A DNA stretch of 64,000 bases from Cupriavidus metallidurans CH34 (GTDB lineage Bacteria; Pseudomonadota; Gammaproteobacteria; Burkholderiales; Burkholderiaceae), in the NCBI RefSeq assembly GCF_000196015.1, contig NC_007973.1, positions 1,612,001 to 1,676,000 of the forward strand, written 5' to 3'. Positions 1 through 64,000 of this stretch are shown one piece after another (positions within the stretch are counted from its first letter, which is position 1; every line of letters starts with the position of its first letter). The translations under genes were made by a program, and so were the position numbers. The notes beneath the pieces were generated by a model, which was given only the letters and a program-made list of their open reading frames with translations, was not told where the DNA came from and made no database searches.

Positions 1-1
1 C

Positions 2-2110
2 AAAGAGCCAGCGCGCACCGTGGAGGTCGCATGCTTTCTTCGGTATTGCCTGTTCACCACCACAGACCAGTTGATCCTTATGGTGCAGCGCCGGATCGCC
101 GATCTGTGGCGTCAGGCTGCCGCCGATGTCCCCGCTACCGTCAATTGGGCCGCAATGTACAAAACGCTGCTCGGCGAACTTGTTGCCTTGAGCGCGCAAG
201 GTGCGGTGCCAGATGCTGAGTTGCGTGCCCGTCTTGAAGCCTTGATCACCGAAACCCAGAAACGCAAACCACCGAGCAGGGCCTCCCTGGTCCGCGAGGG
301 ATTGATTGATGGAATTCGCCCCGTGCGGTCGTTGCTCGTCGCCATTGCAAAGCTGCCCTGGCAGGCCACCGGCGAGCATCCTGCCATCGAGTACCTTGCC
401 AAGCTGCAAGCTTTATATCTCAAAGGATCCAGAAAGCTGCCAGTTGAAGTGGTGGCACCAAGTCTGGGAATGATCTGGCAGGTTTCGATCTCCAGCCCAG
501 ACCGGGAACGGGCGTTTCAGGCGTTGGAGGTGGCCACCCTGTTTGCCCTGCGCCGCGCGGTGCGCAATGGCTCGGTCTGGATTGAGCACAGCCTGAGCTT
601 TCGGGGTCGTGCGCGCTTGTTCTTCACGGACGAGCGTTGGCAGGCAGAGTCCAAGAAACACTATGCCCGTCTATCGTTACCCAGCAAGGCTGCCACTTTC
701 TTGAAGCCTTTGCTGGCCAGAGTAACTGCCGGTGTCGATGCGGTGGCCGCTGCAGCCCGCAGTGGCGTACTGCGCGTGGATGATGAACTCCATTTGTCGC
801 CATTGCCCGCAGAGGACGAAGACCCAGAAGTGACCAAGCTGCGCGCGGCTTTGGATCACCGCATCGGTGAGGTTCAATTGCCGGAAGTGATTCTGGCCGT
901 TGACGCCCAGGTGCGCTTTAGCTGGATCATGCTCGGACGTGAGCCGCGCTCTACCGACGAGCTGCTGATGGTCTATGCCGGCATCATGGCCCACGGCACC
1001 AGTCTGACTGCGGTCGAATGCGCGCGCATGATTCCGCAATTGTCTGCCACCAGCATTCGCCAGGCCATGCGCTGGGCGCGGGACGAACGGCGTCTGAGCC
1101 AGGCCTGCCAGGCTGTGCTGGAATTCATGCAGCGACACCCGATTGCCGCCACCTGGGGGCGGTCCGATTTGGCATCTTCTGACATGATGAGCATGGAGAC
1201 CACCAAACGGGTGTGGCAAGCCCGGCTTGATCCTCGGCGCAACACACCTTCCATTGGAATCTACTCCCATGTAAAAGACCGGTGGGGCATCTTCCATGCG
1301 CAGCCCTTTGTGCTCAATGAGCGCCAGGCGGGCGTGGCCATTGAAGGTGTCATCCGCCAAGAAAAGCTGGAGACCAGCCAGCTTGCTGTGGATACCCATG
1401 GCTACACCGACTTTGCCATGTCACATGCCCGTTTGCTTGGTTTTGATCTTTGCCCGCGGTTGAAGGAACTCAAACAGCGCCACCTCTTTGTGCCACGCGG
1501 CACCAAAGTGCCCGCAGAAATCGCTGCGGTGTGCGAAGCCAATGTCGACGTCGCTTTGATCGAAAAGCATTGGGATAGTCTGGTGCACCTGGCAGCCTCG
1601 GTCATGAGCGGACATGCCAGTGCGGTGGCAGCTCTTGCGCGGTTCGGTTCTGCCGCCCAGGGCGATCCAATCTATGAGGCTGGCGTGCAATTGGGGCGGT
1701 TGCTGCGTACGGCGTTTTTGGCTGACTACTTTGTCAAGGACGCTTTCAGGAACGAGTTGCGCCGGGTGCTCAATCGGGGCGAGGCTGTTAACGCCCTCAA
1801 GCGCGCCATTTATACCGGCCGGATCAGCCCGGCGCAGGCCAAACGTGTCGATGAAATGCAGGCTGTGGCCGATGCGTTGAGCCTGATGGCCAACATCGTG
1901 ATGGCGTGGAATACCTCACAGATGCAGGCGGTCCTGGATCGCTGGTCGAACCGCCGCCAGGTCATTCCACCGGAACTGATCGGGAAGATTGCGCCCACCA
2001 GGCTGGAGAGCATCAACTTGCGGGGTGTGTTTCGCTTCCCGGTTGACCGCTATGCTGACCAAATCCTGCCTTCGCGGCCAAATGCATCGATAACTGGCAC
2101 CAATGGATGA
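2..2110 (+). CDS. tnpA: IS1071 transposase TnpA, C-terminal 702 residues (partial at window edge)
   Basis: Tn3-family DDE transposase that catalyses replicative transposition of IS1071. The frame opens at base 2 with Lys-Glu-Pro-Ala and matches residues 274-975 of the full-length 975-aa copies B and C. The Tn3 catalytic core lies in this part, including the stretch VDTHGYTDF near residues 745-755, where the second catalytic Asp is expected, and a Glu-containing C-terminal region. No frameshift or stop was seen. The gene is truncated only by the window edge, so the element is probably intact outside it. Confidence 0.95.
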   Translation, partial: KEPARTVEVACFLRYCLFTTTDQLILMVQRRIADLWRQAAADVPATVNWAAMYKTLLGELVALSAQGAVPDAELRARLEALITETQKRKPPSRASLVREGLIDGIRPVRSLLVAIAKLPWQATGEHPAIEYLAKLQALYLKGSRKLPVEVVAPSLGMIWQVSISSPDRERAFQALEVATLFALRRAVRNGSVWIEHSLSFRGRARLFFTDERWQAESKKHYARLSLPSKAATFLKPLLARVTAGVDAVAAAARSGVLRVDDELHLSPLPAEDEDPEVTKLRAALDHRIGEVQLPEVILAVDAQVRFSWIMLGREPRSTDELLMVYAGIMAHGTSLTAVECARMIPQLSATSIRQAMRWARDERRLSQACQAVLEFMQRHPIAATWGRSDLASSDMMSMETTKRVWQARLDPRRNTPSIGIYSHVKDRWGIFHAQPFVLNERQAGVAIEGVIRQEKLETSQLAVDTHGYTDFAMSHARLLGFDLCPRLKELKQRHLFVPRGTKVPAEIAAVCEANVDVALIEKHWDSLVHLAASVMSGHASAVAALARFGSAAQGDPIYEAGVQLGRLLRTAFLADYFVKDAFRNELRRVLNRGEAVNALKRAIYTGRISPAQAKRVDEMQAVADALSLMANIVMAWNTSQMQAVLDRWSNRRQVIPPELIGKIAPTRLESINLRGVFRFPVDRYADQILPSRPNASITGTNG

Positions 2111-2143
2111 AACCGACCACGGTTTGACGCCACGAATCGCAGA

Positions 2144-2253
2144 TTTGAAAGTGAACAGGAAAGTCAATGAAATCAACGATCTACCAACACCACCTCCGCG
2201 CCAGTGCTAGCTTTTCGTACCGTCACTTATTGCACTGAAAACGAGGAGACCCC
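2144..2253. repeat. IS1071 right terminal inverted repeat, copy A (~110 bp)
   Basis: The last ~110 bp are an imperfect inverted repeat of the other IS1071 end. The outer ~35 bp are the same at both ends. Inner differences tell left from right end: the right end reads GTACGAAAAGC and the left end GTACGCAAAGC. The right-end type is found here and at 13448, 13245 and 56161. Confidence 0.85.
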
Positions 2254-3083
2254 AAGACCCGCAGGCAGCGTTCTACCTCGGCGGCGATGGGCTCGCGCAC
2301 CCCGGCGAGCAGGGCCGTGTAGCTCCTCGCCCCGGCGCGAGCGGCGGCGCGGATGGCGTCCCCGGCGGCGTCGGCCAGCGCGGTGTAGTAATTGATCTTG
2401 GCCACGCCGAAGGTGATGAGCTTGCGGAACTGGTCATCGGACAGGCCGGTGCCGCCATGGATGACGAGGGGCAGCCCCAGCGCGGCGTGGATGTCCTTGA
2501 GCCGGCCCCAGTCCAGCCCGGGTTTGTCCTTCATGCGGCCATGCACGGTGCCGACGGAGACGGCCAGGCAATCAACGCCGGTGCGTTCCACGAAGGCCTT
2601 GGCTTCCGCCACGGTGGTGTATTGGACCGGGCCGGGATGGCGCTCGGCATCTTCGCCCTCGACACCCGGCACGTAGCCCAGCTCGCCCTCGACGCAGACG
2701 CCGCAGGCGTGGGCCATCGCGGTCACGGCCCGGGTCGCGTCGATGTTGTCGCCGATATCCAGGTGCGAGGCATCCACCATCACTCCGTTGGCCCCGAGAC
2801 GAATGGCCCGGATGGCCGAATCGAGGCTCGCGCCGTGGTCGAGATGGATGGCCACCGGCACCTGGGCGCGCCGCGCCGCCGCTTCCACGGCGGGCATGGC
2901 CAGCTCGAGATCGAAGTGGCTGAAATGCGATTCGGCCAGGCTCAGGATCACCGGTGCGCGGGCGCGTTCCGCGCCGACGACGATGGCCTCCAGGAAATCC
3001 AGGCCAACCAGATCGAAGGCCCCCACCGCGTAACCGTGGGCATGGGCATGGTCGAGCATGTCCTTCATGTTGACCAGGGGCAT
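2223..3083 (-). pseudogene. fba: fba, 5' part of a split class II fructose-bisphosphate aldolase gene
   Basis: Class II (metal-dependent) aldolase of the ~280-aa KbaY/GatY/Fba type, which would condense triose phosphates to fructose (or sedoheptulose) bisphosphate in the CBB cycle. Visible features are AIHLDHGAS (zinc-ligand His), VEGELGY, GTVHG, VIHGGTG and a phosphate-site NY-containing stretch. The start at 3083 has a strong GGAGGA ribosome site at 3091-3096. Native sequence stops at 2254, where IS1071 copy A begins; the last nine codons of the open frame (GSPRFQCNK after Leu-Arg-Val-Leu) come from the IS1071 end. The missing 3' part lies at 52544-52957. The barrel is nearly complete, so the 286-aa chimera could retain some activity, but the native C-terminal domain is gone. 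Confidence 0.9.
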
Positions 3084-3097
3084 GGCGTTTTCCTCCC

Positions 3098-3146
3098 AAA
3101 AAAACGAAGGGCCGCCCCGAGTTTTTTTGTCCCCCTCGGGGGGCGG
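3098..3146 (-). terminator. Hairpin with T tract just upstream of fba (possible terminator or attenuator)
   Basis: On the minus strand a GC-rich stem (3135-3146 pairing with 3112-3121, with a small bulge) is followed by a run of seven T (about 3099-3105) immediately before the fba ribosome site. A second, perfect 9-bp dyad with a 3-base loop lies just upstream (GGAAACGGC 3145-3153 / GCCGTTTCC 3157-3165). It would separate fba from the upstream cbb genes. Confidence 0.5.
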
Positions 3147-3176
3147 AAACGGCCAAGCCGTTTCCTGGGGGCGCTC

Positions 3177-3440
3177 TTAACCGTCCTCGTCCTCGGGGGG
3201 CCACCAGCCGGCGGCACGGGCACGCGCCAAGGCTTCGGCGTAGATGCGTTGGTGGCGGGCGCGCAGGTCGTCCGGCAGCTGGCTGGGCAAGCCGCCCGAG
3301 GCGTCCCAGCGGGCACTGACCCGCTCGGCCAGGGTTTTGCAAGCGGCCAAGCCCCGAGCCGGCGCAGGTTTCGCTCTCCGGCGCCTGTGCGGTACTCGAA
3401 GACCTCGGCAATACGTCGCTGGATGATCTGGCCAGACTGG
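3177..3440 (-). pseudogene. Degraded second copy of the orf98-type gene
   Basis: Reading leftward, the frame ending at stop 3177 gives ...LAERVSARWDASGGLPSQLP and then a stretch ending PPEDEDG. It aligns with the C-terminal half of the 98-aa protein at 4384-4680 (EQVQVEWDKYSNLPSRLP..., ending ELGEDE). The upstream part, with ESETCAG matching ETEDCSG, is in another frame, so at least one frameshift separates the two parts, near 3350-3365. No good start codon is visible. This is a diverged paralogue that has decayed, and it shows that this small gene was once present twice in the operon. Confidence 0.6.
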
Positions 3441-3528
3441 CAGTTTCCGGAAATCAAGTTCGACCCTGATCGGCGGACGGTCCGTTCGGGACTCGCATCA
3501 CGCCCGTCCTTGATGCGCACGAGCGGCA

Positions 3529-3948
3529 TCAGGCGCCGCCTCCATGCCACAAGCGCAAGGCAGACACGTTGGTCGCGCGGAGATCTTCCAGCACGGCTAC
3601 TGCACCGGTGAAGTCCTCCCCGCGCGTCCAGGCATTGACGGTTACCAGCACTGGCAGTCCGGCACCACGTGCCGCACGCACGCCGTTCTTCGAATCCTCG
3701 ACGGCGAGGCAGCTTGCCGCAGGCAGTTGCATTTGCGTCATTCCTCAAGTGTAGATGTCCGGGGCGGGTTTTTTTTCGAGCGCCTGTTCGCCGGCGCCGA
3801 TGACCTCGAAGGTGTCAGGCGGCAAATCGGCCAGCGTGGTGGAAAGCAAGACAAATTCGCGAAACGTCGCGTTGAACGCCTGACGATGGACCTCCTCGGT
3901 ATCCGCGAGCGTGCCATCGACATCGAAGATCACCGCCTGGAGCGTCAT
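3529..3948 (-). pseudogene. cbbY: cbbY pseudogene 1 (internal deletion plus in-frame TGA)
   Basis: HAD-family phosphatase of the CbbY type (xylulose-1,5-bisphosphate phosphatase, which removes a RuBisCO inhibitor). The N-terminus has the nucleophile motif [22 protein letters not shown]. After about 32 residues roughly 110 codons are missing, and the frame resumes in the C-terminal core ([17 protein letters not shown]). A TGA at 3745-3747 then interrupts the same frame, which continues as LPAASCLAVEDSKNG, the HAD motif with the acidic pair. The cap domain and the stop make it non-functional. An intact cbbY is present at 27030-27848. Confidence 0.85.
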
Positions 3949-3993
3949 CGCGTCAGTCCGGCGTCAATCTGCGGCAGGTGTCCAGAGCCCTCG

Positions 3994-4368
3994 TCACAGG
4001 GTCTTGCGCACCGCATTGCGCAACCGTGCTTCCAGTTCCTCGGCCATCAGCAGCAGTGCCTTGTTGCGAACCTTGGCTGCGCCTTGGTGGTAATCACGCA
4101 CGGTGCAAACCACCGGCTCATGCAAGGCGGTACGGCCTTTGTCCTGAAAATCCGTCCAGGAGATGACAGGCATGTCGTACAGGCTGGAATCAACCAGCAC
4201 CCACTCCCCGTCGTCGAGCAGCATGGACATGGGCGGAAAATCTTCCAGACCGAAGCAGGTCTTCACCGGCTCGCGCATCCAGTAGCGCCGCCAAACGTTC
4301 CATACTGGTGCCGGGATGCTTGAGGAGTATTCATTCAGAGCGGGACAGTCGCGCAGACGCTCGTACAT
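3994..4368 (-). CDS. orf124, uncharacterised protein of the RuBisCO operon
   Basis: 124-aa soluble-looking protein, not recognised. It has no signal peptide or membrane segment. It contains an aromatic N-terminal half (SSIPAPVWNVWRRYWMREPV), a central CFGLEDFPPM and a charged helical C-terminus (AEELEARLRNAVRKTL). It lies 15 bp downstream of orf98 and after cbbO on the same strand, so it is very likely co-transcribed with cbbLSQO. The position suggests a role linked to form IA RuBisCO or its activase, but the sequence gives no direct evidence of function. Between it and the broken cbbY (3949-3993) there is only a short spacer. Confidence 0.65.
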   Translation of the reverse strand: MYERLRDCPALNEYSSSIPAPVWNVWRRYWMREPVKTCFGLEDFPPMSMLLDDGEWVLVDSSLYDMPVISWTDFQDKGRTALHEPVVCTVRDYHQGAAKVRNKALLLMAEELEARLRNAVRKTL

Positions 4369-4383
4369 TGTCGGCCGCTCTCC

Positions 4384-4680
4384 TCACTCATCCTCGCCCA
4401 GTTCCGGGTCCCAGCCCTTGGCGCGGGCAGTCTGAATGGCCCGGTCATAAATTTCGACATGCCGCTTGAGCAACTCCGGCGGCAGGCGGCTGGGCAGGTT
4501 GCTGTACTTGTCCCATTCCACCTGCACCTGTTCCATCAGGGCCTGCATGCGGCCGCCCTGCCAGCCGGAGCAATCCTCCGTCTCCGGTATCAGGCCGAAC
4601 AACCAGCCGTCGAGGACGATGCGGCCGAGTTGGGTGAGGCCGTGCTTGTCGCTGTATAAACCGGGGTATGTGTTTTCCAT
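4384..4680 (-). CDS. orf98, small uncharacterised protein next to cbbO
   Basis: 98-aa acidic protein, not recognised. It is hydrophilic apart from LDGWLFGLIPE, and the C-terminal half is a helical ELLKRHVEIYDRAIQTARAKGWDP stretch ending in acidic residues. It starts 8 bp after the cbbO stop, so it is translationally close to cbbO. A decayed paralogue lies at 3177-3440 in the same operon. Two copies in one RuBisCO operon argue for a real role with CbbO or CbbQ, but this is an inference from position. Confidence 0.65.
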   Translation of the reverse strand: MENTYPGLYSDKHGLTQLGRIVLDGWLFGLIPETEDCSGWQGGRMQALMEQVQVEWDKYSNLPSRLPPELLKRHVEIYDRAIQTARAKGWDPELGEDE

Positions 4681-4688
4681 GGTCTTTC

Positions 4689-7046
4689 CTATCGGGTAAG
4701 GCCGGCATACAGCAGCGGCAGTTTCTCGGGCAGGCGCTGGACATGATCCACCACCATGTAGTTCTTCTGGCCAAAAATTCGTGAGACGTAATTATCAGCG
4801 CGTGGGTCCAGGCTCATGCAGTAGGTGGTGACACCAAGTTTTGCCACCTCCTCCACAGCCTTCTTGGTGTCGTAGCGCAAGTATTGCGGGTCGCGCACAT
4901 CCACGTCGGCGGGTTCGCCGTCGGTAATGACGATCAGGAGTTTCTTGGCCGAACGCTGCAGTTGCAAATGATGGCCGGCATGTCGAATCGCTGCACCCAT
5001 CCGGGTAGACAGCTGCCCGGTCATCCCGGCGAGCCGGGACTTGGGTGTCTCGTCCCAATGCTGGTCGAAGTCCTTGAACCGGTAGTACTCGACATCGTGG
5101 CGTCCGTCCGAACAAAAGCCGTGGATGGCAAAGGGGTCGCCGACCTTGTTTATGGCGTCGGCCAGCAGCACGCAGGCCTGCTGGGTGAGCTCGCGCACCG
5201 AATATTCCTGGTCCTGCACTTTTTCGTTGGTCGATTCCGACAGATCGAGCAACACCAGGATCGAAAAGTCGCGGGTCTTGCGCACACTACGCATCATGAT
5301 GCGTGGATCGGGCTGGTTGCCGAGGCGGATGTCGGTAAGGCTGGAGATCGCTGCGTTGATGTCGATCTCGTCGCCGTCCTCGAGGCGGCGGATGCGCTGC
5401 ACACCCTGCGGCTGCATGGCGTCGAGCAGGAATTTCATGCGATGGATTTCGCGCTTGTACTGTGCGGTAATCGCCTCGATGATCTGCAGGTCGCCGGCCT
5501 TGGCACGCTTTTCCAGCACGGTTGCCCAGGCCGGGCGCTCCAACTGGATCTGGTAATCCCATTCGGAATAATGGAAGGGGTCGGAGACCGGCTCCTTGCC
5601 TTCAAGTTCGTTGAAGCTCTTGCCGCCACTCTCGTCACCGATGTTTTCATACGGGAACAACTCGGTGCCGAGCACCCAGATTTCCTCGGCATCGTCGCCG
5701 GCCGTCTCGACATCGATCTCGTTGGCCATTTCCATCACGCTGACGTACTTGCGCACCTGTTTGATGGACTCGTAGCCGGCACTGGCTGCCTTGTTGAAAT
5801 CGAATTCCTCGAACTCCCAGAAGTAGCGGTTGTCGTCGCGGTAGGGGGCGGTGAGCAAATCGGTACGTGGATTGAACGGAATCCGTTTCTGGCCGAAGCT
5901 GTGCGCAAGCTGGACGCCAATATCCCATGAAGTCAGGTTGCTATCGAGCTTCTCCTGCGCGAGCGCGAACAGCGCACGGGCCTCGACGATCCACGGGTCC
6001 TTGTCCTTGTATGACTCATCAAGCAGGGCGCGTGCAAGACGGTTGAGATAATCGCCCATGCTGCCATTCATCTCGGGCGTGGCCGTGTGCAGCTTGCTCC
6101 AGAGTTGCTTGAGGCCGGGAAAGCGCCGGATGGAGAGAGTCTCCACGCGCGCATCCTCGATGACGCTGATCACCGCGATCTGCATGGGATTGAGCGCCTC
6201 GGCGGAAATAGGCAGCTTCGTCTCGACCACGTGGGCGGCGCAATGGGCGGCCGTGGCGCGATATAGCTCCAGACCGGACACTGGCTCCTGACCTTCGACC
6301 GTGAAATCGTCGAACGCATCCGGCACGTGCAGCAGGTAGTCCTCGATGTAAGGGCGGTAGCCTTCGCGGGTCTCGAAGTCGCCTGACGTGGGGCGCATGA
6401 AGAAGTCGCGGGCCCACAGTGCGCGCAGATACATGTTGATGCGGCGCTGCACATCTACCAGCAGGGTGCCCTTGCGCTCCTTCTGCAGCATCGCCATCGA
6501 CTCCTTGGAATCAAGGCTGAAATAGCGGATCTGTTCTTCGTAGTTGGTGCGGTGTGCATGGGCGCCCCAGAGCGCCCAACGGCGCAGGCCACCGAGGGTG
6601 AGGTGCTGGAACAGGACTTCCAGCTTGTCCAGCATCGGCCGCACGCCACGCGGCGCTTGCGCGATCAGGGTATTGATGAACTGCAGGTACTTGATGAAAA
6701 GTTCGGCATCACCCAGCCGATTGGCGGCGATGGCCGAAGTGGCGAGCAGCAGCTCGATCACCGTCCCCGAGGTTCGCGAGGCCAGTTCGAGGGAGGCAGT
6801 AGCCAGGTCGCCGACAACGTCCTCGCCGACCTCCTTGGCGACCATCGGCGCTTTCTCGATCCAGGTTTCCACCAGCGAATCACCCTTGCCGAGTCCGCGA
6901 ATGGCGGCCGCACCCTTCAGGTAGTTGTCCAGACCACGCGGCGAGAACACCTTGGTCGCTTCGTGCCAATTGGCCTGCAACGCATTCTGGCTGTGCGGCG
7001 ACAAGTCCTCCAGCAATTCGGCATAATCAGCAAGATTGAATGACAT
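4689..7046 (-). CDS. cbbO: CbbO, RuBisCO activase adaptor with VWA domain
   Basis: 785-aa CbbO, the adaptor of the CbbQO-type RuBisCO activase. CbbO carries a C-terminal von Willebrand A domain that docks on RuBisCO while a CbbQ hexamer remodels it to release inhibitory sugar phosphates. The VWA domain begins near residue 585 (SILVLLDLSESTNEK, with the MIDAS Asp-x-Ser-x-Ser) and continues through ITDGEPADVDV. The long helical N-terminal part is typical of the family. The start at 7046 is 12 bp after the cbbQ stop, so the two are coupled. It sits downstream of form IA cbbLS, the usual partner. Length is normal for the family. Confidence 0.95.
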   Translation of the reverse strand: MSFNLADYAELLEDLSPHSQNALQANWHEATKVFSPRGLDNYLKGAAAIRGLGKGDSLVETWIEKAPMVAKEVGEDVVGDLATASLELASRTSGTVIELLLATSAIAANRLGDAELFIKYLQFINTLIAQAPRGVRPMLDKLEVLFQHLTLGGLRRWALWGAHAHRTNYEEQIRYFSLDSKESMAMLQKERKGTLLVDVQRRINMYLRALWARDFFMRPTSGDFETREGYRPYIEDYLLHVPDAFDDFTVEGQEPVSGLELYRATAAHCAAHVVETKLPISAEALNPMQIAVISVIEDARVETLSIRRFPGLKQLWSKLHTATPEMNGSMGDYLNRLARALLDESYKDKDPWIVEARALFALAQEKLDSNLTSWDIGVQLAHSFGQKRIPFNPRTDLLTAPYRDDNRYFWEFEEFDFNKAASAGYESIKQVRKYVSVMEMANEIDVETAGDDAEEIWVLGTELFPYENIGDESGGKSFNELEGKEPVSDPFHYSEWDYQIQLERPAWATVLEKRAKAGDLQIIEAITAQYKREIHRMKFLLDAMQPQGVQRIRRLEDGDEIDINAAISSLTDIRLGNQPDPRIMMRSVRKTRDFSILVLLDLSESTNEKVQDQEYSVRELTQQACVLLADAINKVGDPFAIHGFCSDGRHDVEYYRFKDFDQHWDETPKSRLAGMTGQLSTRMGAAIRHAGHHLQLQRSAKKLLIVITDGEPADVDVRDPQYLRYDTKKAVEEVAKLGVTTYCMSLDPRADNYVSRIFGQKNYMVVDHVQRLPEKLPLLYAGLTR

Positions 7047-7058
7047 GGCAGGCTGCCT

Positions 7059-7862
7059 TTAGAAGAAGGTGGTTACCGCAGCATCGAGCGCATCGCGCAT
7101 GTCGGGATCGTCGGTGATCGGGCGGACCAGCGCGACGCGGCAGGCGGCCTGCGGGTTGACACCCTTGGCAATAAGCGAGCCGGCGTAGATCAGCATGCGG
7201 GTGGACAGGCCTTCGTCGAGGCCGTGCCCCTTGAGGTTGCGCGAGCGTTCGGCAATCGAAACCAGCTTGCCGGCGATGTCGGCGTTGGCCCCCGATTCAT
7301 GCGCCACGACCTCGGTTTCGATGGCGTGCTCGGGATAGGTGAAGTCGAGACCGCCGAAACGCTGCTTGGTCGACTGCTTCAGATCCTTCATCAGGGACTG
7401 GTAGCCAGGGTTGTAGGAAATCACGATCTGGAAATCGGGATGGGCATTGACCAGTTCGCCCTTCTTTTCCAGCGGCAGCACTCGACGGTTGTCGGTCAGC
7501 GGGTGGATCACCACGGTGGTGTCCTGGCGCGCCTCGACCACTTCGTCGAGGTAGCAGATCGCACCATGCCGTGCGGCGATGGCCAGCGGGCCATCCTGCC
7601 ACTCGGTGCCCTGGGCTGAGAGCAGGAAGCGGCCGACCAGGTCAGAGGCGGTCATGTCCTCGTTGCAGGCGACGGTAATCAGCGGCTTGTTCAGCTTGTG
7701 TGCCATGTATTCGACAAAGCGCGTCTTGCCGCAGCCGGTCGGTCCCTTGAGCATCATCGGCATGCGCACGGAGTAGGCGGCTTCGAACAACTCGACCTCG
7801 TCGGCGACGGCGCGATAGTAGGGTTCCTTGGTGATGCGGTATTGATCGACGATATTGCTCAT
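7059..7862 (-). CDS. cbbQ: CbbQ, MoxR-type AAA+ RuBisCO activase ATPase
   Basis: 267-aa AAA+ ATPase of the CbbQ/NorQ group. Walker A is GPTGCGKT near residues 41-48, and Walker B is ICYLDEV near 102. Conserved family stretches are [13 protein letters not shown] and SYNPGYQ. Start: the ATG at 7862 is chosen over an in-frame upstream start because it has an AAGGAG site at 7870-7875 and gives the canonical N-terminus [10 protein letters not shown]. It forms the motor of the CbbQO activase. It is preceded by a terminator hairpin behind cbbS, so its transcription may be lower than that of cbbLS. Confidence 0.95.
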
Positions 7863-7943
7863 GCGGGGGCTCCTTGATGAGAACGCGGATTTATCCACGA
7901 ATGACGCGAACTCGACGGCGCACCATTCGTTGGCAAACTCCTG

Positions 7944-7986
7944 GAAAACAAAAAGCCCCCGATTGCGCTTGCCGCGCAGCGGGGGC
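7944..7986 (-). terminator. Rho-independent terminator or attenuator between cbbS and cbbQ
   Basis: On the minus strand a GCCCCCG/CGGGGGC stem (arms about 7980-7986 and 7955-7961) with an internal GC-rich loop is followed directly by TTTTTGTTTT (7944-7954). It lies 25 bp behind the cbbS stop, between cbbS and cbbQ. It would let cbbLS be made in excess over the activase genes by partial read-through. Confidence 0.8.
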
Positions 7987-8011
7987 CAGATACTGCCAAC
8001 CGCCGAGCGAC

Positions 8012-8368
8012 TTAAACCGTCTTGCCGCGGTAAACCACCATGGCCGCGCCTTGCGACTGCTTGAAGTTGTCGTAGCCGACCAGGCGCACGTGGTTGTTGG
8101 GGTTGGCCTTGTGGCAGGCTTTGGCCTCGGCCAGAACGCGATCGACGTCGGTTTCACCGAACATCGGCAACTTCCACATGTACCAGTAGGAGTCCATCAG
8201 GTACTCAGGCTCGATATGCTCGATAGCCGGGTTCCAGCCCTTCTTCACCAGATACTCGACCTGCCTCTTGATGCTGGCCGCGTCCATCGCGGGCAGGTAG
8301 GAAAAAGTTTCGAACTTCCGGCTGGCGGGGTCGGAAAGGCGGGAGTTGTAATCCATTACGTCAGACAT
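8012..8368 (-). CDS. cbbS: RuBisCO small subunit, form IA
   Basis: 118-aa small subunit of ribulose-1,5-bisphosphate carboxylase/oxygenase. The start at 8368 ([26 protein letters not shown]) has an AAAGGA site 6 bp upstream. The sequence has the proteobacterial form IA pattern: ETFSYLPAM, the [15 protein letters not shown] segment and [12 protein letters not shown], and no C-terminal beta-hairpin extension of the red type. It lies 77 bp downstream of cbbL and pairs with it in the L8S8 enzyme. Confidence 0.97.
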
Positions 8369-8445
8369 TTCATTTCCTTTCAAATTGGGTCCTGATCCCG
8401 GGTCGCCAATTGCGGCTCCGGGGTGTCATGCGCTCGGCGCAAGAA

Positions 8446-9867
8446 TTACTTGTGGGCGACGTCCAGCTTGTCGACGGTGTCGAACTCGAACTTGATCTCT
8501 TTCCACGTTTCCATGGCGATCTTCAGTTCGGGCGAGTGCGTGGCAGCCTCGGTCAGGATGCTCTTGCCCTCCTTCTCGACGGCGACGCCCTTGTTGCGCG
8601 CCTCGACGCAGGCTTCCAGCGCGACGCGGTTGGCGGCGGCGCCGGCGGCGTTGCCCCAGGGGTGGCCGAGCGTACCGCCACCGAACTGCAGCACCGAGTC
8701 GTCGCCGAAGATGGTGACCAAGGCAGGCATGTGCCAGACGTGGATGCCGCCGGAGGCGACCGGCATGACGCCGGGCATGGAGCCGAAGTCCTGGTCGAAC
8801 ATGATGCCGCGGCTGCGGTCTTCCTTGATGAAGTCGTCGCGCATGATGTCGATCCAGCCGAGCGTCGCGTCGCGGTCGCCTTCCAGCTTGCCGACGACGG
8901 TGCCCGAGTGCAGGTGGTCGCCGCCGGACAGGCGCAGGCACTTGGTCAGCACGCGGAAGTGAATGCCGTGGTGCGGGTTGCGGTCGAGCACGGCGTGCAT
9001 GGCGCGGTGGATGTGCAGCAGCATGCCGTTGTCGCGGCACCAGTTGGCCAGGCCGGTATTGGCGCAGAAGCCGCCGGTCAGGTAGTCGTGCATGATGATC
9101 GGCGCGCCGATTTCCTTGGCGTACTCGGCGCGCTTGTACATCTCTTCCGGCGTCGGCGCGGTGACGTTCAGGTAGTGGCCCTTGCGTTCGCCGGTTTCGC
9201 GCTGCGCCTTCTCGGTCGCTTCCTGGACGAAGTCGAAACGCTGCTTCCAGCGCATGAAGGGCTGGCTGTTGACGTTCTCGTCGTCCTTGGTGAAGTCGAG
9301 GCCGCCACGCAGGCACTCATAGACGGCGCGGCCGTAGTTCTTGGCCGACAGGCCGAGCTTCGGCTTGATGGTGCAGCCCAGCAGCGGCCGGCCGTATTTG
9401 TTCATGATGTCGCGCTCGACCTGGATACCGTGCGGCGGGCCGCCGCAGGTCATGACGTAGGCGATGGGGAAGCGCACGTCCTCGAGGCGCAGGGCACGCA
9501 GGGCCTTGAAGCCGAAGACGTTGCCAACCAGGGAGGTCAGCACGTTGACGATGGAACCCTCTTCGAACAGGTCGATCGGATAGGCCACGAAGGCGTAGAA
9601 GCAGGTGTCATCTCCCGGCACGTCCTCGATCCGGTAGGCACGGCCCTTGTAGTAGTCGAGGTCGGTCAGCAGGTCGGTCCACACCGTGGTCCAGGTGCCG
9701 GTCGACGACTCGGCGGCCACGGCGGCGGCGACTTCCTCGCGGGCCACGCCCGGCTGCGGGGTGACCTTGAAGCAGGCGAGAAGGTCAGTGTCCTTCGGAG
9801 TGTATTCCGGGGTCCAGTAGGTTTGGCGATACTCCTTCACGCCAGCGTTGTATGTCTTTGCGGCCAT
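8446..9867 (-). CDS. cbbL: RuBisCO large subunit, form IA
   Basis: 473-aa large subunit, the CO2-fixing enzyme of the cycle. Start ATG 9867 gives [18 protein letters not shown], a form IA N-terminus; a TCTCCT complement at 9873-9878 is the ribosome site. Active-site landmarks are all present: [26 protein letters not shown] (carbamylated Lys with Asp and Glu), the [12 protein letters not shown] stretch, and loop 6 with [11 protein letters not shown]. The following genes cbbS, cbbQ and cbbO fit the IAq class. It is divergent from cbbR at 9992 and is probably the first gene of its transcript. Confidence 0.98.
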
Positions 9868-9991
9868 TCGTTTCTCCTCTATGTTGTCGGAAATCTCGCC
9901 CGATGAAATTCGGGCTGGTGCAAGTATGAGCAAGTTGCGCACTAATTAAAACTTAATTGATTTTATCTTTATCATTCACTATTATGAATTA
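9868..9991. promoter_or_regulatory. Divergent cbbL/cbbR control region with a LysR-type half-operator
   Basis: The 124-bp gap between divergently transcribed cbbL and cbbR is AT-rich from 9941 on, in contrast to the GC-rich genes. TAA-N7-TTA at 9943-9955 fits the TNA-N7/8-TNA consensus of CbbR sites. The standard arrangement is CbbR binding here, repressing its own gene and activating cbbL. The exact promoter elements are not resolved by eye. Confidence 0.6.
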
Positions 9992-10873
9992 ATGCACTTG
10001 AGTCTGAGACAGATCCGTATCTTCGAAGCCGTCGCTCGGCACCGCTCCTACACGCGGGCGGCGGAAGAGTTGCGCCTGACCCAGCCGGCGGTATTTACCC
10101 AGGCCAAGCAACTTGAGGAAGGCGTCGGGCACCCCCTTCTGGAGCGCATCGGCAAGCAGATTTACCTCACCGATGCTGGCCGCGAGGTGCTCGCCACCTG
10201 CCGGGAAACGATCAAGGGGCTGGATTGCCTGGAGATGCGCCTGGCTGACATGCAAGGGCTGAAGCGCGGGCGGCTTCGCCTCGCCATGGTAACCACCGCC
10301 GAATACCTGCTGCCACGTCTCCTCGGGGAGTTCTGCGCCCACTACCCCGGAATCGAGGCGAAACTGATCGTCAGCAACCGGGAGCAATTGCTGGCCCGCA
10401 TCGCCAACAACGAGGATGACCTGACCATCCTCGGTGCTCCGCCCGAGGGCATGGACGTGGCGGCCATTCCCATCGCCGACAATCCCTTGGTCGTCATCGC
10501 GAGAAACGATCACCCCCTGGCCGGGGAGAAGGCAATTCCAATGGCACGTATCGCCGAGGAACCGTTCGTTTTTCGCGAACCCGGGTCCGGGACACGTCTC
10601 GCCACTGAACGGCATTTTGCCGAGCACGGCCACAAGCTCAAGGTCCGCCTGGAACTGGGCAGCAACGAGGCGATCAAGCAGGCCATCGCCGGCGGCTTGG
10701 GCGTGTCCGTGCTCTCCGGCTACACGTTGGCGCTGGAAGGACTCAGCGGCTTGGTGCAACCTCTCGACGTGCAGGGGTTTCCTTTGATGCGCAAATGGTA
10801 CGTCGCCTATCCGAAGGGCAAGCACTTATCGGCGGTGGCCGAGGCGTTTCTTGGCCATTTGCTGGGCAAGTAG
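9992..10873 (+). CDS. cbbR: CbbR, LysR-type activator of the cbbLSQO operon
   Basis: 293-aa LysR-type regulator. The N-terminal winged helix-turn-helix spans about residues 1-65 (MHLSLRQIRIFEAVARHRSYTRAAEELRLTQPAV...), followed by the periplasmic-binding-like effector domain from about residue 90. The N-terminus is the typical CbbR form. No clear Shine-Dalgarno is seen before ATG 9992. It is divergent from cbbL, the classical place for its regulator. CbbR proteins sense metabolites such as NADPH or RuBP-related compounds; which one acts here cannot be told. An IS1595-type remnant begins 23 bp behind its stop. Confidence 0.92.
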   Translation: MHLSLRQIRIFEAVARHRSYTRAAEELRLTQPAVFTQAKQLEEGVGHPLLERIGKQIYLTDAGREVLATCRETIKGLDCLEMRLADMQGLKRGRLRLAMVTTAEYLLPRLLGEFCAHYPGIEAKLIVSNREQLLARIANNEDDLTILGAPPEGMDVAAIPIADNPLVVIARNDHPLAGEKAIPMARIAEEPFVFREPGSGTRLATERHFAEHGHKLKVRLELGSNEAIKQAIAGGLGVSVLSGYTLALEGLSGLVQPLDVQGFPLMRKWYVAYPKGKHLSAVAEAFLGHLLGK

Positions 10874-10998
10874 AGGTCAGGAGCCTTTCTGAAAGCGGGG
10901 TATCCGGATGAGTGCGGTTGCTTAGCGGCGCCATGGGCTGCGAGGAATTTCCAGGTGGAGAGATGATGGTGCGCTTTTTGCGGAGCACGGAGGCGCAG

Positions 10999-12341
10999 GG
11001 GACTGTCGGAGATTTCGTGTTTAAGGCATAACATGCTCCCAAGGAGAATGTATGCCTCGCAAACCGAAAGCCCCGCTGGCAGAGCTGCCGGCGATCCCCG
11101 CCGAGCTGCTTGAGCAGTTCGGCAATGGCCCGATGACGGCCGAAGCCATCCATGCCGCGACCCTGGCACTCAAGAAAGCGCTGATCGAGCGAGCCCTGGG
11201 CGGCGAGATGAATCATCATCTCGGCTATTCACCGGGCGCAGCCAAACCAGCCGCCGTCACCAACCAGCGCAACGGTAAAGGTGCGAAGACGGTTCTGACC
11301 GAAGATGGCCCAATCCGAATCGAGGTGCCTCGCGACCGTGACGGCAGCTTCGAGCCGTTGCTGATTCCAAAGCACGAACGGCGCTTCACGGGCTTCGATG
11401 ACAAGATCGTCGCCATGTACGCTCGGGGCATGACCGTGCGCGAGATTCAGGGTTTCCTGCAGGAGCAATACGGCACCGAGGTCTCGCCCGATTTCATCAG
11501 TTCGGTTACCGACGAGGTCATGGCCGAAGTCACCGCCTGGCAAGCCAGGCCGCTTGAGCAGATGTATCCGGTCGTGTTCTTCGACGCACTGCGAGTGAAG
11601 ATCCGTGAGGATGCCGTCGTACGCAACAAGGCGGTCTATCTGGCGCTGGGCGTTCTGCCCGACGGCACGCGCGAGATTCTGGGGCTGTGGATCGAGAACA
11701 CCGAAGGCGCCAAGTTCTGGATGAAGGTTTTCAACGATCTCAAGACGCGCGGCGTCAACGACATTCTGATCGCAGTGACCGACGGCCTCAAGGGCATGCC
11801 GGAGGCGCTGAGCGCAGTATTCCCGGCGACCACGCTGCAAACCTGCATCGTCCATCTGATCCGCAACAGCCTGAATTACGCTAGCTGGAAAGATCGCAAA
11901 GCGCTAGCCGCCGCGATCCGGCCGATCTACACCGCGCCGAGTGCGGAAGCCGCCGAAGCTGAGCTCAATACGTTTGCCGCGGGACCATGGGGGCAGAAAT
12001 TCCCGACGGTCAGCGCTTCATGGCGTAACGCCTGGGACCGCGTGATCCCGTTCTTCGCATTTCCGCCGGCGGTGCGCAGGGTGATCTACACGACAAATGC
12101 CATAGAAAATATCAATTCGCAGCTACGCAAGATCATCAAGACCCGAGGCCACTTCCCGAGCGACGAGGCAGCGACTAAGCTTATCTGGCTGGCGCTACGC
12201 AATATCACCTCTGACTGGGGTCGTGCCGCAAAAGATTGGAAGGACGCAATGAACCAATTTGCTATCCTCTACCAGGATCGATTCGTTCGACCATCCGTGT
12301 GATTCTCAACCCGCCTTGAACACGGAAATTCTGACACCCCC
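10999..12341 (+). mobile_element. IS256-family insertion sequence (1343 bp)
   Basis: The ends are ~29-bp imperfect inverted repeats: left GGGACTGTCGGAG... and right (reverse complement) GGGGGTGTCAGAA..., both ending in AAGGC; by eye 22 of 29 positions match. It contains a single intact transposase gene and is flanked by the 8-bp duplication AGGCGCAG. It interrupts the IS1595-family transposase gene. Everything needed for transposition appears present. Confidence 0.9.
11052..12302 (+). CDS. IS256-family (mutator-type) transposase
   Basis: 416-aa mutator-type DDE transposase. The catalytic residues appear as VVFFDALRV (first Asp), AVTDGLKGMPEAL (second Asp) and TTNAIENINSQLRK (Glu), the hallmark C-terminal motif of the family. 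CIVHLIRNSL is the conserved C/D-x2-H segment between them. The start at 11052 follows an AAGGAG site at 11041-11046. Full length with no disruption, so probably active. Confidence 0.95.
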   Translation: MPRKPKAPLAELPAIPAELLEQFGNGPMTAEAIHAATLALKKALIERALGGEMNHHLGYSPGAAKPAAVTNQRNGKGAKTVLTEDGPIRIEVPRDRDGSFEPLLIPKHERRFTGFDDKIVAMYARGMTVREIQGFLQEQYGTEVSPDFISSVTDEVMAEVTAWQARPLEQMYPVVFFDALRVKIREDAVVRNKAVYLALGVLPDGTREILGLWIENTEGAKFWMKVFNDLKTRGVNDILIAVTDGLKGMPEALSAVFPATTLQTCIVHLIRNSLNYASWKDRKALAAAIRPIYTAPSAEAAEAELNTFAAGPWGQKFPTVSASWRNAWDRVIPFFAFPPAVRRVIYTTNAIENINSQLRKIIKTRGHFPSDEAATKLIWLALRNITSDWGRAAKDWKDAMNQFAILYQDRFVRPSV

Positions 12342-13244
12342 AGGCGCAGGACTATCTTCCCCTGCTTTTCTGGGTCCCGGGTTTGCCACGAGGTCTCGAC
12401 AGGAGATGGGATGCATAGCGACCGACTGCTCAAGGAGTCGGTAGAAGAGCATTCCCCTGGCGCGCGAACCTCTGGGGTTAAATCGGAAGGTAAACTCGTC
12501 CAAGTAGGCTTGCATATGATCCGCACTGAAAGAACCTTGGTGGGTGCCGAGCAGCCACCTTTTCACGAGAGACGCCACGCGGTGGACTCCGGGGAGAATT
12601 TCGTGCGCGTCCATGCCAGGGCCCTTGATGGATGTGCTTCGATGAACATAGTCACTCCCCGCTGCCAGCGGGTAGGAGGCCAGTCCGTCGGTGAGAATCT
12701 TGGCGCCGGGCTCTATATGATATGAGTAAGGAGAAAGGATCGCAGCGTATCAGCCTCCGCGTTGGGAATGACTTGAATGCGACAGCGACCGAATCCTTTT
12801 GGCGGGATCTGCTCCACGGCCACAGCAACGAGAACCTTGCCGGCAGCGCCTCTCCCGCGTTTTTGGGGGCGAGCACCGCCAATCATCGTTTCATCCACCT
12901 CCACATCGCCGGAAAGTCGCGTGCGTTCAGCGTGCCCAATGGCACCACGAAATCGGTGCAGCATCGCCCAAGCAGTTTCGTAGGATCCAAACCCCATAAG
13001 GCGATGGAGCGTTTTGGCCGAACCCCCGTTTTTCGCTGCTGTCATGTGCCAAGCGGCGGCGAACCATATGGTGAGGGGCGTTTTCGTGCGATGGAAGATT
13101 GTGCCCGCCGTTGCCGAAATCCTGCGACGGCACGCTTTACACCACCAACGGCCATCACTCATGCGCCATCCCGCATCTCCAGAACAGCCCGGGCAGGAAA
13201 AACCGTCCGGCCAACGCAACCAGTCCAGATAATCGAGGCAGGCA

Positions 13245-13447
13245 GGGGTCTCCTCGTTTTCAGTGCAATAAGTGACGGTACGAAAAGCTAGCACTGGCGC
13301 GGAGGTGGTGTTGGTAGATCGTTGATTTCATTGACTTTCCTGTTCACTTTCAAATCTGCGATTCGTGGCGTCAAACCGTGGTCGGTTTCATCCATTGGTG
13401 CCAGTTATCGATGCATTTGGCCGCGAAGGCAGGATTTGGTCAGCATA
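13245..13447 (-). mobile_element. IS1071 right-end fragment (203 bp)
   Basis: Begins with GGGGTCTCC and carries the right-end type sequence, the same as the first 203 bp of copy B up to GTCAGCATA, where copy B starts afresh at 13448 in the same orientation. It is a partial tandem duplicate of the IS1071 end, left by a second IS1071 inserting into, or recombining with, an earlier one. Confidence 0.9.
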
Positions 13448-16400
13448 GGGGTCTCCTCGTTTTCAGTGCAATAAGTGACGGTACGAAAAGCTAGCACTGG
13501 CGCGGAGGTGGTGTTGGTAGATCGTTGATTTCATTGACTTTCCTGTTCACTTTCAAATCTGCGATTCGTGGCGTCAAACCGTGGTCGGTTTCATCCATTG
13601 GTGCCAGTTATCGATGCATTTGGCCGCGAAGGCAGGATTTGGTCAGCATAGCGGTCAACCGGGAAGCGAAACACACCCCGCAAGTTGATGCTCTCCAGCC
13701 TGGTGGGCGCAATCTTCCCGATCAGTTCCGGTGGAATGACCTGGCGGCGGTTCGACCAGCGATCCAGGACCGCCTGCATCTGTGAGGTATTCCACGCCAT
13801 CACGATGTTGGCCATCAGGCTCAACGCATCGGCCACAGCCTGCATTTCATCGACACGTTTGGCCTGCGCCGGGCTGATCCGGCCGGTATAAATGGCGCGC
13901 TTGAGGGCGTTAACAGCCTCGCCCCGATTGAGCACCCGGCGCAACTCGTTCCTGAAAGCGTCCTTGACAAAGTAGTCAGCCAAAAACGCCGTACGCAGCA
14001 ACCGCCCCAATTGCACGCCAGCCTCATAGATTGGATCGCCCTGGGCGGCAGAACCGAACCGCGCAAGAGCTGCCACCGCACTGGCATGTCCGCTCATGAC
14101 CGAGGCTGCCAGGTGCACCAGACTATCCCAATGCTTTTCGATCAAAGCGACGTCGACATTGGCTTCGCACACCGCAGCGATTTCTGCGGGCACTTTGGTG
14201 CCGCGTGGCACAAAGAGGTGGCGCTGTTTGAGTTCCTTCAACCGCGGGCAAAGATCAAAACCAAGCAAACGGGCATGTGACATGGCAAAGTCGGTGTAGC
14301 CATGGGTATCCACAGCAAGCTGGCTGGTCTCCAGCTTTTCTTGGCGGATGACACCTTCAATGGCCACGCCCGCCTGGCGCTCATTGAGCACAAAGGGCTG
14401 CGCATGGAAGATGCCCCACCGGTCTTTTACATGGGAGTAGATTCCAATGGAAGGTGTGTTGCGCCGAGGATCAAGCCGGGCTTGCCACACCCGTTTGGTG
14501 GTCTCCATGCTCATCATGTCAGAAGATGCCAAATCGGACCGCCCCCAGGTGGCGGCAATCGGGTGTCGCTGCATGAATTCCAGCACAGCCTGGCAGGCCT
14601 GGCTCAGACGCCGTTCGTCCCGCGCCCAGCGCATGGCCTGGCGAATGCTGGTGGCAGACAATTGCGGAATCATGCGCGCGCATTCGACCGCAGTCAGACT
14701 GGTGCCGTGGGCCATGATGCCGGCATAGACCATCAGCAGCTCGTCGGTAGAGCGCGGCTCACGTCCGAGCATGATCCAGCTAAAGCGCACCTGGGCGTCA
14801 ACGGCCAGAATCACTTCCGGCAATTGAACCTCACCGATGCGGTGATCCAAAGCCGCGCGCAGCTTGGTCACTTCTGGGTCTTCGTCCTCTGCGGGCAATG
14901 GCGACAAATGGAGTTCATCATCCACGCGCAGTACGCCACTGCGGGCTGCAGCGGCCACCGCATCGACACCGGCAGTTACTCTGGCCAGCAAAGGCTTCAA
15001 GAAAGTGGCAGCCTTGCTGGGTAACGATAGACGGGCATAGTGTTTCTTGGACTCTGCCTGCCAACGCTCGTCCGTGAAGAACAAGCGCGCACGACCCCGA
15101 AAGCTCAGGCTGTGCTCAATCCAGACCGAGCCATTGCGCACCGCGCGGCGCAGGGCAAACAGGGTGGCCACCTCCAACGCCTGAAACGCCCGTTCCCGGT
15201 CTGGGCTGGAGATCGAAACCTGCCAGATCATTCCCAGACTTGGTGCCACCACTTCAACTGGCAGCTTTCTGGATCCTTTGAGATATAAAGCTTGCAGCTT
15301 GGCAAGGTACTCGATGGCAGGATGCTCGCCGGTGGCCTGCCAGGGCAGCTTTGCAATGGCGACGAGCAACGACCGCACGGGGCGAATTCCATCAATCAAT
15401 CCCTCGCGGACCAGGGAGGCCCTGCTCGGTGGTTTGCGTTTCTGGGTTTCGGTGATCAAGGCTTCAAGACGGGCACGCAACTCAGCATCTGGCACCGCAC
15501 CTTGCGCGCTCAAGGCAACAAGTTCGCCGAGCAGCGTTTTGTACATTGCGGCCCAATTGACGGTAGCGGGGACATCGGCGGCAGCCTGACGCCACAGATC
15601 GGCGATCCGGCGCTGCACCATAAGGATCAACTGGTCTGTGGTGGTGAACAGGCAATACCGAAGAAAGCATGCGACCTCCACGGTGCGCGCTGGCTCTTTG
15701 ATCTTGGCTCCGGCTGAGGGCGGCCTGGAGACAAGTCGGCGCGCGTAGCGGCGCAAGATGAGATCGGGGATGTCTGCCAGGTGCTTATGAACGTCCAGCG
15801 TGTAAAGCAGGTCGATGCGCTCCAGTACCTCGCTGATTTGGCGGGTTGAGTGTTTCGCCGGTGCAGCCCATAGCCAACTCTGCTGGGTTTGTCCATCTGG
15901 GCGCAGCTCTGAAACTGAGGCTCGCCAGCGATCAAGTGTTGCTGGATCAACGCTGGCGGCGATGGCGGTGCCTGTTTCAACTTCAAGCTGGGCAAGTGCC
16001 GCCGCAATCAGTGTCCGAATTGCCCGCTCGTGCACGATCACCAGCTTGTTCTTGTACAGCCATTGACGCGCCCGCACGAGTAGCTGATCGCGGTCGGCGC
16101 AGCGCGCCACTTCGTCGCGCAGTTCACGTACCAGTGAGCGGCGCTGGTGCTCGCTCATCCACTGGAATCCAAGGACCGTGCAGGCTACTTGTTGGTGATC
16201 GAATAGCGTGCGCCCGCGTTCATACATGGCTCTCAGCGAGGCGACTTCTGGTGCTGCAATGCCAAGCTCGTTGCCAAGGTGGCGCCACAAGGCTACTGGA
16301 ATTACCCGAAAGGCACCGAGCAAACGCCCACTCATGCGCAGGAAACCAATATGGAGCGCCAGACCAAGCTTGTGGGAATCACCTCGGCGTGCATTGATTG

Positions 16401-16651
16401 CGTCGCGCTCGGCACCATCGAAGGTGAAAAATGCCTTCATCTCGAAGTCGCTGATATCGCGGGGGAGCCCACGCATCCCCAAAAACGTTGTGTGCCAACC
16501 CTGCATCGTGAACCTCAAAAGTGGGAGGCCACCATACCCGTTTACAAAGCGAACAGGAAAGTCAATGAAATCAACGGTCTACCCAGACCACCCCCGCGCC
16601 AGTGCTAGCTTTGCGTACCGTCACTTATTGCACTGAAAACGAGGAGACCCC
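13448..16651 (-). mobile_element. IS1071 copy B, complete (3204 bp), inverted relative to A and C
   Basis: Both terminal repeats are present (right-type end at 13448, left-type end at 16651) and the length equals that of copy C. It truncates fbp on its high-coordinate side and follows a 203-bp IS1071 fragment on the other. Flanking pentamers are GCATA (13443-13447) and TGGAG (16652-16656). They do not match, so recombination or deletion has altered one side since insertion. Confidence 0.95.
13591..16518 (-). CDS. tnpA: IS1071 transposase TnpA (copy B)
   Basis: 975-aa Tn3-family transposase, full length and apparently the same protein as copy C. The N-terminus (counted from the upstream in-frame ATG) reads MRFTMQGWHTTFLGMRGLPRDIS; the start used for IS1071 may be the internal MQGWHTTF, four codons on. 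IS1071 encodes no resolvase, so cointegrates it makes must be resolved by homologous recombination, which fits the rearrangements seen here. Confidence 0.97.
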   Translation of the reverse strand: MRFTMQGWHTTFLGMRGLPRDISDFEMKAFFTFDGAERDAINARRGDSHKLGLALHIGFLRMSGRLLGAFRVIPVALWRHLGNELGIAAPEVASLRAMYERGRTLFDHQQVACTVLGFQWMSEHQRRSLVRELRDEVARCADRDQLLVRARQWLYKNKLVIVHERAIRTLIAAALAQLEVETGTAIAASVDPATLDRWRASVSELRPDGQTQQSWLWAAPAKHSTRQISEVLERIDLLYTLDVHKHLADIPDLILRRYARRLVSRPPSAGAKIKEPARTVEVACFLRYCLFTTTDQLILMVQRRIADLWRQAAADVPATVNWAAMYKTLLGELVALSAQGAVPDAELRARLEALITETQKRKPPSRASLVREGLIDGIRPVRSLLVAIAKLPWQATGEHPAIEYLAKLQALYLKGSRKLPVEVVAPSLGMIWQVSISSPDRERAFQALEVATLFALRRAVRNGSVWIEHSLSFRGRARLFFTDERWQAESKKHYARLSLPSKAATFLKPLLARVTAGVDAVAAAARSGVLRVDDELHLSPLPAEDEDPEVTKLRAALDHRIGEVQLPEVILAVDAQVRFSWIMLGREPRSTDELLMVYAGIMAHGTSLTAVECARMIPQLSATSIRQAMRWARDERRLSQACQAVLEFMQRHPIAATWGRSDLASSDMMSMETTKRVWQARLDPRRNTPSIGIYSHVKDRWGIFHAQPFVLNERQAGVAIEGVIRQEKLETSQLAVDTHGYTDFAMSHARLLGFDLCPRLKELKQRHLFVPRGTKVPAEIAAVCEANVDVALIEKHWDSLVHLAASVMSGHASAVAALARFGSAAQGDPIYEAGVQLGRLLRTAFLADYFVKDAFRNELRRVLNRGEAVNALKRAIYTGRISPAQAKRVDEMQAVADALSLMANIVMAWNTSQMQAVLDRWSNRRQVIPPELIGKIAPTRLESINLRGVFRFPVDRYADQILPSRPNASITGTNG

Positions 16652-17315
16652 TGGAGGTGTTGATGGCGAACTCCTGGGTCGCCGCGGGGATGCGCAGCAT
16701 TGGATGGGTGAGGATGAACTCGCCGACATCCCGGTCGAGGGTGAAGCCGTGGGTGCCCTGACCGGTGGTGAGCACCAGCATGGTCGCCGGCCCGTAGAGG
16801 GCGTAACCGGCGCAGACCTGCCCGGCGCCCGCCTGCAGGAAGTGTTCGAGGGTCGGCGGCACCTCCGGATCGGGCGAGCGCAGCACCGAGAAGATGGCGC
16901 CCACCGAGATGTTGGCGTCGATGTTGGAAGAGCCGTCCAGGGGATCGAAGACCAGCAGGTACTTGCCTCGCGGGAAGGCCGCGGGGATCGGGTAGATCGT
17001 GTCCATCTCCTCGGAGGCGAGGGCGACTAGGTGGCCACCCCTCTCGGTGGCGTGGACGAGGATCGCGTTGCTGATCACGTCGAGCTTCTTCTGCACCTCG
17101 CCCTGAACGTTCTCGTGCTCCGCCGAGCCGAGCACGCCCGCCAGGGCGCCGCGGCTGGCCGCGGTGGCGATCACCTTGCAGGCGGTGGCGATCACGTTGA
17201 GCAGTCCGGAAACTCCCCGGTGGCCGCCGGGTGGGCGCGCTGGGACTGGATGATGAACTGGGTCAGGGTGATGCCGGTGGGGGTTATGACCCTCTCCTCG
17301 TCGGGGATCGTCGGT
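16652..17315 (-). pseudogene. cbbF: fbp remnant (class I fructose-1,6-bisphosphatase), frameshifted and cut by IS1071 B
   Basis: Class I FBPase. Most of the N-terminal two-thirds is readable: [14 protein letters not shown], then [47 protein letters not shown], and the metal-site motif [14 protein letters not shown] one-base loss near 17200-17210 (between ATGEF and SGLLN) shifts the frame. The gene ends at 16652 after [10 protein letters not shown], where IS1071 begins, removing the C-terminal third. No convincing start codon remains. An intact cbbF lies at 20041-21138, so this is a second, dead copy. Confidence 0.88.
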
Positions 17316-17348
17316 GTGGCAAAGGTGGCCGCTTGGCCGGAGTTCCAG

Positions 17349-17377
17349 AAAAACCCCCTCCGCTACAGCGGAGGGGG
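17349..17377 (-). terminator. Perfect-stem terminator upstream of fbp remnant
   Basis: CCCCCTCCGC (17354-17363) and GCGGAGGGGG (17368-17377) form a perfect 10-bp stem with a 4-base loop. On the minus strand it is followed by TTTTT (17349-17353). It would stop leftward transcripts just before the fbp remnant. Confidence 0.75.
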
Positions 17378-17568
17378 TGAAGGCACTTGCCGAGGAGAGT
17401 CGATGCAAGTGCGAGGGAGACCGGGCCAAGGGACTACCGTGCAAGGCACTATCGGGACGACAGCTTAGATGGAGGCAATGCTTAAAACAATTTGTAAATA
17501 CTTTATCGGCAGTTTAGTTTGTCTTAATCAACCCGGCGCCCGGGCGCCATGGCGGAATCGACGGGGCC

Positions 17569-17606
17569 AAAACAAAGCCCCCGAGTTGCCGAAGGCAGTC
17601 GGGGGC
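17569..17606 (-). terminator. Rho-independent terminator (leftward)
   Basis: GCCCCCGA (17577-17584) pairs with TCGGGGGC (17599-17606), with an inner GCC/GGC pairing. On the minus strand the stem is followed by TTTGTTTT (17569-17576). It stands behind the IS1182-like fragment and cbbR2. Between the two terminators (17378-17568) I see no gene. Confidence 0.7.
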
Positions 17607-17649
17607 GGGAGGCGGCCACAGGGGCGGAGGTTGTCGGCGTTTCAGCTTG

Positions 17650-17820
17650 TTAGCGAAATCGGTTCAGCTTGTCGGCGTAGAACGCTTTCAGGTCCTGCCG
17701 CTCCACGTACGCCCATACCCGTCGCGCCCGGTGCCCTTCCGGCAACACCGATTCCAGATCGCTCGCGCGAAACTCCAACTGGTTTCGGTTCGGCAACAGC
17801 ACTCGGGCTCGTAACGTCAT
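17650..17820 (-). pseudogene. IS1182-like transposase, N-terminal fragment (56 codons)
   Basis: ATG 17820 to TAA 17650 encodes MTLRARVLLPNRNQLEFR...LPEGHRARRVWAYVERQDL..., which resembles the N-terminus of IS1182-type transposases (a short polar lead followed by an LPE/DxHxAR-VWxYVE block). The catalytic domain is absent. It is a scrap of an old insertion between cbbR2 and the fbp remnant. Confidence 0.5.
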
Positions 17821-17951
17821 GGCCTTGGTCGGCCGACTTGCAACGGCTCGATTATACCACTGGCATTGCTGGTACTTTCACGGGCTCTCTGCGGAAGCGG
17901 CTGCGGCGACGTGCGAGGGTTGGTCATGTCGGATCGGCGACGTCGCTGTCG

Positions 17952-18875
17952 TCAGGACGCGTCGTGGCTCATCATCGCAGCAAGATGAGACTCGCCGTGC
18001 TCGAGCACGAAGTAGCGGAATGCCTCGGCCGCCGGCGACAACTGCTTGGCCGCAATGTTCACCACGTTCCACCGCCGCTCCAAGGGCAGGCCTTCAACAT
18101 GAGGTACGGCGATCAGGCCGTTGGACCACTCCAGCGCGATCGTGTGCAGCGACAGAAGACTGACGCCCATGCCGGCCATTACCGCCTGCTTGATTGCCTC
18201 GTTGCTAGGCATCTCCATGACGAACGTGGGCTGAATTCGGTGCGCATCCAGGTACTTCTGAAGCGCCTCCCGGGTTCCCGAATCGGGTTCGCGCACGATG
18301 AACGGCTCGTTGGCGAGCGCCACCGCGGGCACAGCTTCGGCGCGCGCGAAGCGATGCTGTGGCGACACCACCAGCACATGCGGGTGCGACGCGAACGGTT
18401 CCGCTCGAGTGGGGGGATCCTGTGGCGGCCGACCCATGATGCAGAGGTCCACATCGTTGCCCTGCATCATCACGCCAAGCTTTTCCCGACTAGCCAGGCG
18501 CAGGCGCACGTCCACGGCAGGATGCTCGGCGTGGAACTTCGCCAGCAACTGCGGCAGGAAGTAGCTGGCGGCACCCACCATCCCGATCGTCAGTCGGCCG
18601 GACTCCAGGCGCTTGAAACGGGCCATCATATCCTCGGCGTCCTTCAGCGTCGCCAACAGCCGGCGCGCATAGACGAGGAAGTACTCCCCAGTCGTGGTCA
18701 GCGTCATGCGCCGGCCCGCGCGATCGAACAAGGTCAGCCCGACCTGCCGCTCGGCTTCCTTGATTTGCAGCGAAACGGCTGGCGCCGTCAGGTGTAGAGC
18801 CTCGGCGGCACGGATCACGCTCGAGTAACGAGCGACCTCACTGACAACCCTGAGTTGCCTGAAGGTGATCTGCAT
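17952..18875 (-). CDS. cbbR: CbbR2, LysR-type regulator divergent from the cbbEFPTZGKYA operon
   Basis: 307-aa LysR-type protein. The N-terminal HTH spans residues ~1-65 (MQITFRQLRVVSEVARYSSVIRAAEALHLTAPAVSLQIKEAE), and the effector domain has REPDSGTREAL and NEAIKQAVMAGMGVSLLS, as in CbbR proteins. It differs clearly from the first CbbR (9992-10873), so it came with a different cbb operon. It is divergently placed 105 bp from the start of the cbbL/cbbS scar and therefore from the second cbb operon, which it presumably activates. Confidence 0.88.
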   Translation of the reverse strand: MQITFRQLRVVSEVARYSSVIRAAEALHLTAPAVSLQIKEAERQVGLTLFDRAGRRMTLTTTGEYFLVYARRLLATLKDAEDMMARFKRLESGRLTIGMVGAASYFLPQLLAKFHAEHPAVDVRLRLASREKLGVMMQGNDVDLCIMGRPPQDPPTRAEPFASHPHVLVVSPQHRFARAEAVPAVALANEPFIVREPDSGTREALQKYLDAHRIQPTFVMEMPSNEAIKQAVMAGMGVSLLSLHTIALEWSNGLIAVPHVEGLPLERRWNVVNIAAKQLSPAAEAFRYFVLEHGESHLAAMMSHDAS

Positions 18876-18980
18876 GATTTAGCAAAAGGTAAACGAAAAC
18901 GAAAGAATATCAAACTTTCTTTTATTCATCACAGCGATTAATGTTCGTCCGTACCCCGGATCCCTTCTCAGGAGAGTTGA
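18876..18980. promoter_or_regulatory. Divergent control region of cbbR2 and the second cbb operon
   Basis: This 105-bp AT-rich gap holds TTA-N8-TAA at 18879-18892, close to the CbbR-type TNA-N7/8-TNA half site, and a good AGGAGAG ribosome site (18970-18976) before ATG 18981. The promoter of the large rightward operon must lie here, because the genes from 19163 to 31891 are tightly packed. Confidence 0.55.
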
Positions 18981-19145
18981 ATGAACAGCCCGCTTGACTC
19001 CCGCTTGGCGGCCGACGCCACCCAGATCAACCAGCCGACGGACGAGCCCCGCGTCGGCCTCGCGCGCCAGGAGGGCGCGGGCCGCGACATTCGCTACACG
19101 GCGCATTCGTGCGCGACCGACCGCGCCGAAGCGCAGCGCTACTGA
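18981..19145 (+). pseudogene. cbbS: Deletion scar: last ~39 codons of a red-type (form IC) cbbS behind a short foreign start, possibly cbbL
   Basis: 54-codon open frame [15 protein letters not shown] followed by [39 protein letters not shown]. The second part matches the C-terminal beta-hairpin extension found only in red-type form IC small subunits (family pattern NRPxDEPGFxLxRQExxGRxxRYxxxSYA). The first 15 codons sit at the operon start, right after the ribosome site, where cbbL would begin. The simplest reading is an in-frame deletion of nearly all of cbbL and most of cbbS, plus loss of cbbX. It may be translated as a short peptide. Confidence 0.8.
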
Positions 19146-19162
19146 ACGAGGACTGCCGCAGC

Positions 19163-19861
19163 ATGACCATGCACCGCATCGCCCCCAGCATCCTCAGCGC
19201 CGACTTCGCATGCCTCGGTGACGAGGTACGCGGCGTGATCGCCGCCGGCGCCGACTGGATTCACTTCGACGTGATGGACAACCATTACGTCCCGAACCTG
19301 ACGATCGGCCCGGCGGTGGCGAAGGCGCTCAAGCCCCACACGCGGCGCGCCGACGGCAGCTCGGCGCCGCTCGACGTGCATCTGATGGTGCACCCGGTGG
19401 ACACATTGGCGGCCGAGTTCGCGCAAGCCGGGGCCGGCCTCATCAGCTTTCATCCCGATGCCAGCGTTCACGTGGACCGCACCCTGCAGCTGATTCGCGG
19501 GGCCGGCTGCAAGGCCGGTCTGGCCTTCAATCCGGCCGCGCCGCTGGACGTGCTGGACTGGACCCTCGACAAGATCGACCTCGTGCTGATCATGAGCGTC
19601 AACCCCGGTTTCGGTGGGCAGAGCTTCATCGACAGCGCGCTGCGCAAGATCGAGAGCGCCCGGCGTCTCATCGACCAGTCCGGCCGCGACATCCGTCTGC
19701 AAGTCGACGGCGGTATCAAGGTCGACAACATTCGTCGTGCCGCCGATGCGGGCGCCGACACTTTCGTGGCCGGCAGCGCGATCTTCGGCCAATCGAACTA
19801 CAAGGCCGTCATTGATGCCATGCGGGCCGAACTGGCCGCGCCGATGGGCAAGGTGGCGTGA
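19163..19861 (+). CDS. cbbE: Ribulose-phosphate 3-epimerase
   Basis: 232-aa TIM-barrel epimerase that interconverts xylulose-5-P and ribulose-5-P in the regeneration phase. Motifs: [16 protein letters not shown], the metal His in [26 protein letters not shown] and QVDGGIK. ATG 19163 is preferred; a second ATG at 19169 (MHRIAPS) and longer upstream starts are possible. It lies 17 bp behind the RuBisCO scar. In C. necator cbbX and cbbY stand between cbbS and cbbE; both are missing here at this point. Confidence 0.96.
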
Positions 19862-19870
19862 GGCTGGCGC

Positions 19871-20014
19871 ATGGACGCACCCCTACCTCTGTATCGCATG
19901 CGCCAGACCAGCCGCCTGTTCGCCGATCGTAACCGCGTGCTCGACCAGGTCGCGCTCACGACTCTTGCCGCGGCGGACATCCGGGTCAGCCGGGTGTTCG
20001 CCGCGGCAACCTGA
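19871..20014 (+). CDS. Small ORF (47 aa) between cbbE and cbbF
   Basis: [26 protein letters not shown]... fills most of the gap between cbbE and cbbF in an otherwise close-packed operon. It is Arg- and Ala-rich, with no recognisable domain. It could be a decayed gene fragment or chance coding; there is no clear ribosome site. Reported because it occupies the only sizeable gap in this part of the operon. Confidence 0.25.
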
Positions 20015-20040
20015 CACTGAACCACTCCGAGGACTCACCC

Positions 20041-21138
20041 ATGCCACTGTCCCACCGCCAGACCCTGACCCGCTACCTGATCGAGGAACGACGCCGCTTC
20101 CCCGAGGCCAGCGGCGAACTCAACGCGCTGATCCTCGATGTGGCGCTGGCATGCAAGGCGCTGGCCCGCGTCGTGTCGTTCGGAGAACTCGGCGACGCGT
20201 TGAGCGACGGTTCCGCTGCGCCCACGGGGGGGGGCATCAACGTGCAGGGCGAGGTGCAGAAACCGCTGGACGTGCAGTCCAACGAGATGTTCATCCGCAT
20301 GAACGAGTGGAACGGGCAACTCGCCGGCATGGCCAGCGAGGAGATGGAGGAGCCGTACCTGATCCCGAGCTCTTACCCGCGCGGCAAGTACCTGCTCGTG
20401 TTCGACCCACTGGACGGCAGCAGCAACATCGACGTCAACGTCTCCATCGGCAGCATCTTCTCGATCCTGCGCGCCCCGGCCGACGTGGTAGCCAGCGGCC
20501 GCGACGTGACCGAAGCGGACTTCCTGCAGCCCGGCGCCGCACAGGTCGCCGCCGGCTACACGATCTACGGGCCGACGACGCAACTGGTGCTGACCGTCGG
20601 CAATGGTGTCGCGGCCTTCACGCTGGACCCCAACCTCGGCGAGTTCTTGCTGACGCGCAGCGACATCCGCGTACCCGAGCAGACGCAGGAGTTCGCAATC
20701 AACTCCAGCAACAGCCGGTTCTGGGAGCCGCCGGTCAAGCGCTACGTCGACGAATGCCTGGCCGGCAAGACCGGGCCGCGCGGCAAGGACTTCAACATGC
20801 GCTGGGTCGCGAGTATGGTCGCCGAGGCGCATCGCATCCTCATGCGCGGCGGTGTCTTCATGTACCCGCGCGACACCAAGGATCCCGCCAAGCCCGGTCG
20901 TCTGCGGCTGCTGTACGAGGCGAATCCGGTCGCAATGCTGATGGAACAGGCCGGCGGCCGCGCCAGCACGGGGCGCGAGCCGATCCTGGGGGTCAGTCCG
21001 ACGGCGCTGCATCAGCGCATCGGCTTGATCTTCGGCAGCAAGGATGAAGTCGAGCGCATCGAGCGCTATCACCAGGAGCCGGCGTCCAACGAGGCCGCCG
21101 CACCGCTGTTCGCCGAACGCAGCCTGTTCCGCGACTGA
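20041..21138 (+). CDS. cbbF: Fructose-1,6-/sedoheptulose-1,7-bisphosphatase (class I)
   Basis: 365-aa class I FBPase-type enzyme; in CBB operons it hydrolyses fructose- and usually also sedoheptulose-bisphosphate. Motifs: [12 protein letters not shown], the MASEEMEEP metal site, and [20 protein letters not shown] with the catalytic acidic cluster. The C-terminal [22 protein letters not shown] is intact, in contrast to the truncated fbp at 16652. Start ATG 20041, preceded by a GAGGA site (20029-20033). cbbP follows 32 bp later. Confidence 0.97.
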
Positions 21139-21170
21139 ACCGAACACGAGCCACCCTGCGAGTCCACACC

Positions 21171-22055
21171 ATGTCAGAAAAACACCCCATCATCGCCATC
21201 ACGGGCAGTTCCGGCGCCGGCACGAGCTCGGTGACGCGCACGTTCCAGAACATCTTCCGGCGCGAAGGCGTGAAGGCAGCCGTCATCGAAGGCGACAGCT
21301 TCCACCGCTACGACCGCAAGGGGATGAAGCTGCACCAGGCCGAGGCCGAGAAGTCCGGCAACACGCACTTCAGCCACTTCGGGCCGGAGAACAACTTGCT
21401 CGTCGAGCTCGAACAGCTGTTTCGCGGCTACAGCGAGAGCGGCACCGGCAAACGCCGCAAGTACCTGCACGACGACGACGAGGCCGCGCCGTACAAGCAG
21501 GAGCCGGGCACCTTCACGCCGTGGGAGGACCTGCCTGCCGACACCGACATGTTGTTCTACGAGGGACTGCACGGGGCGGTGGTGACGCCTGAGGTGAACA
21601 TCGCCAAGCACCCCGATTTGCTGGTCGGCGTGGTGCCGGTGATCAACCTCGAGTGGATCCAGAAGCTGTACCGCGACAAGAAGATGCGCGGTTACTCGAC
21701 CGAGGCGGTGACCGACACCATCCTGCGCCGCATGCCCGACTACGTCCAGTACATCGTGCCGCAGTTCTCGCAGACGCACGTCAACTTCCAGCGCGTACCG
21801 GTGGTGGATACGAGCAACCCCTTCATCGCGCGCGACGTCCCGAGTGCCGACGAGAGCCTGTGCGTAATCCGCTTCGCCAACCCCAAAGGCATCGACTTTC
21901 AGTACCTGCTGAACATGATCCACAACTCGTGGATGAGCCGCGCCAACACGCTCGTCGTGCCCGGCGGCAAGATGGAGCTGGCGATGCAGTTGATTTTTAC
22001 GCCGTTTATCTGGCGCATGATGGAACGGCGCAAGCGCGCCCTGGGAGTCCTGTGA
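21171..22055 (+). CDS. cbbP: Phosphoribulokinase
   Basis: 294-aa class I (proteobacterial, octameric type) phosphoribulokinase, one of the two enzymes unique to the CBB cycle; it makes RuBP from Ru5P and ATP. The P-loop is GSSGAGTSSVT near residues 12-22. Other conserved parts are EGDSFHRYDRKGMK, FYEGLHG and KKMRGYSTEAVTDTILRRMPDYV. The stop overlaps the cbbT start (TGATG), indicating translational coupling. Confidence 0.98.
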   Translation: MSEKHPIIAITGSSGAGTSSVTRTFQNIFRREGVKAAVIEGDSFHRYDRKGMKLHQAEAEKSGNTHFSHFGPENNLLVELEQLFRGYSESGTGKRRKYLHDDDEAAPYKQEPGTFTPWEDLPADTDMLFYEGLHGAVVTPEVNIAKHPDLLVGVVPVINLEWIQKLYRDKKMRGYSTEAVTDTILRRMPDYVQYIVPQFSQTHVNFQRVPVVDTSNPFIARDVPSADESLCVIRFANPKGIDFQYLLNMIHNSWMSRANTLVVPGGKMELAMQLIFTPFIWRMMERRKRALGVL

Positions 22056-24109
22056 TGGCCAGTACCTCTGCCGACCGCGTGCTGCGCCCCGAGAGCGGCC
22101 GCTACGACGAACTCGCCAACGCGCTGCGCGCCCTGGCCATGGACGCCGTTCAGCAGGCCAACTCCGGCCACCCCGGCGCGCCGATGGGCATGGCCGAGAT
22201 GGCCGTCGCGCTGTGGAGCGGTCATCTGCGCCACAACCCGGGCAATCCCGGGTGGCCCGACCGCGACCGGTTCGTCTTGTCCAACGGGCATGCGTCGATG
22301 CTGCTGTATGCCTTGCTGCACCTGAGCGGCTACGACCTGCCGATCGAGGAACTGCAGCGCTTCCGGCAACTGCACAGCAAGACCCCGGGCCACCCCGAGG
22401 TGGGCCTCACGCCCGGCGTGGAAACCACGACCGGCCCATTGGGCCAAGGTTTGGCGAACGCGGTCGGCATGGCGCTGGCCGGGAAGTTGCTGGGCGACGA
22501 GTTCAACCGCCCGGGACATGTCGTGGTCGACCACCACACCTACGTCTTTCTCGGCGACGGCTGCCTGATGGAAGGCATCAGTCACGAGGTCTGCTCGCTG
22601 GCTGGCGTGTGGAGGCTCAACAAGCTGATCGCGCTGTACGACGACAACGGCATCTCGATCGACGGTGCGGTCGATGCCTGGTTTCGCGACGACACCGCGG
22701 CACGCTTTCGAGCCTATGGCTGGAACGTGATCGGCCCGATCGACGGCCACGACGTCGTGGCGATCGGGCGTTCCATCGCCGACGCGCGGCGCTCTGCCGA
22801 CCGGCCCACGTTGATCGTGTGCCGCACCACCATCGGCCGCGGCTCCCCGGGACGCGCCGGTACGGCCAAGGCCCATGGCGAACCGCTCGGGGCCGACGAG
22901 ATTGCCGCCACGCGCGCCGCCATCGGGTGGCACGAGGCTCCGTTCGAAATTCCGGATACCGTGCGTGCGCGCTGGAGCGCGCGCGATCTGGGCGCCAGGC
23001 GCGAAGCTCAGTGGCGCTTGGGCTTCGAGGCCTACCGGAGCGAATATCCCGCACTGGCCGCGGAGTTCGAGCGCCGGATTGCCGGCGACCTGCCGTCGTC
23101 GTTTCATGAAGCCGCGTCGGCAGCGATGATCGAACTCGGTCAGGCCACCACGCCGGTCGCCTCACGCAAGGCTTCGCAGCAAGCGCTGGCGATGCTGGCG
23201 CCCAAGATCCCCGAGATGCTCGGCGGCAGTGCCGACCTCACGGGCTCTAACCTGACCGACTTCCCGGGCTGCGGTGCCGTGCGGGCCGGCCAGCCCGGCG
23301 GGCGCCACGTCAACTACGGCGTGCGCGAGTTCGGCATGGCGGCGATCATGAACGGGCTGGCGCTGCACGGCGGCTTCATTCCGTACGGCGGCACCTTCCT
23401 CACCTTCAGCGACTACAGCCGCAACGGAATTCGCATGGCCGCGCTGATGAAGCTGCGCGTGGTTCATGTCTTCACGCACGACTCGATCGGCCTGGGCGAG
23501 GACGGCCCGACGCACCAGGCCGTCGAGCATGCCGCGAGCTTGCGCCTGATCCCCAATCTCGATGTCTGGCGGCCCTGCGACGCCGCCGAGACCGCGGTGG
23601 CCTGGGCGTTCGCGCTCGAGCAACGCACGCGCCCCAGCGCGTTGCTGCTGTCGCGGCAGAACCTGCCGCCGCAGGCGCGCACTGCGGAGCAGGTCGCGCA
23701 GATCCGTCGCGGCGGTTACGTGCTCTCCGACCGACCCGAGCCGCAGGTGGTGCTGATCGGCACCGGCTCCGAGGTGTCCATCGCGATGGAGGCGCAGCGC
23801 CTTCTCGATGCGGTGGGCATCGCGGCGCGGGTGGTCTCGTTGCCCTGCAGCACCCTCTTCGATCGGCAGGAGGCCGCCTGGCACGAGCAGGTGCTCGGCC
23901 GGGGAATCCCGCGCATCGGCGTCGAAGCGGGCGTCACCTCGTGGTGGGGCCAGTACCACTGCGTCGCCGCGCTGGGGGTGAACAGCTTCGGCGAGTCGGC
24001 GCCCGGCCCGCAGGTGTACGAGCACTTCGGCCTCGACGCCAAGGCGCTGGCCGACCTGGCACGCGAAGTGCTGGCGCGCGAAGTGCGGTTCGTCCGGTCC
24101 AGGAGCTGA
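22055..24109 (+). CDS. cbbT: Transketolase
   Basis: 684-aa transketolase that moves two-carbon units between sugar phosphates in the regeneration phase. ThDP/metal motif: FLGDGCLMEGISHEVCSLAG. Other signatures are ANSGHPGAPMGMA, TTTGPLGQGLANAVG, THDSIGLGEDGPTHQAVEH and YHCVAALGV. ATG 22055 overlaps the cbbP stop. The gene is full length. Confidence 0.97.
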   Translation: MASTSADRVLRPESGRYDELANALRALAMDAVQQANSGHPGAPMGMAEMAVALWSGHLRHNPGNPGWPDRDRFVLSNGHASMLLYALLHLSGYDLPIEELQRFRQLHSKTPGHPEVGLTPGVETTTGPLGQGLANAVGMALAGKLLGDEFNRPGHVVVDHHTYVFLGDGCLMEGISHEVCSLAGVWRLNKLIALYDDNGISIDGAVDAWFRDDTAARFRAYGWNVIGPIDGHDVVAIGRSIADARRSADRPTLIVCRTTIGRGSPGRAGTAKAHGEPLGADEIAATRAAIGWHEAPFEIPDTVRARWSARDLGARREAQWRLGFEAYRSEYPALAAEFERRIAGDLPSSFHEAASAAMIELGQATTPVASRKASQQALAMLAPKIPEMLGGSADLTGSNLTDFPGCGAVRAGQPGGRHVNYGVREFGMAAIMNGLALHGGFIPYGGTFLTFSDYSRNGIRMAALMKLRVVHVFTHDSIGLGEDGPTHQAVEHAASLRLIPNLDVWRPCDAAETAVAWAFALEQRTRPSALLLSRQNLPPQARTAEQVAQIRRGGYVLSDRPEPQVVLIGTGSEVSIAMEAQRLLDAVGIAARVVSLPCSTLFDRQEAAWHEQVLGRGIPRIGVEAGVTSWWGQYHCVAALGVNSFGESAPGPQVYEHFGLDAKALADLAREVLAREVRFVRSRS

Positions 24110-24110
24110 C

Positions 24111-27029
<2,919 letters not shown>

Positions 27030-27033
<4 letters not shown>

Positions 27034-27848
27034 CCACCGGAACGGCGGCAAGACCCAAGCTCGAGGCGCTGCTGTGGGACGTCGACGGCACCCTCGCCGA
27101 GACCGAGCGCGACGGGCATCGGGTCGCGTTCAACCTCGCCTTCGAGGCCTTCGGCCTGCCTTGGCGTTGGGACGATGCGCGCTATGGCGAGCTCCTGCGC
27201 GTGACCGGCGGGCGCGAGCGCCTGATGCACGACATGGACAGCCGGCCCGACGCACCGCCCATGGCGAGCGAGCGCGATGCGCTGGCGCGCGCGCTGCACG
27301 CGAAGAAGAACACCTTGTATGCTGAACTGGTTGCCGATGCCGGCATTCCGCTGCGCGACGGCGTTCTGGAACTGATGCGCGAGTGCCGCGACCACGGCGT
27401 GCGCATGGCCGTCGCCACGACCACCAGCCGCTCCAACCTCGAAGCCTTGTTGCGCAAGCACATGGGCAACCGGTGGGCCGGCTGGTTCGGTGCCATCGTG
27501 TGCGGCGAGGACGTGGAGCGCAAGAAGCCCGATCCCGAGGTCTTCGTCAAGGCCTTGCGGGCGCTGGGCGTCGGCCCACACCAGGCCGTCGCCATCGAAG
27601 ACTCGCCCGGCGGCGTGGCGGCGGCGCGCGCCGCCGATTGCCCGGTGGTGGTCACCCGCAGCTTCTACTTCGCCAAGGCACCGATCGAGGGTGCCATCGC
27701 CGTCGGCCCCGGCCTGCACGCCCGCGAGGGCTGGCGCCCGGCGCTGGCCGCGCGGGTGAAGCCGCCGCAGTCGCAGGGGCAGCGCGTCGGCCTCGCCGAC
27801 ATCGCCGACTGGTTTGCGCAACGGGACACGATCTGCGACTACCCGTAG
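27030..27848 (+). CDS. cbbY: CbbY, xylulose-1,5-bisphosphate phosphatase (the intact copy)
   Basis: 272-aa HAD phosphatase. CbbY proteins dephosphorylate xylulose-1,5-bisphosphate, a misfire product that inhibits RuBisCO. Nucleophile motif [33 protein letters not shown] in the cap; [37 protein letters not shown]. Start ATG 27030 overlaps the cbbK stop. It is the only undamaged one of three cbbY copies in the window, and here it sits between cbbK and cbbA, not next to the RuBisCO genes. Confidence 0.92.
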
Positions 27849-27907
27849 CGCACTTGCACTCGATCCAACGACTTCCTGAACCTTCAACGACTTACGGAGA
27901 ATCCTTC

Positions 27908-28945
27908 ATGGCCCTCATCTCACTGCGCCAAGTGCTCGATCACGCTGCCGAATACGGCTACGGCGTGCCCGCTTTCAATGTCAACAACCTGGAGCAGGTC
28001 CACGCCATCATGGAGGCGGCGCAGGAAACGCAGTCGCCGGTGATTTTGCAAGCCTCGGCCGGCGCCCGCAAGTATGCCGGCGAGCCCTACCTGCGCCACC
28101 TGGTGCTGGCGGCCGTGGAGATGCACCCCGACATCCCGGTCGTGCTGCACCAGGACCACGGCGCCTCGCCGGCGGTGTGCCAGCAGTCGATCCGCTCGGG
28201 CTTCACCAGCGTGATGATGGACGGCTCCCTGCTCGAAGACGCGAAGACGCCCGCGAGCTACGATTACAACGTCGACGTCACGCGCAAGGTCTGCGAAATG
28301 GCGCATTCAATCGGCGTCTCGGTCGAGGGTGAACTGGGCTGCCTGGGTTCGCTCGAAACGGGCGAGGCCGGCGAAGAAGACGGCGTCGGTGCCGTGGGCA
28401 AGCTCACGCACGACATGATGCTCACCAATCCCGAGGAGGCCAAGGACTTCGTGGCCCGCACTGGCGTGGATGCGCTGGCTATTGCCATCGGCACCAGCCA
28501 CGGCGCCTACAAGTTCACCCGCAAGCCCACCGGCGACATCCTGGCCATCGAGCGCATCGCGCAGATCCACGCCGCGGTGCCGAACACGCACCTGGTGATG
28601 CACGGCTCCTCCAGTGTGCCGCAGGAGTGGCTGGCGATCATCCGCAAGTACGGCGGCGACATCAAGGAGACCTACGGCGTGCCGGTCGAGGAGATCCAGC
28701 GCGGGATCAAGAGCGGTGTGCGCAAGATCAACATCGATACCGACATCCGCTTGGCGATGACCGCGGCGATGCGCCAAGTGTTCGCCGAGCAGCCCAGCGA
28801 GTTCGACCCGCGCAAGGCGCTGCAGGCGGCCACTAAGGCCGCGCGCAGCGTGGTCAAGGCGCGCTTCGAGGCCTTCGGCTGCGCCGGGCAGGGGGCCCGC
28901 ATCAAGCCGCTCCCGCTCGAAGTCATGGCGGCACGCTACGCGTGA
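27908..28945 (+). CDS. cbbA: Fructose/sedoheptulose-bisphosphate aldolase, class II
   Basis: 345-aa class II zinc aldolase of the CbbA/Cald type (longer than and distinct from the split fba at the ends of the unit). Motifs: [22 protein letters not shown] with the metal His, [38 protein letters not shown] and [10 protein letters not shown]. Start ATG 27908 with a GGAGA site. Its presence means the cell does not depend on the broken fba. Confidence 0.97.
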
Positions 28946-30378
28946 AGGCCCGCCACACCATGCGCCGCAACCGCAACGCCAAGATCGTCGCCACGCTCGG
29001 CCCGTCCAGTTCCGACAAGGACACCATCCGCCGGCTGTTCGCCGCCGGTGTCGATGTCTTTCGCCTGAACTTCAGTCACGGCGACGAGGCGGCGCATCGG
29101 GCCAGCTTCGCCATCCTGCGTGAACTCGAGCGCGAGGCCGGCCGCCCGATTGGCATCCTGGCCGACCTGCAGGGTCCGAAGCTGCGCGTGGGCACTTTCG
29201 CCGCGGGTTCGGTGATGCTGGACGAATCGCAGCCGTTCCGCCTCGAGCTCGACACGGCGCCGGGTGACGCGCGCCGCGTCGGCCTGCCGCATCCGGAGAT
29301 CTTCGCGGCGCTGGCGCCGGGCGCCGAACTGCTGCTCGACGACGGCAAGCTGCGGCTGATCGTCGAACGCTGCGGCGCCGACTTCGCCGATACGCGCGTG
29401 GTGGCCGGCGGCAAGCTGTCCGATCGCAAGGGCGTCAACGTGCCCGGCGTGCTGCTACCCATCAGCGCACTGACCGCCAAGGACCGGCGCGATCTGGCGC
29501 TGGCGCTGGACCTCGGTGCGGACTGGATCGCCCTGTCGTTCGTGCAGCGGCCCGAAGACGTCGTCGAGGCGCGAAAGCTGATCGGCGAACGCGCGGCCAT
29601 CGTTGCGAAGCTCGAGAAGCCGTCGGCGGTCGAACAACTGGAAGCCATCGCCGAATGCGCCGACGCCGTGATGGTGGCGCGCGGTGACCTGGGCGTGGAG
29701 TTGCCGGCCGAGCGCGTGCCCGGGATACAGAAACGCATCCTCCGCACCTGCCGCCGGCTCGGACGGCCGGTGATCGTGGCCACGCAGATGCTTGAATCGA
29801 TGGTGACGAGCCCGGTGCCTACGCGCGCCGAGGCCTCGGACGTGGCCACTGCGATCTACGACGGCGCCGACGCGGTCATGTTGTCCGCCGAATCCGCTGC
29901 CGGCCGCTATCCGGTCGAGGCGGTGGACATGATGAGCCGCCTGATCACCGAAGTGGAGGGCGATCCGCAGTACCTGCAGCTGATGAACGCGTCGCGCCCG
30001 AGCGCGCCGGCTGGCGCGGGTGCCGCCGACGCCGTGTGCTGCGCCGTGCGCCATGCCGTCGCGCTGATGCATGCGAGCGCCATCGTCTGCTACACGAGCT
30101 CGGGCCACACCAGCCTGCGTGTCGCCCGTGAGCGTCCCGAGGCGCCGGTACTGAGCCTGACGCCGCATTTGCGCGTCGCGCGCCGCATGGCGCTCGCCTG
30201 GGGCATCCACTCGGTGCACATCGAGGACGTGGCCGATGTCGATCAGATGACCGCGAAAGCCTGCGCGGTCGCCTGCCAGGAAGGATTCGCCCAGGGCGGG
30301 CAGACCCTCGTCGTCATTGCCGGCGTGCCGTTCGGCACGCCCGGCACGACGAATCTCATGCGCATCGCGACGGTGTGA
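28942..30378 (+). CDS. pyk: Pyruvate kinase
   Basis: Pyruvate kinase, converting PEP to pyruvate with ATP formation; it drains fixed carbon toward biosynthesis. Motifs: [46 protein letters not shown] and [18 protein letters not shown], with the C-terminal allosteric-type domain from about residue 350. The GTG at 28942 overlaps the cbbA stop (478 aa); ATG 28960 (472 aa, [10 protein letters not shown]) is an alternative start. Pyruvate kinase also occurs in some C. necator-like cbb regions. Confidence 0.95.
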
Positions 30379-30413
30379 ATCCAGTCCCTCTTAACAGACC
30401 AAAGAGCCCCCCG

Positions 30414-31232
30414 ATGGACCCGACCCCCCTCCCGCCGCACCCAGTTCGCGGCCAACGCCGACGACTGCTGGTGGCCGGCAACTGGAAGATGAACGGCAGT
30501 CTGGCCGGCGTACAGGCGCTGGCGGCGGCGATCGCCGACGGTGCCGTGGCACGCCTGGACCGTGTGCAACTGGTACTGTTCCCACCCTTTACCTACCTGC
30601 CCGAGGCGCAGCGCCGCCTGGGCGCCAGCGGCATGGCCTGGGGCGCACAGAACGTCTCGGGGCATGAAGACGGTGCCTTCACCGGCGAAGTATCGGCCCA
30701 GATGTTGCGGGAGTTCGGCTGCGCCTGTGTGCTGGTCGGCCACTCCGAGCGGCGCACGCTGTTCGGCGAGAACGACGCCGTCGTGGCGCGCAAGTTCCTT
30801 GCGGTCCGCCAAGCCGGAATGACGCCGGTGCTGTGCGTCGGCGAGTCGCTGCCGGAGCGCGAGCAAGGTGCGACCGAGGATGTGGTGGCGCGCCAGCTCC
30901 AGGCGGTGCTTGATCTGGCCGGGGCGAGTGCGTTTGCCGATGCGGTCGTGGCCTACGAGCCCGTGTGGGCGATCGGCACGGGCAAAACGGCCACACCCGC
31001 CCAGGCGCAGGACGTTCACGCCTTCATCCGTGGCCGACTGGCCGAGGCGGACCCGGCCATCGCAGCGTCGCTGCACGTCCTTTACGGCGGCAGCATGAAG
31101 CGAGCGAACGCACGCGAGCTGCTCGCCATGCCCGACATCGATGGCGGCCTGTTGGGCGGGGCGTCGCTGAACGTCGACGAGTTCATGGCCGTGGCCATCA
31201 CGGCCCAGCGGCTCGCGCAGGAGAACACTTAA
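30414..31232 (+). CDS. tpiA: Triose-phosphate isomerase
   Basis: 272-aa TIM from ATG 30414; an upstream GTG at 30375 would add 13 residues and overlap pyk. Motifs: [23 protein letters not shown] with the catalytic His, and [14 protein letters not shown] with the catalytic Glu; [10 protein letters not shown] and LLGGASL form the phosphate loop. The N-terminus has an unusual Pro-rich lead. It interconverts DHAP and GAP for both aldolase reactions of the cycle. The stop overlaps the rpiA start. Confidence 0.95.
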
Positions 31233-31891
31233 TGACGCAGGACGAGATCAAGGCCATGGTCGCCCGTGCGGCGCTGCCGCACGTGCTGCCCGGCAGCATC
31301 ATCGGCGTGGGTACCGGATCGACGGTGAACCACTTCATCGACGCGCTGTCCTCGCTTCGCGAGGGCATCGCCGGCGCGGTGTCGAGCAGCAATGCGACCA
31401 CGGCCAGGCTGCGCGGGCATGGCATTCGAGTCCTCGAGGCCGGCGAAGTCGAACAACTGGCTCTGTACGTGGATGGCGCCGACGAGATCGACCCGCACGG
31501 TCACATGATCAAGGGTGGCGGTGCGGCGCTCACGCGCGAGAAGATCGTGGCCGACTTGGCGCAGCGCTTCCTGTGCATCGCCGACGCATCCAAGAAAGTC
31601 GAGGTGCTGGGACGGTTCCCGCTACCCGTCGAGGTGATCGACGTCGCCGCCACGCGCATCGCCCGCCGCTTCGCGGCGATCGGCGGCCGTGCCGTTCTGC
31701 GCAAGGGTGTCGTCACCGACAACGGCCACCCGATCCTCGACGTGCACGGCCTTGCCATCGCCGACCCGCCGGCGTTGGAGGCCGAGATCAACCAGTGGCC
31801 CGGCGTGGTGACGGTCGGACTGTTCGCGCGCCACCGCGCCCATGCGTGCCTGCTGGGCACCCCCGAGGGTGTGCTCACGCTGCAGTTCTGA
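31232..31891 (+). CDS. rpiA: Ribose-5-phosphate isomerase A
   Basis: 219-aa RpiA, converting ribose-5-P to ribulose-5-P. Motifs: [54 protein letters not shown] and the C-terminal TPEGVLTL. It is the last gene of the second cbb operon, overlapping tpiA by one base. With it, every enzyme of the cycle is encoded between here and cbbL. Confidence 0.95.
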
Positions 31892-31933
31892 CTGCGTTAG
31901 AGATATGCGATCGTAATGCTCACGATTCGCTCA

Positions 31934-31963
31934 TTGCAAGATCAGCGAAAAAGGGGCGACAAT
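31934..31963 (+). promoter_or_regulatory. Possible sigma-70 promoter of the hox operon
   Basis: TTGCAA (31934-31939) and GACAAT (31958-31963) are spaced by 18 bp, each four of six from consensus, 54 bp upstream of hoxF. A near-palindrome GCGATCGT...ACGATTCGC lies just upstream (about 31908-31931). In C. necator the SH operon uses a sigma-54 promoter activated by HoxA. I find no clear GG-N10-GC element here, and HoxA is truncated in this window. A low-strength call made by eye. Confidence 0.35.
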
Positions 31964-32016
31964 GCTAGCAGCGGGCGCCAGACCCTGAATCGCTTCGACC
32001 ACCAAGGAGGAGACAC

Positions 32017-33825
32017 ATGAGCAAAGACATCCGGACAATACTTGAGCGTTACCGCTCAGACAGAGCCCGTCTGATGGACATACTTTGGGATGTTCAGCAT
32101 CTGTACGGGCACATTCCCGATGAGGTGCTGCCGCAACTAGCGGCCGAGTTGAACCTGTCCCCACTCGACATTCGGGAAACAGCGTCGTTCTACCATCTTT
32201 TCCATGACAAACCGTCGGGAAAGCATCGGATTTACCTGTGCAATTCCGTGATTGCCAAGATGAACGGCTATCAGGCGGTGCACGATGCCCTCGAGCGCGA
32301 GACTGGAGTCCGTTTCGGCGAAACCGACCCGAATGGAATGTTCGGCCTGTTCGAAACGCCCTGTATCGGACTCAGCGATCAGGAGCCGGCGATGCTGATC
32401 GACAAGGTGGTATTCACCCGCCTGAGGCCCGGAAAGATCGCAGACATCATCGCCCAGCTGAAACAGGGGCGGTCCCCGGCCGAGATCGCGAACCCGGCCG
32501 GGTTGCCCAGCGACGATATCGCCTATGTCGATGCCCTGGTGGAATCCAATGTGCGCACGAAGGGGCCGGTATTCTTCCGTGGCAGGACGGATTTCAAGGC
32601 CGTGCTCGACCACTGCCTGACGCTCAGGCCCGAACAGGTGATCGACGAGATCATCGAATCCAAGCTGCGCGGACGCGGGGGCGCCGGGTTCACGACCGGG
32701 CTGAAGTGGCAGCTTTGCCGGCGTGCTTTGAGCGACACGAAGTACGTCATCTGCAATGCCGACGAAGGCGAGCCCGGGACCTTCAAGGACAGGGCCCTGC
32801 TGACACGCTCGCCCAAGGAGGTATTCATCGGAATGGCGATCGCCGCCCATGCCATCGGCTGCCGCCATGGCATCGTTTACCTCCGCGCGGAGTACTTTTA
32901 TCTCAAGGATTATCTGGAACGACAGCTTCAGCAGCTCAGGGATGACGGGTTGCTGGGACGCGCTATTGGCGTCCGGCGGGACTTTGATTTCGATATCCGT
33001 ATTCAGATGGGGGCCGGCGCTTATATCTGCGGTGACGAGTCGGCCCTCATCGAGTCCTGCGAGGGAAAACGCGGCACGCCACGGGTGAAACCTCCCTTTC
33101 CGGTGCAGCAGGGGTATCTGGGAAAACCCACCTGCGTCAACAACGTCGAGACCTTTGCCGCCGTCTCCCGAATCATGGAGGAAGGCGCCGACTGGTTCAG
33201 TGCGATGGGAACGCCGGACTCCGCCGGCACCCGACTGCTGAGTGTTGCCGGCGATTGCAGCAAGCCGGGGATCTACGAGGTGGAATGGGGCGTGACGCTC
33301 AACGAGGTACTGGCGATGGTCGGAGCGAAGGAGGCGCGGGCCGTTCAGATCAGCGGGCCCTCGGGTGAGTGCGTGTCGGTGGAGAAGGATGGCGAACGCA
33401 GGCTCGCGTACGAGGATCTTTCCTGCAATGGTGCGTTCACGATCTTCAACCGGAACCGTGACCTGCTGGACATCGTCAAGGACTACATGCAGTTCTTCGT
33501 CGATGAGTCCTGCGGCATTTGCGTGCCGTGCCGGGCCGGCAACGTCGACCTGCACAGGAAGGTCGAATGGGTGATCGCCGGCAAGGCGTGCCAGAAGGAT
33601 CTGGACGACATGGTCAGTTGGGGAGCGCTGGTGCGCAAGACCAGTCGATGTGGTCTTGGCGCCACCTCTCCCAAACCCATCCTGACGACGCTGGAGAAGT
33701 TTCCCGAGATCTATCAGGACAAGCTGGTGAGGCACGAGGGCCCGCTGCTGCCGTCGTTCGACCTCGATACCGCCTTGGGCGGGCATGAGAAGGCGCTGAA
33801 GGAACTGGAGGAGGCAAAAAAATGA
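32017..33825 (+). CDS. hoxF: HoxF, diaphorase large subunit of NAD-reducing [NiFe] hydrogenase
   Basis: 602-aa HoxF, cytoplasmic. It takes electrons from the hydrogenase moiety through HoxU and reduces NAD. The N-terminal ~170 residues are NuoE-like but keep only single Cys at YLCNSVIAKMNG and TPCIGLSDQE, so they lack a full [2Fe-2S] ligand set. NuoF-like part: GRGGAGFTTGLKW (FMN/NADH site, ~219-231), NADEGEPGTFKDR, GAGAYICGDESALIESCEGKRG and the [4Fe-4S] motif ESCGICVPCRAGN. AAGGAGG at 32004-32010 is a strong ribosome site. It is very like C. necator HoxF as I remember it. Confidence 0.97.
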   Translation: MSKDIRTILERYRSDRARLMDILWDVQHLYGHIPDEVLPQLAAELNLSPLDIRETASFYHLFHDKPSGKHRIYLCNSVIAKMNGYQAVHDALERETGVRFGETDPNGMFGLFETPCIGLSDQEPAMLIDKVVFTRLRPGKIADIIAQLKQGRSPAEIANPAGLPSDDIAYVDALVESNVRTKGPVFFRGRTDFKAVLDHCLTLRPEQVIDEIIESKLRGRGGAGFTTGLKWQLCRRALSDTKYVICNADEGEPGTFKDRALLTRSPKEVFIGMAIAAHAIGCRHGIVYLRAEYFYLKDYLERQLQQLRDDGLLGRAIGVRRDFDFDIRIQMGAGAYICGDESALIESCEGKRGTPRVKPPFPVQQGYLGKPTCVNNVETFAAVSRIMEEGADWFSAMGTPDSAGTRLLSVAGDCSKPGIYEVEWGVTLNEVLAMVGAKEARAVQISGPSGECVSVEKDGERRLAYEDLSCNGAFTIFNRNRDLLDIVKDYMQFFVDESCGICVPCRAGNVDLHRKVEWVIAGKACQKDLDDMVSWGALVRKTSRCGLGATSPKPILTTLEKFPEIYQDKLVRHEGPLLPSFDLDTALGGHEKALKELEEAKK

Positions 33826-34532
33826 GCATTCAGATCACGATCGACGGCATCACGGTCACGACGGAGGAAGGGCGAACGCTGGTGGACGTCGCCGCAGAAA
33901 ACGGCGTGTATATCCCGACGCTGTGCTACCTCAAGGACAAGCCCTGTCTTGGCACCTGCCGGGTGTGTTCGGTAAAAGTGAATGGCAACGTGAACGCGGC
34001 GTGTACGGTGCGGGTCTCCAAGGGCTTGAATGTCGAGGTCAATAGCCCTGAAATGGTCGATATGCGCAAGGCGCTGGTCGAATTCCTGTTCGCGGAGGGA
34101 AACCACAACTGCCCGAGCTGCGAAAAGAGTGGCCGTTGCCAGCTGCAGGCGGTCGGCTACGAGGTGGACATGATGGTCTCGCGCTTCCCGTACCGTTTCC
34201 CGGTTCGCGTACAGGACCAGGCTTCGGAGAAGATCTGGCTGGAGCGGGATCGCTGCATCTTCTGCCAGCGCTGTGTCGAGTTCATCCGCGACAAGGCGAC
34301 CGGCAGGAAGATCTTCAGCATCAGCCAGCGCGGTTCCGAGTCGCGCATCGAAATCGATGTCGAACTCGCGAACGCCATGCCGCCGGAGCAAGTCAAGGAA
34401 GCGGTTGCGATCTGCCCGGTTGGCACCATTCTCGAGAAACGGGTCGGCTACGACGACCCCATCGGACAACGCAAGTACGAAATCCAGTCGGTGCGCGCAC
34501 GCGCGCTGGGCCTGGAAGGAGTGGACAAATGA
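33822..34532 (+). CDS. hoxU: HoxU, electron-transfer subunit of NAD-reducing hydrogenase
   Basis: 236-aa NuoG-like iron-sulfur subunit linking HoxY to HoxF. N-terminal [2Fe-2S] ferredoxin fold: LCYLKDKPCLGTCRVCSV with a later AACTV. Then HNCPSCEKSGRCQLQ (His/Cys cluster) and RDRCIFCQRCVEF with AICPVGTIL for further clusters. It overlaps hoxF by the ATGA arrangement and hoxY by ATGA. Full length. Confidence 0.97.
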   Translation: MSIQITIDGITVTTEEGRTLVDVAAENGVYIPTLCYLKDKPCLGTCRVCSVKVNGNVNAACTVRVSKGLNVEVNSPEMVDMRKALVEFLFAEGNHNCPSCEKSGRCQLQAVGYEVDMMVSRFPYRFPVRVQDQASEKIWLERDRCIFCQRCVEFIRDKATGRKIFSISQRGSESRIEIDVELANAMPPEQVKEAVAICPVGTILEKRVGYDDPIGQRKYEIQSVRARALGLEGVDK

Positions 34533-35158
34533 GCACCGCCGCAAAGAACGAGCTTGCGTCGCACGAGTTGCCTGCGACGCCGATGGATCCGGCGCTGGCC
34601 GCAAACCGCGAGGGCAAGATCAAGGTGTCCATGATCGGTCTGTGCGGTTGCTGGGGCTGCACCTTGTCCTTTCTCGACATGGACGAGCGGCTCCTGCCGC
34701 TGTTGGAGAAAATCACCATCCTGCGCTCGTCGCTGACCGATATCAAACGAATCCCCGAGCGCTGTGCGATCGGATTCGTCGAAGGCGGCGTTGCGAACGA
34801 GGAGAACATCGAAACGCTGGAGCACTTCCGCGAGAACTGCGACATCCTGATCTCGGTCGGGGCGTGCGCGGTGTGGGGCGGTGTGCCCGCGATGCGCAAC
34901 GTCGTCGAGCTGAAGGACTGCCTGGCGGAGGCCTACGTCAACTCGGCGACCGCCGTGGCGGGCGCCAAGGCCGTCATCCCGTTCCATCCGGATATTCCCA
35001 GGATCACCACCAAGGTTTACCCCTGTCATGAGGTGGTCAAGATGGATTATTTCATCCCGGGGTGTCCTCCGGATGGAGACGCCATCTTCAAGGTCCTGGA
35101 CGATCTGGTCAACGGGCGTCCATTCGATTTGCCGAGCTCGATCAATCGCTACGATTGA
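34529..35158 (+). CDS. hoxY: HoxY, small subunit of NAD-reducing [NiFe] hydrogenase
   Basis: 209-aa small subunit with the proximal [4Fe-4S] cluster: MIGLCGCWGCTLSFLD supplies two Cys, SVGACAVWGG the third, and IPGCPPDGDAIF the fourth. No Tat signal peptide, as expected for a cytoplasmic enzyme. Only a short N-terminal lead precedes the cluster domain. It pairs with HoxH; hoxH follows after 17 bp. Confidence 0.97.
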   Translation: MSTAAKNELASHELPATPMDPALAANREGKIKVSMIGLCGCWGCTLSFLDMDERLLPLLEKITILRSSLTDIKRIPERCAIGFVEGGVANEENIETLEHFRENCDILISVGACAVWGGVPAMRNVVELKDCLAEAYVNSATAVAGAKAVIPFHPDIPRITTKVYPCHEVVKMDYFIPGCPPDGDAIFKVLDDLVNGRPFDLPSSINRYD

Positions 35159-35175
35159 TAAACGGAGGTAATGTC

Positions 35176-36642
35176 ATGAGCAGAAAACTGGTTATCGATC
35201 CCGTGACCCGTATCGAGGGTCACGGCAAGGTCACGGTGCACCTGGATGACGACAATAACGTCATCGACGCCAAGCTGCACGTCGTGGAATTCCGGGGTTT
35301 CGAAAAGTTCATCCAGGGCCATCCCTACTGGGAGGCGCCGATGTTTCTGCAGCGTATCTGCGGCATCTGCTTTGTCAGCCACCACCTGTGCGGGGCCAAG
35401 GCGCTGGACGACATGGTCGGTGTCGGCCTGAAATCCGGCATCGATGTCACACCGGCCGCGGAGAAAATGCGCCGCCTCGGCCACTACGCGCAGATGCTCC
35501 AATCCCATACGACGGCCTATTTCTATCTGATCGTGCCGGAGATGCTGTTCGGGATGGACGCGCCGCCTGAGCAGCGCAACGTGCTCGGCCTGATTGAGGC
35601 CGATCCCGAGCTGGTGAAAAGAGTCGTGATGCTGCGCAAATGGGGCCAGGAAGTCATCAAGGTGGTGTTCGGCAAAAAAATGCACGGCATCAACTCGGTG
35701 CCCGGTGGCGTCAACAAGAATCTGAGCATTGCCGAGCGCGACCGTTTGCTGAACGGGGAAGAAGGCCTTCTGGCGATGGATCAGGTCATCGACTTCGCAC
35801 AGGATGGACTGCGCCTGTTCTACGACTTCCATGAAAAGCACCGGGCGCAGGTGGACAGTTTCGCCGACGTACCCGCACTCAACATGTCCCTGGTCGATGC
35901 CGACGGCAATGTGGACTACTACCACGGCAAGCTGCGTATCGTCGACGACGACAAGAACATCGTCCGCGAACTCGATTATCACGACTACCTGGATCACTTC
36001 AGCGAAGCGGTCGAGGAGTGGAGCTACATGAAGTTCCCTTACCTCAAAGACCTGGGAAGGGAAAAGGGTTCGGTGCGCGTCGGGCCGCTGGGCCGCATGA
36101 ACGTGACGAAGACGCTCTCGACGCCGCTCGCCCAGGAGGCGCTGGAACGCTTCCATGCCTACACGAAGGGGCGGGCGAACAACATGACCCTGCACACCAA
36201 CTGGGCACGGGCCATAGAAATCCTCCACGCCGCGGAGGTCATCAGGGAATTGCTGCACGACCCGGACCTGCAGAAGGATCAGCTGGTGTTGACGCCGCCC
36301 GCCGGCGCGTGGACCGGCGAAGGGGTCGGTGTGGTCGAAGCGCCACGTGGAACCTTGCTCCACCATTACCGTGCCGACGAGCGCGGCAATATCACCTTCG
36401 CCAACCTGGTCGTCGCCACCACTCAAAACAACCAGGTCATGAATCGCACGGTGCGCAGCGTCGCCGAGGACTACCTGGGCGGGCACGGCGAGATTACCGA
36501 GGGCATGATGAACGCCATCGAGGTGGGCATACGCGCATACGATCCTTGCCTGAGCTGCGCCACCCACGCCCTGGGGCAGATGCCGCTGGTGGTTTCGGTC
36601 TATGACGCGGCGGGGGGGCTGATCGATGAACGCACCCGCTGA
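35176..36642 (+). CDS. hoxH: HoxH, NiFe-site large subunit of NAD-reducing hydrogenase
   Basis: 488-aa catalytic subunit that splits H2. N-terminal ligand motif LQRICGICFVSHH (about residue 60) and C-terminal DPCLSCATHALG (about 458) supply the four Cys of the Ni-Fe centre. The tail after the His (ALGQMPLVVSVYDAAGGLIDERTR) is the peptide expected to be removed by HoxW after nickel insertion, so the protein is made as a precursor. Start ATG 35176 with GGAGG. The 3' end overlaps hoxW by 17 bp. Confidence 0.98.
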   Translation: MSRKLVIDPVTRIEGHGKVTVHLDDDNNVIDAKLHVVEFRGFEKFIQGHPYWEAPMFLQRICGICFVSHHLCGAKALDDMVGVGLKSGIDVTPAAEKMRRLGHYAQMLQSHTTAYFYLIVPEMLFGMDAPPEQRNVLGLIEADPELVKRVVMLRKWGQEVIKVVFGKKMHGINSVPGGVNKNLSIAERDRLLNGEEGLLAMDQVIDFAQDGLRLFYDFHEKHRAQVDSFADVPALNMSLVDADGNVDYYHGKLRIVDDDKNIVRELDYHDYLDHFSEAVEEWSYMKFPYLKDLGREKGSVRVGPLGRMNVTKTLSTPLAQEALERFHAYTKGRANNMTLHTNWARAIEILHAAEVIRELLHDPDLQKDQLVLTPPAGAWTGEGVGVVEAPRGTLLHHYRADERGNITFANLVVATTQNNQVMNRTVRSVAEDYLGGHGEITEGMMNAIEVGIRAYDPCLSCATHALGQMPLVVSVYDAAGGLIDERTR

Positions 36643-37132
36643 GTTTCCCCTCGTGACCCTTGAGGATTTCGACGATCCGTCGAGCCTGATTTATGGCATC
36701 GGCAACGTCGGTCGGCAGGACGACGGACTGGGCTGGGCCTTGATCGACTGGCTGGAAGCGGAGTCGCTGTGCCCGAAAGCGGAAATCCAGAGGCACTATC
36801 AACTGCATCTCGAGGATGCCGACCTCATCAGCCGCAAGAGGCGGGTGTTGTTTATCGATGCCACGAAGGACGCCTCGGTGGAATCATTCACGTTGGAGCG
36901 CGCAGAACCGAAAATGGACTTCAGCTTTACCTCGCACGCGATCTCGATTCCATCGATCATGGCGACCTGTCAACAGTGTTTTCAGCGCTTGCCCGAAGTG
37001 TATGTGCTCGCGATCAGGGGGTATGAATGGGAACTCAAAATGGGGTTGACCCAGAGGGCAAGGCAAAACCTGGACGATGCGACCGCTTATCTCGCGATGC
37101 GGCGGAGTGTCGAGTCTCGTGAATTTAGTTAG
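36626..37132 (+). CDS. hoxW: HoxW, maturation endopeptidase for HoxH
   Basis: 168-aa hydrogenase maturation protease (HupD/HyaD superfamily). The N-terminal GIGNVGRQDDGLGWALIDWLE contains the metal-binding acidic residues, and RVLFIDATKDASVE follows as the second conserved segment. It is dedicated to HoxH and starts within the 3' end of hoxH. It cleaves the C-terminal extension of HoxH after the NiFe site is complete. Confidence 0.93.
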   Translation: MNAPAEFPLVTLEDFDDPSSLIYGIGNVGRQDDGLGWALIDWLEAESLCPKAEIQRHYQLHLEDADLISRKRRVLFIDATKDASVESFTLERAEPKMDFSFTSHAISIPSIMATCQQCFQRLPEVYVLAIRGYEWELKMGLTQRARQNLDDATAYLAMRRSVESREFS

Positions 37133-37144
37133 ACGGAGAACGTA

Positions 37145-37648
37145 ATGAAAGAACTGGAAATCGACAGGATCGCCACGATGATCTATGAAGCCCCATTGGG
37201 CGAGTATATCGGCCGAGATGGCGCCGGCATCCTTGCAGAACATGCCGTCAGTGAGTGCCGCCTCAAGGATGGTGAGTTTCTCTACCGACAAGGAGAGAGC
37301 GCGAGCAGCTTCTATATCGTGACCGAAGGGCGTTTGGCCCTTGTCAAGGCGCGAAGCGCCGTGGGCAAGGAGCGCATCGTGCACGTGTACGAAGAGGGCG
37401 ATCTGGTCGGTGAGTTGAGCTTTGTCGACCAAACCCCGTATACGTTATCGGTTCGCGCGCTGGGCGAAGCATCTCTTCTCTGCTTCAACGCGGACGGCAT
37501 CGAGCCGCTGATCACGGAACAGCCGTTGCTCATCTACAATTTCATGCGCGCCATCATCAAGCGCGTCCACCACGTGGTTGCCACCGTCGGAGAGCACGAG
37601 ATGGAGTTGCAACAGTACATCTCGACGGGGGGCAAGGGACGGAGTTAA
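37145..37648 (+). CDS. hoxI: HoxI, cyclic-nucleotide-binding-fold accessory subunit of the soluble hydrogenase
   Basis: 167-aa protein with a single cNMP-binding beta-roll (residues ~30-130): KDGEFLYRQGESASSFYIVTEGRLALVK, and VYEEGDLVGELSFVDQTPYTLSVRAL. No DNA-binding HTH follows, so it is not a Crp-type regulator. Same position as C. necator HoxI after hoxW; there HoxI2 associates with the hydrogenase and is linked to NADPH-dependent activation. It starts 12 bp after hoxW with an upstream GGAGAA site. Confidence 0.85.
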   Translation: MKELEIDRIATMIYEAPLGEYIGRDGAGILAEHAVSECRLKDGEFLYRQGESASSFYIVTEGRLALVKARSAVGKERIVHVYEEGDLVGELSFVDQTPYTLSVRALGEASLLCFNADGIEPLITEQPLLIYNFMRAIIKRVHHVVATVGEHEMELQQYISTGGKGRS

Positions 37649-37657
37649 ACGCCAACG

Positions 37658-37789
37658 CTGGGCGCATCCGGCGCATGCCTCGTTACCACGGCGGTGAATC
37701 AACTGCACGTCGCCGGTGGCCTGGATGTGATCTGCACCATGTGCATCGGGATCGGCCAAGGCATCGCAGCCGTGTTGGAGCGTGTCTGA
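37658..37789 (+). pseudogene. 3' remnant of an acetyl-CoA acetyltransferase (thiolase) gene
   Basis: 44 in-frame codons ending in TGA read LGASGACLVTTAVNQLHVAGG...VICTMCIGIGQGIAAVLERV, which is the conserved thiolase C-terminus with the active-site Cys in TMCIGIGQG. Everything upstream is gone and the frame abuts hoxI. It is a scrap of a degradative or polyhydroxybutyrate-type thiolase and marks a deletion breakpoint between hox and pnt. Confidence 0.8.
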
Positions 37790-37984
37790 AATCGTCCTGA
37801 TTTGTATGCGTCGTCTCCTGGTGGCGTTTGCTTCCTCCCCGCCGCCGGGCTTTGGCCGGATCATTGAACGGCTCGGTGATCCGGCTGAGTCTTCCTAATG
37901 TTCGCTAGCGATATGACCCCCTTGAACTTGCTCGGTCCCGTCTGTAGCCGGGCGCGCAGCGATCAGCACAAGAGGATGAAAACC
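37790..37984. other. Intergenic stretch before pntAA with one dyad
   Basis: No gene is visible. CCGGATCA (37856-37863) and TGATCCGG (37877-37884) form a perfect 8-bp dyad with a 13-base loop but no T tract, so it is more likely an operator or a transcript structure than a terminator. The pntAA ribosome site AGAGG is at 37971-37975. Confidence 0.4.
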
Positions 37985-38731
37985 ATGCCTTTGACAATTG
38001 GAGTGCCGACTGAAACTGTGCATGGCGAGCGTCGCCTGTGTGTCGTGCCGGACGTGGTCAAAAGATATCTCGGGCTCGGCGCGCAACTGCTGATACAGTC
38101 CGGTGCCGGCCAGCCCGCGCATCTGCGCGACGAGATGTTCGGGGACGTTCGCTTTGCCGCAAAGTCGGAAGAAGTGTATTCAACCGCAGATGTCGTACTG
38201 TGCGTGCAACCGCCGTCGGTAGAACTGATCGCAACGATGAAGCCGGGCAGCGTGCTGCTCGGCATGCTGCAGCCGTGGTCGGATGCGACACGCGCGCAGC
38301 AGCTGATGGACAAGCAGATCACTTCGTTTGCGCTGGAGCTGCTGCCGCGGATCACCCGCTCGCAGAGCATGGACGCGCTGTCGAGCCAGGCCGCGGTTGC
38401 GGGCTACGAGTGCGCGCTGATCGCGGCCGATCACTGCCCAAAGTTTTTCCCTATGCTGACCTACGCCGCGGGCACGATCCGTCCGGCGAAGGTGCTCGTG
38501 ATCGGGGCGGGCGTCGCGGGGCTGCAGGCGATCGCCACGGCGCGGCGGATCGGCGCGATGGTGGAAGCCTATGACGTGCGTGCCGAGACGCGCGAGCAGA
38601 TCGAGTCGCTCGGCGCGAAATTCGTCGACACCGGCGTGTCGGCAGAGGGCACGGGCGGCTACGCGCGCGAGCTCACGGACGAGGAAAAGGCGAAGCAGGC
38701 GGAGCGCCTCGCGAAGGGCGGTTTCAAGTCC
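37985..38731 (+). pseudogene. pntAA: pntAA 5' part, NAD(P) transhydrogenase alpha subunit domain I, interrupted by IS30
   Basis: The first 249 codons of the NAD(H)-binding alpha subunit. Visible: IGVPTETVHGERRLCVVPD, ALELLPRITRSQSMDALSSQAAVAGY, and the dinucleotide fold VLVIGAGVAGLQAIATARRIGAMVEAYDVR. After KGGFKS the frame runs into the IS and stops a few codons later. Start ATG 37985 (MPLTIGVPTE) is chosen with AGAGG 9 bp upstream; ATG 37976 is also possible. The rest is at 39805-40236. Together they make 392 aa, normal for the family. Confidence 0.92.
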
Positions 38732-39803
38732 AAGTGCAACAAAAACTCAATGCACTAAATCCGGCTGCTGGGCCAGCCGCGCCAAATGCTCGGCATAGAC
38801 CTCGATGGGCTTGCGCCACCCCAGAGTCATCCTGGGCCGTCCATTGAGCTCATCGGCCACAGCGTCCAACTGCTCCTGGCTGTAGCCACTCAGATCAGTC
38901 CCCTTGGGGAAGTACTGGCGCAAGAGCCCATTGGTGTTCTCGTTGCTCCCCCTTTGCCAGGGACTGTAGGGGTCGCAGAAGTACACCTTCATGCCTGTGT
39001 TCTCGCTGAGCTGGCGGTGCTCGGCCATCTCGCTGCCCCGGTCGTAGGTCAGGGTCTGGCGCATCGGCTGGGCTATTGTCTTGAGCTTGTCGCTGAAGGC
39101 TTGCAGTACATGCGCCGCTGTGGCGGGGTTGGGGTGTGGCAGCTTGACCAGCACCACCAGACGGGTGGTGCGCTCGACCAGCGTGCCAATCGCACTGGCG
39201 TTAGCCTTGCCTTTGATCAGATCACCCTCCCAGTGGCCGGGCAACTGGCGATCCTCGATCTCGGGTGCTCGCACATGGATGCTCAGCAAGTCTTGCGTCT
39301 CCTTGCGGCGATCCTTTCCCCTGGAGCGGGGCCAACGTTTGGCGTGGGCCATGCGCAGGCAGGACACCAGCTCCTTCTTGAGCTCTCCCCGGGGCTGGGC
39401 GTAGATGCAGGTGTAGATGCTTTCGTGTGAGGCTTGCAAGCGGCGATCCTGTGGGTGAAGACGCTGGAGTTCGTTGGCGATTTGCTGGGGCGACCACTTG
39501 TGGCGCAGGTAGTCGCAAACCAGCGGGAACAAGGGCCCTTGGCGGTGCAGCTTGGGGCTGGGACGGGCTTGGCGTTTGCGATTGTCACTGCGCTGCTGGG
39601 CGAACTTGGAGGCGTAGCCCTTGCCGCCTGCATTGCGATTGCACTCGCGGCTGATAGTGCTCTTGTCACGCCCCAGGGCCCTGGCTATGGCGCTGAGGCT
39701 TTGCTTTTGCTGCAGCCCCAGGGCTATCGCATGGCGTTCGGTCTCACTCAACTGCTGGTAATTTTTCTTGGTCATCTTGGCCTCAATTCTCGGTGTTGCA
39801 CTT
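38732..39803 (-). mobile_element. IS30-family insertion sequence (1072 bp) in pntAA
   Basis: Both ends read inward AAGTGCAACA (38732-38741 and the reverse complement of 39794-39803), followed by partially matching bases; this fits IS30-family terminal repeats. One intact transposase gene fills it. If the element and one duplicated base (C) are removed, pntAA reads straight through as ...KGGFKSGIEAAKAV... The target duplication is not fully clear by eye (a single C, or TTC with slightly shifted ends). Confidence 0.88.
38747..39775 (-). CDS. IS30-family transposase
   Basis: 342-aa transposase. The N-terminal HTH part is LSETERHAIALGLQQKQSLSAIARALGRDKSTISREC, the IS30 signature. The catalytic core has HWEGDLIKG (first Asp), TYDRGSEMAEH (second Asp) and SPWQRGSNENTNGLLRQYFPKGTDLS (Glu) in the order typical of the family. 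Intact and probably active. It runs opposite to pntAA. Confidence 0.96.
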   Translation of the reverse strand: MTKKNYQQLSETERHAIALGLQQKQSLSAIARALGRDKSTISRECNRNAGGKGYASKFAQQRSDNRKRQARPSPKLHRQGPLFPLVCDYLRHKWSPQQIANELQRLHPQDRRLQASHESIYTCIYAQPRGELKKELVSCLRMAHAKRWPRSRGKDRRKETQDLLSIHVRAPEIEDRQLPGHWEGDLIKGKANASAIGTLVERTTRLVVLVKLPHPNPATAAHVLQAFSDKLKTIAQPMRQTLTYDRGSEMAEHRQLSENTGMKVYFCDPYSPWQRGSNENTNGLLRQYFPKGTDLSGYSQEQLDAVADELNGRPRMTLGWRKPIEVYAEHLARLAQQPDLVH

Positions 39804-39804
39804 C

Positions 39805-40236
39805 GGAATTGAGGCCGCCAAGGCCGTTGCGCAGTGCGACGCGTTGATCACGACCGCCGCCGTCCCCGGTAAGCGCGCCCCGCGCATCATCACCGCCGAC
39901 ATGATCGCGCGGATGAAGCCGGGTGCGGTCGTCGTCGATATGGCGGCCGAATCCGGCGGCAATGTCGAGGGCACGGTTGCGGGCAAGAAGACCTGGATCA
40001 ACGACGTCCTCGTCATCGGCCCGGCCCACATCGCCAGCCGCATGCCCGTGCACGCGTCCGAGATGTACGCCAGGAACCTCTTCAACTTCCTCTCGCCATT
40101 CATCAAGGAGGGCACACTCGCGCTCGACTGGGAAGACGAAGTGATCGCCGGTACCTGCCTCACCCACGCGGGGGTGCTCAAACACGTGGGCGTGCGGAAG
40201 GCGCTGGGACTCATGGCCGAAATGGAGGTGGCTTGA
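39805..40236 (+). pseudogene. pntAA: pntAA 3' part
   Basis: The last 144 codons of the alpha subunit: GIEAAKAVAQCDALITTAAVPGKRAPRIITADMIARMKPGAVVVDMAAESGGNVEGT, then IGPAHIASRMPVHASEMYARNLFNFL. It is in frame with the 5' part across the IS30 element. A low-level separate translation could start within it but would lack the first half of the NAD site. The stop is followed directly by the pntAB start. Confidence 0.92.
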
Positions 40237-40538
40237 ATGGAAGGCATTGCCGCGTTGTATATCTTCATGCTGGCCGCGTTCACCGGTTACGAGGTGATCG
40301 CGCGCGTGCCGGTGATCCTGCATACCCCGCTGATGTCGGGCTCGAACTTCGTGCACGGCGTCGTGCTCGTCGGTGCGATGGTGGTGCTCGGCGACGCCGA
40401 TCCGGCCGATTCGGTGCAACTCGCGATCGGCTTCGTCGCAGTGTTCCTCGGCGCGGCGAACGCTGCCGGCGGTTACGTCGTGACCGAGCGCATGCTCGCG
40501 ATGTTCAAGCCGGGCGCCAACAAGGCGGGAGGTGCGCA

Positions 40539-40542
<4 letters not shown>
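40237..40542 (+). CDS. pntAB: PntAB, membrane part of transhydrogenase alpha subunit
   Basis: 101-aa membrane protein with three to four hydrophobic helices (YIFMLAAFTGYEVIARV, FVHGVVLVGAMVVLG, LAIGFVAVFLGAANAAGGYVV). In bacteria with a split alpha subunit, PntAA, PntAB and PntB form the proton-translocating transhydrogenase that uses proton motive force to make NADPH from NADH. It begins at the pntAA stop and overlaps pntB by ATGA. Confidence 0.93.
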
Positions 40543-41910
<1,368 letters not shown>

Positions 41911-41912
<2 letters not shown>

Positions 41913-41952
41913 TTTGATACAGTCAAATTAAGATGAAGTAGAATTTCTTCAT
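41911..41952. promoter_or_regulatory. Two adjacent dyads upstream of the nickel transporter
   Basis: AATTTGA-TACAG-TCAAATT (41911-41929) is a perfect 7-bp inverted repeat. ATGAAG-N8-CTTCAT (41933-41952) is a perfect 6-bp inverted repeat. Both are AT-rich in a GC-rich region and lie within 65 bp of the transporter start. They are candidates for a metal- or redox-responsive repressor or activator site. Neither fits the E. coli NikR operator (GTATGA-N16-TCATAC). Confidence 0.45.
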
Positions 41953-41973
41953 AACCTAGTCCAGGGGAGCGGA

Positions 41974-42810
41974 ATGGAAGCACTGCCGAACGATTGGGTG
42001 GCCCTGGCCGCGCTGGTCTTCATGCTGGGCGTCAAGCACGGCTTCGATGCCGATCATCTCGCCACCATCGATGGCCTGACCCGTTTCAACCTGCGCCATG
42101 GCGCCCCCGTCGCCCGTGCCTGCGGCATCCTGTTCTCGCTGGGGCACGGCACGGTGGTCATCGCCATCGCCCTGGCCGTCAGCACCCTGGCCCGCCGCTG
42201 GCAGGTGCCCGGCTGGCTGGAGGCCAGCGGTGCCTGGATTTCCATCGGCTTCCTCGTCGCGCTCGGCGTCATCAACCTGCGCGCCGTGCTCACCACGCGG
42301 CACGACGAGGTGGTGCAGCCCGTGGGTCTGAAGGGCCGCTGGCTCGGTCGGCTGCAGCATGCCTCCCATCCCCTGGCCGTCGCCGCCGTCGGCGCGCTGT
42401 TCGCCCTGTCCTTCGACACCGTCAGCCAGGCCGCCCTGTTCGCCGCCGCCGGCGCGCAGTATGGCGGATGGGGCCACGCCCTGGCGCTCGGGCTGCTGTT
42501 CACCCTCGGCATGCTGGTGATGGATGGCATCAACGGGCTGTGGATCTCCCGCCTCATCCGCCGCACCGACCAGATGGCCCTCGTCGCCTCCCGCGTCATG
42601 AGCCTGGCGGTGTCAGGCACCAGCCTGCTGGTGGCGGCCTTCGGCGTCATGAGGCAACTGCTGCCCGCCGTGGACGCCTGGAGCGACGGCAAGGAGCTGG
42701 CCTTCGGGCTGTCCGTGGTGTGCGTCATCGCTGGTAGCTTTTTTCTTGCGCTGCGCCTGACCCGGGTGCCGGCGGTGGCAGCGGCGCGGCCCATGCGGTT
42801 CGTCGAATAG
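41974..42810 (+). CDS. hoxN: NiCoT-family high-affinity nickel permease
   Basis: 278-aa membrane protein. The NiCoT signature LGVKHGFDADHLATIDGLTR lies at residues ~18-37 in the first helices, with LFSLGHGTVVIAIALAV next and LFALSFDTVSQAALFAAAGAQYGG later; these carry the His and Asp residues that select Ni/Co. About seven or eight membrane helices. It is shorter than C. necator HoxN (~350 aa). It supplies Ni for HoxH. It lies directly before the hyp cluster. The symbol is by function; ureH-like naming is possible. Confidence 0.88.
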   Translation: MEALPNDWVALAALVFMLGVKHGFDADHLATIDGLTRFNLRHGAPVARACGILFSLGHGTVVIAIALAVSTLARRWQVPGWLEASGAWISIGFLVALGVINLRAVLTTRHDEVVQPVGLKGRWLGRLQHASHPLAVAAVGALFALSFDTVSQAALFAAAGAQYGGWGHALALGLLFTLGMLVMDGINGLWISRLIRRTDQMALVASRVMSLAVSGTSLLVAAFGVMRQLLPAVDAWSDGKELAFGLSVVCVIAGSFFLALRLTRVPAVAAARPMRFVE

Positions 42811-42909
42811 CCGGGCCGCATCCGGCCACGCGCCGCATTCGTCTACCCGGCTGGCAACGTAGCGTTTAAGCTGCGCAGATTTTTAACCGGACACTACTGA
42901 GATCCGATC

Positions 42910-43209
42910 ATGTTTGAGCGATTGTTCAAATATCCCTCTGCCTCGGCGCGCCATCGTCAAGGGCCGTTGGCGGACGCCCGAGAGCAATTTCGGCAGCACT
43001 GCGCCGACCAACGAATGGCGCACGGTACCTCGCTTCGGATCGCCCGTGGACTACTGATGATCGCCCAGCAAATGGATACCGTCGCCGAGGCGCTGGTCAC
43101 CCCCCGGCAAGCCGGACAAGGTCGTGGTCGTTGCCTGCTGCGCAAACTGCTGACTATCATGAATGCCATCCTCAAAACCCAGACGCCGTGGATAGCGAAA
43201 TGCGCTTGA
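42910..43209 (+). pseudogene. Tyrosine-recombinase N-terminal remnant
   Basis: The frame MFERLFKYPSASARHRQGPLADAREQFRQHCADQRMAHGTSLRIARGLLMIAQQMD resembles the SAM-like N-terminal domain of integrases that begin MFExLFxYPxVLxRHxxGP. After about residue 65 the similarity ends and unrelated sequence follows (TPRQAGQGRGR...). The catalytic domain with its Arg-His-Arg-Tyr residues is absent. It probably marks an old integration or a deletion endpoint between the nickel permease and the hyp cluster. Confidence 0.6.
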
Positions 43210-43568
43210 TTTTGAACACGGTTGCTCCACGTCTGCCCCGATTGCTACCGGCCGGAGCGAAAGTGGCTGGGCGGGATTCGCACCCGCTGAAAGACAGCGC
43301 CTTTGCACGGCGCACTCCGACAGGCTGCTCGCGGGTGGACACGGCGCGTGACATGCTGCTACACTGCCTGCAGGCGAGCGGTGCGCACGTCCGGCGCTCC
43401 GCGATCGTTGCCTCCACTGAGTGGGATTTTCATCCGCAGGGTGCCTTTCGCATCGAGGCCCTCGGCAAGCGCGCGACCGACGACGAGACATTGAAAACCT
43501 ATCTGGACGCCTTGGCGCTGACGCTCGATCCCTGCGTCGCTGACGAGGTCAGGCTGCACGATGCATGA
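43201..43568 (+). pseudogene. hoxV: hoxV/hupK-like C-terminal remnant upstream of hypA
   Basis: The open frame from ATG 43201 has no recognisable N-terminus. From about 43315 it reads TGCSRVDTARDMLLHCLQ...IVASTEWDFHPQGAF...DALALTLDPCVADEVRLHDA, the end of HupK/HoxV proteins (truncated large-subunit-like scaffold; final LDPCV motif). It overlaps hypA by 8 bp, just as hoxV precedes hypA in membrane-bound hydrogenase operons. So this hyp cluster was derived from an MBH-type operon whose structural genes have been lost. Confidence 0.65.
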
Positions 43569-43902
43569 GATGTCGCTGGCCGAGGGCGTGCTGCAGATCG
43601 TCGAGGACGCGGCACGGAGCCAAGGCTTCTCCCAAGTGACCGCGGTGAGGCTGGAGATCGGCCGGCTGTCCAGCGTCGAGCCGGAGGCGCTGCGCTTCTG
43701 CTTCGACGTGGTGGTGCGCGGCAGCCTGGCGGAAGGGGCGCGTCTGGAGATCGTGGATATCCCCGGCACGGGCTGGTGCCTGCAGTGCAGTGAGACGGTG
43801 CCGGTCAATGCGCTGTACGACTCCTGCCCGCGCTGCGGCAGCAGCCAGGTGCAGCCCACTGGCGGCACGGAAATGCGCGTCAGGGATCTGGAAGTGGCGT
43901 AA
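43561..43902 (+). CDS. hypA: HypA, nickel metallochaperone
   Basis: 113-aa HypA. The N-terminal MHEMSLAEGVLQ contains the Met-His Ni ligands, and two Cys-x2-Cys pairs (CLQCSE and CPRCGS) form the zinc site. With HypB it delivers Ni to the hydrogenase large subunit. Starts inside the hoxV remnant. Confidence 0.96.
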   Translation: MHEMSLAEGVLQIVEDAARSQGFSQVTAVRLEIGRLSSVEPEALRFCFDVVVRGSLAEGARLEIVDIPGTGWCLQCSETVPVNALYDSCPRCGSSQVQPTGGTEMRVRDLEVA

Positions 43903-43935
43903 CCTCACGTCAGGACAAGGAGACAGAATCGAATC

Positions 43936-44916
43936 ATGTGTACCATCTGCGGCTGCGGCGCCGGCGAAACCCGCATCGAAGGCCAGGAACTGGAGCATAC
44001 GCACGAGCACGTGCATGCCGACGGCACCGTCCATGCCCATGCCCACCCTCCTCACGAACAGGATCACCATTACGCGGATCATGACCACGACCACGCTCAT
44101 GCCCACCGCGCCGTGCGCGGCACCGACCATCTGCACTACGGTCACGGACCCGCTGGTGCCCATGCCCCAGGCATGAGCCAGGCGCGGATGGTGAAAATCG
44201 AGCAGGACATCCTCGGCAAGAACAACGCCTACGCGGCGCAGAACCGCCGCTGGTTCGATGAGCACGGCGTGTTCGCGCTGAACTTCGTCTCCAGCCCCGG
44301 CTCCGGCAAGACCACGCTGCTGGTGCGCACCATCGAGGCGCTGCAATCCACCTGCGGGCTGGCCGTCATCGAGGGCGACCAGCAGACCTCCTTCGACGCC
44401 GAGCGCATCCGCGCCACCGGCGTGCGCGCCCTGCAGATCAACACCGGCAAGGGCTGCCACCTGGACGCCTACATGGTAGGTCACGCCCTGGAGCAGCTGC
44501 GGCCGCAGGACGAGAGCGTGCTGCTGATCGAGAACGTGGGCAACCTGGTGTGTCCTTCCGCCTTCGACCTGGGCGAAGCCCACAAGGTGGTGATCCTCTC
44601 CGTCACCGAGGGGGAAGACAAGCCCCTCAAGTATCCGGACATGTTCCGGGCTGCCAGCCTGATGTTGCTCAACAAGTGCGATTTGCTGCCGCACCTGTCC
44701 TTCGACGTGGAGCGGACCATCGAGTATGCCCGGCGCGTGAATCCCGCGCTGCACGTGATCCGCACCTCGTCCACCACCGGTGAAGGCTTCGCCGAGTGGC
44801 TGGCGTGGATCACTGAAGGACTGGTCGGCCAGCGCGCCAAGCGCAGCCAGAACGTGGACCTGCTGCGCGCCCGCGTCGCCGAGCTGGAAGCGGAGCTGGC
44901 GGTGCTCAAGCGCTGA
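43936..44916 (+). CDS. hypB: HypB, nickel-binding GTPase
   Basis: 326-aa GTPase. N-terminal MCTICGCG is the high-affinity Ni site. Residues ~22-80 are a His-rich stretch (about 20 His), probably for Ni storage. The G domain has P-loop [31 protein letters not shown] and [11 protein letters not shown] hydrolysis drives Ni transfer with HypA. Start 43936 follows an AAGGAGA site. Confidence 0.97.
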
Positions 44917-44929
44917 TCGCCGAGCCCGC

Positions 44930-47287
44930 ATGCTGATGCCGCGAACCCAGCGCCAGCCCCGGCCCGTCCGCATCCGCATCCGCGTGCGCGGCGTGGTGCA
45001 GGGCGTGGGCTTCCGGCCCTTCGTTTATCGCCTGGCGCAGGAACTGGGCGTCGCCGGCTGGGTGCGCAACGACGGCGCCGGCGTGGACATCGAGGTCCAG
45101 GGGAGCGCCGCGGCCATCGCCGAGCTGCGCGAGCGGCTGCGCCGCGACGCGCCGCCCCTGGCGCGAGTGGATGAGATCGGCGAGGAACGCTGCGCGGTAC
45201 AAGCCGACGCCGACGGCTTTGCCATCCTCGAGAGCAACCGTTCCGATGCCGCCGTGCACACCGCCATCGGCCACGACACGGCGGTGTGCGCCGACTGCCT
45301 GGCGGAGCTTTTCGACCCCGCGGACCGGCGCTACCGTTACGCCTTCATCAACTGCACCCAGTGCGGCCCGCGCTACACGCTGACGCGCGCGCTGCCCTAC
45401 GACCGCGCCACCACCAGCATGGCGCCGTTCCCGCAGTGCCCGCCCTGTCTGGGCGAGTACCAAGCGCCGGAGCATCGCCGCTTCCACGCCGAGCCCAACG
45501 CCTGTCCGGATTGCGGCCCCAGCTTGATGCTGCTCGATGCGCAGGGCATGCCGGTGCCGGGCGTAGACCCGATTGCCGGAACGGTGGCGCGCGTGCTGCG
45601 CGGCGAGATCGTCGCCATCAAGGGCCTGGGCGGCTTCCATCTCGCCTGTGACGCGCGTAATGCCGAGGCGGTGGCGCGGCTGCGCGACCGCAAGCAGCGC
45701 GAGGAGAAGCCCTTCGCGGTGATGGTCGCCAACCCGGTGACGGCGGCGCAGTGGGGCGATGTCTGCAGCGGCGCAGAGATCCTGCTCGCGGCGCCGGAGC
45801 GCCCCATCGTGCTGCTGCGCAAGCAGCGCATCGTCGACGAGCAGCTGCACGGCGTGGCGCCGGGACTCGCCTGGCTGGGCGTGATGTTGCCCCATACGCC
45901 GCTGCAGTACCTGCTGTTCCACGAGGCGGCCGGCCGGCCCGACGGGCTCGCCTGGCTCACGCAGCCGCAGCCGCTGGTGCTGGTGATGACCAGCGCCAAC
46001 CCCGGCGGCGAGCCGCTGGTCATCCGAAACCATGTGGCGCTGCAACGCCTCGCCGGCATCGCCGATGCCTTCCTCCTTCACGACCGCGAGATCCTGGTGC
46101 GCTGTGATGATTCTGTGGTGAGAGCCGAACCCACCGATCACCCATCGCAGCAATTCATTCGTCGTGCTCGGGGTTACATACCGCGTGCCATCAAGCTCGC
46201 CCGCAGCGGTCCGTCGGTGCTGGCGCTGGGCGGCTACTTCAAGAACACCGTGTGCCTGACCCGCGGTGACGAAGCCTTCGTTTCCCAGCATGTGGGCGAT
46301 CTCGACAACGCCGCCACCTGTGAGGCGATGATCGAGGCGGTGGCCCATCTGCGGCAGGTGCTGGACATCCAGCCGCGGCTCGTCGCCCACGACCTGCATC
46401 CGGAATTCTTCAGCACGCGCCACGGGGCGGAACTGGCGGCGGAATGGGCCGTGCCCGCCGTCGCCGTGCAGCACCATCACGCCCACATCGCTGCGGTGCT
46501 GGCCGAGCACCGCTCGGACGGGCCCGCCATCGGCTTGGCGCTGGACGGCGTCGGCCTGGGCAATGATGGCCAAGCGTGGGGTGGCGAACTGCTGCTGGTG
46601 GACGGCGGCTCCTGCAAACGCCTCGGTCACTTGCGCCGGCTGCCGCTGCCCGGCGGCGACCGCGCGGCGCGCGAGCCTTGGCGCATGGCTGCCGCCGCGC
46701 TGCACCTGATGGGGCGTGGCGAGGAGATCGCAGAGCGCTTTCCGCAGCAGCCGGGGGCGAAGATGGTGAACCGCATGCTGGCCCAGCGGTTGAACGCGCC
46801 GCTCACTTCCAGCATGGGCCGCTGGTTCGACGCCGCCGCCGGCCTGCTGGGCACGCGCGAGACCATGGCCTACGAGGGCCAGGCGGCGATGCTGCTGGAA
46901 GGGCTGGCCGAGCGCTGGGGCGAGGGGCTGGCGCTGCGCGATGCCTGGCGCATCGGCGCGGACAACGTCCTGGATCTGCTGCCGCTGCTGGAGGCGCTGT
47001 CCGCCGAAGCAAACCCGGCGCGCGGTGCGGCGCAATTCCATGCTACGCTGGTGGCGGCGCTGGAAGCTTGGGCCGTCGCGGCGGTCCAGGACACCGGCGT
47101 GCGCACCGTCGCCTTCGGCGGCGGCTGCTTCCTCAACCACATCCTCGTCCGCAACCTGGGTCGACGCCTGGCGGCACGCGGCCTGACCGTGCTGACGGCG
47201 CAGCAGCTGCCGTCCAATGACGGCGGCATCGCCCTCGGTCAGGCCTGGGTGGCGCTGCGGTGGGCGCCTCAACTTATGGAAGAGTAG
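44930..47287 (+). CDS. hypF: HypF, carbamoyltransferase for the cyanide ligands
   Basis: 785-aa HypF. Order: acylphosphatase-like domain ([18 protein letters not shown], ~20-105), two Zn-finger units ([11 protein letters not shown]...CTQCGPRYT and CPPCLGEY...CPDCGPS), YrdC-like domain (~205-390), and a Kae1-like carbamoyltransferase domain with [16 protein letters not shown] and [11 protein letters not shown]. It makes thiocarbamate on HypE from carbamoyl phosphate, giving the CN ligands. ATG 44930 or 44936. Confidence 0.97.
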
Positions 47288-47291
47288 AAAC

Positions 47292-47528
47292 ATGTGCCTT
47301 GCTATACCCGCACGCATCGCGGAGAAACTCGACAACGACATGGCCCTCATCGACCTGGGCGGCGTGCGCAAGGAGATCTCGCTGGCGCTGGTGGATGACG
47401 TCGCCGTGGGCGACTACGTCATCGTGCACGTGGGCTACGCACTGACGAAGCTGGATCCCGAAGAGGCGGAACGCACCCTGAAGCTGTTCGCCGAAGCCGG
47501 CATGGTGCAGACGGAGGGTGCGTCATGA
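47292..47528 (+). CDS. hypC: HypC, Fe(CN)2CO carrier chaperone
   Basis: 78-aa HypC/HupF/HoxL-family protein. It starts MCLAIPARI, with the essential Cys2 that carries the Fe ligand complex together with HypD. Ends four bases into hypD (ATGA overlap). Confidence 0.97.
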
Positions 47529-48667
47529 AATACGTGGACGAATTCCGGGACGGCGAGCTGGCCCGTACCCTGGCGGCGAAGATCGCCCGCGACGCCGACT
47601 CCGGGCGCAGCTACAGTTTCATGGAGTTCTGCGGCGGCCACACCCACGCCATCTCCCGCTACGGTGTCAGCGATCTGTTGCCCGCCAACGTGCGCATGAT
47701 CCACGGCCCCGGCTGCCCGGTGTGCGTGCTGCCCATCGGCCGCATCGATCTCGCCATCAAGCTCGCGTTGGAGCGTGGTGTGATCCTCTGCTCCTATGGC
47801 GACACGCTGCGCATCCCCGCCTCCGAGAGCCTGTCGCTGCTCAAGGCCAAGGCCCGCGGTGCGGACATCCGCATGGTCTACTCGGCGGCCGACGCGCTGG
47901 CCATCGCCCAGCAGAATCCCCAGCGCGAAGTGGTGTTTTTCGCCATCGGCTTCGAGACCACCACGCCGCCCACCGCGCTGGTGATCAAGCAGGCCGAGGC
48001 GGCCCGCGTCACCAACTTCAGTGTGCTGTGCAACCACGTGCTGACGCCTTCGGCCATCATCACCATCCTCGAGTCGCCGGAGGTGCGCAAGCTGGGTACC
48101 GTGCCGCTGGACGGCTTCGTCGGCCCCGCCCATGTCAGCACCGTGATCGGCAGTCGGCCCTACGAATTCTTCGCCGAGGAGTACCGCAAGCCGGTGGTGA
48201 TCGCCGGCTTCGAGCCGCTGGACGTGATGCAGGCCATCCTCATGCTGGTGACGCAGGTCAACGAGGGCAGAGCCGAGGTGGAGAATGAATTCACTCGCGC
48301 CGTCACCCGAGACGGCAACCAGAAGGCCCAGGCCTTGGTGTCGGAAGTCTTCGAGCTGCGCTGCTCCTTCGAATGGCGCGGCCTGGGCGAGGTGCCCTAC
48401 AGCGCCCTGCGCATCCGCGCCAGCTACCGCCTGTTCGACGCCGAGGCCCGCTTCGGCCTCGCCTACCGGCCGGTGCCCGACAACAAGGCCTGCGAATGCG
48501 GCGCCATCCTGCGCGGCGTGAAGAAGCCCACCGACTGCAAGCTCTTCGCCACCGCGTGCACGCCGGAGAATCCGATGGGCTCCTGCATGGTGTCGAGCGA
48601 AGGGGCGTGCGCGGCGCATTACAGCTACGGGCGGTTCAAGGACATCGAAGTGGTGGTGGCAGCTTGA
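47525..48667 (+). CDS. hypD: HypD, scaffold for Fe(CN)2CO assembly
   Basis: 380-aa HypD. Motifs [28 protein letters not shown] and [10 protein letters not shown] line the active site. The C-terminal [38 protein letters not shown] holds the [4Fe-4S] Cys. HypCD receive CN from HypE and CO on the iron. Intact. Confidence 0.97.
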
Positions 48668-48675
48668 TGAATTTA

Positions 48676-48729
48676 ACCGCAGAGACGCAGAGGCGCAGAG
48701 TTTTCTCCGTGTCTCGGCGCCTCTGCGGT
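48676..48729. repeat. Imperfect palindrome with GCAGAG units between hypD and hypE
   Basis: The spacer starts ACCGCAGAG and ends CCTCTGCGGT, which pair; in between are GACGCAGAGGCGCAGAG and GTCTCGGCGCC. A related palindrome sits on the other side of hypE (49805-49871). This type of small dispersed palindrome, built from GCAGAGACGC-like words, looks like a MITE or REP-like element. Confidence 0.6.
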
Positions 48730-48740
48730 GAGGATCGACG

Positions 48741-49790
48741 ATGAGCGAAGTGAAGAAAGGCTATATCCGGCCGCTGGATTTCAAGCACGGCCGCATTGAC
48801 ATGAGCCACGGCGGCGGCGGGCGCGCCATGGCGCAGTTGATCGACGAGCTGTTCCTGCGCGCTTTCGACAATGAGTGGCTGCGCCAGTTGAACGATCAGG
48901 CCTGTTTCGCCGTCACCACGGGGCGCATGGTGATGGCCACTGATGCCCACGTGGTGTCGCCGCTGTTCTTCCCCGGCGGCGACATCGGCGGCCTGTCGGT
49001 GCATGGCACCATCAACGACGTGGCCATGGCCGGCGCCCGGCCGCTCTACCTCGCCGCCAGCTTCGTCATCGAGGAGGGTTTTCCGCTGGCGGACCTGCGG
49101 CGCATCGTGGACTCCATGGCCCAGGCGTCGCAGGAAGCGCGGGTGCCCATCATCACCGGTGATACCAAGGTCGTCGAGCAGGGCAAGGGCGACGGTGTTT
49201 TCATCACTACGACCGGCGTCGGCGTCGTGCCCGAGGGCGTGAGTATCAGCGGCGAGCGGGCCCGGCCGGGCGACCGCATCATCGTCTCCGGTGCCATCGG
49301 CGACCACGGCATGGCCATCATGTCGCAGCGGGAGAACCTGCGCTTCGACACCGAGATCGTCTCCGACACCGCGGCCCTGCACGGCCTGGTGACGGCGATG
49401 GTGATGGCGGTGCCCGACATCCACGTGCTGCGCGATCCCACCCGCGGCGGCGTCGCCACCACGCTGAACGAGATCGCCCGGCAGGCCGGCGTGGGCATGA
49501 TGCTGGACGAGGCGGCGATTCCGGTGAATCCGCAGGTGGCGGCCGCCTGCGAATTCCTTGGCCTGGATCCGCTTTACGTCGCCAACGAGGGCAAGCTCGT
49601 CGCCATCTGCGCGGCGGGCGATGCAGATCGACTGCTGGAAGTGATGCGTGCCCATCCCCTGGGGGCCCGCGCCGCCGTCATCGGCGAAGTCACCGAAGAT
49701 CCTCATCACTTCGTGCAGATGAAGACCGCCTTCGGCGGACGGCGCATCGTCGATTGGCTCTCCGGTGAGCAGTTGCCGAGAATATGTTGA
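48741..49790 (+). CDS. hypE: HypE, thiocyanate-forming maturation protein
   Basis: 349-aa HypE of the PurM-like ATPase family. N-terminal DMSHGGGGRAMAQLIDELF, VVSPLFFPGGDIGGLSVHGTINDVAMAGA and the GDHGMAIM loop bind ATP. It ends in PRIC, with the C-terminal Cys that receives the carbamoyl group from HypF and becomes thiocyanate. Intact. Confidence 0.97.
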   Translation: MSEVKKGYIRPLDFKHGRIDMSHGGGGRAMAQLIDELFLRAFDNEWLRQLNDQACFAVTTGRMVMATDAHVVSPLFFPGGDIGGLSVHGTINDVAMAGARPLYLAASFVIEEGFPLADLRRIVDSMAQASQEARVPIITGDTKVVEQGKGDGVFITTTGVGVVPEGVSISGERARPGDRIIVSGAIGDHGMAIMSQRENLRFDTEIVSDTAALHGLVTAMVMAVPDIHVLRDPTRGGVATTLNEIARQAGVGMMLDEAAIPVNPQVAAACEFLGLDPLYVANEGKLVAICAAGDADRLLEVMRAHPLGARAAVIGEVTEDPHHFVQMKTAFGGRRIVDWLSGEQLPRIC

Positions 49791-49804
49791 GAGGTTGATT
49801 TTGA

Positions 49805-49871
49805 AACGCAGAGACGCCGAGACGCGGAGGAATTCAGAACAGGTTTTCTCGGCGCCTCGGCGCCTCGGCGT
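49805..49871. repeat. Second GCAGAG/CGAGGC-type palindrome between hypE and hypX
   Basis: ACGCAGAGACGCCGAGACGCGGAGG on the left side pairs imperfectly with GGCGCCTCGGCGCCTCGGCGT on the right. It shares the CGCAGAGACGC words with the repeat at 48676-48729, so hypE is bracketed by two copies of the same repeat family. Confidence 0.55.
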
Positions 49872-49888
49872 TTAATGCAGCGTGATTC

Positions 49889-51628
49889 ATGCGAATACTC
49901 TTCCTCACCCACAGCTTCAACAACCTCACCCAGCGCCTCTACGTGGAACTCACCGGGCGCGGGCACGAGGTGTCCATCGAGTTCGACATCGCCGACAGCG
50001 TGGCCGAGGAGGCCGTCGCGCTGTTCCGGCCGGATCTCATCGTGGCGCCCTATCTGCGCCGGGCGATACCCGAGTCCATCTGGCGCCAGCACGTTTGCCT
50101 GGTGGTGCATCCGGGCATCGTCGGCGATCGCGGTCCCTCGGCGCTGGACTGGACGATCCAGGAGGGTGTGGATGAGTGGGGCGTCACGGTGCTGCAGGCC
50201 AACGGCGAGATGGATGCCGGCGACATCTGGGCCACCGAGACCTTTCCCATGTGCCTGGCGAAGAAGAGCAGCCTCTACCGCAACGAGGTGACGGCGGCGG
50301 CGACCCGCGCGGTGCTGGCGGCGGTCGGGCGCTACGCCGTGTATCGTTCCGGCGCATTCCGCCCGCGGCCGCTGGACTATGCGGATCCAAACGTGCGCGG
50401 CCGGCTGCGTCCGCTCATGAAGCAGGAAGACCGTAGCATCGACTGGCAGCGCGAGAGCACCGAGCAGGTGTTGCGCAAGCTCCACGCGGCGGACGGTTTC
50501 CCCGGCGTGCGCGACGAACTGTTCGGCGTGCCCTGTCATCTCTTCGACGCCCATGCGGAGTACCGCCTGCGGGGCGAGCCGGGCGCGCTGCTGGGGCGGC
50601 GTGAGGGTGCAGTGCTGCGCGCCACGGTGGATGGCGCGGTGTGGATCGGCCATGCGAAGCGCGCCGACCGCGATGATGCGCTGAAGCTGCCTGCCACCCT
50701 GGCCTTCGCCGAGGAGACGAAGGATCTGCCCGAGTACACCGTGCCCCTGTGGCGCGAAGAGGAGGGAGACTGGAGCCCGCTGCGCTACCATGAGGCCGGC
50801 GGCGTCGGCTACCTGCATTTCGATTTCTACAACGGCGCCATGGGCACGACGCAATGCCAGCGCCTGCTCGCCGCCTACGAGTTCGCGCGCAGCCGGTCCA
50901 CGAAGGTCATCGTGCTCCTGGGCGGTGCGGACTTCTGGTCCAACGGGATCCACCTCAATCTCATCGAGGCGGCGGACAGCGCCGCCGATGAGTCCTGGCG
51001 CAACATCAACGCCATCGACGACGTGGCCCGTGCCGTCATCGAGACCGGCGGCCAGCTCACCGTCGCCGCGCTGCGCGGCAACGCCGGCGCCGGCGGCGCC
51101 TTCCTGGCGCTGGCGGCGGACGAAGTGTGGGCGCGCGAGGCGGCGATCCTCAACCCCCACTACAAGAACATGGGTAACCTCTACGGCTCCGAGTACTGGA
51201 CCTACCTGCTGCCCAGGCGGGTGGGCATGGCGCGCGCCCGCGCCATCATGCAGAACCGCCTGCCCCTCGGCGCCGCGGAAGCGGCGCGGGAAGGCGTGGT
51301 GGATGCCTGCCTGTCCGGCGACGTGGCGGCCTTCACCGTGCAGGTGGTGGCCCGTGCCGAAGCGCTGGCCGCTGCGGTGGACCTGGCACAGCGGCTCGAG
51401 GAGAAGCGCGCGCGGCGCGTGCGCGACGAGGCCGTGAAGCCGCTGGCCGCCTATCGCGACGAAGAGCTGGAACACATGCGGCGCAACTTCTACGGCTTCG
51501 ATCCCAGCTATCACGTGGCGCGCTATCATTTCGTGCGCCGCACGCCGCACTCGTGGACGCCGCGGCATCTGGCCGCACACCGCGACATCGATTGGGGGAC
51601 AGGCCGCCTGAAGGCCGTGAAGCCATGA
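49889..51628 (+). CDS. hypX: HypX/HoxX, CO-ligand synthesis enzyme for aerobic NiFe maturation
   Basis: 579-aa two-domain protein. The N-terminal formyl-THF-hydrolase/transferase-like half (~1-280) has ILFLTHSFNNLTQRLYVEL, HPGIVGDRGPSALDW and GEMDAGDIWAT. The C-terminal enoyl-CoA hydratase/crotonase-like half (~290-540) has FYNGAMGTTQC, LLGGADFWSNGIHLNLIE and ALRGNAGAGGAFLALAADEVWARE. HypX makes CO from formyl-THF, so NiFe hydrogenase can mature in air. Its presence fits an aerobic knallgas lifestyle. The stop overlaps hoxA. Confidence 0.95.
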   Translation: MRILFLTHSFNNLTQRLYVELTGRGHEVSIEFDIADSVAEEAVALFRPDLIVAPYLRRAIPESIWRQHVCLVVHPGIVGDRGPSALDWTIQEGVDEWGVTVLQANGEMDAGDIWATETFPMCLAKKSSLYRNEVTAAATRAVLAAVGRYAVYRSGAFRPRPLDYADPNVRGRLRPLMKQEDRSIDWQRESTEQVLRKLHAADGFPGVRDELFGVPCHLFDAHAEYRLRGEPGALLGRREGAVLRATVDGAVWIGHAKRADRDDALKLPATLAFAEETKDLPEYTVPLWREEEGDWSPLRYHEAGGVGYLHFDFYNGAMGTTQCQRLLAAYEFARSRSTKVIVLLGGADFWSNGIHLNLIEAADSAADESWRNINAIDDVARAVIETGGQLTVAALRGNAGAGGAFLALAADEVWAREAAILNPHYKNMGNLYGSEYWTYLLPRRVGMARARAIMQNRLPLGAAEAAREGVVDACLSGDVAAFTVQVVARAEALAAAVDLAQRLEEKRARRVRDEAVKPLAAYRDEELEHMRRNFYGFDPSYHVARYHFVRRTPHSWTPRHLAAHRDIDWGTGRLKAVKP

Positions 51629-52069
51629 CGACAAAAACCAGGTTGCCCACCGTGCTGGTGGTGGATGACGAGGTGCGCTCCCAAGAGGCGCTGCGCCGCA
51701 CGCTGGAGGAGGAATTCGAGGTGCTCACCGCCTCCGGCGCGGGGGAGGCGCGAGGCATCATGGAGCGCGACTTCGTGCAGCTGCTGCTCTGCGACCAGCG
51801 CATGCCCGGCATGTCCGGCGTGGAGTTCCTCAAGCAGGTGCGCAGCCAGTGGCCGGACGTGGTGCGGATGATCATCTCCGGCTACACGGACTCCAAAGAC
51901 ATCATTGCCGGCATCAATGACGCTGGCATCTACCAGTACATCCTCAAGCCGTGGCAGCCGGAGCAGCTACTGCTCACCCTGCACAACGCCGCCGAGCTTT
52001 ACCGGCTGCAGAGCGAGAACCAGCGCCTGGCGCTGGAGCTGCGCACCAGCGAGCCGGTGCTGAAGAAGC
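51625..52069 (+). pseudogene. hoxA: hoxA, truncated NtrC-type response regulator (receiver only)
   Basis: About 148 native codons: receiver domain with VLVVDDEVRSQEALRRTL, LLLCDQRMPGMSG (phospho-acceptor Asp), IISGYTDSKD and ILKPWQPEQL, then linker ENQRLALELRTSEPVLKKR. HoxA is ~480 aa with a sigma-54-binding AAA+ domain and a Fis-type HTH; both are lost. At about 52070 the DNA changes to cbbY in the opposite direction, so the rest of the open frame is antisense cbbY. The truncated protein cannot activate sigma-54 promoters. Confidence 0.88.
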
Positions 52070-52547
52070 GCGTCCACGTTGGCGCGGCTGGTGGTGGTGA
52101 CAATGGCCGTTTTCAGGCCGGCGGCCTTCGCTTCGCCCAGCTGGCGCGCCACGCCGGGACGAATCTCCACGAGGCCGGCGATCACGGCCTCGGTGTAGCG
52201 GCGCGTCTTGTCCTTGTGCAGGGCAGCGACGAACCCGTCCACGTCGCGTGCGGCGAGCAGGTCCGGGTGGTCCTCGGCCAGGAAACGCCGGATGCGCTCC
52301 TTGCCGCCGGAGACCTTGAGCAGAACGCGATAACGCTCCAGGCTCCAGTGCCCCAGGTTTGCACAGCCCCCGGCTCGGGAATCCCACCCGAGCCGTTCCA
52401 CGAGGGGGCCAGGTCGTTCTTGGGACGGTCCGGCGAACGACTTGCCGGGCCCATCGCGGCGAAGGTGGCATTGAACGCCTGGCGGTGTAGCTGCTCGGTT
52501 TCGGCGAGGGTGCCGTCCACGTCAAAAAGCAGCGCCTTGAGCGTCAT
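52070..52547 (-). pseudogene. cbbY: cbbY pseudogene 2 (insertion, frameshift and 3' truncation)
   Basis: The start ATG 52547 overlaps the fba stop. The N-terminus is [33 protein letters not shown]. Then ~95 bp of unrelated sequence is inserted (about 52355-52450), after which the cap domain resumes in another frame: WSLERYRVLLKVSGGKERIRRFLAEDHPDLL...LKTAIVTTTSRANVDA. It stops at the junction with hoxA at ~52070, losing the C-terminal third. It was the gene following fba in the original leftward operon. Confidence 0.85.
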
Positions 52548-52957
52548 GACGTGACGCCTTCGGTGACCGGAGCGCACGACAGCGGCAGCGTCGAGGCGCC
52601 GGTGACCCGGTCGGCGACGCGGAAATCGCTGGTCAGGCGGTCCGCCGCCGCCGGGCGGAACAGATGGTCGGCGAAGGCGACGTGGGTAGGGTGTTGCTTG
52701 TAGCTCTCGATGACCTCTGGCGCGGCGAAGCGGATCAGCCAGCAGTGACGGTACCGCGCGCTCTGGTCGGCGACGCTGCCGACGGTGACTTCGCGCACCC
52801 CGGGGATTTCCGACAACACCCGCTGCCCTTCCGCCATCAGGGCGCGCAGCCGGACCTCGTCGTGGTTGGGGGCGTTGTAGAGCACCACGTGCTCCACGTT
52901 GATCCAGGGGCGGCAACGATCCAGCACCTCCGCCGCCCGTCCGGCGGCGCCGAAGAC
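52544..52957 (-). pseudogene. fba: fba, 3' part: missing C-terminal domain (Dabb-like) of the split aldolase
   Basis: Reading leftward from the IS1071 copy C edge: GTCTT (AAGAC complement) CGGCGCC... gives VFGAAGRAAEVLDRCRPWINVEHVVLYNAPNHDEVRLRALMAEG...VREVTVGSVADQSARYRHCWLIRFAAPEVIESYKQHPTHVAFADHLFRPAA..., ending TEGVTS. This is a dimeric alpha-beta barrel (Dabb) type domain. Joined to the part at 2254-3083 with one AAGAC removed, it gives a continuous 412-aa protein (413 codons). No start of its own. Confidence 0.9.
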
Positions 52958-55900
52958 GGGGTCTCCTCGTTTTCAGTGCAATAAGTGACGGTACGCAAAG
53001 CTAGCACTGGCGCGGGGGTGGTCTGGGTAGACCGTTGATTTCATTGACTTTCCTGTTCGCTTTGTAAACGGGTATGGTGGCCTCCCACTTTTGAGGTTCA
53101 CGATGCAGGGTTGGCACACAACGTTTTTGGGGATGCGTGGGCTCCCCCGCGATATCAGCGACTTCGAGATGAAGGCATTTTTCACCTTCGATGGTGCCGA
53201 GCGCGACGCAATCAATGCACGCCGAGGTGATTCCCACAAGCTTGGTCTGGCGCTCCATATTGGTTTCCTGCGCATGAGTGGGCGTTTGCTCGGTGCCTTT
53301 CGGGTAATTCCAGTAGCCTTGTGGCGCCACCTTGGCAACGAGCTTGGCATTGCAGCACCAGAAGTCGCCTCGCTGAGAGCCATGTATGAACGCGGGCGCA
53401 CGCTATTCGATCACCAACAAGTAGCCTGCACGGTCCTTGGATTCCAGTGGATGAGCGAGCACCAGCGCCGCTCACTGGTACGTGAACTGCGCGACGAAGT
53501 GGCGCGCTGCGCCGACCGCGATCAGCTACTCGTGCGGGCGCGTCAATGGCTGTACAAGAACAAGCTGGTGATCGTGCACGAGCGGGCAATTCGGACACTG
53601 ATTGCGGCGGCACTTGCCCAGCTTGAAGTTGAAACAGGCACCGCCATCGCCGCCAGCGTTGATCCAGCAACACTTGATCGCTGGCGAGCCTCAGTTTCAG
53701 AGCTGCGCCCAGATGGACAAACCCAGCAGAGTTGGCTATGGGCTGCACCGGCGAAACACTCAACCCGCCAAATCAGCGAGGTACTGGAGCGCATCGACCT
53801 GCTTTACACGCTGGACGTTCATAAGCACCTGGCAGACATCCCCGATCTCATCTTGCGCCGCTACGCGCGCCGACTTGTCTCCAGGCCGCCCTCAGCCGGA
53901 GCCAAGATCAAAGAGCCAGCGCGCACCGTGGAGGTCGCATGCTTTCTTCGGTATTGCCTGTTCACCACCACAGACCAGTTGATCCTTATGGTGCAGCGCC
54001 GGATCGCCGATCTGTGGCGTCAGGCTGCCGCCGATGTCCCCGCTACCGTCAATTGGGCCGCAATGTACAAAACGCTGCTCGGCGAACTTGTTGCCTTGAG
54101 CGCGCAAGGTGCGGTGCCAGATGCTGAGTTGCGTGCCCGTCTTGAAGCCTTGATCACCGAAACCCAGAAACGCAAACCACCGAGCAGGGCCTCCCTGGTC
54201 CGCGAGGGATTGATTGATGGAATTCGCCCCGTGCGGTCGTTGCTCGTCGCCATTGCAAAGCTGCCCTGGCAGGCCACCGGCGAGCATCCTGCCATCGAGT
54301 ACCTTGCCAAGCTGCAAGCTTTATATCTCAAAGGATCCAGAAAGCTGCCAGTTGAAGTGGTGGCACCAAGTCTGGGAATGATCTGGCAGGTTTCGATCTC
54401 CAGCCCAGACCGGGAACGGGCGTTTCAGGCGTTGGAGGTGGCCACCCTGTTTGCCCTGCGCCGCGCGGTGCGCAATGGCTCGGTCTGGATTGAGCACAGC
54501 CTGAGCTTTCGGGGTCGTGCGCGCTTGTTCTTCACGGACGAGCGTTGGCAGGCAGAGTCCAAGAAACACTATGCCCGTCTATCGTTACCCAGCAAGGCTG
54601 CCACTTTCTTGAAGCCTTTGCTGGCCAGAGTAACTGCCGGTGTCGATGCGGTGGCCGCTGCAGCCCGCAGTGGCGTACTGCGCGTGGATGATGAACTCCA
54701 TTTGTCGCCATTGCCCGCAGAGGACGAAGACCCAGAAGTGACCAAGCTGCGCGCGGCTTTGGATCACCGCATCGGTGAGGTTCAATTGCCGGAAGTGATT
54801 CTGGCCGTTGACGCCCAGGTGCGCTTTAGCTGGATCATGCTCGGACGTGAGCCGCGCTCTACCGACGAGCTGCTGATGGTCTATGCCGGCATCATGGCCC
54901 ACGGCACCAGTCTGACTGCGGTCGAATGCGCGCGCATGATTCCGCAATTGTCTGCCACCAGCATTCGCCAGGCCATGCGCTGGGCGCGGGACGAACGGCG
55001 TCTGAGCCAGGCCTGCCAGGCTGTGCTGGAATTCATGCAGCGACACCCGATTGCCGCCACCTGGGGGCGGTCCGATTTGGCATCTTCTGACATGATGAGC
55101 ATGGAGACCACCAAACGGGTGTGGCAAGCCCGGCTTGATCCTCGGCGCAACACACCTTCCATTGGAATCTACTCCCATGTAAAAGACCGGTGGGGCATCT
55201 TCCATGCGCAGCCCTTTGTGCTCAATGAGCGCCAGGCGGGCGTGGCCATTGAAGGTGTCATCCGCCAAGAAAAGCTGGAGACCAGCCAGCTTGCTGTGGA
55301 TACCCATGGCTACACCGACTTTGCCATGTCACATGCCCGTTTGCTTGGTTTTGATCTTTGCCCGCGGTTGAAGGAACTCAAACAGCGCCACCTCTTTGTG
55401 CCACGCGGCACCAAAGTGCCCGCAGAAATCGCTGCGGTGTGCGAAGCCAATGTCGACGTCGCTTTGATCGAAAAGCATTGGGATAGTCTGGTGCACCTGG
55501 CAGCCTCGGTCATGAGCGGACATGCCAGTGCGGTGGCAGCTCTTGCGCGGTTCGGTTCTGCCGCCCAGGGCGATCCAATCTATGAGGCTGGCGTGCAATT
55601 GGGGCGGTTGCTGCGTACGGCGTTTTTGGCTGACTACTTTGTCAAGGACGCTTTCAGGAACGAGTTGCGCCGGGTGCTCAATCGGGGCGAGGCTGTTAAC
55701 GCCCTCAAGCGCGCCATTTATACCGGCCGGATCAGCCCGGCGCAGGCCAAACGTGTCGATGAAATGCAGGCTGTGGCCGATGCGTTGAGCCTGATGGCCA
55801 ACATCGTGATGGCGTGGAATACCTCACAGATGCAGGCGGTCCTGGATCGCTGGTCGAACCGCCGCCAGGTCATTCCACCGGAACTGATCGGGAAGATTGC

Positions 55901-56161
55901 GCCCACCAGGCTGGAGAGCATCAACTTGCGGGGTGTGTTTCGCTTCCCGGTTGACCGCTATGCTGACCAAATCCTGCCTTCGCGGCCAAATGCATCGATA
56001 ACTGGCACCAATGGATGAAACCGACCACGGTTTGACGCCACGAATCGCAGATTTGAAAGTGAACAGGAAAGTCAATGAAATCAACGATCTACCAACACCA
56101 CCTCCGCGCCAGTGCTAGCTTTTCGTACCGTCACTTATTGCACTGAAAACGAGGAGACCCC
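52958..56161 (+). mobile_element. IS1071 copy C, complete (3204 bp)
   Basis: Left-type end GGGGTCTCC at 52958 and right-type end ...GAGACCCC at 56161, with ~110-bp terminal repeats at both sides. Same length as copy B and same orientation as copy A. The left flank is AAGAC (52953-52957), the right flank ACTTA (56162-56166). They do not match each other, but AAGAC matches the inner flank of copy A. It borders the ICE backbone and cuts a membrane-protein gene on its right. Confidence 0.97.
53091..56018 (+). CDS. tnpA: IS1071 transposase TnpA (copy C)
   Basis: 975-aa Tn3-family transposase, complete, with an N-terminus at MRFTMQGWHTTFLGMRG (internal start MQGWHTTF is the likely one). The C-terminal ~700 residues equal the part seen in copy A. 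No frameshifts. With three near-identical copies, homologous recombination between A and C would release the 50.7-kb unit as a circle. Confidence 0.97.
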   Translation: MRFTMQGWHTTFLGMRGLPRDISDFEMKAFFTFDGAERDAINARRGDSHKLGLALHIGFLRMSGRLLGAFRVIPVALWRHLGNELGIAAPEVASLRAMYERGRTLFDHQQVACTVLGFQWMSEHQRRSLVRELRDEVARCADRDQLLVRARQWLYKNKLVIVHERAIRTLIAAALAQLEVETGTAIAASVDPATLDRWRASVSELRPDGQTQQSWLWAAPAKHSTRQISEVLERIDLLYTLDVHKHLADIPDLILRRYARRLVSRPPSAGAKIKEPARTVEVACFLRYCLFTTTDQLILMVQRRIADLWRQAAADVPATVNWAAMYKTLLGELVALSAQGAVPDAELRARLEALITETQKRKPPSRASLVREGLIDGIRPVRSLLVAIAKLPWQATGEHPAIEYLAKLQALYLKGSRKLPVEVVAPSLGMIWQVSISSPDRERAFQALEVATLFALRRAVRNGSVWIEHSLSFRGRARLFFTDERWQAESKKHYARLSLPSKAATFLKPLLARVTAGVDAVAAAARSGVLRVDDELHLSPLPAEDEDPEVTKLRAALDHRIGEVQLPEVILAVDAQVRFSWIMLGREPRSTDELLMVYAGIMAHGTSLTAVECARMIPQLSATSIRQAMRWARDERRLSQACQAVLEFMQRHPIAATWGRSDLASSDMMSMETTKRVWQARLDPRRNTPSIGIYSHVKDRWGIFHAQPFVLNERQAGVAIEGVIRQEKLETSQLAVDTHGYTDFAMSHARLLGFDLCPRLKELKQRHLFVPRGTKVPAEIAAVCEANVDVALIEKHWDSLVHLAASVMSGHASAVAALARFGSAAQGDPIYEAGVQLGRLLRTAFLADYFVKDAFRNELRRVLNRGEAVNALKRAIYTGRISPAQAKRVDEMQAVADALSLMANIVMAWNTSQMQAVLDRWSNRRQVIPPELIGKIAPTRLESINLRGVFRFPVDRYADQILPSRPNASITGTNG

Positions 56162-56163
56162 AC

Positions 56164-56568
56164 TTATCAATTAAAACCATTCACGTCTTGATGGCGATAG
56201 TTTCTGTCGGGAGCATGATGGCGCTTCCGGTGCTGACATATACGCGACCAAAAATGGCCTCGGCAGATTGGCAAAGGGCAACGACTCCAATTAGTCGAAT
56301 GATATCCATCAGCGGAATCGCGCTGGCCCTATCTGGCTTTGCGCTGGTGAGCGTGATTGGCTGGGAAATAATGGCGTCACCTTGGTTAATTGCGTCATTA
56401 ACTCTCATTGCGCTTGGATTGGTAGCCGGCAAATCAAGAAGAAGTGAGTGGCTGGAAAGCCAAATGCGCCGACACGTACCAGGGCGGCTGGGCGGGATTT
56501 TGATATCCAGCGTAAAGCCGGCGCTCTTCTTGGCAGTAGCTGCCCTTATGACGATCAAGCCCGTGTGA
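56164..56568 (+). CDS. Membrane protein, 5' end removed by IS1071 copy C
   Basis: The frame is open from the IS1071 edge: LSIKTIHVLMAIVSVGSMMALPVLTYTRPK..., with three or four hydrophobic segments (VLMAIVSVGSMMALPVL, ISISGIALALSGFALVSVIGW, LIASLTLIALGLVAG, PALFLAVAALMTI). The pattern KxxHVLxAxVxxGS at the start resembles small DUF2269-type membrane proteins, but that is a guess. A start at ATG 56191 is possible. It belongs to the ICE side; its missing N-terminal codons should lie left of copy A. Confidence 0.6.
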   Translation, partial: LSIKTIHVLMAIVSVGSMMALPVLTYTRPKMASADWQRATTPISRMISISGIALALSGFALVSVIGWEIMASPWLIASLTLIALGLVAGKSRRSEWLESQMRRHVPGRLGGILISSVKPALFLAVAALMTIKPV

Positions 56569-56659
56569 CGTGAAGCCTTGAGCGGCAAATAGAAGAGCAG
56601 GTTGCAAGGCTTGACTGATACGAATGACCTCAGGGCGCGATTCCCTACGGCGGGCTTGT

Positions 56660-57604
56660 ATGGATCTTAGGCATTTTAGGTACTTTATTGCCGTAGCCGA
56701 AGAGCTGCATTTTGCCCGTGCCGCGGAAAGACTGCATATCGAGCAATCGCCGCTATCGCGAGCCATAAAAGAACTAGAAGAAGAGTTGGGGGTGACACTC
56801 TTCTCACGTACCACGCGCAGCACTAGATTGACTCGCGCGGGTCAACTTTTTTTGGAGAGCGCATACAGGGTGATGGCTGCCTTTCAACAAGCCCAGGACA
56901 GTGTCAAGGCTGTCGCCAACGGCTTCCAGGGACAACTGCGCATTGCGTTATCGGATGGCATCACACCGTCGCGTCTACCGATATTGCTTGCGCTCTGTCG
57001 GCAAGAAGAGCCGGAAATTGAACTCCGGTTTTTTGAGGTGACGCTTTCGCAACAGATAAAAGGCCTTCAAGATGATTTGTATGACGTCGGCTTCGCGCAG
57101 TCCGATGAAGTCGGCGATGGAATTGTGGCAATACCTGTGTGGAGCGATGCGCTTATGGTGGCAGTGCCGGCCCGACACCCACTTCTGGCTCACAAGCGAA
57201 TACCTTTGGATGAGCTATTGCGCTATCCGTTGGTCCTCTGCGATCCGCAGATCTGCGAAGGTCACGCAAAGCACGTTGATAGAGTGTTACGTCAGGCAGA
57301 CATGGAGCCGCTGATTGCTGAACGAGTTGCTACTGGCAATTTAATGATGGCGCTGGTATCGGCTGGCTTTGCGTTAGCACTGACGGGCGCGACTCATATT
57401 GCTGCGAGCCGTGAACCAGGTGTCGTAGCACGACCACTGGCTTCGCGCGTGCCACCATTGACGACCTACCTGCTTCACACCGAAGGCGAACCCTCAGATG
57501 TATTGGCTCGCTTTATTGAGCGCGTGCAAGCCATCGAAGTACCTGATACCCCTCGATCCGCAATGGGCCACCGCCCCAATCCACCCGAGGAAGCTGTGCC
57601 ATGA
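56660..57604 (+). CDS. traR: LysR-type regulator of the conjugation region (TraR of Tn4371-type ICEs)
   Basis: 314-aa LysR-type protein. HTH ~1-65 (MDLRHFRYFIAVAEELHFARAAERLHIEQSPLSRAIKELEEELG), effector domain from about residue 90. It lies upstream of the EexN-like gene and traG, the place of the LysR-type TraR in Tn4371-family elements. Start ATG 56660 (MDLRHFRYF) is the canonical N-terminus. Its 3' end overlaps the lipoprotein gene. It is not related to the autotrophy cargo. Confidence 0.85.
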   Translation: MDLRHFRYFIAVAEELHFARAAERLHIEQSPLSRAIKELEEELGVTLFSRTTRSTRLTRAGQLFLESAYRVMAAFQQAQDSVKAVANGFQGQLRIALSDGITPSRLPILLALCRQEEPEIELRFFEVTLSQQIKGLQDDLYDVGFAQSDEVGDGIVAIPVWSDALMVAVPARHPLLAHKRIPLDELLRYPLVLCDPQICEGHAKHVDRVLRQADMEPLIAERVATGNLMMALVSAGFALALTGATHIAASREPGVVARPLASRVPPLTTYLLHTEGEPSDVLARFIERVQAIEVPDTPRSAMGHRPNPPEEAVP

Positions 57605-57879
57605 AGAAGATCGTTCCGCTGTTGCTAGGTGTCGCCTTGACTGCCTGCGGCCAATCTGAGGTGCCTCAGAAGGCCAATACGTCGGAGGCGGATATTGCAA
57701 CGGTGGAAGAACTGGCGGCCAATCCCGAACGGCTTAAAGAACTGCGCCAGCAGTGCAAAACCGACCGCCCCAAGGTGGGAGACGTGCTCTGCAATCGAGT
57801 GGCGGAAGCCACGCGCAAGCGATTCTATGGGGACGGCGAAACGCCCTATACACCGCCGAAAGAGTCGCCAAAGTTCTGA
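57601..57879 (+). CDS. eexN: EexN-like lipoprotein (entry exclusion)
   Basis: 92-aa lipoprotein. MKKIVPLLLGVALTACGQ is a type II signal peptide with lipobox LTAC (Cys ~16). The mature part has TVEELAANPERLKELRQQCKTDRPKVGDVLCNRVAEATRKRF, the pattern of EexN-family entry-exclusion lipoproteins that block redundant conjugation. Overlaps traR by 4 bp. Confidence 0.8.
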   Translation: MKKIVPLLLGVALTACGQSEVPQKANTSEADIATVEELAANPERLKELRQQCKTDRPKVGDVLCNRVAEATRKRFYGDGETPYTPPKESPKF

Positions 57880-57921
57880 CTGTTGGTCGCTCGCCGATTC
57901 GCCTTCACTTTTTTTCTCGAC

Positions 57922-57955
57922 ACGCCGCAATGCGCCCGCGCTTGCGGCGTTTTTC
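57922..57955 (+). terminator. Rho-independent terminator after eexN
   Basis: ACGCCGCAA (57922-57930) and TTGCGGCGT (57942-57950) form a perfect 9-bp stem, 11-base loop, followed by TTTTTC. It ends the traR-eexN transcript. The rest of the gap to traG (57956-58115) is AT/C-rich without a gene and should hold the traG-trb promoter. Confidence 0.85.
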
Positions 57956-58115
57956 TTTGGCTCGCCACCGCACTCATTCTTTCTTTTTCCTCGACCTTTC
58001 TGCTCTAAACGGTCTTTGACCGGCACTGACCCGGCACCGATTCTGACGCTTGCGGCACGTCCTTGTGCCGCGCTTCCCATGAGGAAAAAGCGCAGGAGAA
58101 ATCGGAGGCTAGGTC

Positions 58116-60125
58116 ATGCAAGGGACGAACGTGCTGTTCGGTCAGATTGCCGTGGTATTCGGCATCGTGATCGCCGGCGTGTGGGGCGCCACACAATGGA
58201 CAGCAGCCGCCCTTGGCTATCAGCTACGCCTTGGCTCGCCCTGGTTCGATCTTCTCGGCACGCCGATATACCACCCGTGGAAGCTGTTCGAGTGGTGGTT
58301 CTTCTTCGACGCCTACGCGCCGCGCGTGTTCGATACCGGTGGCGCCATCGCGGGCGGCAGCGGCCTGCTCGCGGTGGTGGTTGCCATCGGCATGTCGATA
58401 TGGCGCTCGCGGCAGTCGCGCCTGGTCACGACCTACGGCTCGGCCCGTTGGGCGAACGCGGGGGATATTCACAAAGCCGGCCTCACGCAGCCTGCCGGCG
58501 TGTTCCTGGGCCAGCACGACCGCCAGTACCTTCGCCACGAAGGCCCGGAACACGTCCTGACCTTCGCGCCCACGCGCAGCGGCAAAGGTGTCGGCCTGGT
58601 GGTGCCGACGCTGCTTTCCTGGCCTGCGTCCGCCGTCATCCACGACATCAAGGGCGAGAACTGGCAGATCACCGCCGGCTGGCGCTCGCGCTTCTCGCAT
58701 TGCCTGCTGTTCAACCCCACCGATGCGAAGTCGGCCGCCTACAACCCGCTGCTGGAGGTTCGCCGCGGCGCGCATGAGGTGCGCGACGTGCAGAACATCG
58801 CGGACATTCTGGTCGATCCCGAAGGCGCGCTGGAGAAGCGAAACCATTGGGAAAAGACCAGCCACGCGCTGCTGGTCGGGGCCATCCTGCATGTGCTCTA
58901 CGCGGGCGAGGACAAGACGCTGCGCGGCGTCGCCAACTTCCTCTCCGACCCGGCCAGCCCCTTCGAGCTGACCTTGCACCGGATGATGACCACGCTTCAC
59001 CTCGGCGATGGCCCACATCCGGTAGTGGCGTCCGCTGCGCGCGAAGTGCTCAACAAGTCGGACAACGAGCGTTCCGGCGTATTGAGCACCGCCATGTCGT
59101 TCTTGGGCCTCTACCGTGATCCGACGGTGGCCGAAATCACGTCGCGCTGCGACTGGCGCATTGCCGACCTGATCGCGGCCGAGCATCCGGTGTCGCTGTA
59201 CCTGGTGGTGCCGCCTTCGGACATTTCGCGGACGAAGCCGCTCATCCGCCTGATCCTCAACCAGATCGGGCGGCGGCTCACCGAATCGCTCGATGGCTCC
59301 GACGGCATTCAGCGCCGCCACAAGCTGCTGCTGATGCTCGATGAGTTCCCGGCGCTGGGGCGCCTGGACTTCTTCGAGACGGCGCTGGCCTTCATGGCCG
59401 GCTACGGCATCCGCAGCTTCCTCATCGCGCAGTCGCTCAACCAGATCGACAAGGCGTATGGGCAGAACCATTCGATTCTGGACAACTGCCATGTGCGCGT
59501 GACGTTCGCCACGAACGACGAACGCACCGCCAAGCGGATTTCCGAGACGCTGGGCACAGCGACCGAACTGCGCGCCCAGCGCAACTACGCGGGCCACCGG
59601 CTCGCGCCGTGGTTGGGCCACCTGATGGTGTCGCGCCAGGAAACCGCGCGCCCGCTGCTGACGCCGGGCGAAGTCATGCAGCTTCCGCCTGACGAGGCGG
59701 TGGTGATGGTGTCCAGCGTGGCGCCGATCAAGGCGAAGAAGCTGCGCTACTACGCGGACGCCAATTTCAAGCGTCGCGTGCTGCCGCCGCCCACGCTGGC
59801 GAACGGGCAGTACGCAGACGCGCCGCCATTGCGATCCGACGACTGGAGTGGGCTGGCGATTCCTGCTGGGCCCACCGCACCAGCCACGGCATCCGCCGAT
59901 GGCCTGGAGGACTTGGGTACGGCCGACGACGGCGGCCCGCGCCGTCAGCCCGAACTCTCCGAAACCGTCGCTTACGACCCCGAGCTGGCCGCTCCCGCGG
60001 CCGACCTTGGGCTGCTCGATGACGACGACGACCTGCCGCTTCCGCTTCCTCGCCAGCTCGATCTAGCCATGCATCGCACGGCCCGGCTGGCTTCCCTCGA
60101 CCCCAACGACGGAATCGAGCTATGA
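58116..60125 (+). CDS. traG: TraG, conjugative coupling protein (VirD4 family)
   Basis: 669-aa coupling ATPase that links the relaxosome to the type IV secretion channel. Two N-terminal membrane helices (~5-30 and ~75-100), then Walker A FAPTRSGKGVGLVVPTLL and Walker B KLLLMLDEFPALGRLDFFE. The C-terminus is acidic (LLDDDDDLPLPLP). Overlaps the next gene by 4 bp. Confidence 0.95.
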   Translation: MQGTNVLFGQIAVVFGIVIAGVWGATQWTAAALGYQLRLGSPWFDLLGTPIYHPWKLFEWWFFFDAYAPRVFDTGGAIAGGSGLLAVVVAIGMSIWRSRQSRLVTTYGSARWANAGDIHKAGLTQPAGVFLGQHDRQYLRHEGPEHVLTFAPTRSGKGVGLVVPTLLSWPASAVIHDIKGENWQITAGWRSRFSHCLLFNPTDAKSAAYNPLLEVRRGAHEVRDVQNIADILVDPEGALEKRNHWEKTSHALLVGAILHVLYAGEDKTLRGVANFLSDPASPFELTLHRMMTTLHLGDGPHPVVASAAREVLNKSDNERSGVLSTAMSFLGLYRDPTVAEITSRCDWRIADLIAAEHPVSLYLVVPPSDISRTKPLIRLILNQIGRRLTESLDGSDGIQRRHKLLLMLDEFPALGRLDFFETALAFMAGYGIRSFLIAQSLNQIDKAYGQNHSILDNCHVRVTFATNDERTAKRISETLGTATELRAQRNYAGHRLAPWLGHLMVSRQETARPLLTPGEVMQLPPDEAVVMVSSVAPIKAKKLRYYADANFKRRVLPPPTLANGQYADAPPLRSDDWSGLAIPAGPTAPATASADGLEDLGTADDGGPRRQPELSETVAYDPELAAPAADLGLLDDDDDLPLPLPRQLDLAMHRTARLASLDPNDGIEL

Positions 60126-60586
60126 GCCACTATCGCCTGAACCTCTTTATCCAGCCCGAGCACGCCAAGCGGCTCGACGAGCTTGCCGCCAAGAAAGGCG
60201 TGTCCAAGTCATCCATCGTCGCGGCGGCGCTCGCATCGTGGCTGTCGCCCGATGCCGCCGACCAGCGCGAGGCAGCCATCGCCAAGCGGCTGGATCGCCT
60301 CTCGCGCCAGTCCGAGCGCATGGAGCGCGACCAGAACATCGCCATCGAGACGCTGGCGCTGTTCATCCGCTACTACCTGACCGTCAGCACGCCGGTGCCG
60401 GAGGCCCATCAGGAGGCGGCGCGCGCCCAGGGCAAGGCGCGCTTCGAGCAGTTCACCGAGCAGCTTGGCCGCCAATTGCTGCGGGGCCGCAGCCTGGTGC
60501 GTGACGTGGTGGAGGAGTTGCATCCCGACCCGATGCGAATGGAGGACGCGGCGGCAGCCACGCAAGCGCAGGAGCGTGCGTCATGA
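60122..60586 (+). CDS. CopG/ribbon-helix-helix family protein in the tra operon
   Basis: 154-aa protein with an N-terminal RHH fold ([38 protein letters not shown]) and a helical, possibly coiled-coil rest with many Arg/Gln. In Tn4371- and IncP-like operons a CopG-type gene sits between traG and trbB; it may regulate transfer genes. Overlaps traG and trbB by 4 bp each. Confidence 0.85.
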
Positions 60587-61659
60587 GCGCCCGAATCTCC
60601 ATTGAAGGGCAGTCCATGAGTGCCACGTCGCTCGACCGCCGCATCCAGATGCTGCGCACGGCGATGGGGCCGCTGATCGCCGCCGCGCTCGAAGACCCGG
60701 ACGTGGTGGAGGTGATGCTGAATCCCGATCGCACCCTTTGGGTGGATCGGCTTTCCAGTGGGCGCGCGCCGATGGGCGTGGAACTGCCCGAGGCGGACGG
60801 CGAGCGAATCATCCGCCTCGTGGCCGCCCACGTTGGCGCGGAAGTCCATCGCGGCCAGCCGCTGCTGTCCGCCGAGTTGCCCGAGACGGGCGAACGCTTC
60901 GAGGGCATTTTGCCGCCGGCAGCGCCGGGGCCGGCCTTCGCGCTGCGCAAGCGGGCCATCGGCGTGATTCCGCTGGAGCGCTACGTCGTGGAGGGAATGA
61001 TGACCGCCGCACAGGCGGGCTTTCTCGTTCGCGCCGTACGCGAGCGGCAGAACGTGCTGATCGCCGGCGCCACCAGCAGCGGCAAGACGACCTTGGCGAA
61101 CGCGCTGCTGGCCGAGATCGCCGCCACCGGCGACCGCGTGCTGGTGCTCGAAGACACTGTGGAACTGCAATGCGCGGCCCGCGACCACGTTCCGCTGCGC
61201 ACACGCGCGGGCGTGGTGTCCATGACGGAGCTGGTGCGCTCGTCCATGCGACTGCGGCCCGATCGTGTCGTCGTCGGCGAGGTGCGCGGCGCCGAGGCGC
61301 TGGATCTCATCAAGGTCTGGGGCACGGGCCACCCCGGCGGCATCGCCACGATCCACGCCGGCTCCGCGCTCGGCGCGCTGCTGCGCCTGGAGCAACTGAT
61401 TCTCGAAGTGGCGGTGAACCCGCCCCGCGCGCTGATCGCGGAAGCGGTCAACGTGGTGATCCACATCGCCGGGCGCGGGCGCAAACGCCGCATCGAGAGC
61501 ATCGCCCGCGTCGTCGGCTTCGACGGCGTGGGCTACAGGCTGGTGGATTGGGAGGCGGATGCACTGGACACGCCGTTTCCCGAGCTGCCGCCGCTTCCCG
61601 ATGCCGCACCCGCTGCGGCGACTTTCCCATCCCCTGACTCACTTGGAGAACTGCCATGA
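60583..61659 (+). CDS. trbB: TrbB, VirB11-type ATPase
   Basis: 358-aa hexameric ATPase of the mating-pair formation system. Walker [16 protein letters not shown] (~160-175), [49 protein letters not shown] are the Asp/His boxes typical of PulE/VirB11. Start ATG 60583 or 60616. Confidence 0.95.
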
Positions 61660-62039
61660 CGCAGATGACCATTCCTGCTTTCCGTTTTTCTGCAAATCCG
61701 GCTTTGCGTCTTGCGCGGCTGCGCTGCCTGGCCCGCCCTGCGGGGCAAGGGCTGCTGCTGGCCGCGCTGCTGCTGTTCCTGGCCGGAACCGCGCAGGCCG
61801 CCGGCTCCTCGATGCCGTGGGAAGGCCCGCTGCAATCCATTCTCGAATCCATCCAGGGGCCGGTGGCGCGCATCGTCGCGGTCATCATCATCATCGCCAC
61901 GGGCCTCGCGCTTGCGTTCGGCGACACGTCGGGCGGCTTTCGCAAGCTGATCCAGATCGTGTTCGGCCTGTCCATCGCGTTCGCGGCTTCGAGCTTCTTC
62001 CTGTCGTTCTTCAGCTTCTCCGGCGGGGCGGTCGTATGA
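61656..62039 (+). CDS. trbC: TrbC, VirB2-type pilin
   Basis: 127-aa prepilin with a long signal region (LLLAALLLFLAGTAQAAG, cleavage after AQA) and two hydrophobic segments in the mature part (IVAVIIIIATGLALAFG and IVFGLSIAFAASSFFLSFF). Forms the conjugative pilus. Overlaps trbB and trbD. Confidence 0.93.
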   Translation: MTQMTIPAFRFSANPALRLARLRCLARPAGQGLLLAALLLFLAGTAQAAGSSMPWEGPLQSILESIQGPVARIVAVIIIIATGLALAFGDTSGGFRKLIQIVFGLSIAFAASSFFLSFFSFSGGAVV

Positions 62040-62308
62040 GTGCCCCGGACACCTTCGCGGACGGTTTCGAGGTGCCGCTGCATCGCTCGCTGACCGAGCC
62101 GATTCTGCTGGGCGGTGCGCCGCGCACCGTGGCGATCGCCAACGGCACGCTGACCGCCGCTGTCGGCCTGGGCCTGCAACTGTGGATTCCCGGCGTGGTG
62201 CTCTGGATCGTCGGCCATTCGCTGGCGGTGTGGGGTGCGCGCGTCGATCCGCAGTTCATGCAGGTCTTCGCCCGGCACATCAAGCACCGCCCGCTGCTGG
62301 ACGTGTGA
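62036..62308 (+). CDS. trbD: TrbD, VirB3-like membrane protein
   Basis: 90-aa inner-membrane protein. It starts MSAPDTFADGFEVPLHRSLTEPILLGGAPR, the typical VirB3/TrbD pattern, followed by one or two membrane segments (LTAAVGLGLQLWIPGVVLWIVGHSLAVWGA). Works with TrbE in pilus assembly. Confidence 0.93.
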   Translation: MSAPDTFADGFEVPLHRSLTEPILLGGAPRTVAIANGTLTAAVGLGLQLWIPGVVLWIVGHSLAVWGARVDPQFMQVFARHIKHRPLLDV

Positions 62309-62323
62309 GGGGAGGACGCCGCG

Positions 62324-64000
62324 ATGCTGAACCTCGCCGAATACCGCCAGCGCCCGGCCTTGCTTGCCGACTGGCTGCCCTGGGCCGGACTGGTCGCGCC
62401 GGGCATCGTCTTGAACAAGGACGGCAGTTTCCAGCGCACGGCCCGGTTTCGCGGGCCTGACCTCGACAGCGCGACGCAAGGCGAGCTGATTGCCACGTCG
62501 GCACGGCTGAACAACGCATTGCGCCGGCTGGGTTCTGGCTGGGCCTTGTTCATCGAGGCCGAGCGCCGCGCCGCTGCCGACTATCCGCGCTCGGAGTTTC
62601 CCGAGCCGCTTTCGTGGGTGGTGGAGGAAGAACGCCGGGCCGCCTTCGAGGACTCGGGCAATCACTTCGAGAGCGGCTACCACCTGACGCTGCTTTACCT
62701 GCCGCCGGAAGAATCCCGCGCCCGTGCAGCCAAGATGCTCTACGAGAACACGCCGACGAATGGCGTGGACTGGCGCGAGCGGCTGCAAGCCTTCGTCGCG
62801 GAAACGGATCGCGTCTTTGACCTGCTCGACGGCGTGATGCCGGAAGTTGACTGGCTCGATGACGCGCAGACGCTGACCTACCTGCACGCGACCATCTCGA
62901 CGCGGCGCTATTCGCTGGCGGTGCCCGAAGTGCCGTTCCACATCGACGCGCTGCTGACCGACTCGCCGCTGGTCGGTGGCCTGGCGCCCATGCTGGGCGA
63001 CCAGCACCTGCGCGTGGTGTCAGTGCGGGGCTTCCCAACCTCGACCTGGCCGGGGATTCTGGACGACCTCAACCGCCTCGGTTTTGCGTACCGCTGGAGC
63101 ACGCGCTTTCTCTGCCTCGACAAAGCCGAGGCGGAGAAAGAGCTTTCCCGCCTGCGCCGCCAGTGGTTCGCCAAGCGCAAGAACGTCATCGCGCTGCTGC
63201 GCGAAACGATCTTCCAGCAGGAAAGCCCGCTGGTCGATACCGACGCCAACAACAAGGCCGCCGATGCCGACGCCGCCTTGCAGGAGCTGGGCAGCGATCA
63301 AGTCGCCTTCGGCTACCTGACGGCGACCGTGACCGTCATGGACACGGACGCCGCCGTGGCGGACGAGAAGCTGCGCATGGTGGAGCGTGTCATCCAGGGT
63401 CGGGGTTTCGTCACCATCCCCGAAACGCTCAACGCCGTGGATGCCTGGTTGTCCTCGATCCCCGGCAATGCCTACGCCAACGTGCGCCAGCCCATCGTCT
63501 CGACGTTGAACCTGGCGCACCTGATGCCGGTGTCGGCGGTATGGGCTGGCCCCGAGCGCAATGACCACCTCGACGGCCCGCCGCTGATCGTCACGCGCAC
63601 CGATGGCGCCACGCCGTTCCGGCTGGTGACGCACATCGGCGACGTGGGCCACACGCTGGTGGCCGGGCCGACCGGCATGGGCAAATCGGTGCTGCTCGCC
63701 ACCTTGGCAATGCAGTTCCGGCGCTACCCCGGCTCGCGCATCTTCGCCTTCGACATGGGGCGCTCGATGCGGGCCACCATCCTGGGCCTCGGTGGCGAGC
63801 ACTACGACCTGGGCACGGATGGCGAAATCGCCTTCCAGCCGCTCGCGCGCATCGACCGCGAGGGCTACCGCACCTGGGCGGCCGAATGGATCGAGGGCCG
63901 CTTGCTGCACGAAGGCGTGGCTGTCGGCCCAGAGGAGAAGGCGGCCATCTGGTCGGCGCTGGGAAGTCTCGCCGGTGCGCCGGTGGAGCAGCGCACGATG
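62324..64000 (+). CDS. trbE: TrbE, VirB4-type ATPase (partial, runs off the window)
   Basis: 559 codons visible, open to the window end. N-terminal MLNLAEYRQRPALLADWLPWAGLVAPGIVLNKDGSFQRTARFRG; Walker A THIGDVGHTLVAGPTGMGKSVLL at ~440-460; then FAFDMGRSMRA. It is the large ATPase of the mating-pair system. Start ATG 62324 with GGGAGGA (62310-62315). trbJ, L, F, G and I are expected further right. Confidence 0.95.
   Translation, partial: MLNLAEYRQRPALLADWLPWAGLVAPGIVLNKDGSFQRTARFRGPDLDSATQGELIATSARLNNALRRLGSGWALFIEAERRAAADYPRSEFPEPLSWVVEEERRAAFEDSGNHFESGYHLTLLYLPPEESRARAAKMLYENTPTNGVDWRERLQAFVAETDRVFDLLDGVMPEVDWLDDAQTLTYLHATISTRRYSLAVPEVPFHIDALLTDSPLVGGLAPMLGDQHLRVVSVRGFPTSTWPGILDDLNRLGFAYRWSTRFLCLDKAEAEKELSRLRRQWFAKRKNVIALLRETIFQQESPLVDTDANNKAADADAALQELGSDQVAFGYLTATVTVMDTDAAVADEKLRMVERVIQGRGFVTIPETLNAVDAWLSSIPGNAYANVRQPIVSTLNLAHLMPVSAVWAGPERNDHLDGPPLIVTRTDGATPFRLVTHIGDVGHTLVAGPTGMGKSVLLATLAMQFRRYPGSRIFAFDMGRSMRATILGLGGEHYDLGTDGEIAFQPLARIDREGYRTWAAEWIEGRLLHEGVAVGPEEKAAIWSALGSLAGAPVEQRTM

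Follow-up and report, generated by a model that had tools for sequence, protein, structure and literature searches.

An aldolase gene split over both ends of an IS1071-bounded autotrophy island marks a circularly permuted locus in Cupriavidus metallidurans CH34

The autotrophy island of Cupriavidus metallidurans CH34 raises the question of how the two parts of a single aldolase gene, fba, came to lie at opposite ends of its cargo, each directly beside a copy of IS1071. We analysed a stretch of 64,000 nucleotides (contig NC_007973.1, positions 1,612,001 to 1,676,000, forward strand; hereafter the window) which, from its gene content and paired IS1071 copies, fits CMGI-3, published as ICETn4371 6055 (PMC2864759, PMC3384475). 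CMGI-3 has been described as two IS1071-flanked cassettes, excision of Rmet_1491-1544 via IS1071 has been proposed (PMC2864759), and mutants have been described (PMC2864759, PMC3384475). Tn4371-family ICE modules flank the cargo, the repA/parA/parB and relaxase side on the left (DUF3363) and the traG-trb side on the right (T4SS-DNA_transf and T2SSE), and plasmid records are annotated with the same Tn4371-type modules. To the left of the island lies an AraC-type reading frame (Pfam); the right-hand frame 56188-56568 has no Pfam match, and an Rfam search of the window gave no matches. The main features of the island are as follows.

1..2253 (whole element -950..2253), plus strand: IS1071 copy A, with the same sequence as B and C; it probably corresponds to the exterior IS1071 Rmet_1491 of PMC2864759
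2254..13245: island half 1, fba 5′ part with the cbbO, Q, S, L side, equal to A. ruhlandii contig 96313-105953 save for one inserted IS
4689-7046, minus strand: cbbO, named after the original prediction and PMC2864759
7059-7898, minus strand: cbbQ, named likewise
8012-8383, minus strand: cbbS, named likewise
8446-9942, minus strand: cbbL (NCBIfam)
11000..12341, plus strand: Mutator-type IS of 1,342 bp (Pfam Transposase_mut), 9-bp overlap, missing in both A. ruhlandii and the Dechloromonas contig
13448-16651, minus strand: IS1071 copy B, joining both outer island ends, with Tn3-family transposase NF033527
16652..52957: island half 2, cbb operon, soluble hydrogenase hox, hyp and fba 3′ part, equal to A. 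ruhlandii contig 59499-96317; hypF and hypD named by NCBIfam, its other genes after PMC2864759
38718..39815, minus strand: IS of 1,098 bp with rve and HTH_38 domains, 8-bp overlap, not present in A. ruhlandii or Halomonas sp. A11-A
52958-56161, plus strand: IS1071 copy C, matching A and B in sequence, probably the exterior IS1071 Rmet_1544 of PMC2864759

The three IS1071 copies, each of 3,204 bp and with inverted ends of 106-108 nt (94%), are mutually identical over their full length; A and C stand in direct orientation and bound the cargo, and B is inverted to both. The transposase of copy B scores 911.7 bits against NF033527 (transpos_Tn3, NCBIfam; cut-off 500), and the name IS1071 itself follows the original prediction and PMC2864759 rather than a comparison with a reference IS1071. 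The 171-kb replicon of CH34 (C2 21468-28172, L091) holds a fourth IS1071, split by other DNA and missing its last 21 bp. This replicon is presumably pMOL28.

The original prediction held that the frames abutting copies A and C are pieces of one gene, and its coordinates were confirmed, with one piece running from 3083 to 2254 and the other ending at 52544, both on the minus strand.

2254..3083, minus strand: fba 5′ part (aldolase domain), 830 nt, adjoining copy A
2254..2258: AAGAC, one half of the target duplication, directly beside the end of copy A
52544..52957, minus strand: fba 3′ part (Dabb domain), 409 nt together with the duplicated AAGAC, adjoining copy C
52953..52957: AAGAC, other half of the target duplication, directly beside the end of copy C

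AAGAC at both inner edges is the 5-bp target duplication, and AAGAC occurs just once at the corresponding point of the uninterrupted A. ruhlandii gene. With one AAGAC removed, the pieces join into 1,239 nt, that is 412 amino acids plus a stop codon, without an internal stop; when overlaps of 0-9 bases were dropped in ten trials, the frame was kept free of internal stops in three (2, 5 and 8 bases). The fba stop overlaps the cbbY start by ATGA, as predicted, at 52544-52547. In the joined protein a Dabb domain follows a class II aldolase domain (F_bP_aldolase 4-282, Dabb 296-388; Pfam), and the joint falls near residue 277, right at the end of the aldolase domain. That the two halves might be separate complete genes in relatives, which would have overturned the one-gene reading, was dropped, since all 8 aligned database proteins continue as one chain over the joint and carry both domains; this alignment has 11 hand-chosen rows, 8 of them drawn from 120 listed proteins and the rest being the uninterrupted gene and both window pieces. 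The splitting of fba may, judging from sequence, cost CH34 little, since the 5′ frame continues into IS1071 to give a 286-aa product that retains 274 of 277 aldolase profile positions, and since a second class II aldolase (27383-28945) lies within the island. In the genome paper Rmet_1492 is listed as an aldolase (PMC2864759). Table 5 of PMC8299993 gives "2 SNPs" in Rmet_1492, probably the fba 5′ piece at 2254-3083, for a survivor that is described as lacking the region; perhaps these reflect mapping over a new IS1071 joint, or else the deletion ends elsewhere.

An uninterrupted aldolase-Dabb gene was sought by scanning the 412-aa protein over a genome collection in which each of 84,980 species is represented once, using six short peptide patterns followed by tblastn, which returned 17 candidate stretches and, from these, eight loci. 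Residues 1-412 are matched in L006 and L007, 1-393 in L009, 1-390 in L011 and 1-391 in L012; L010 covers 94-412, L008 1-279 and L013 330-412. The intact gene that the original prediction called for is present in Achromobacter ruhlandii LMG 1866 (L006), with 412 of 412 residues identical. The joined 1,239 nt occur there letter for letter, the alignment crosses the joint without a gap, and the A. ruhlandii LMG 1866 genome gave no match to IS1071. One IS1071 insertion split an intact aldolase-Dabb gene of an A. ruhlandii-type autotrophy locus.

We then aligned 180 kb of the A. ruhlandii contig to the window. The 46.5-kb A. ruhlandii locus is unpermuted and falls into five colinear blocks, all on one strand, listed here in the plus order of A. 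ruhlandii (Ar).

Ar 59499-81564, window 16652-38717: 8 mismatches in 22,066 bases
Ar 81557-84647, window 39816-42905: 3 mismatches and 1 gap, outside the 41,759-base count
Ar 86259-96317, window 42899-52957: 4 mismatches in 10,052 bases
Ar 96313-105058, window 2254-10999: no mismatches in 8,746 bases
Ar 105050-105953, window 12342-13245: 1 mismatch in 895 bases

In total, 13 mismatches separate CH34 from A. ruhlandii over the 41,759 gap-free bases compared, 1 in 9,641 in half 1 and 12 in 32,118 in the counted parts of half 2. The blocks are interrupted by the two CH34 insertion sequences of 1,342 bp and 1,098 bp and, on the A. ruhlandii side, by 1.6 kb of inserted DNA with a 7-bp overlap. As the blocks are colinear in rotated order, the CH34 island is a rotated locus and not a scatter of fragments; it is almost certainly, from sequence comparison, a circular permutation of an A. 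ruhlandii-type locus, opened at AAGAC in fba and closed at copy B. Beyond the shared part, the A. ruhlandii locus runs on into a further [NiFe] hydrogenase (L039:5954-15600, Pfam), which was not found in CH34.

An apparent permutation could also arise in assembly, had the identical 3.2-kb repeats led to misplacement of the halves and were the true order unpermuted. Short reads cannot discriminate here, since the unpermuted arrangement has the same IS1071-flank joints, but the CH34 libraries had 3-, 8- and 40-kb inserts, the larger of which span 3.2 kb (PMC2864759), and we regard this explanation as very improbable.

Which joint is the cut and which the closure follows from what each retains: fba keeps both of its sides, and the outer sides are lost at copy B. 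Two features meet there.

13245..13447, minus strand: IS1071 right-end remnant of 203 bp, joined directly to copy B
16652..17444 (frame 16605-17444), minus strand: fructose-bisphosphatase gene (fbp), truncated by copy B

The A. ruhlandii fbp is open over 411 aa (59056-60291) and has both FBPase Pfam domains, and the part missing at copy B finds matches of at most 76% elsewhere in CH34. The genome paper counts three FBP genes (PMC2864759), of which the truncated fbp is probably one. The 9.6 kb of A. ruhlandii to the right of the island end gave a single 25-bp match in CH34; the 10.5 kb to the left gave 20 matches without a true counterpart, 16 of them at 67-76% (paralogues, including 12 copies of one repeat) and 4 of 25-102 bp at 74-100%. 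No 5-bp target duplication is present at the edges of copy B. Since a 203-bp IS1071 end separates half 1 from copy B, two IS1071 ends took part in the closure, which came about either by nested insertion followed by recombination or by an IS1071-driven adjacent deletion.

The joint in fba recurs in a second genus. A Dechloromonas MAG contig of 9,828 bp (L008) carries half 1 at 99.98-100%, without the 1,342-bp IS, and shares with CH34 the fba/AAGAC/IS1071 joint, orientation included, yet it continues past base 13245 as A. ruhlandii does. Thus, in this lineage the fba insertion is present without trimming at 13245, and insertion preceded trimming there. In Halomonas sp. A11-A (25.9-kb contig; L013 1-1740, L090) the stretch from hox through hyp to fba 3′ is found at 99.9% in the A. 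ruhlandii order, with fba interrupted by other DNA at window position 52741. We infer from these near-identities that the autotrophy locus has probably spread recently.

The Dechloromonas contig also bears on whether the halves arrived separately, as two IS1071-bounded cassettes (one cbb, the other hyp/hox) that came to lie head to tail by chance. Such an origin would accord with the two IS1071-flanked cassettes of PMC2864759 and with a MAG in which half 1 and its IS1071 joint are present and a search of window 22917-42905 and about 47.8-52.96 kb gave no near-identical half 2, but the MAG bin may simply miss a second contig. Moreover, the halves bear matching AAGAC motifs and complementary pieces of one gene, both match one contiguous locus at about 99.97%, and they share a common IS1071 closure. 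Separate arrival is accordingly quite improbable, and the two published cassettes become one history, with an uncut near-identical locus, an intermediate joint in a third genus and the permuted form in the model strain.

How, then, did the rotated locus enter the ICE? The original prediction had IS1071 inserting in fba on a circular DNA, which then recombined with a resident IS1071 of the ICE. The single insertion and the permutation relative to an intact locus hold; the crossing of a circle with a resident IS1071 is not singled out, since two inversions give the same order. In our model of IS1071 recombination, the blocks could undergo inversion, excision and integration. The model has six connected states, and a circle plus one resident IS1071 would yield the observed order in one step, whereas an unpermuted composite would need two (two inversions, or excision and re-entry). 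Since the states interconvert, gene order alone does not tell the entry point of the circle.

The sequence of events that we favour would be the following. After the insertion in fba, further IS1071 copies would have landed in fbp on one side and beside base 13245 on the other; recombination between those copies would have released a circle with the fba copy and one closing copy; and this circle would have entered the Tn4371-type ICE by recombination of its fba copy with an IS1071 already there, which would leave fba split over both island ends. We consider it somewhat more probable than otherwise that circle entry via the fba copy at a resident IS1071 explains the order. The published loss of the region, ascribed to IS1071-mediated excision (PMC2864759, PMC8299993), counts in its favour. 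Counting against it are the size of the deletion reported in two survivors (~60 kb of hox/cbb; PMC8299993), as compared with 53,908 bp for recombination of A with C, the Dechloromonas MAG with half 1 only in the parts searched, and the uneven raw mismatch counts of the two halves. This route also rests on an assumed resident IS1071. The outer edges of A and C lack a target duplication, the flanking TACTA and ACTTA being unmatched, and so fit neither a newly formed cointegrate nor a plain insertion of a resident copy with its duplication. A Tn3-type cointegrate of the circle into the ICE was dropped, as no matching 5-bp duplication lies outside A and C (unless later deleted).

The same mismatch of TACTA and ACTTA is the reason that we do not file the island as an IS1071 composite transposon moved as a unit, and it bears on the inversion route, by which an unpermuted IS1071-bounded block with an inverted third IS1071 in fba entered the ICE, and two inversions (B with C, A with B) then produced the present order. 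Copy B does lie in the opposite orientation to A and C, the three copies agree in all of their 3,204 bp, the state search contains two-inversion paths that would lead from the unpermuted composite to the observed order, and deletion and inversion of an IS1071-flanked locus form the title of a paper on Comamonas sp. JS46. A composite transposing as a unit should, however, leave an outer 5-bp duplication, and two extra events would be required after entry. We therefore hold inversion of an unpermuted block to be possible but doubtful, and favour circle entry over it, with modest confidence.

The circle that we propose resembles a known kind of mobile element. IS26-type translocatable units are circles with one IS that enter beside a resident IS; circle entry beside a resident IS is the likeness, whereas IS1071 is a Tn3-family element and the CH34 circle is only proposed. 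In other IS1071-bounded accessory blocks, identical IS1071 copies likewise bound accessory metabolic genes, and loss between IS1071 copies has been reported for CH34 and others (PMC6210171). CH34 differs from these in that a third copy splits one gene across the outer ends, the cargo is rotated and there is no outer target duplication. Tentatively, the island may still be a live rotating unit: A and C would release a circle that reunites fba as one locus holding a single IS1071, inversions at B would shuffle the halves among four linear orders, and the circles would carry growth on H2/CO2 to any genome or ICE that holds an IS1071. The split gene is a marker that separates rotation from simple capture and is usable for other IS1071 cargo, and the history set out here offers a concrete way to test whether an entire autotrophy programme can move as an IS1071 circle. 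In the accessible portions of the literature searched on CH34, CMGI-3/Tn4371, IS1071 rearrangements and the A. ruhlandii hydrogenase, we found no description of the split fba, of the permuted order or of the locus in A. ruhlandii.

Relatives and vacant sites were sought further afield. Among plasmid records, 401 match the joined aldolase, with none covering 80% and all below 60% identity; near-DNA searches with 2254-10999, 16652-38717 and 39816-52957 returned 7, 67 and 91 plasmid records, respectively, none at 90% or above, the largest match being 87% to hox/hyp of C. necator H16. Among viral contigs one stretch fits a pattern and none encodes a relative. At the family level, 183 of 398 genomes match at 1e-3, and, CH34 aside, the longest among the matches listed shows 67% over 1.2 kb; at the class level 38 of 369 genomes match at 1e-50, of which CH34 reaches 100% and none of the remaining 37 exceeds 77%. 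The left edge of the ICE without the island is found in no plasmid record, and the 4 matching genomes among 399 of the order are CH34 itself and three with 31-52 bases; the right edge is matched in three plasmid records, each over 59 bp only. Neither a vacant ICE site nor one with a resident IS1071 was found in the plasmid records or the 399 order genomes. The sequences just outside A and C (L002:18350-19049 and window 56162-56720) have no plasmid match longer than 59 bp and are perhaps remnants of older ICE cargo.

The comparison with A. ruhlandii also bears on the genes next to fba. In the published view of CMGI-3, with its two cassettes, the hyp genes (hyp2) are a reverse duplication of the CMGI-2 set, hyp1 (PMC2864759, PMC3384475); here the island appears as one permuted locus common to A. 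ruhlandii. The only long matches of hyp2 (43500-51600) elsewhere in CH34 lie at C3 1401177-1405722, which we take as the CMGI-2 hyp set, with 73-77% identity over four stretches. Set against the 4 mismatches that separate the hyp2-bearing block from A. ruhlandii, this leaves the published origin unsupported, and hyp2 was more likely acquired with the island. For hoxA, counted among the intact hox genes in the genome paper (PMC2864759), the frame (51628-52554) has a receiver domain only, its second part running antisense through the cbbY start, and the gene looks truncated; A. ruhlandii is near-identical over the region 51628-52554. Two remnants of cbbY-like HAD hydrolases, at 3529-3948 and 51967-52547, each have a damaged frame.
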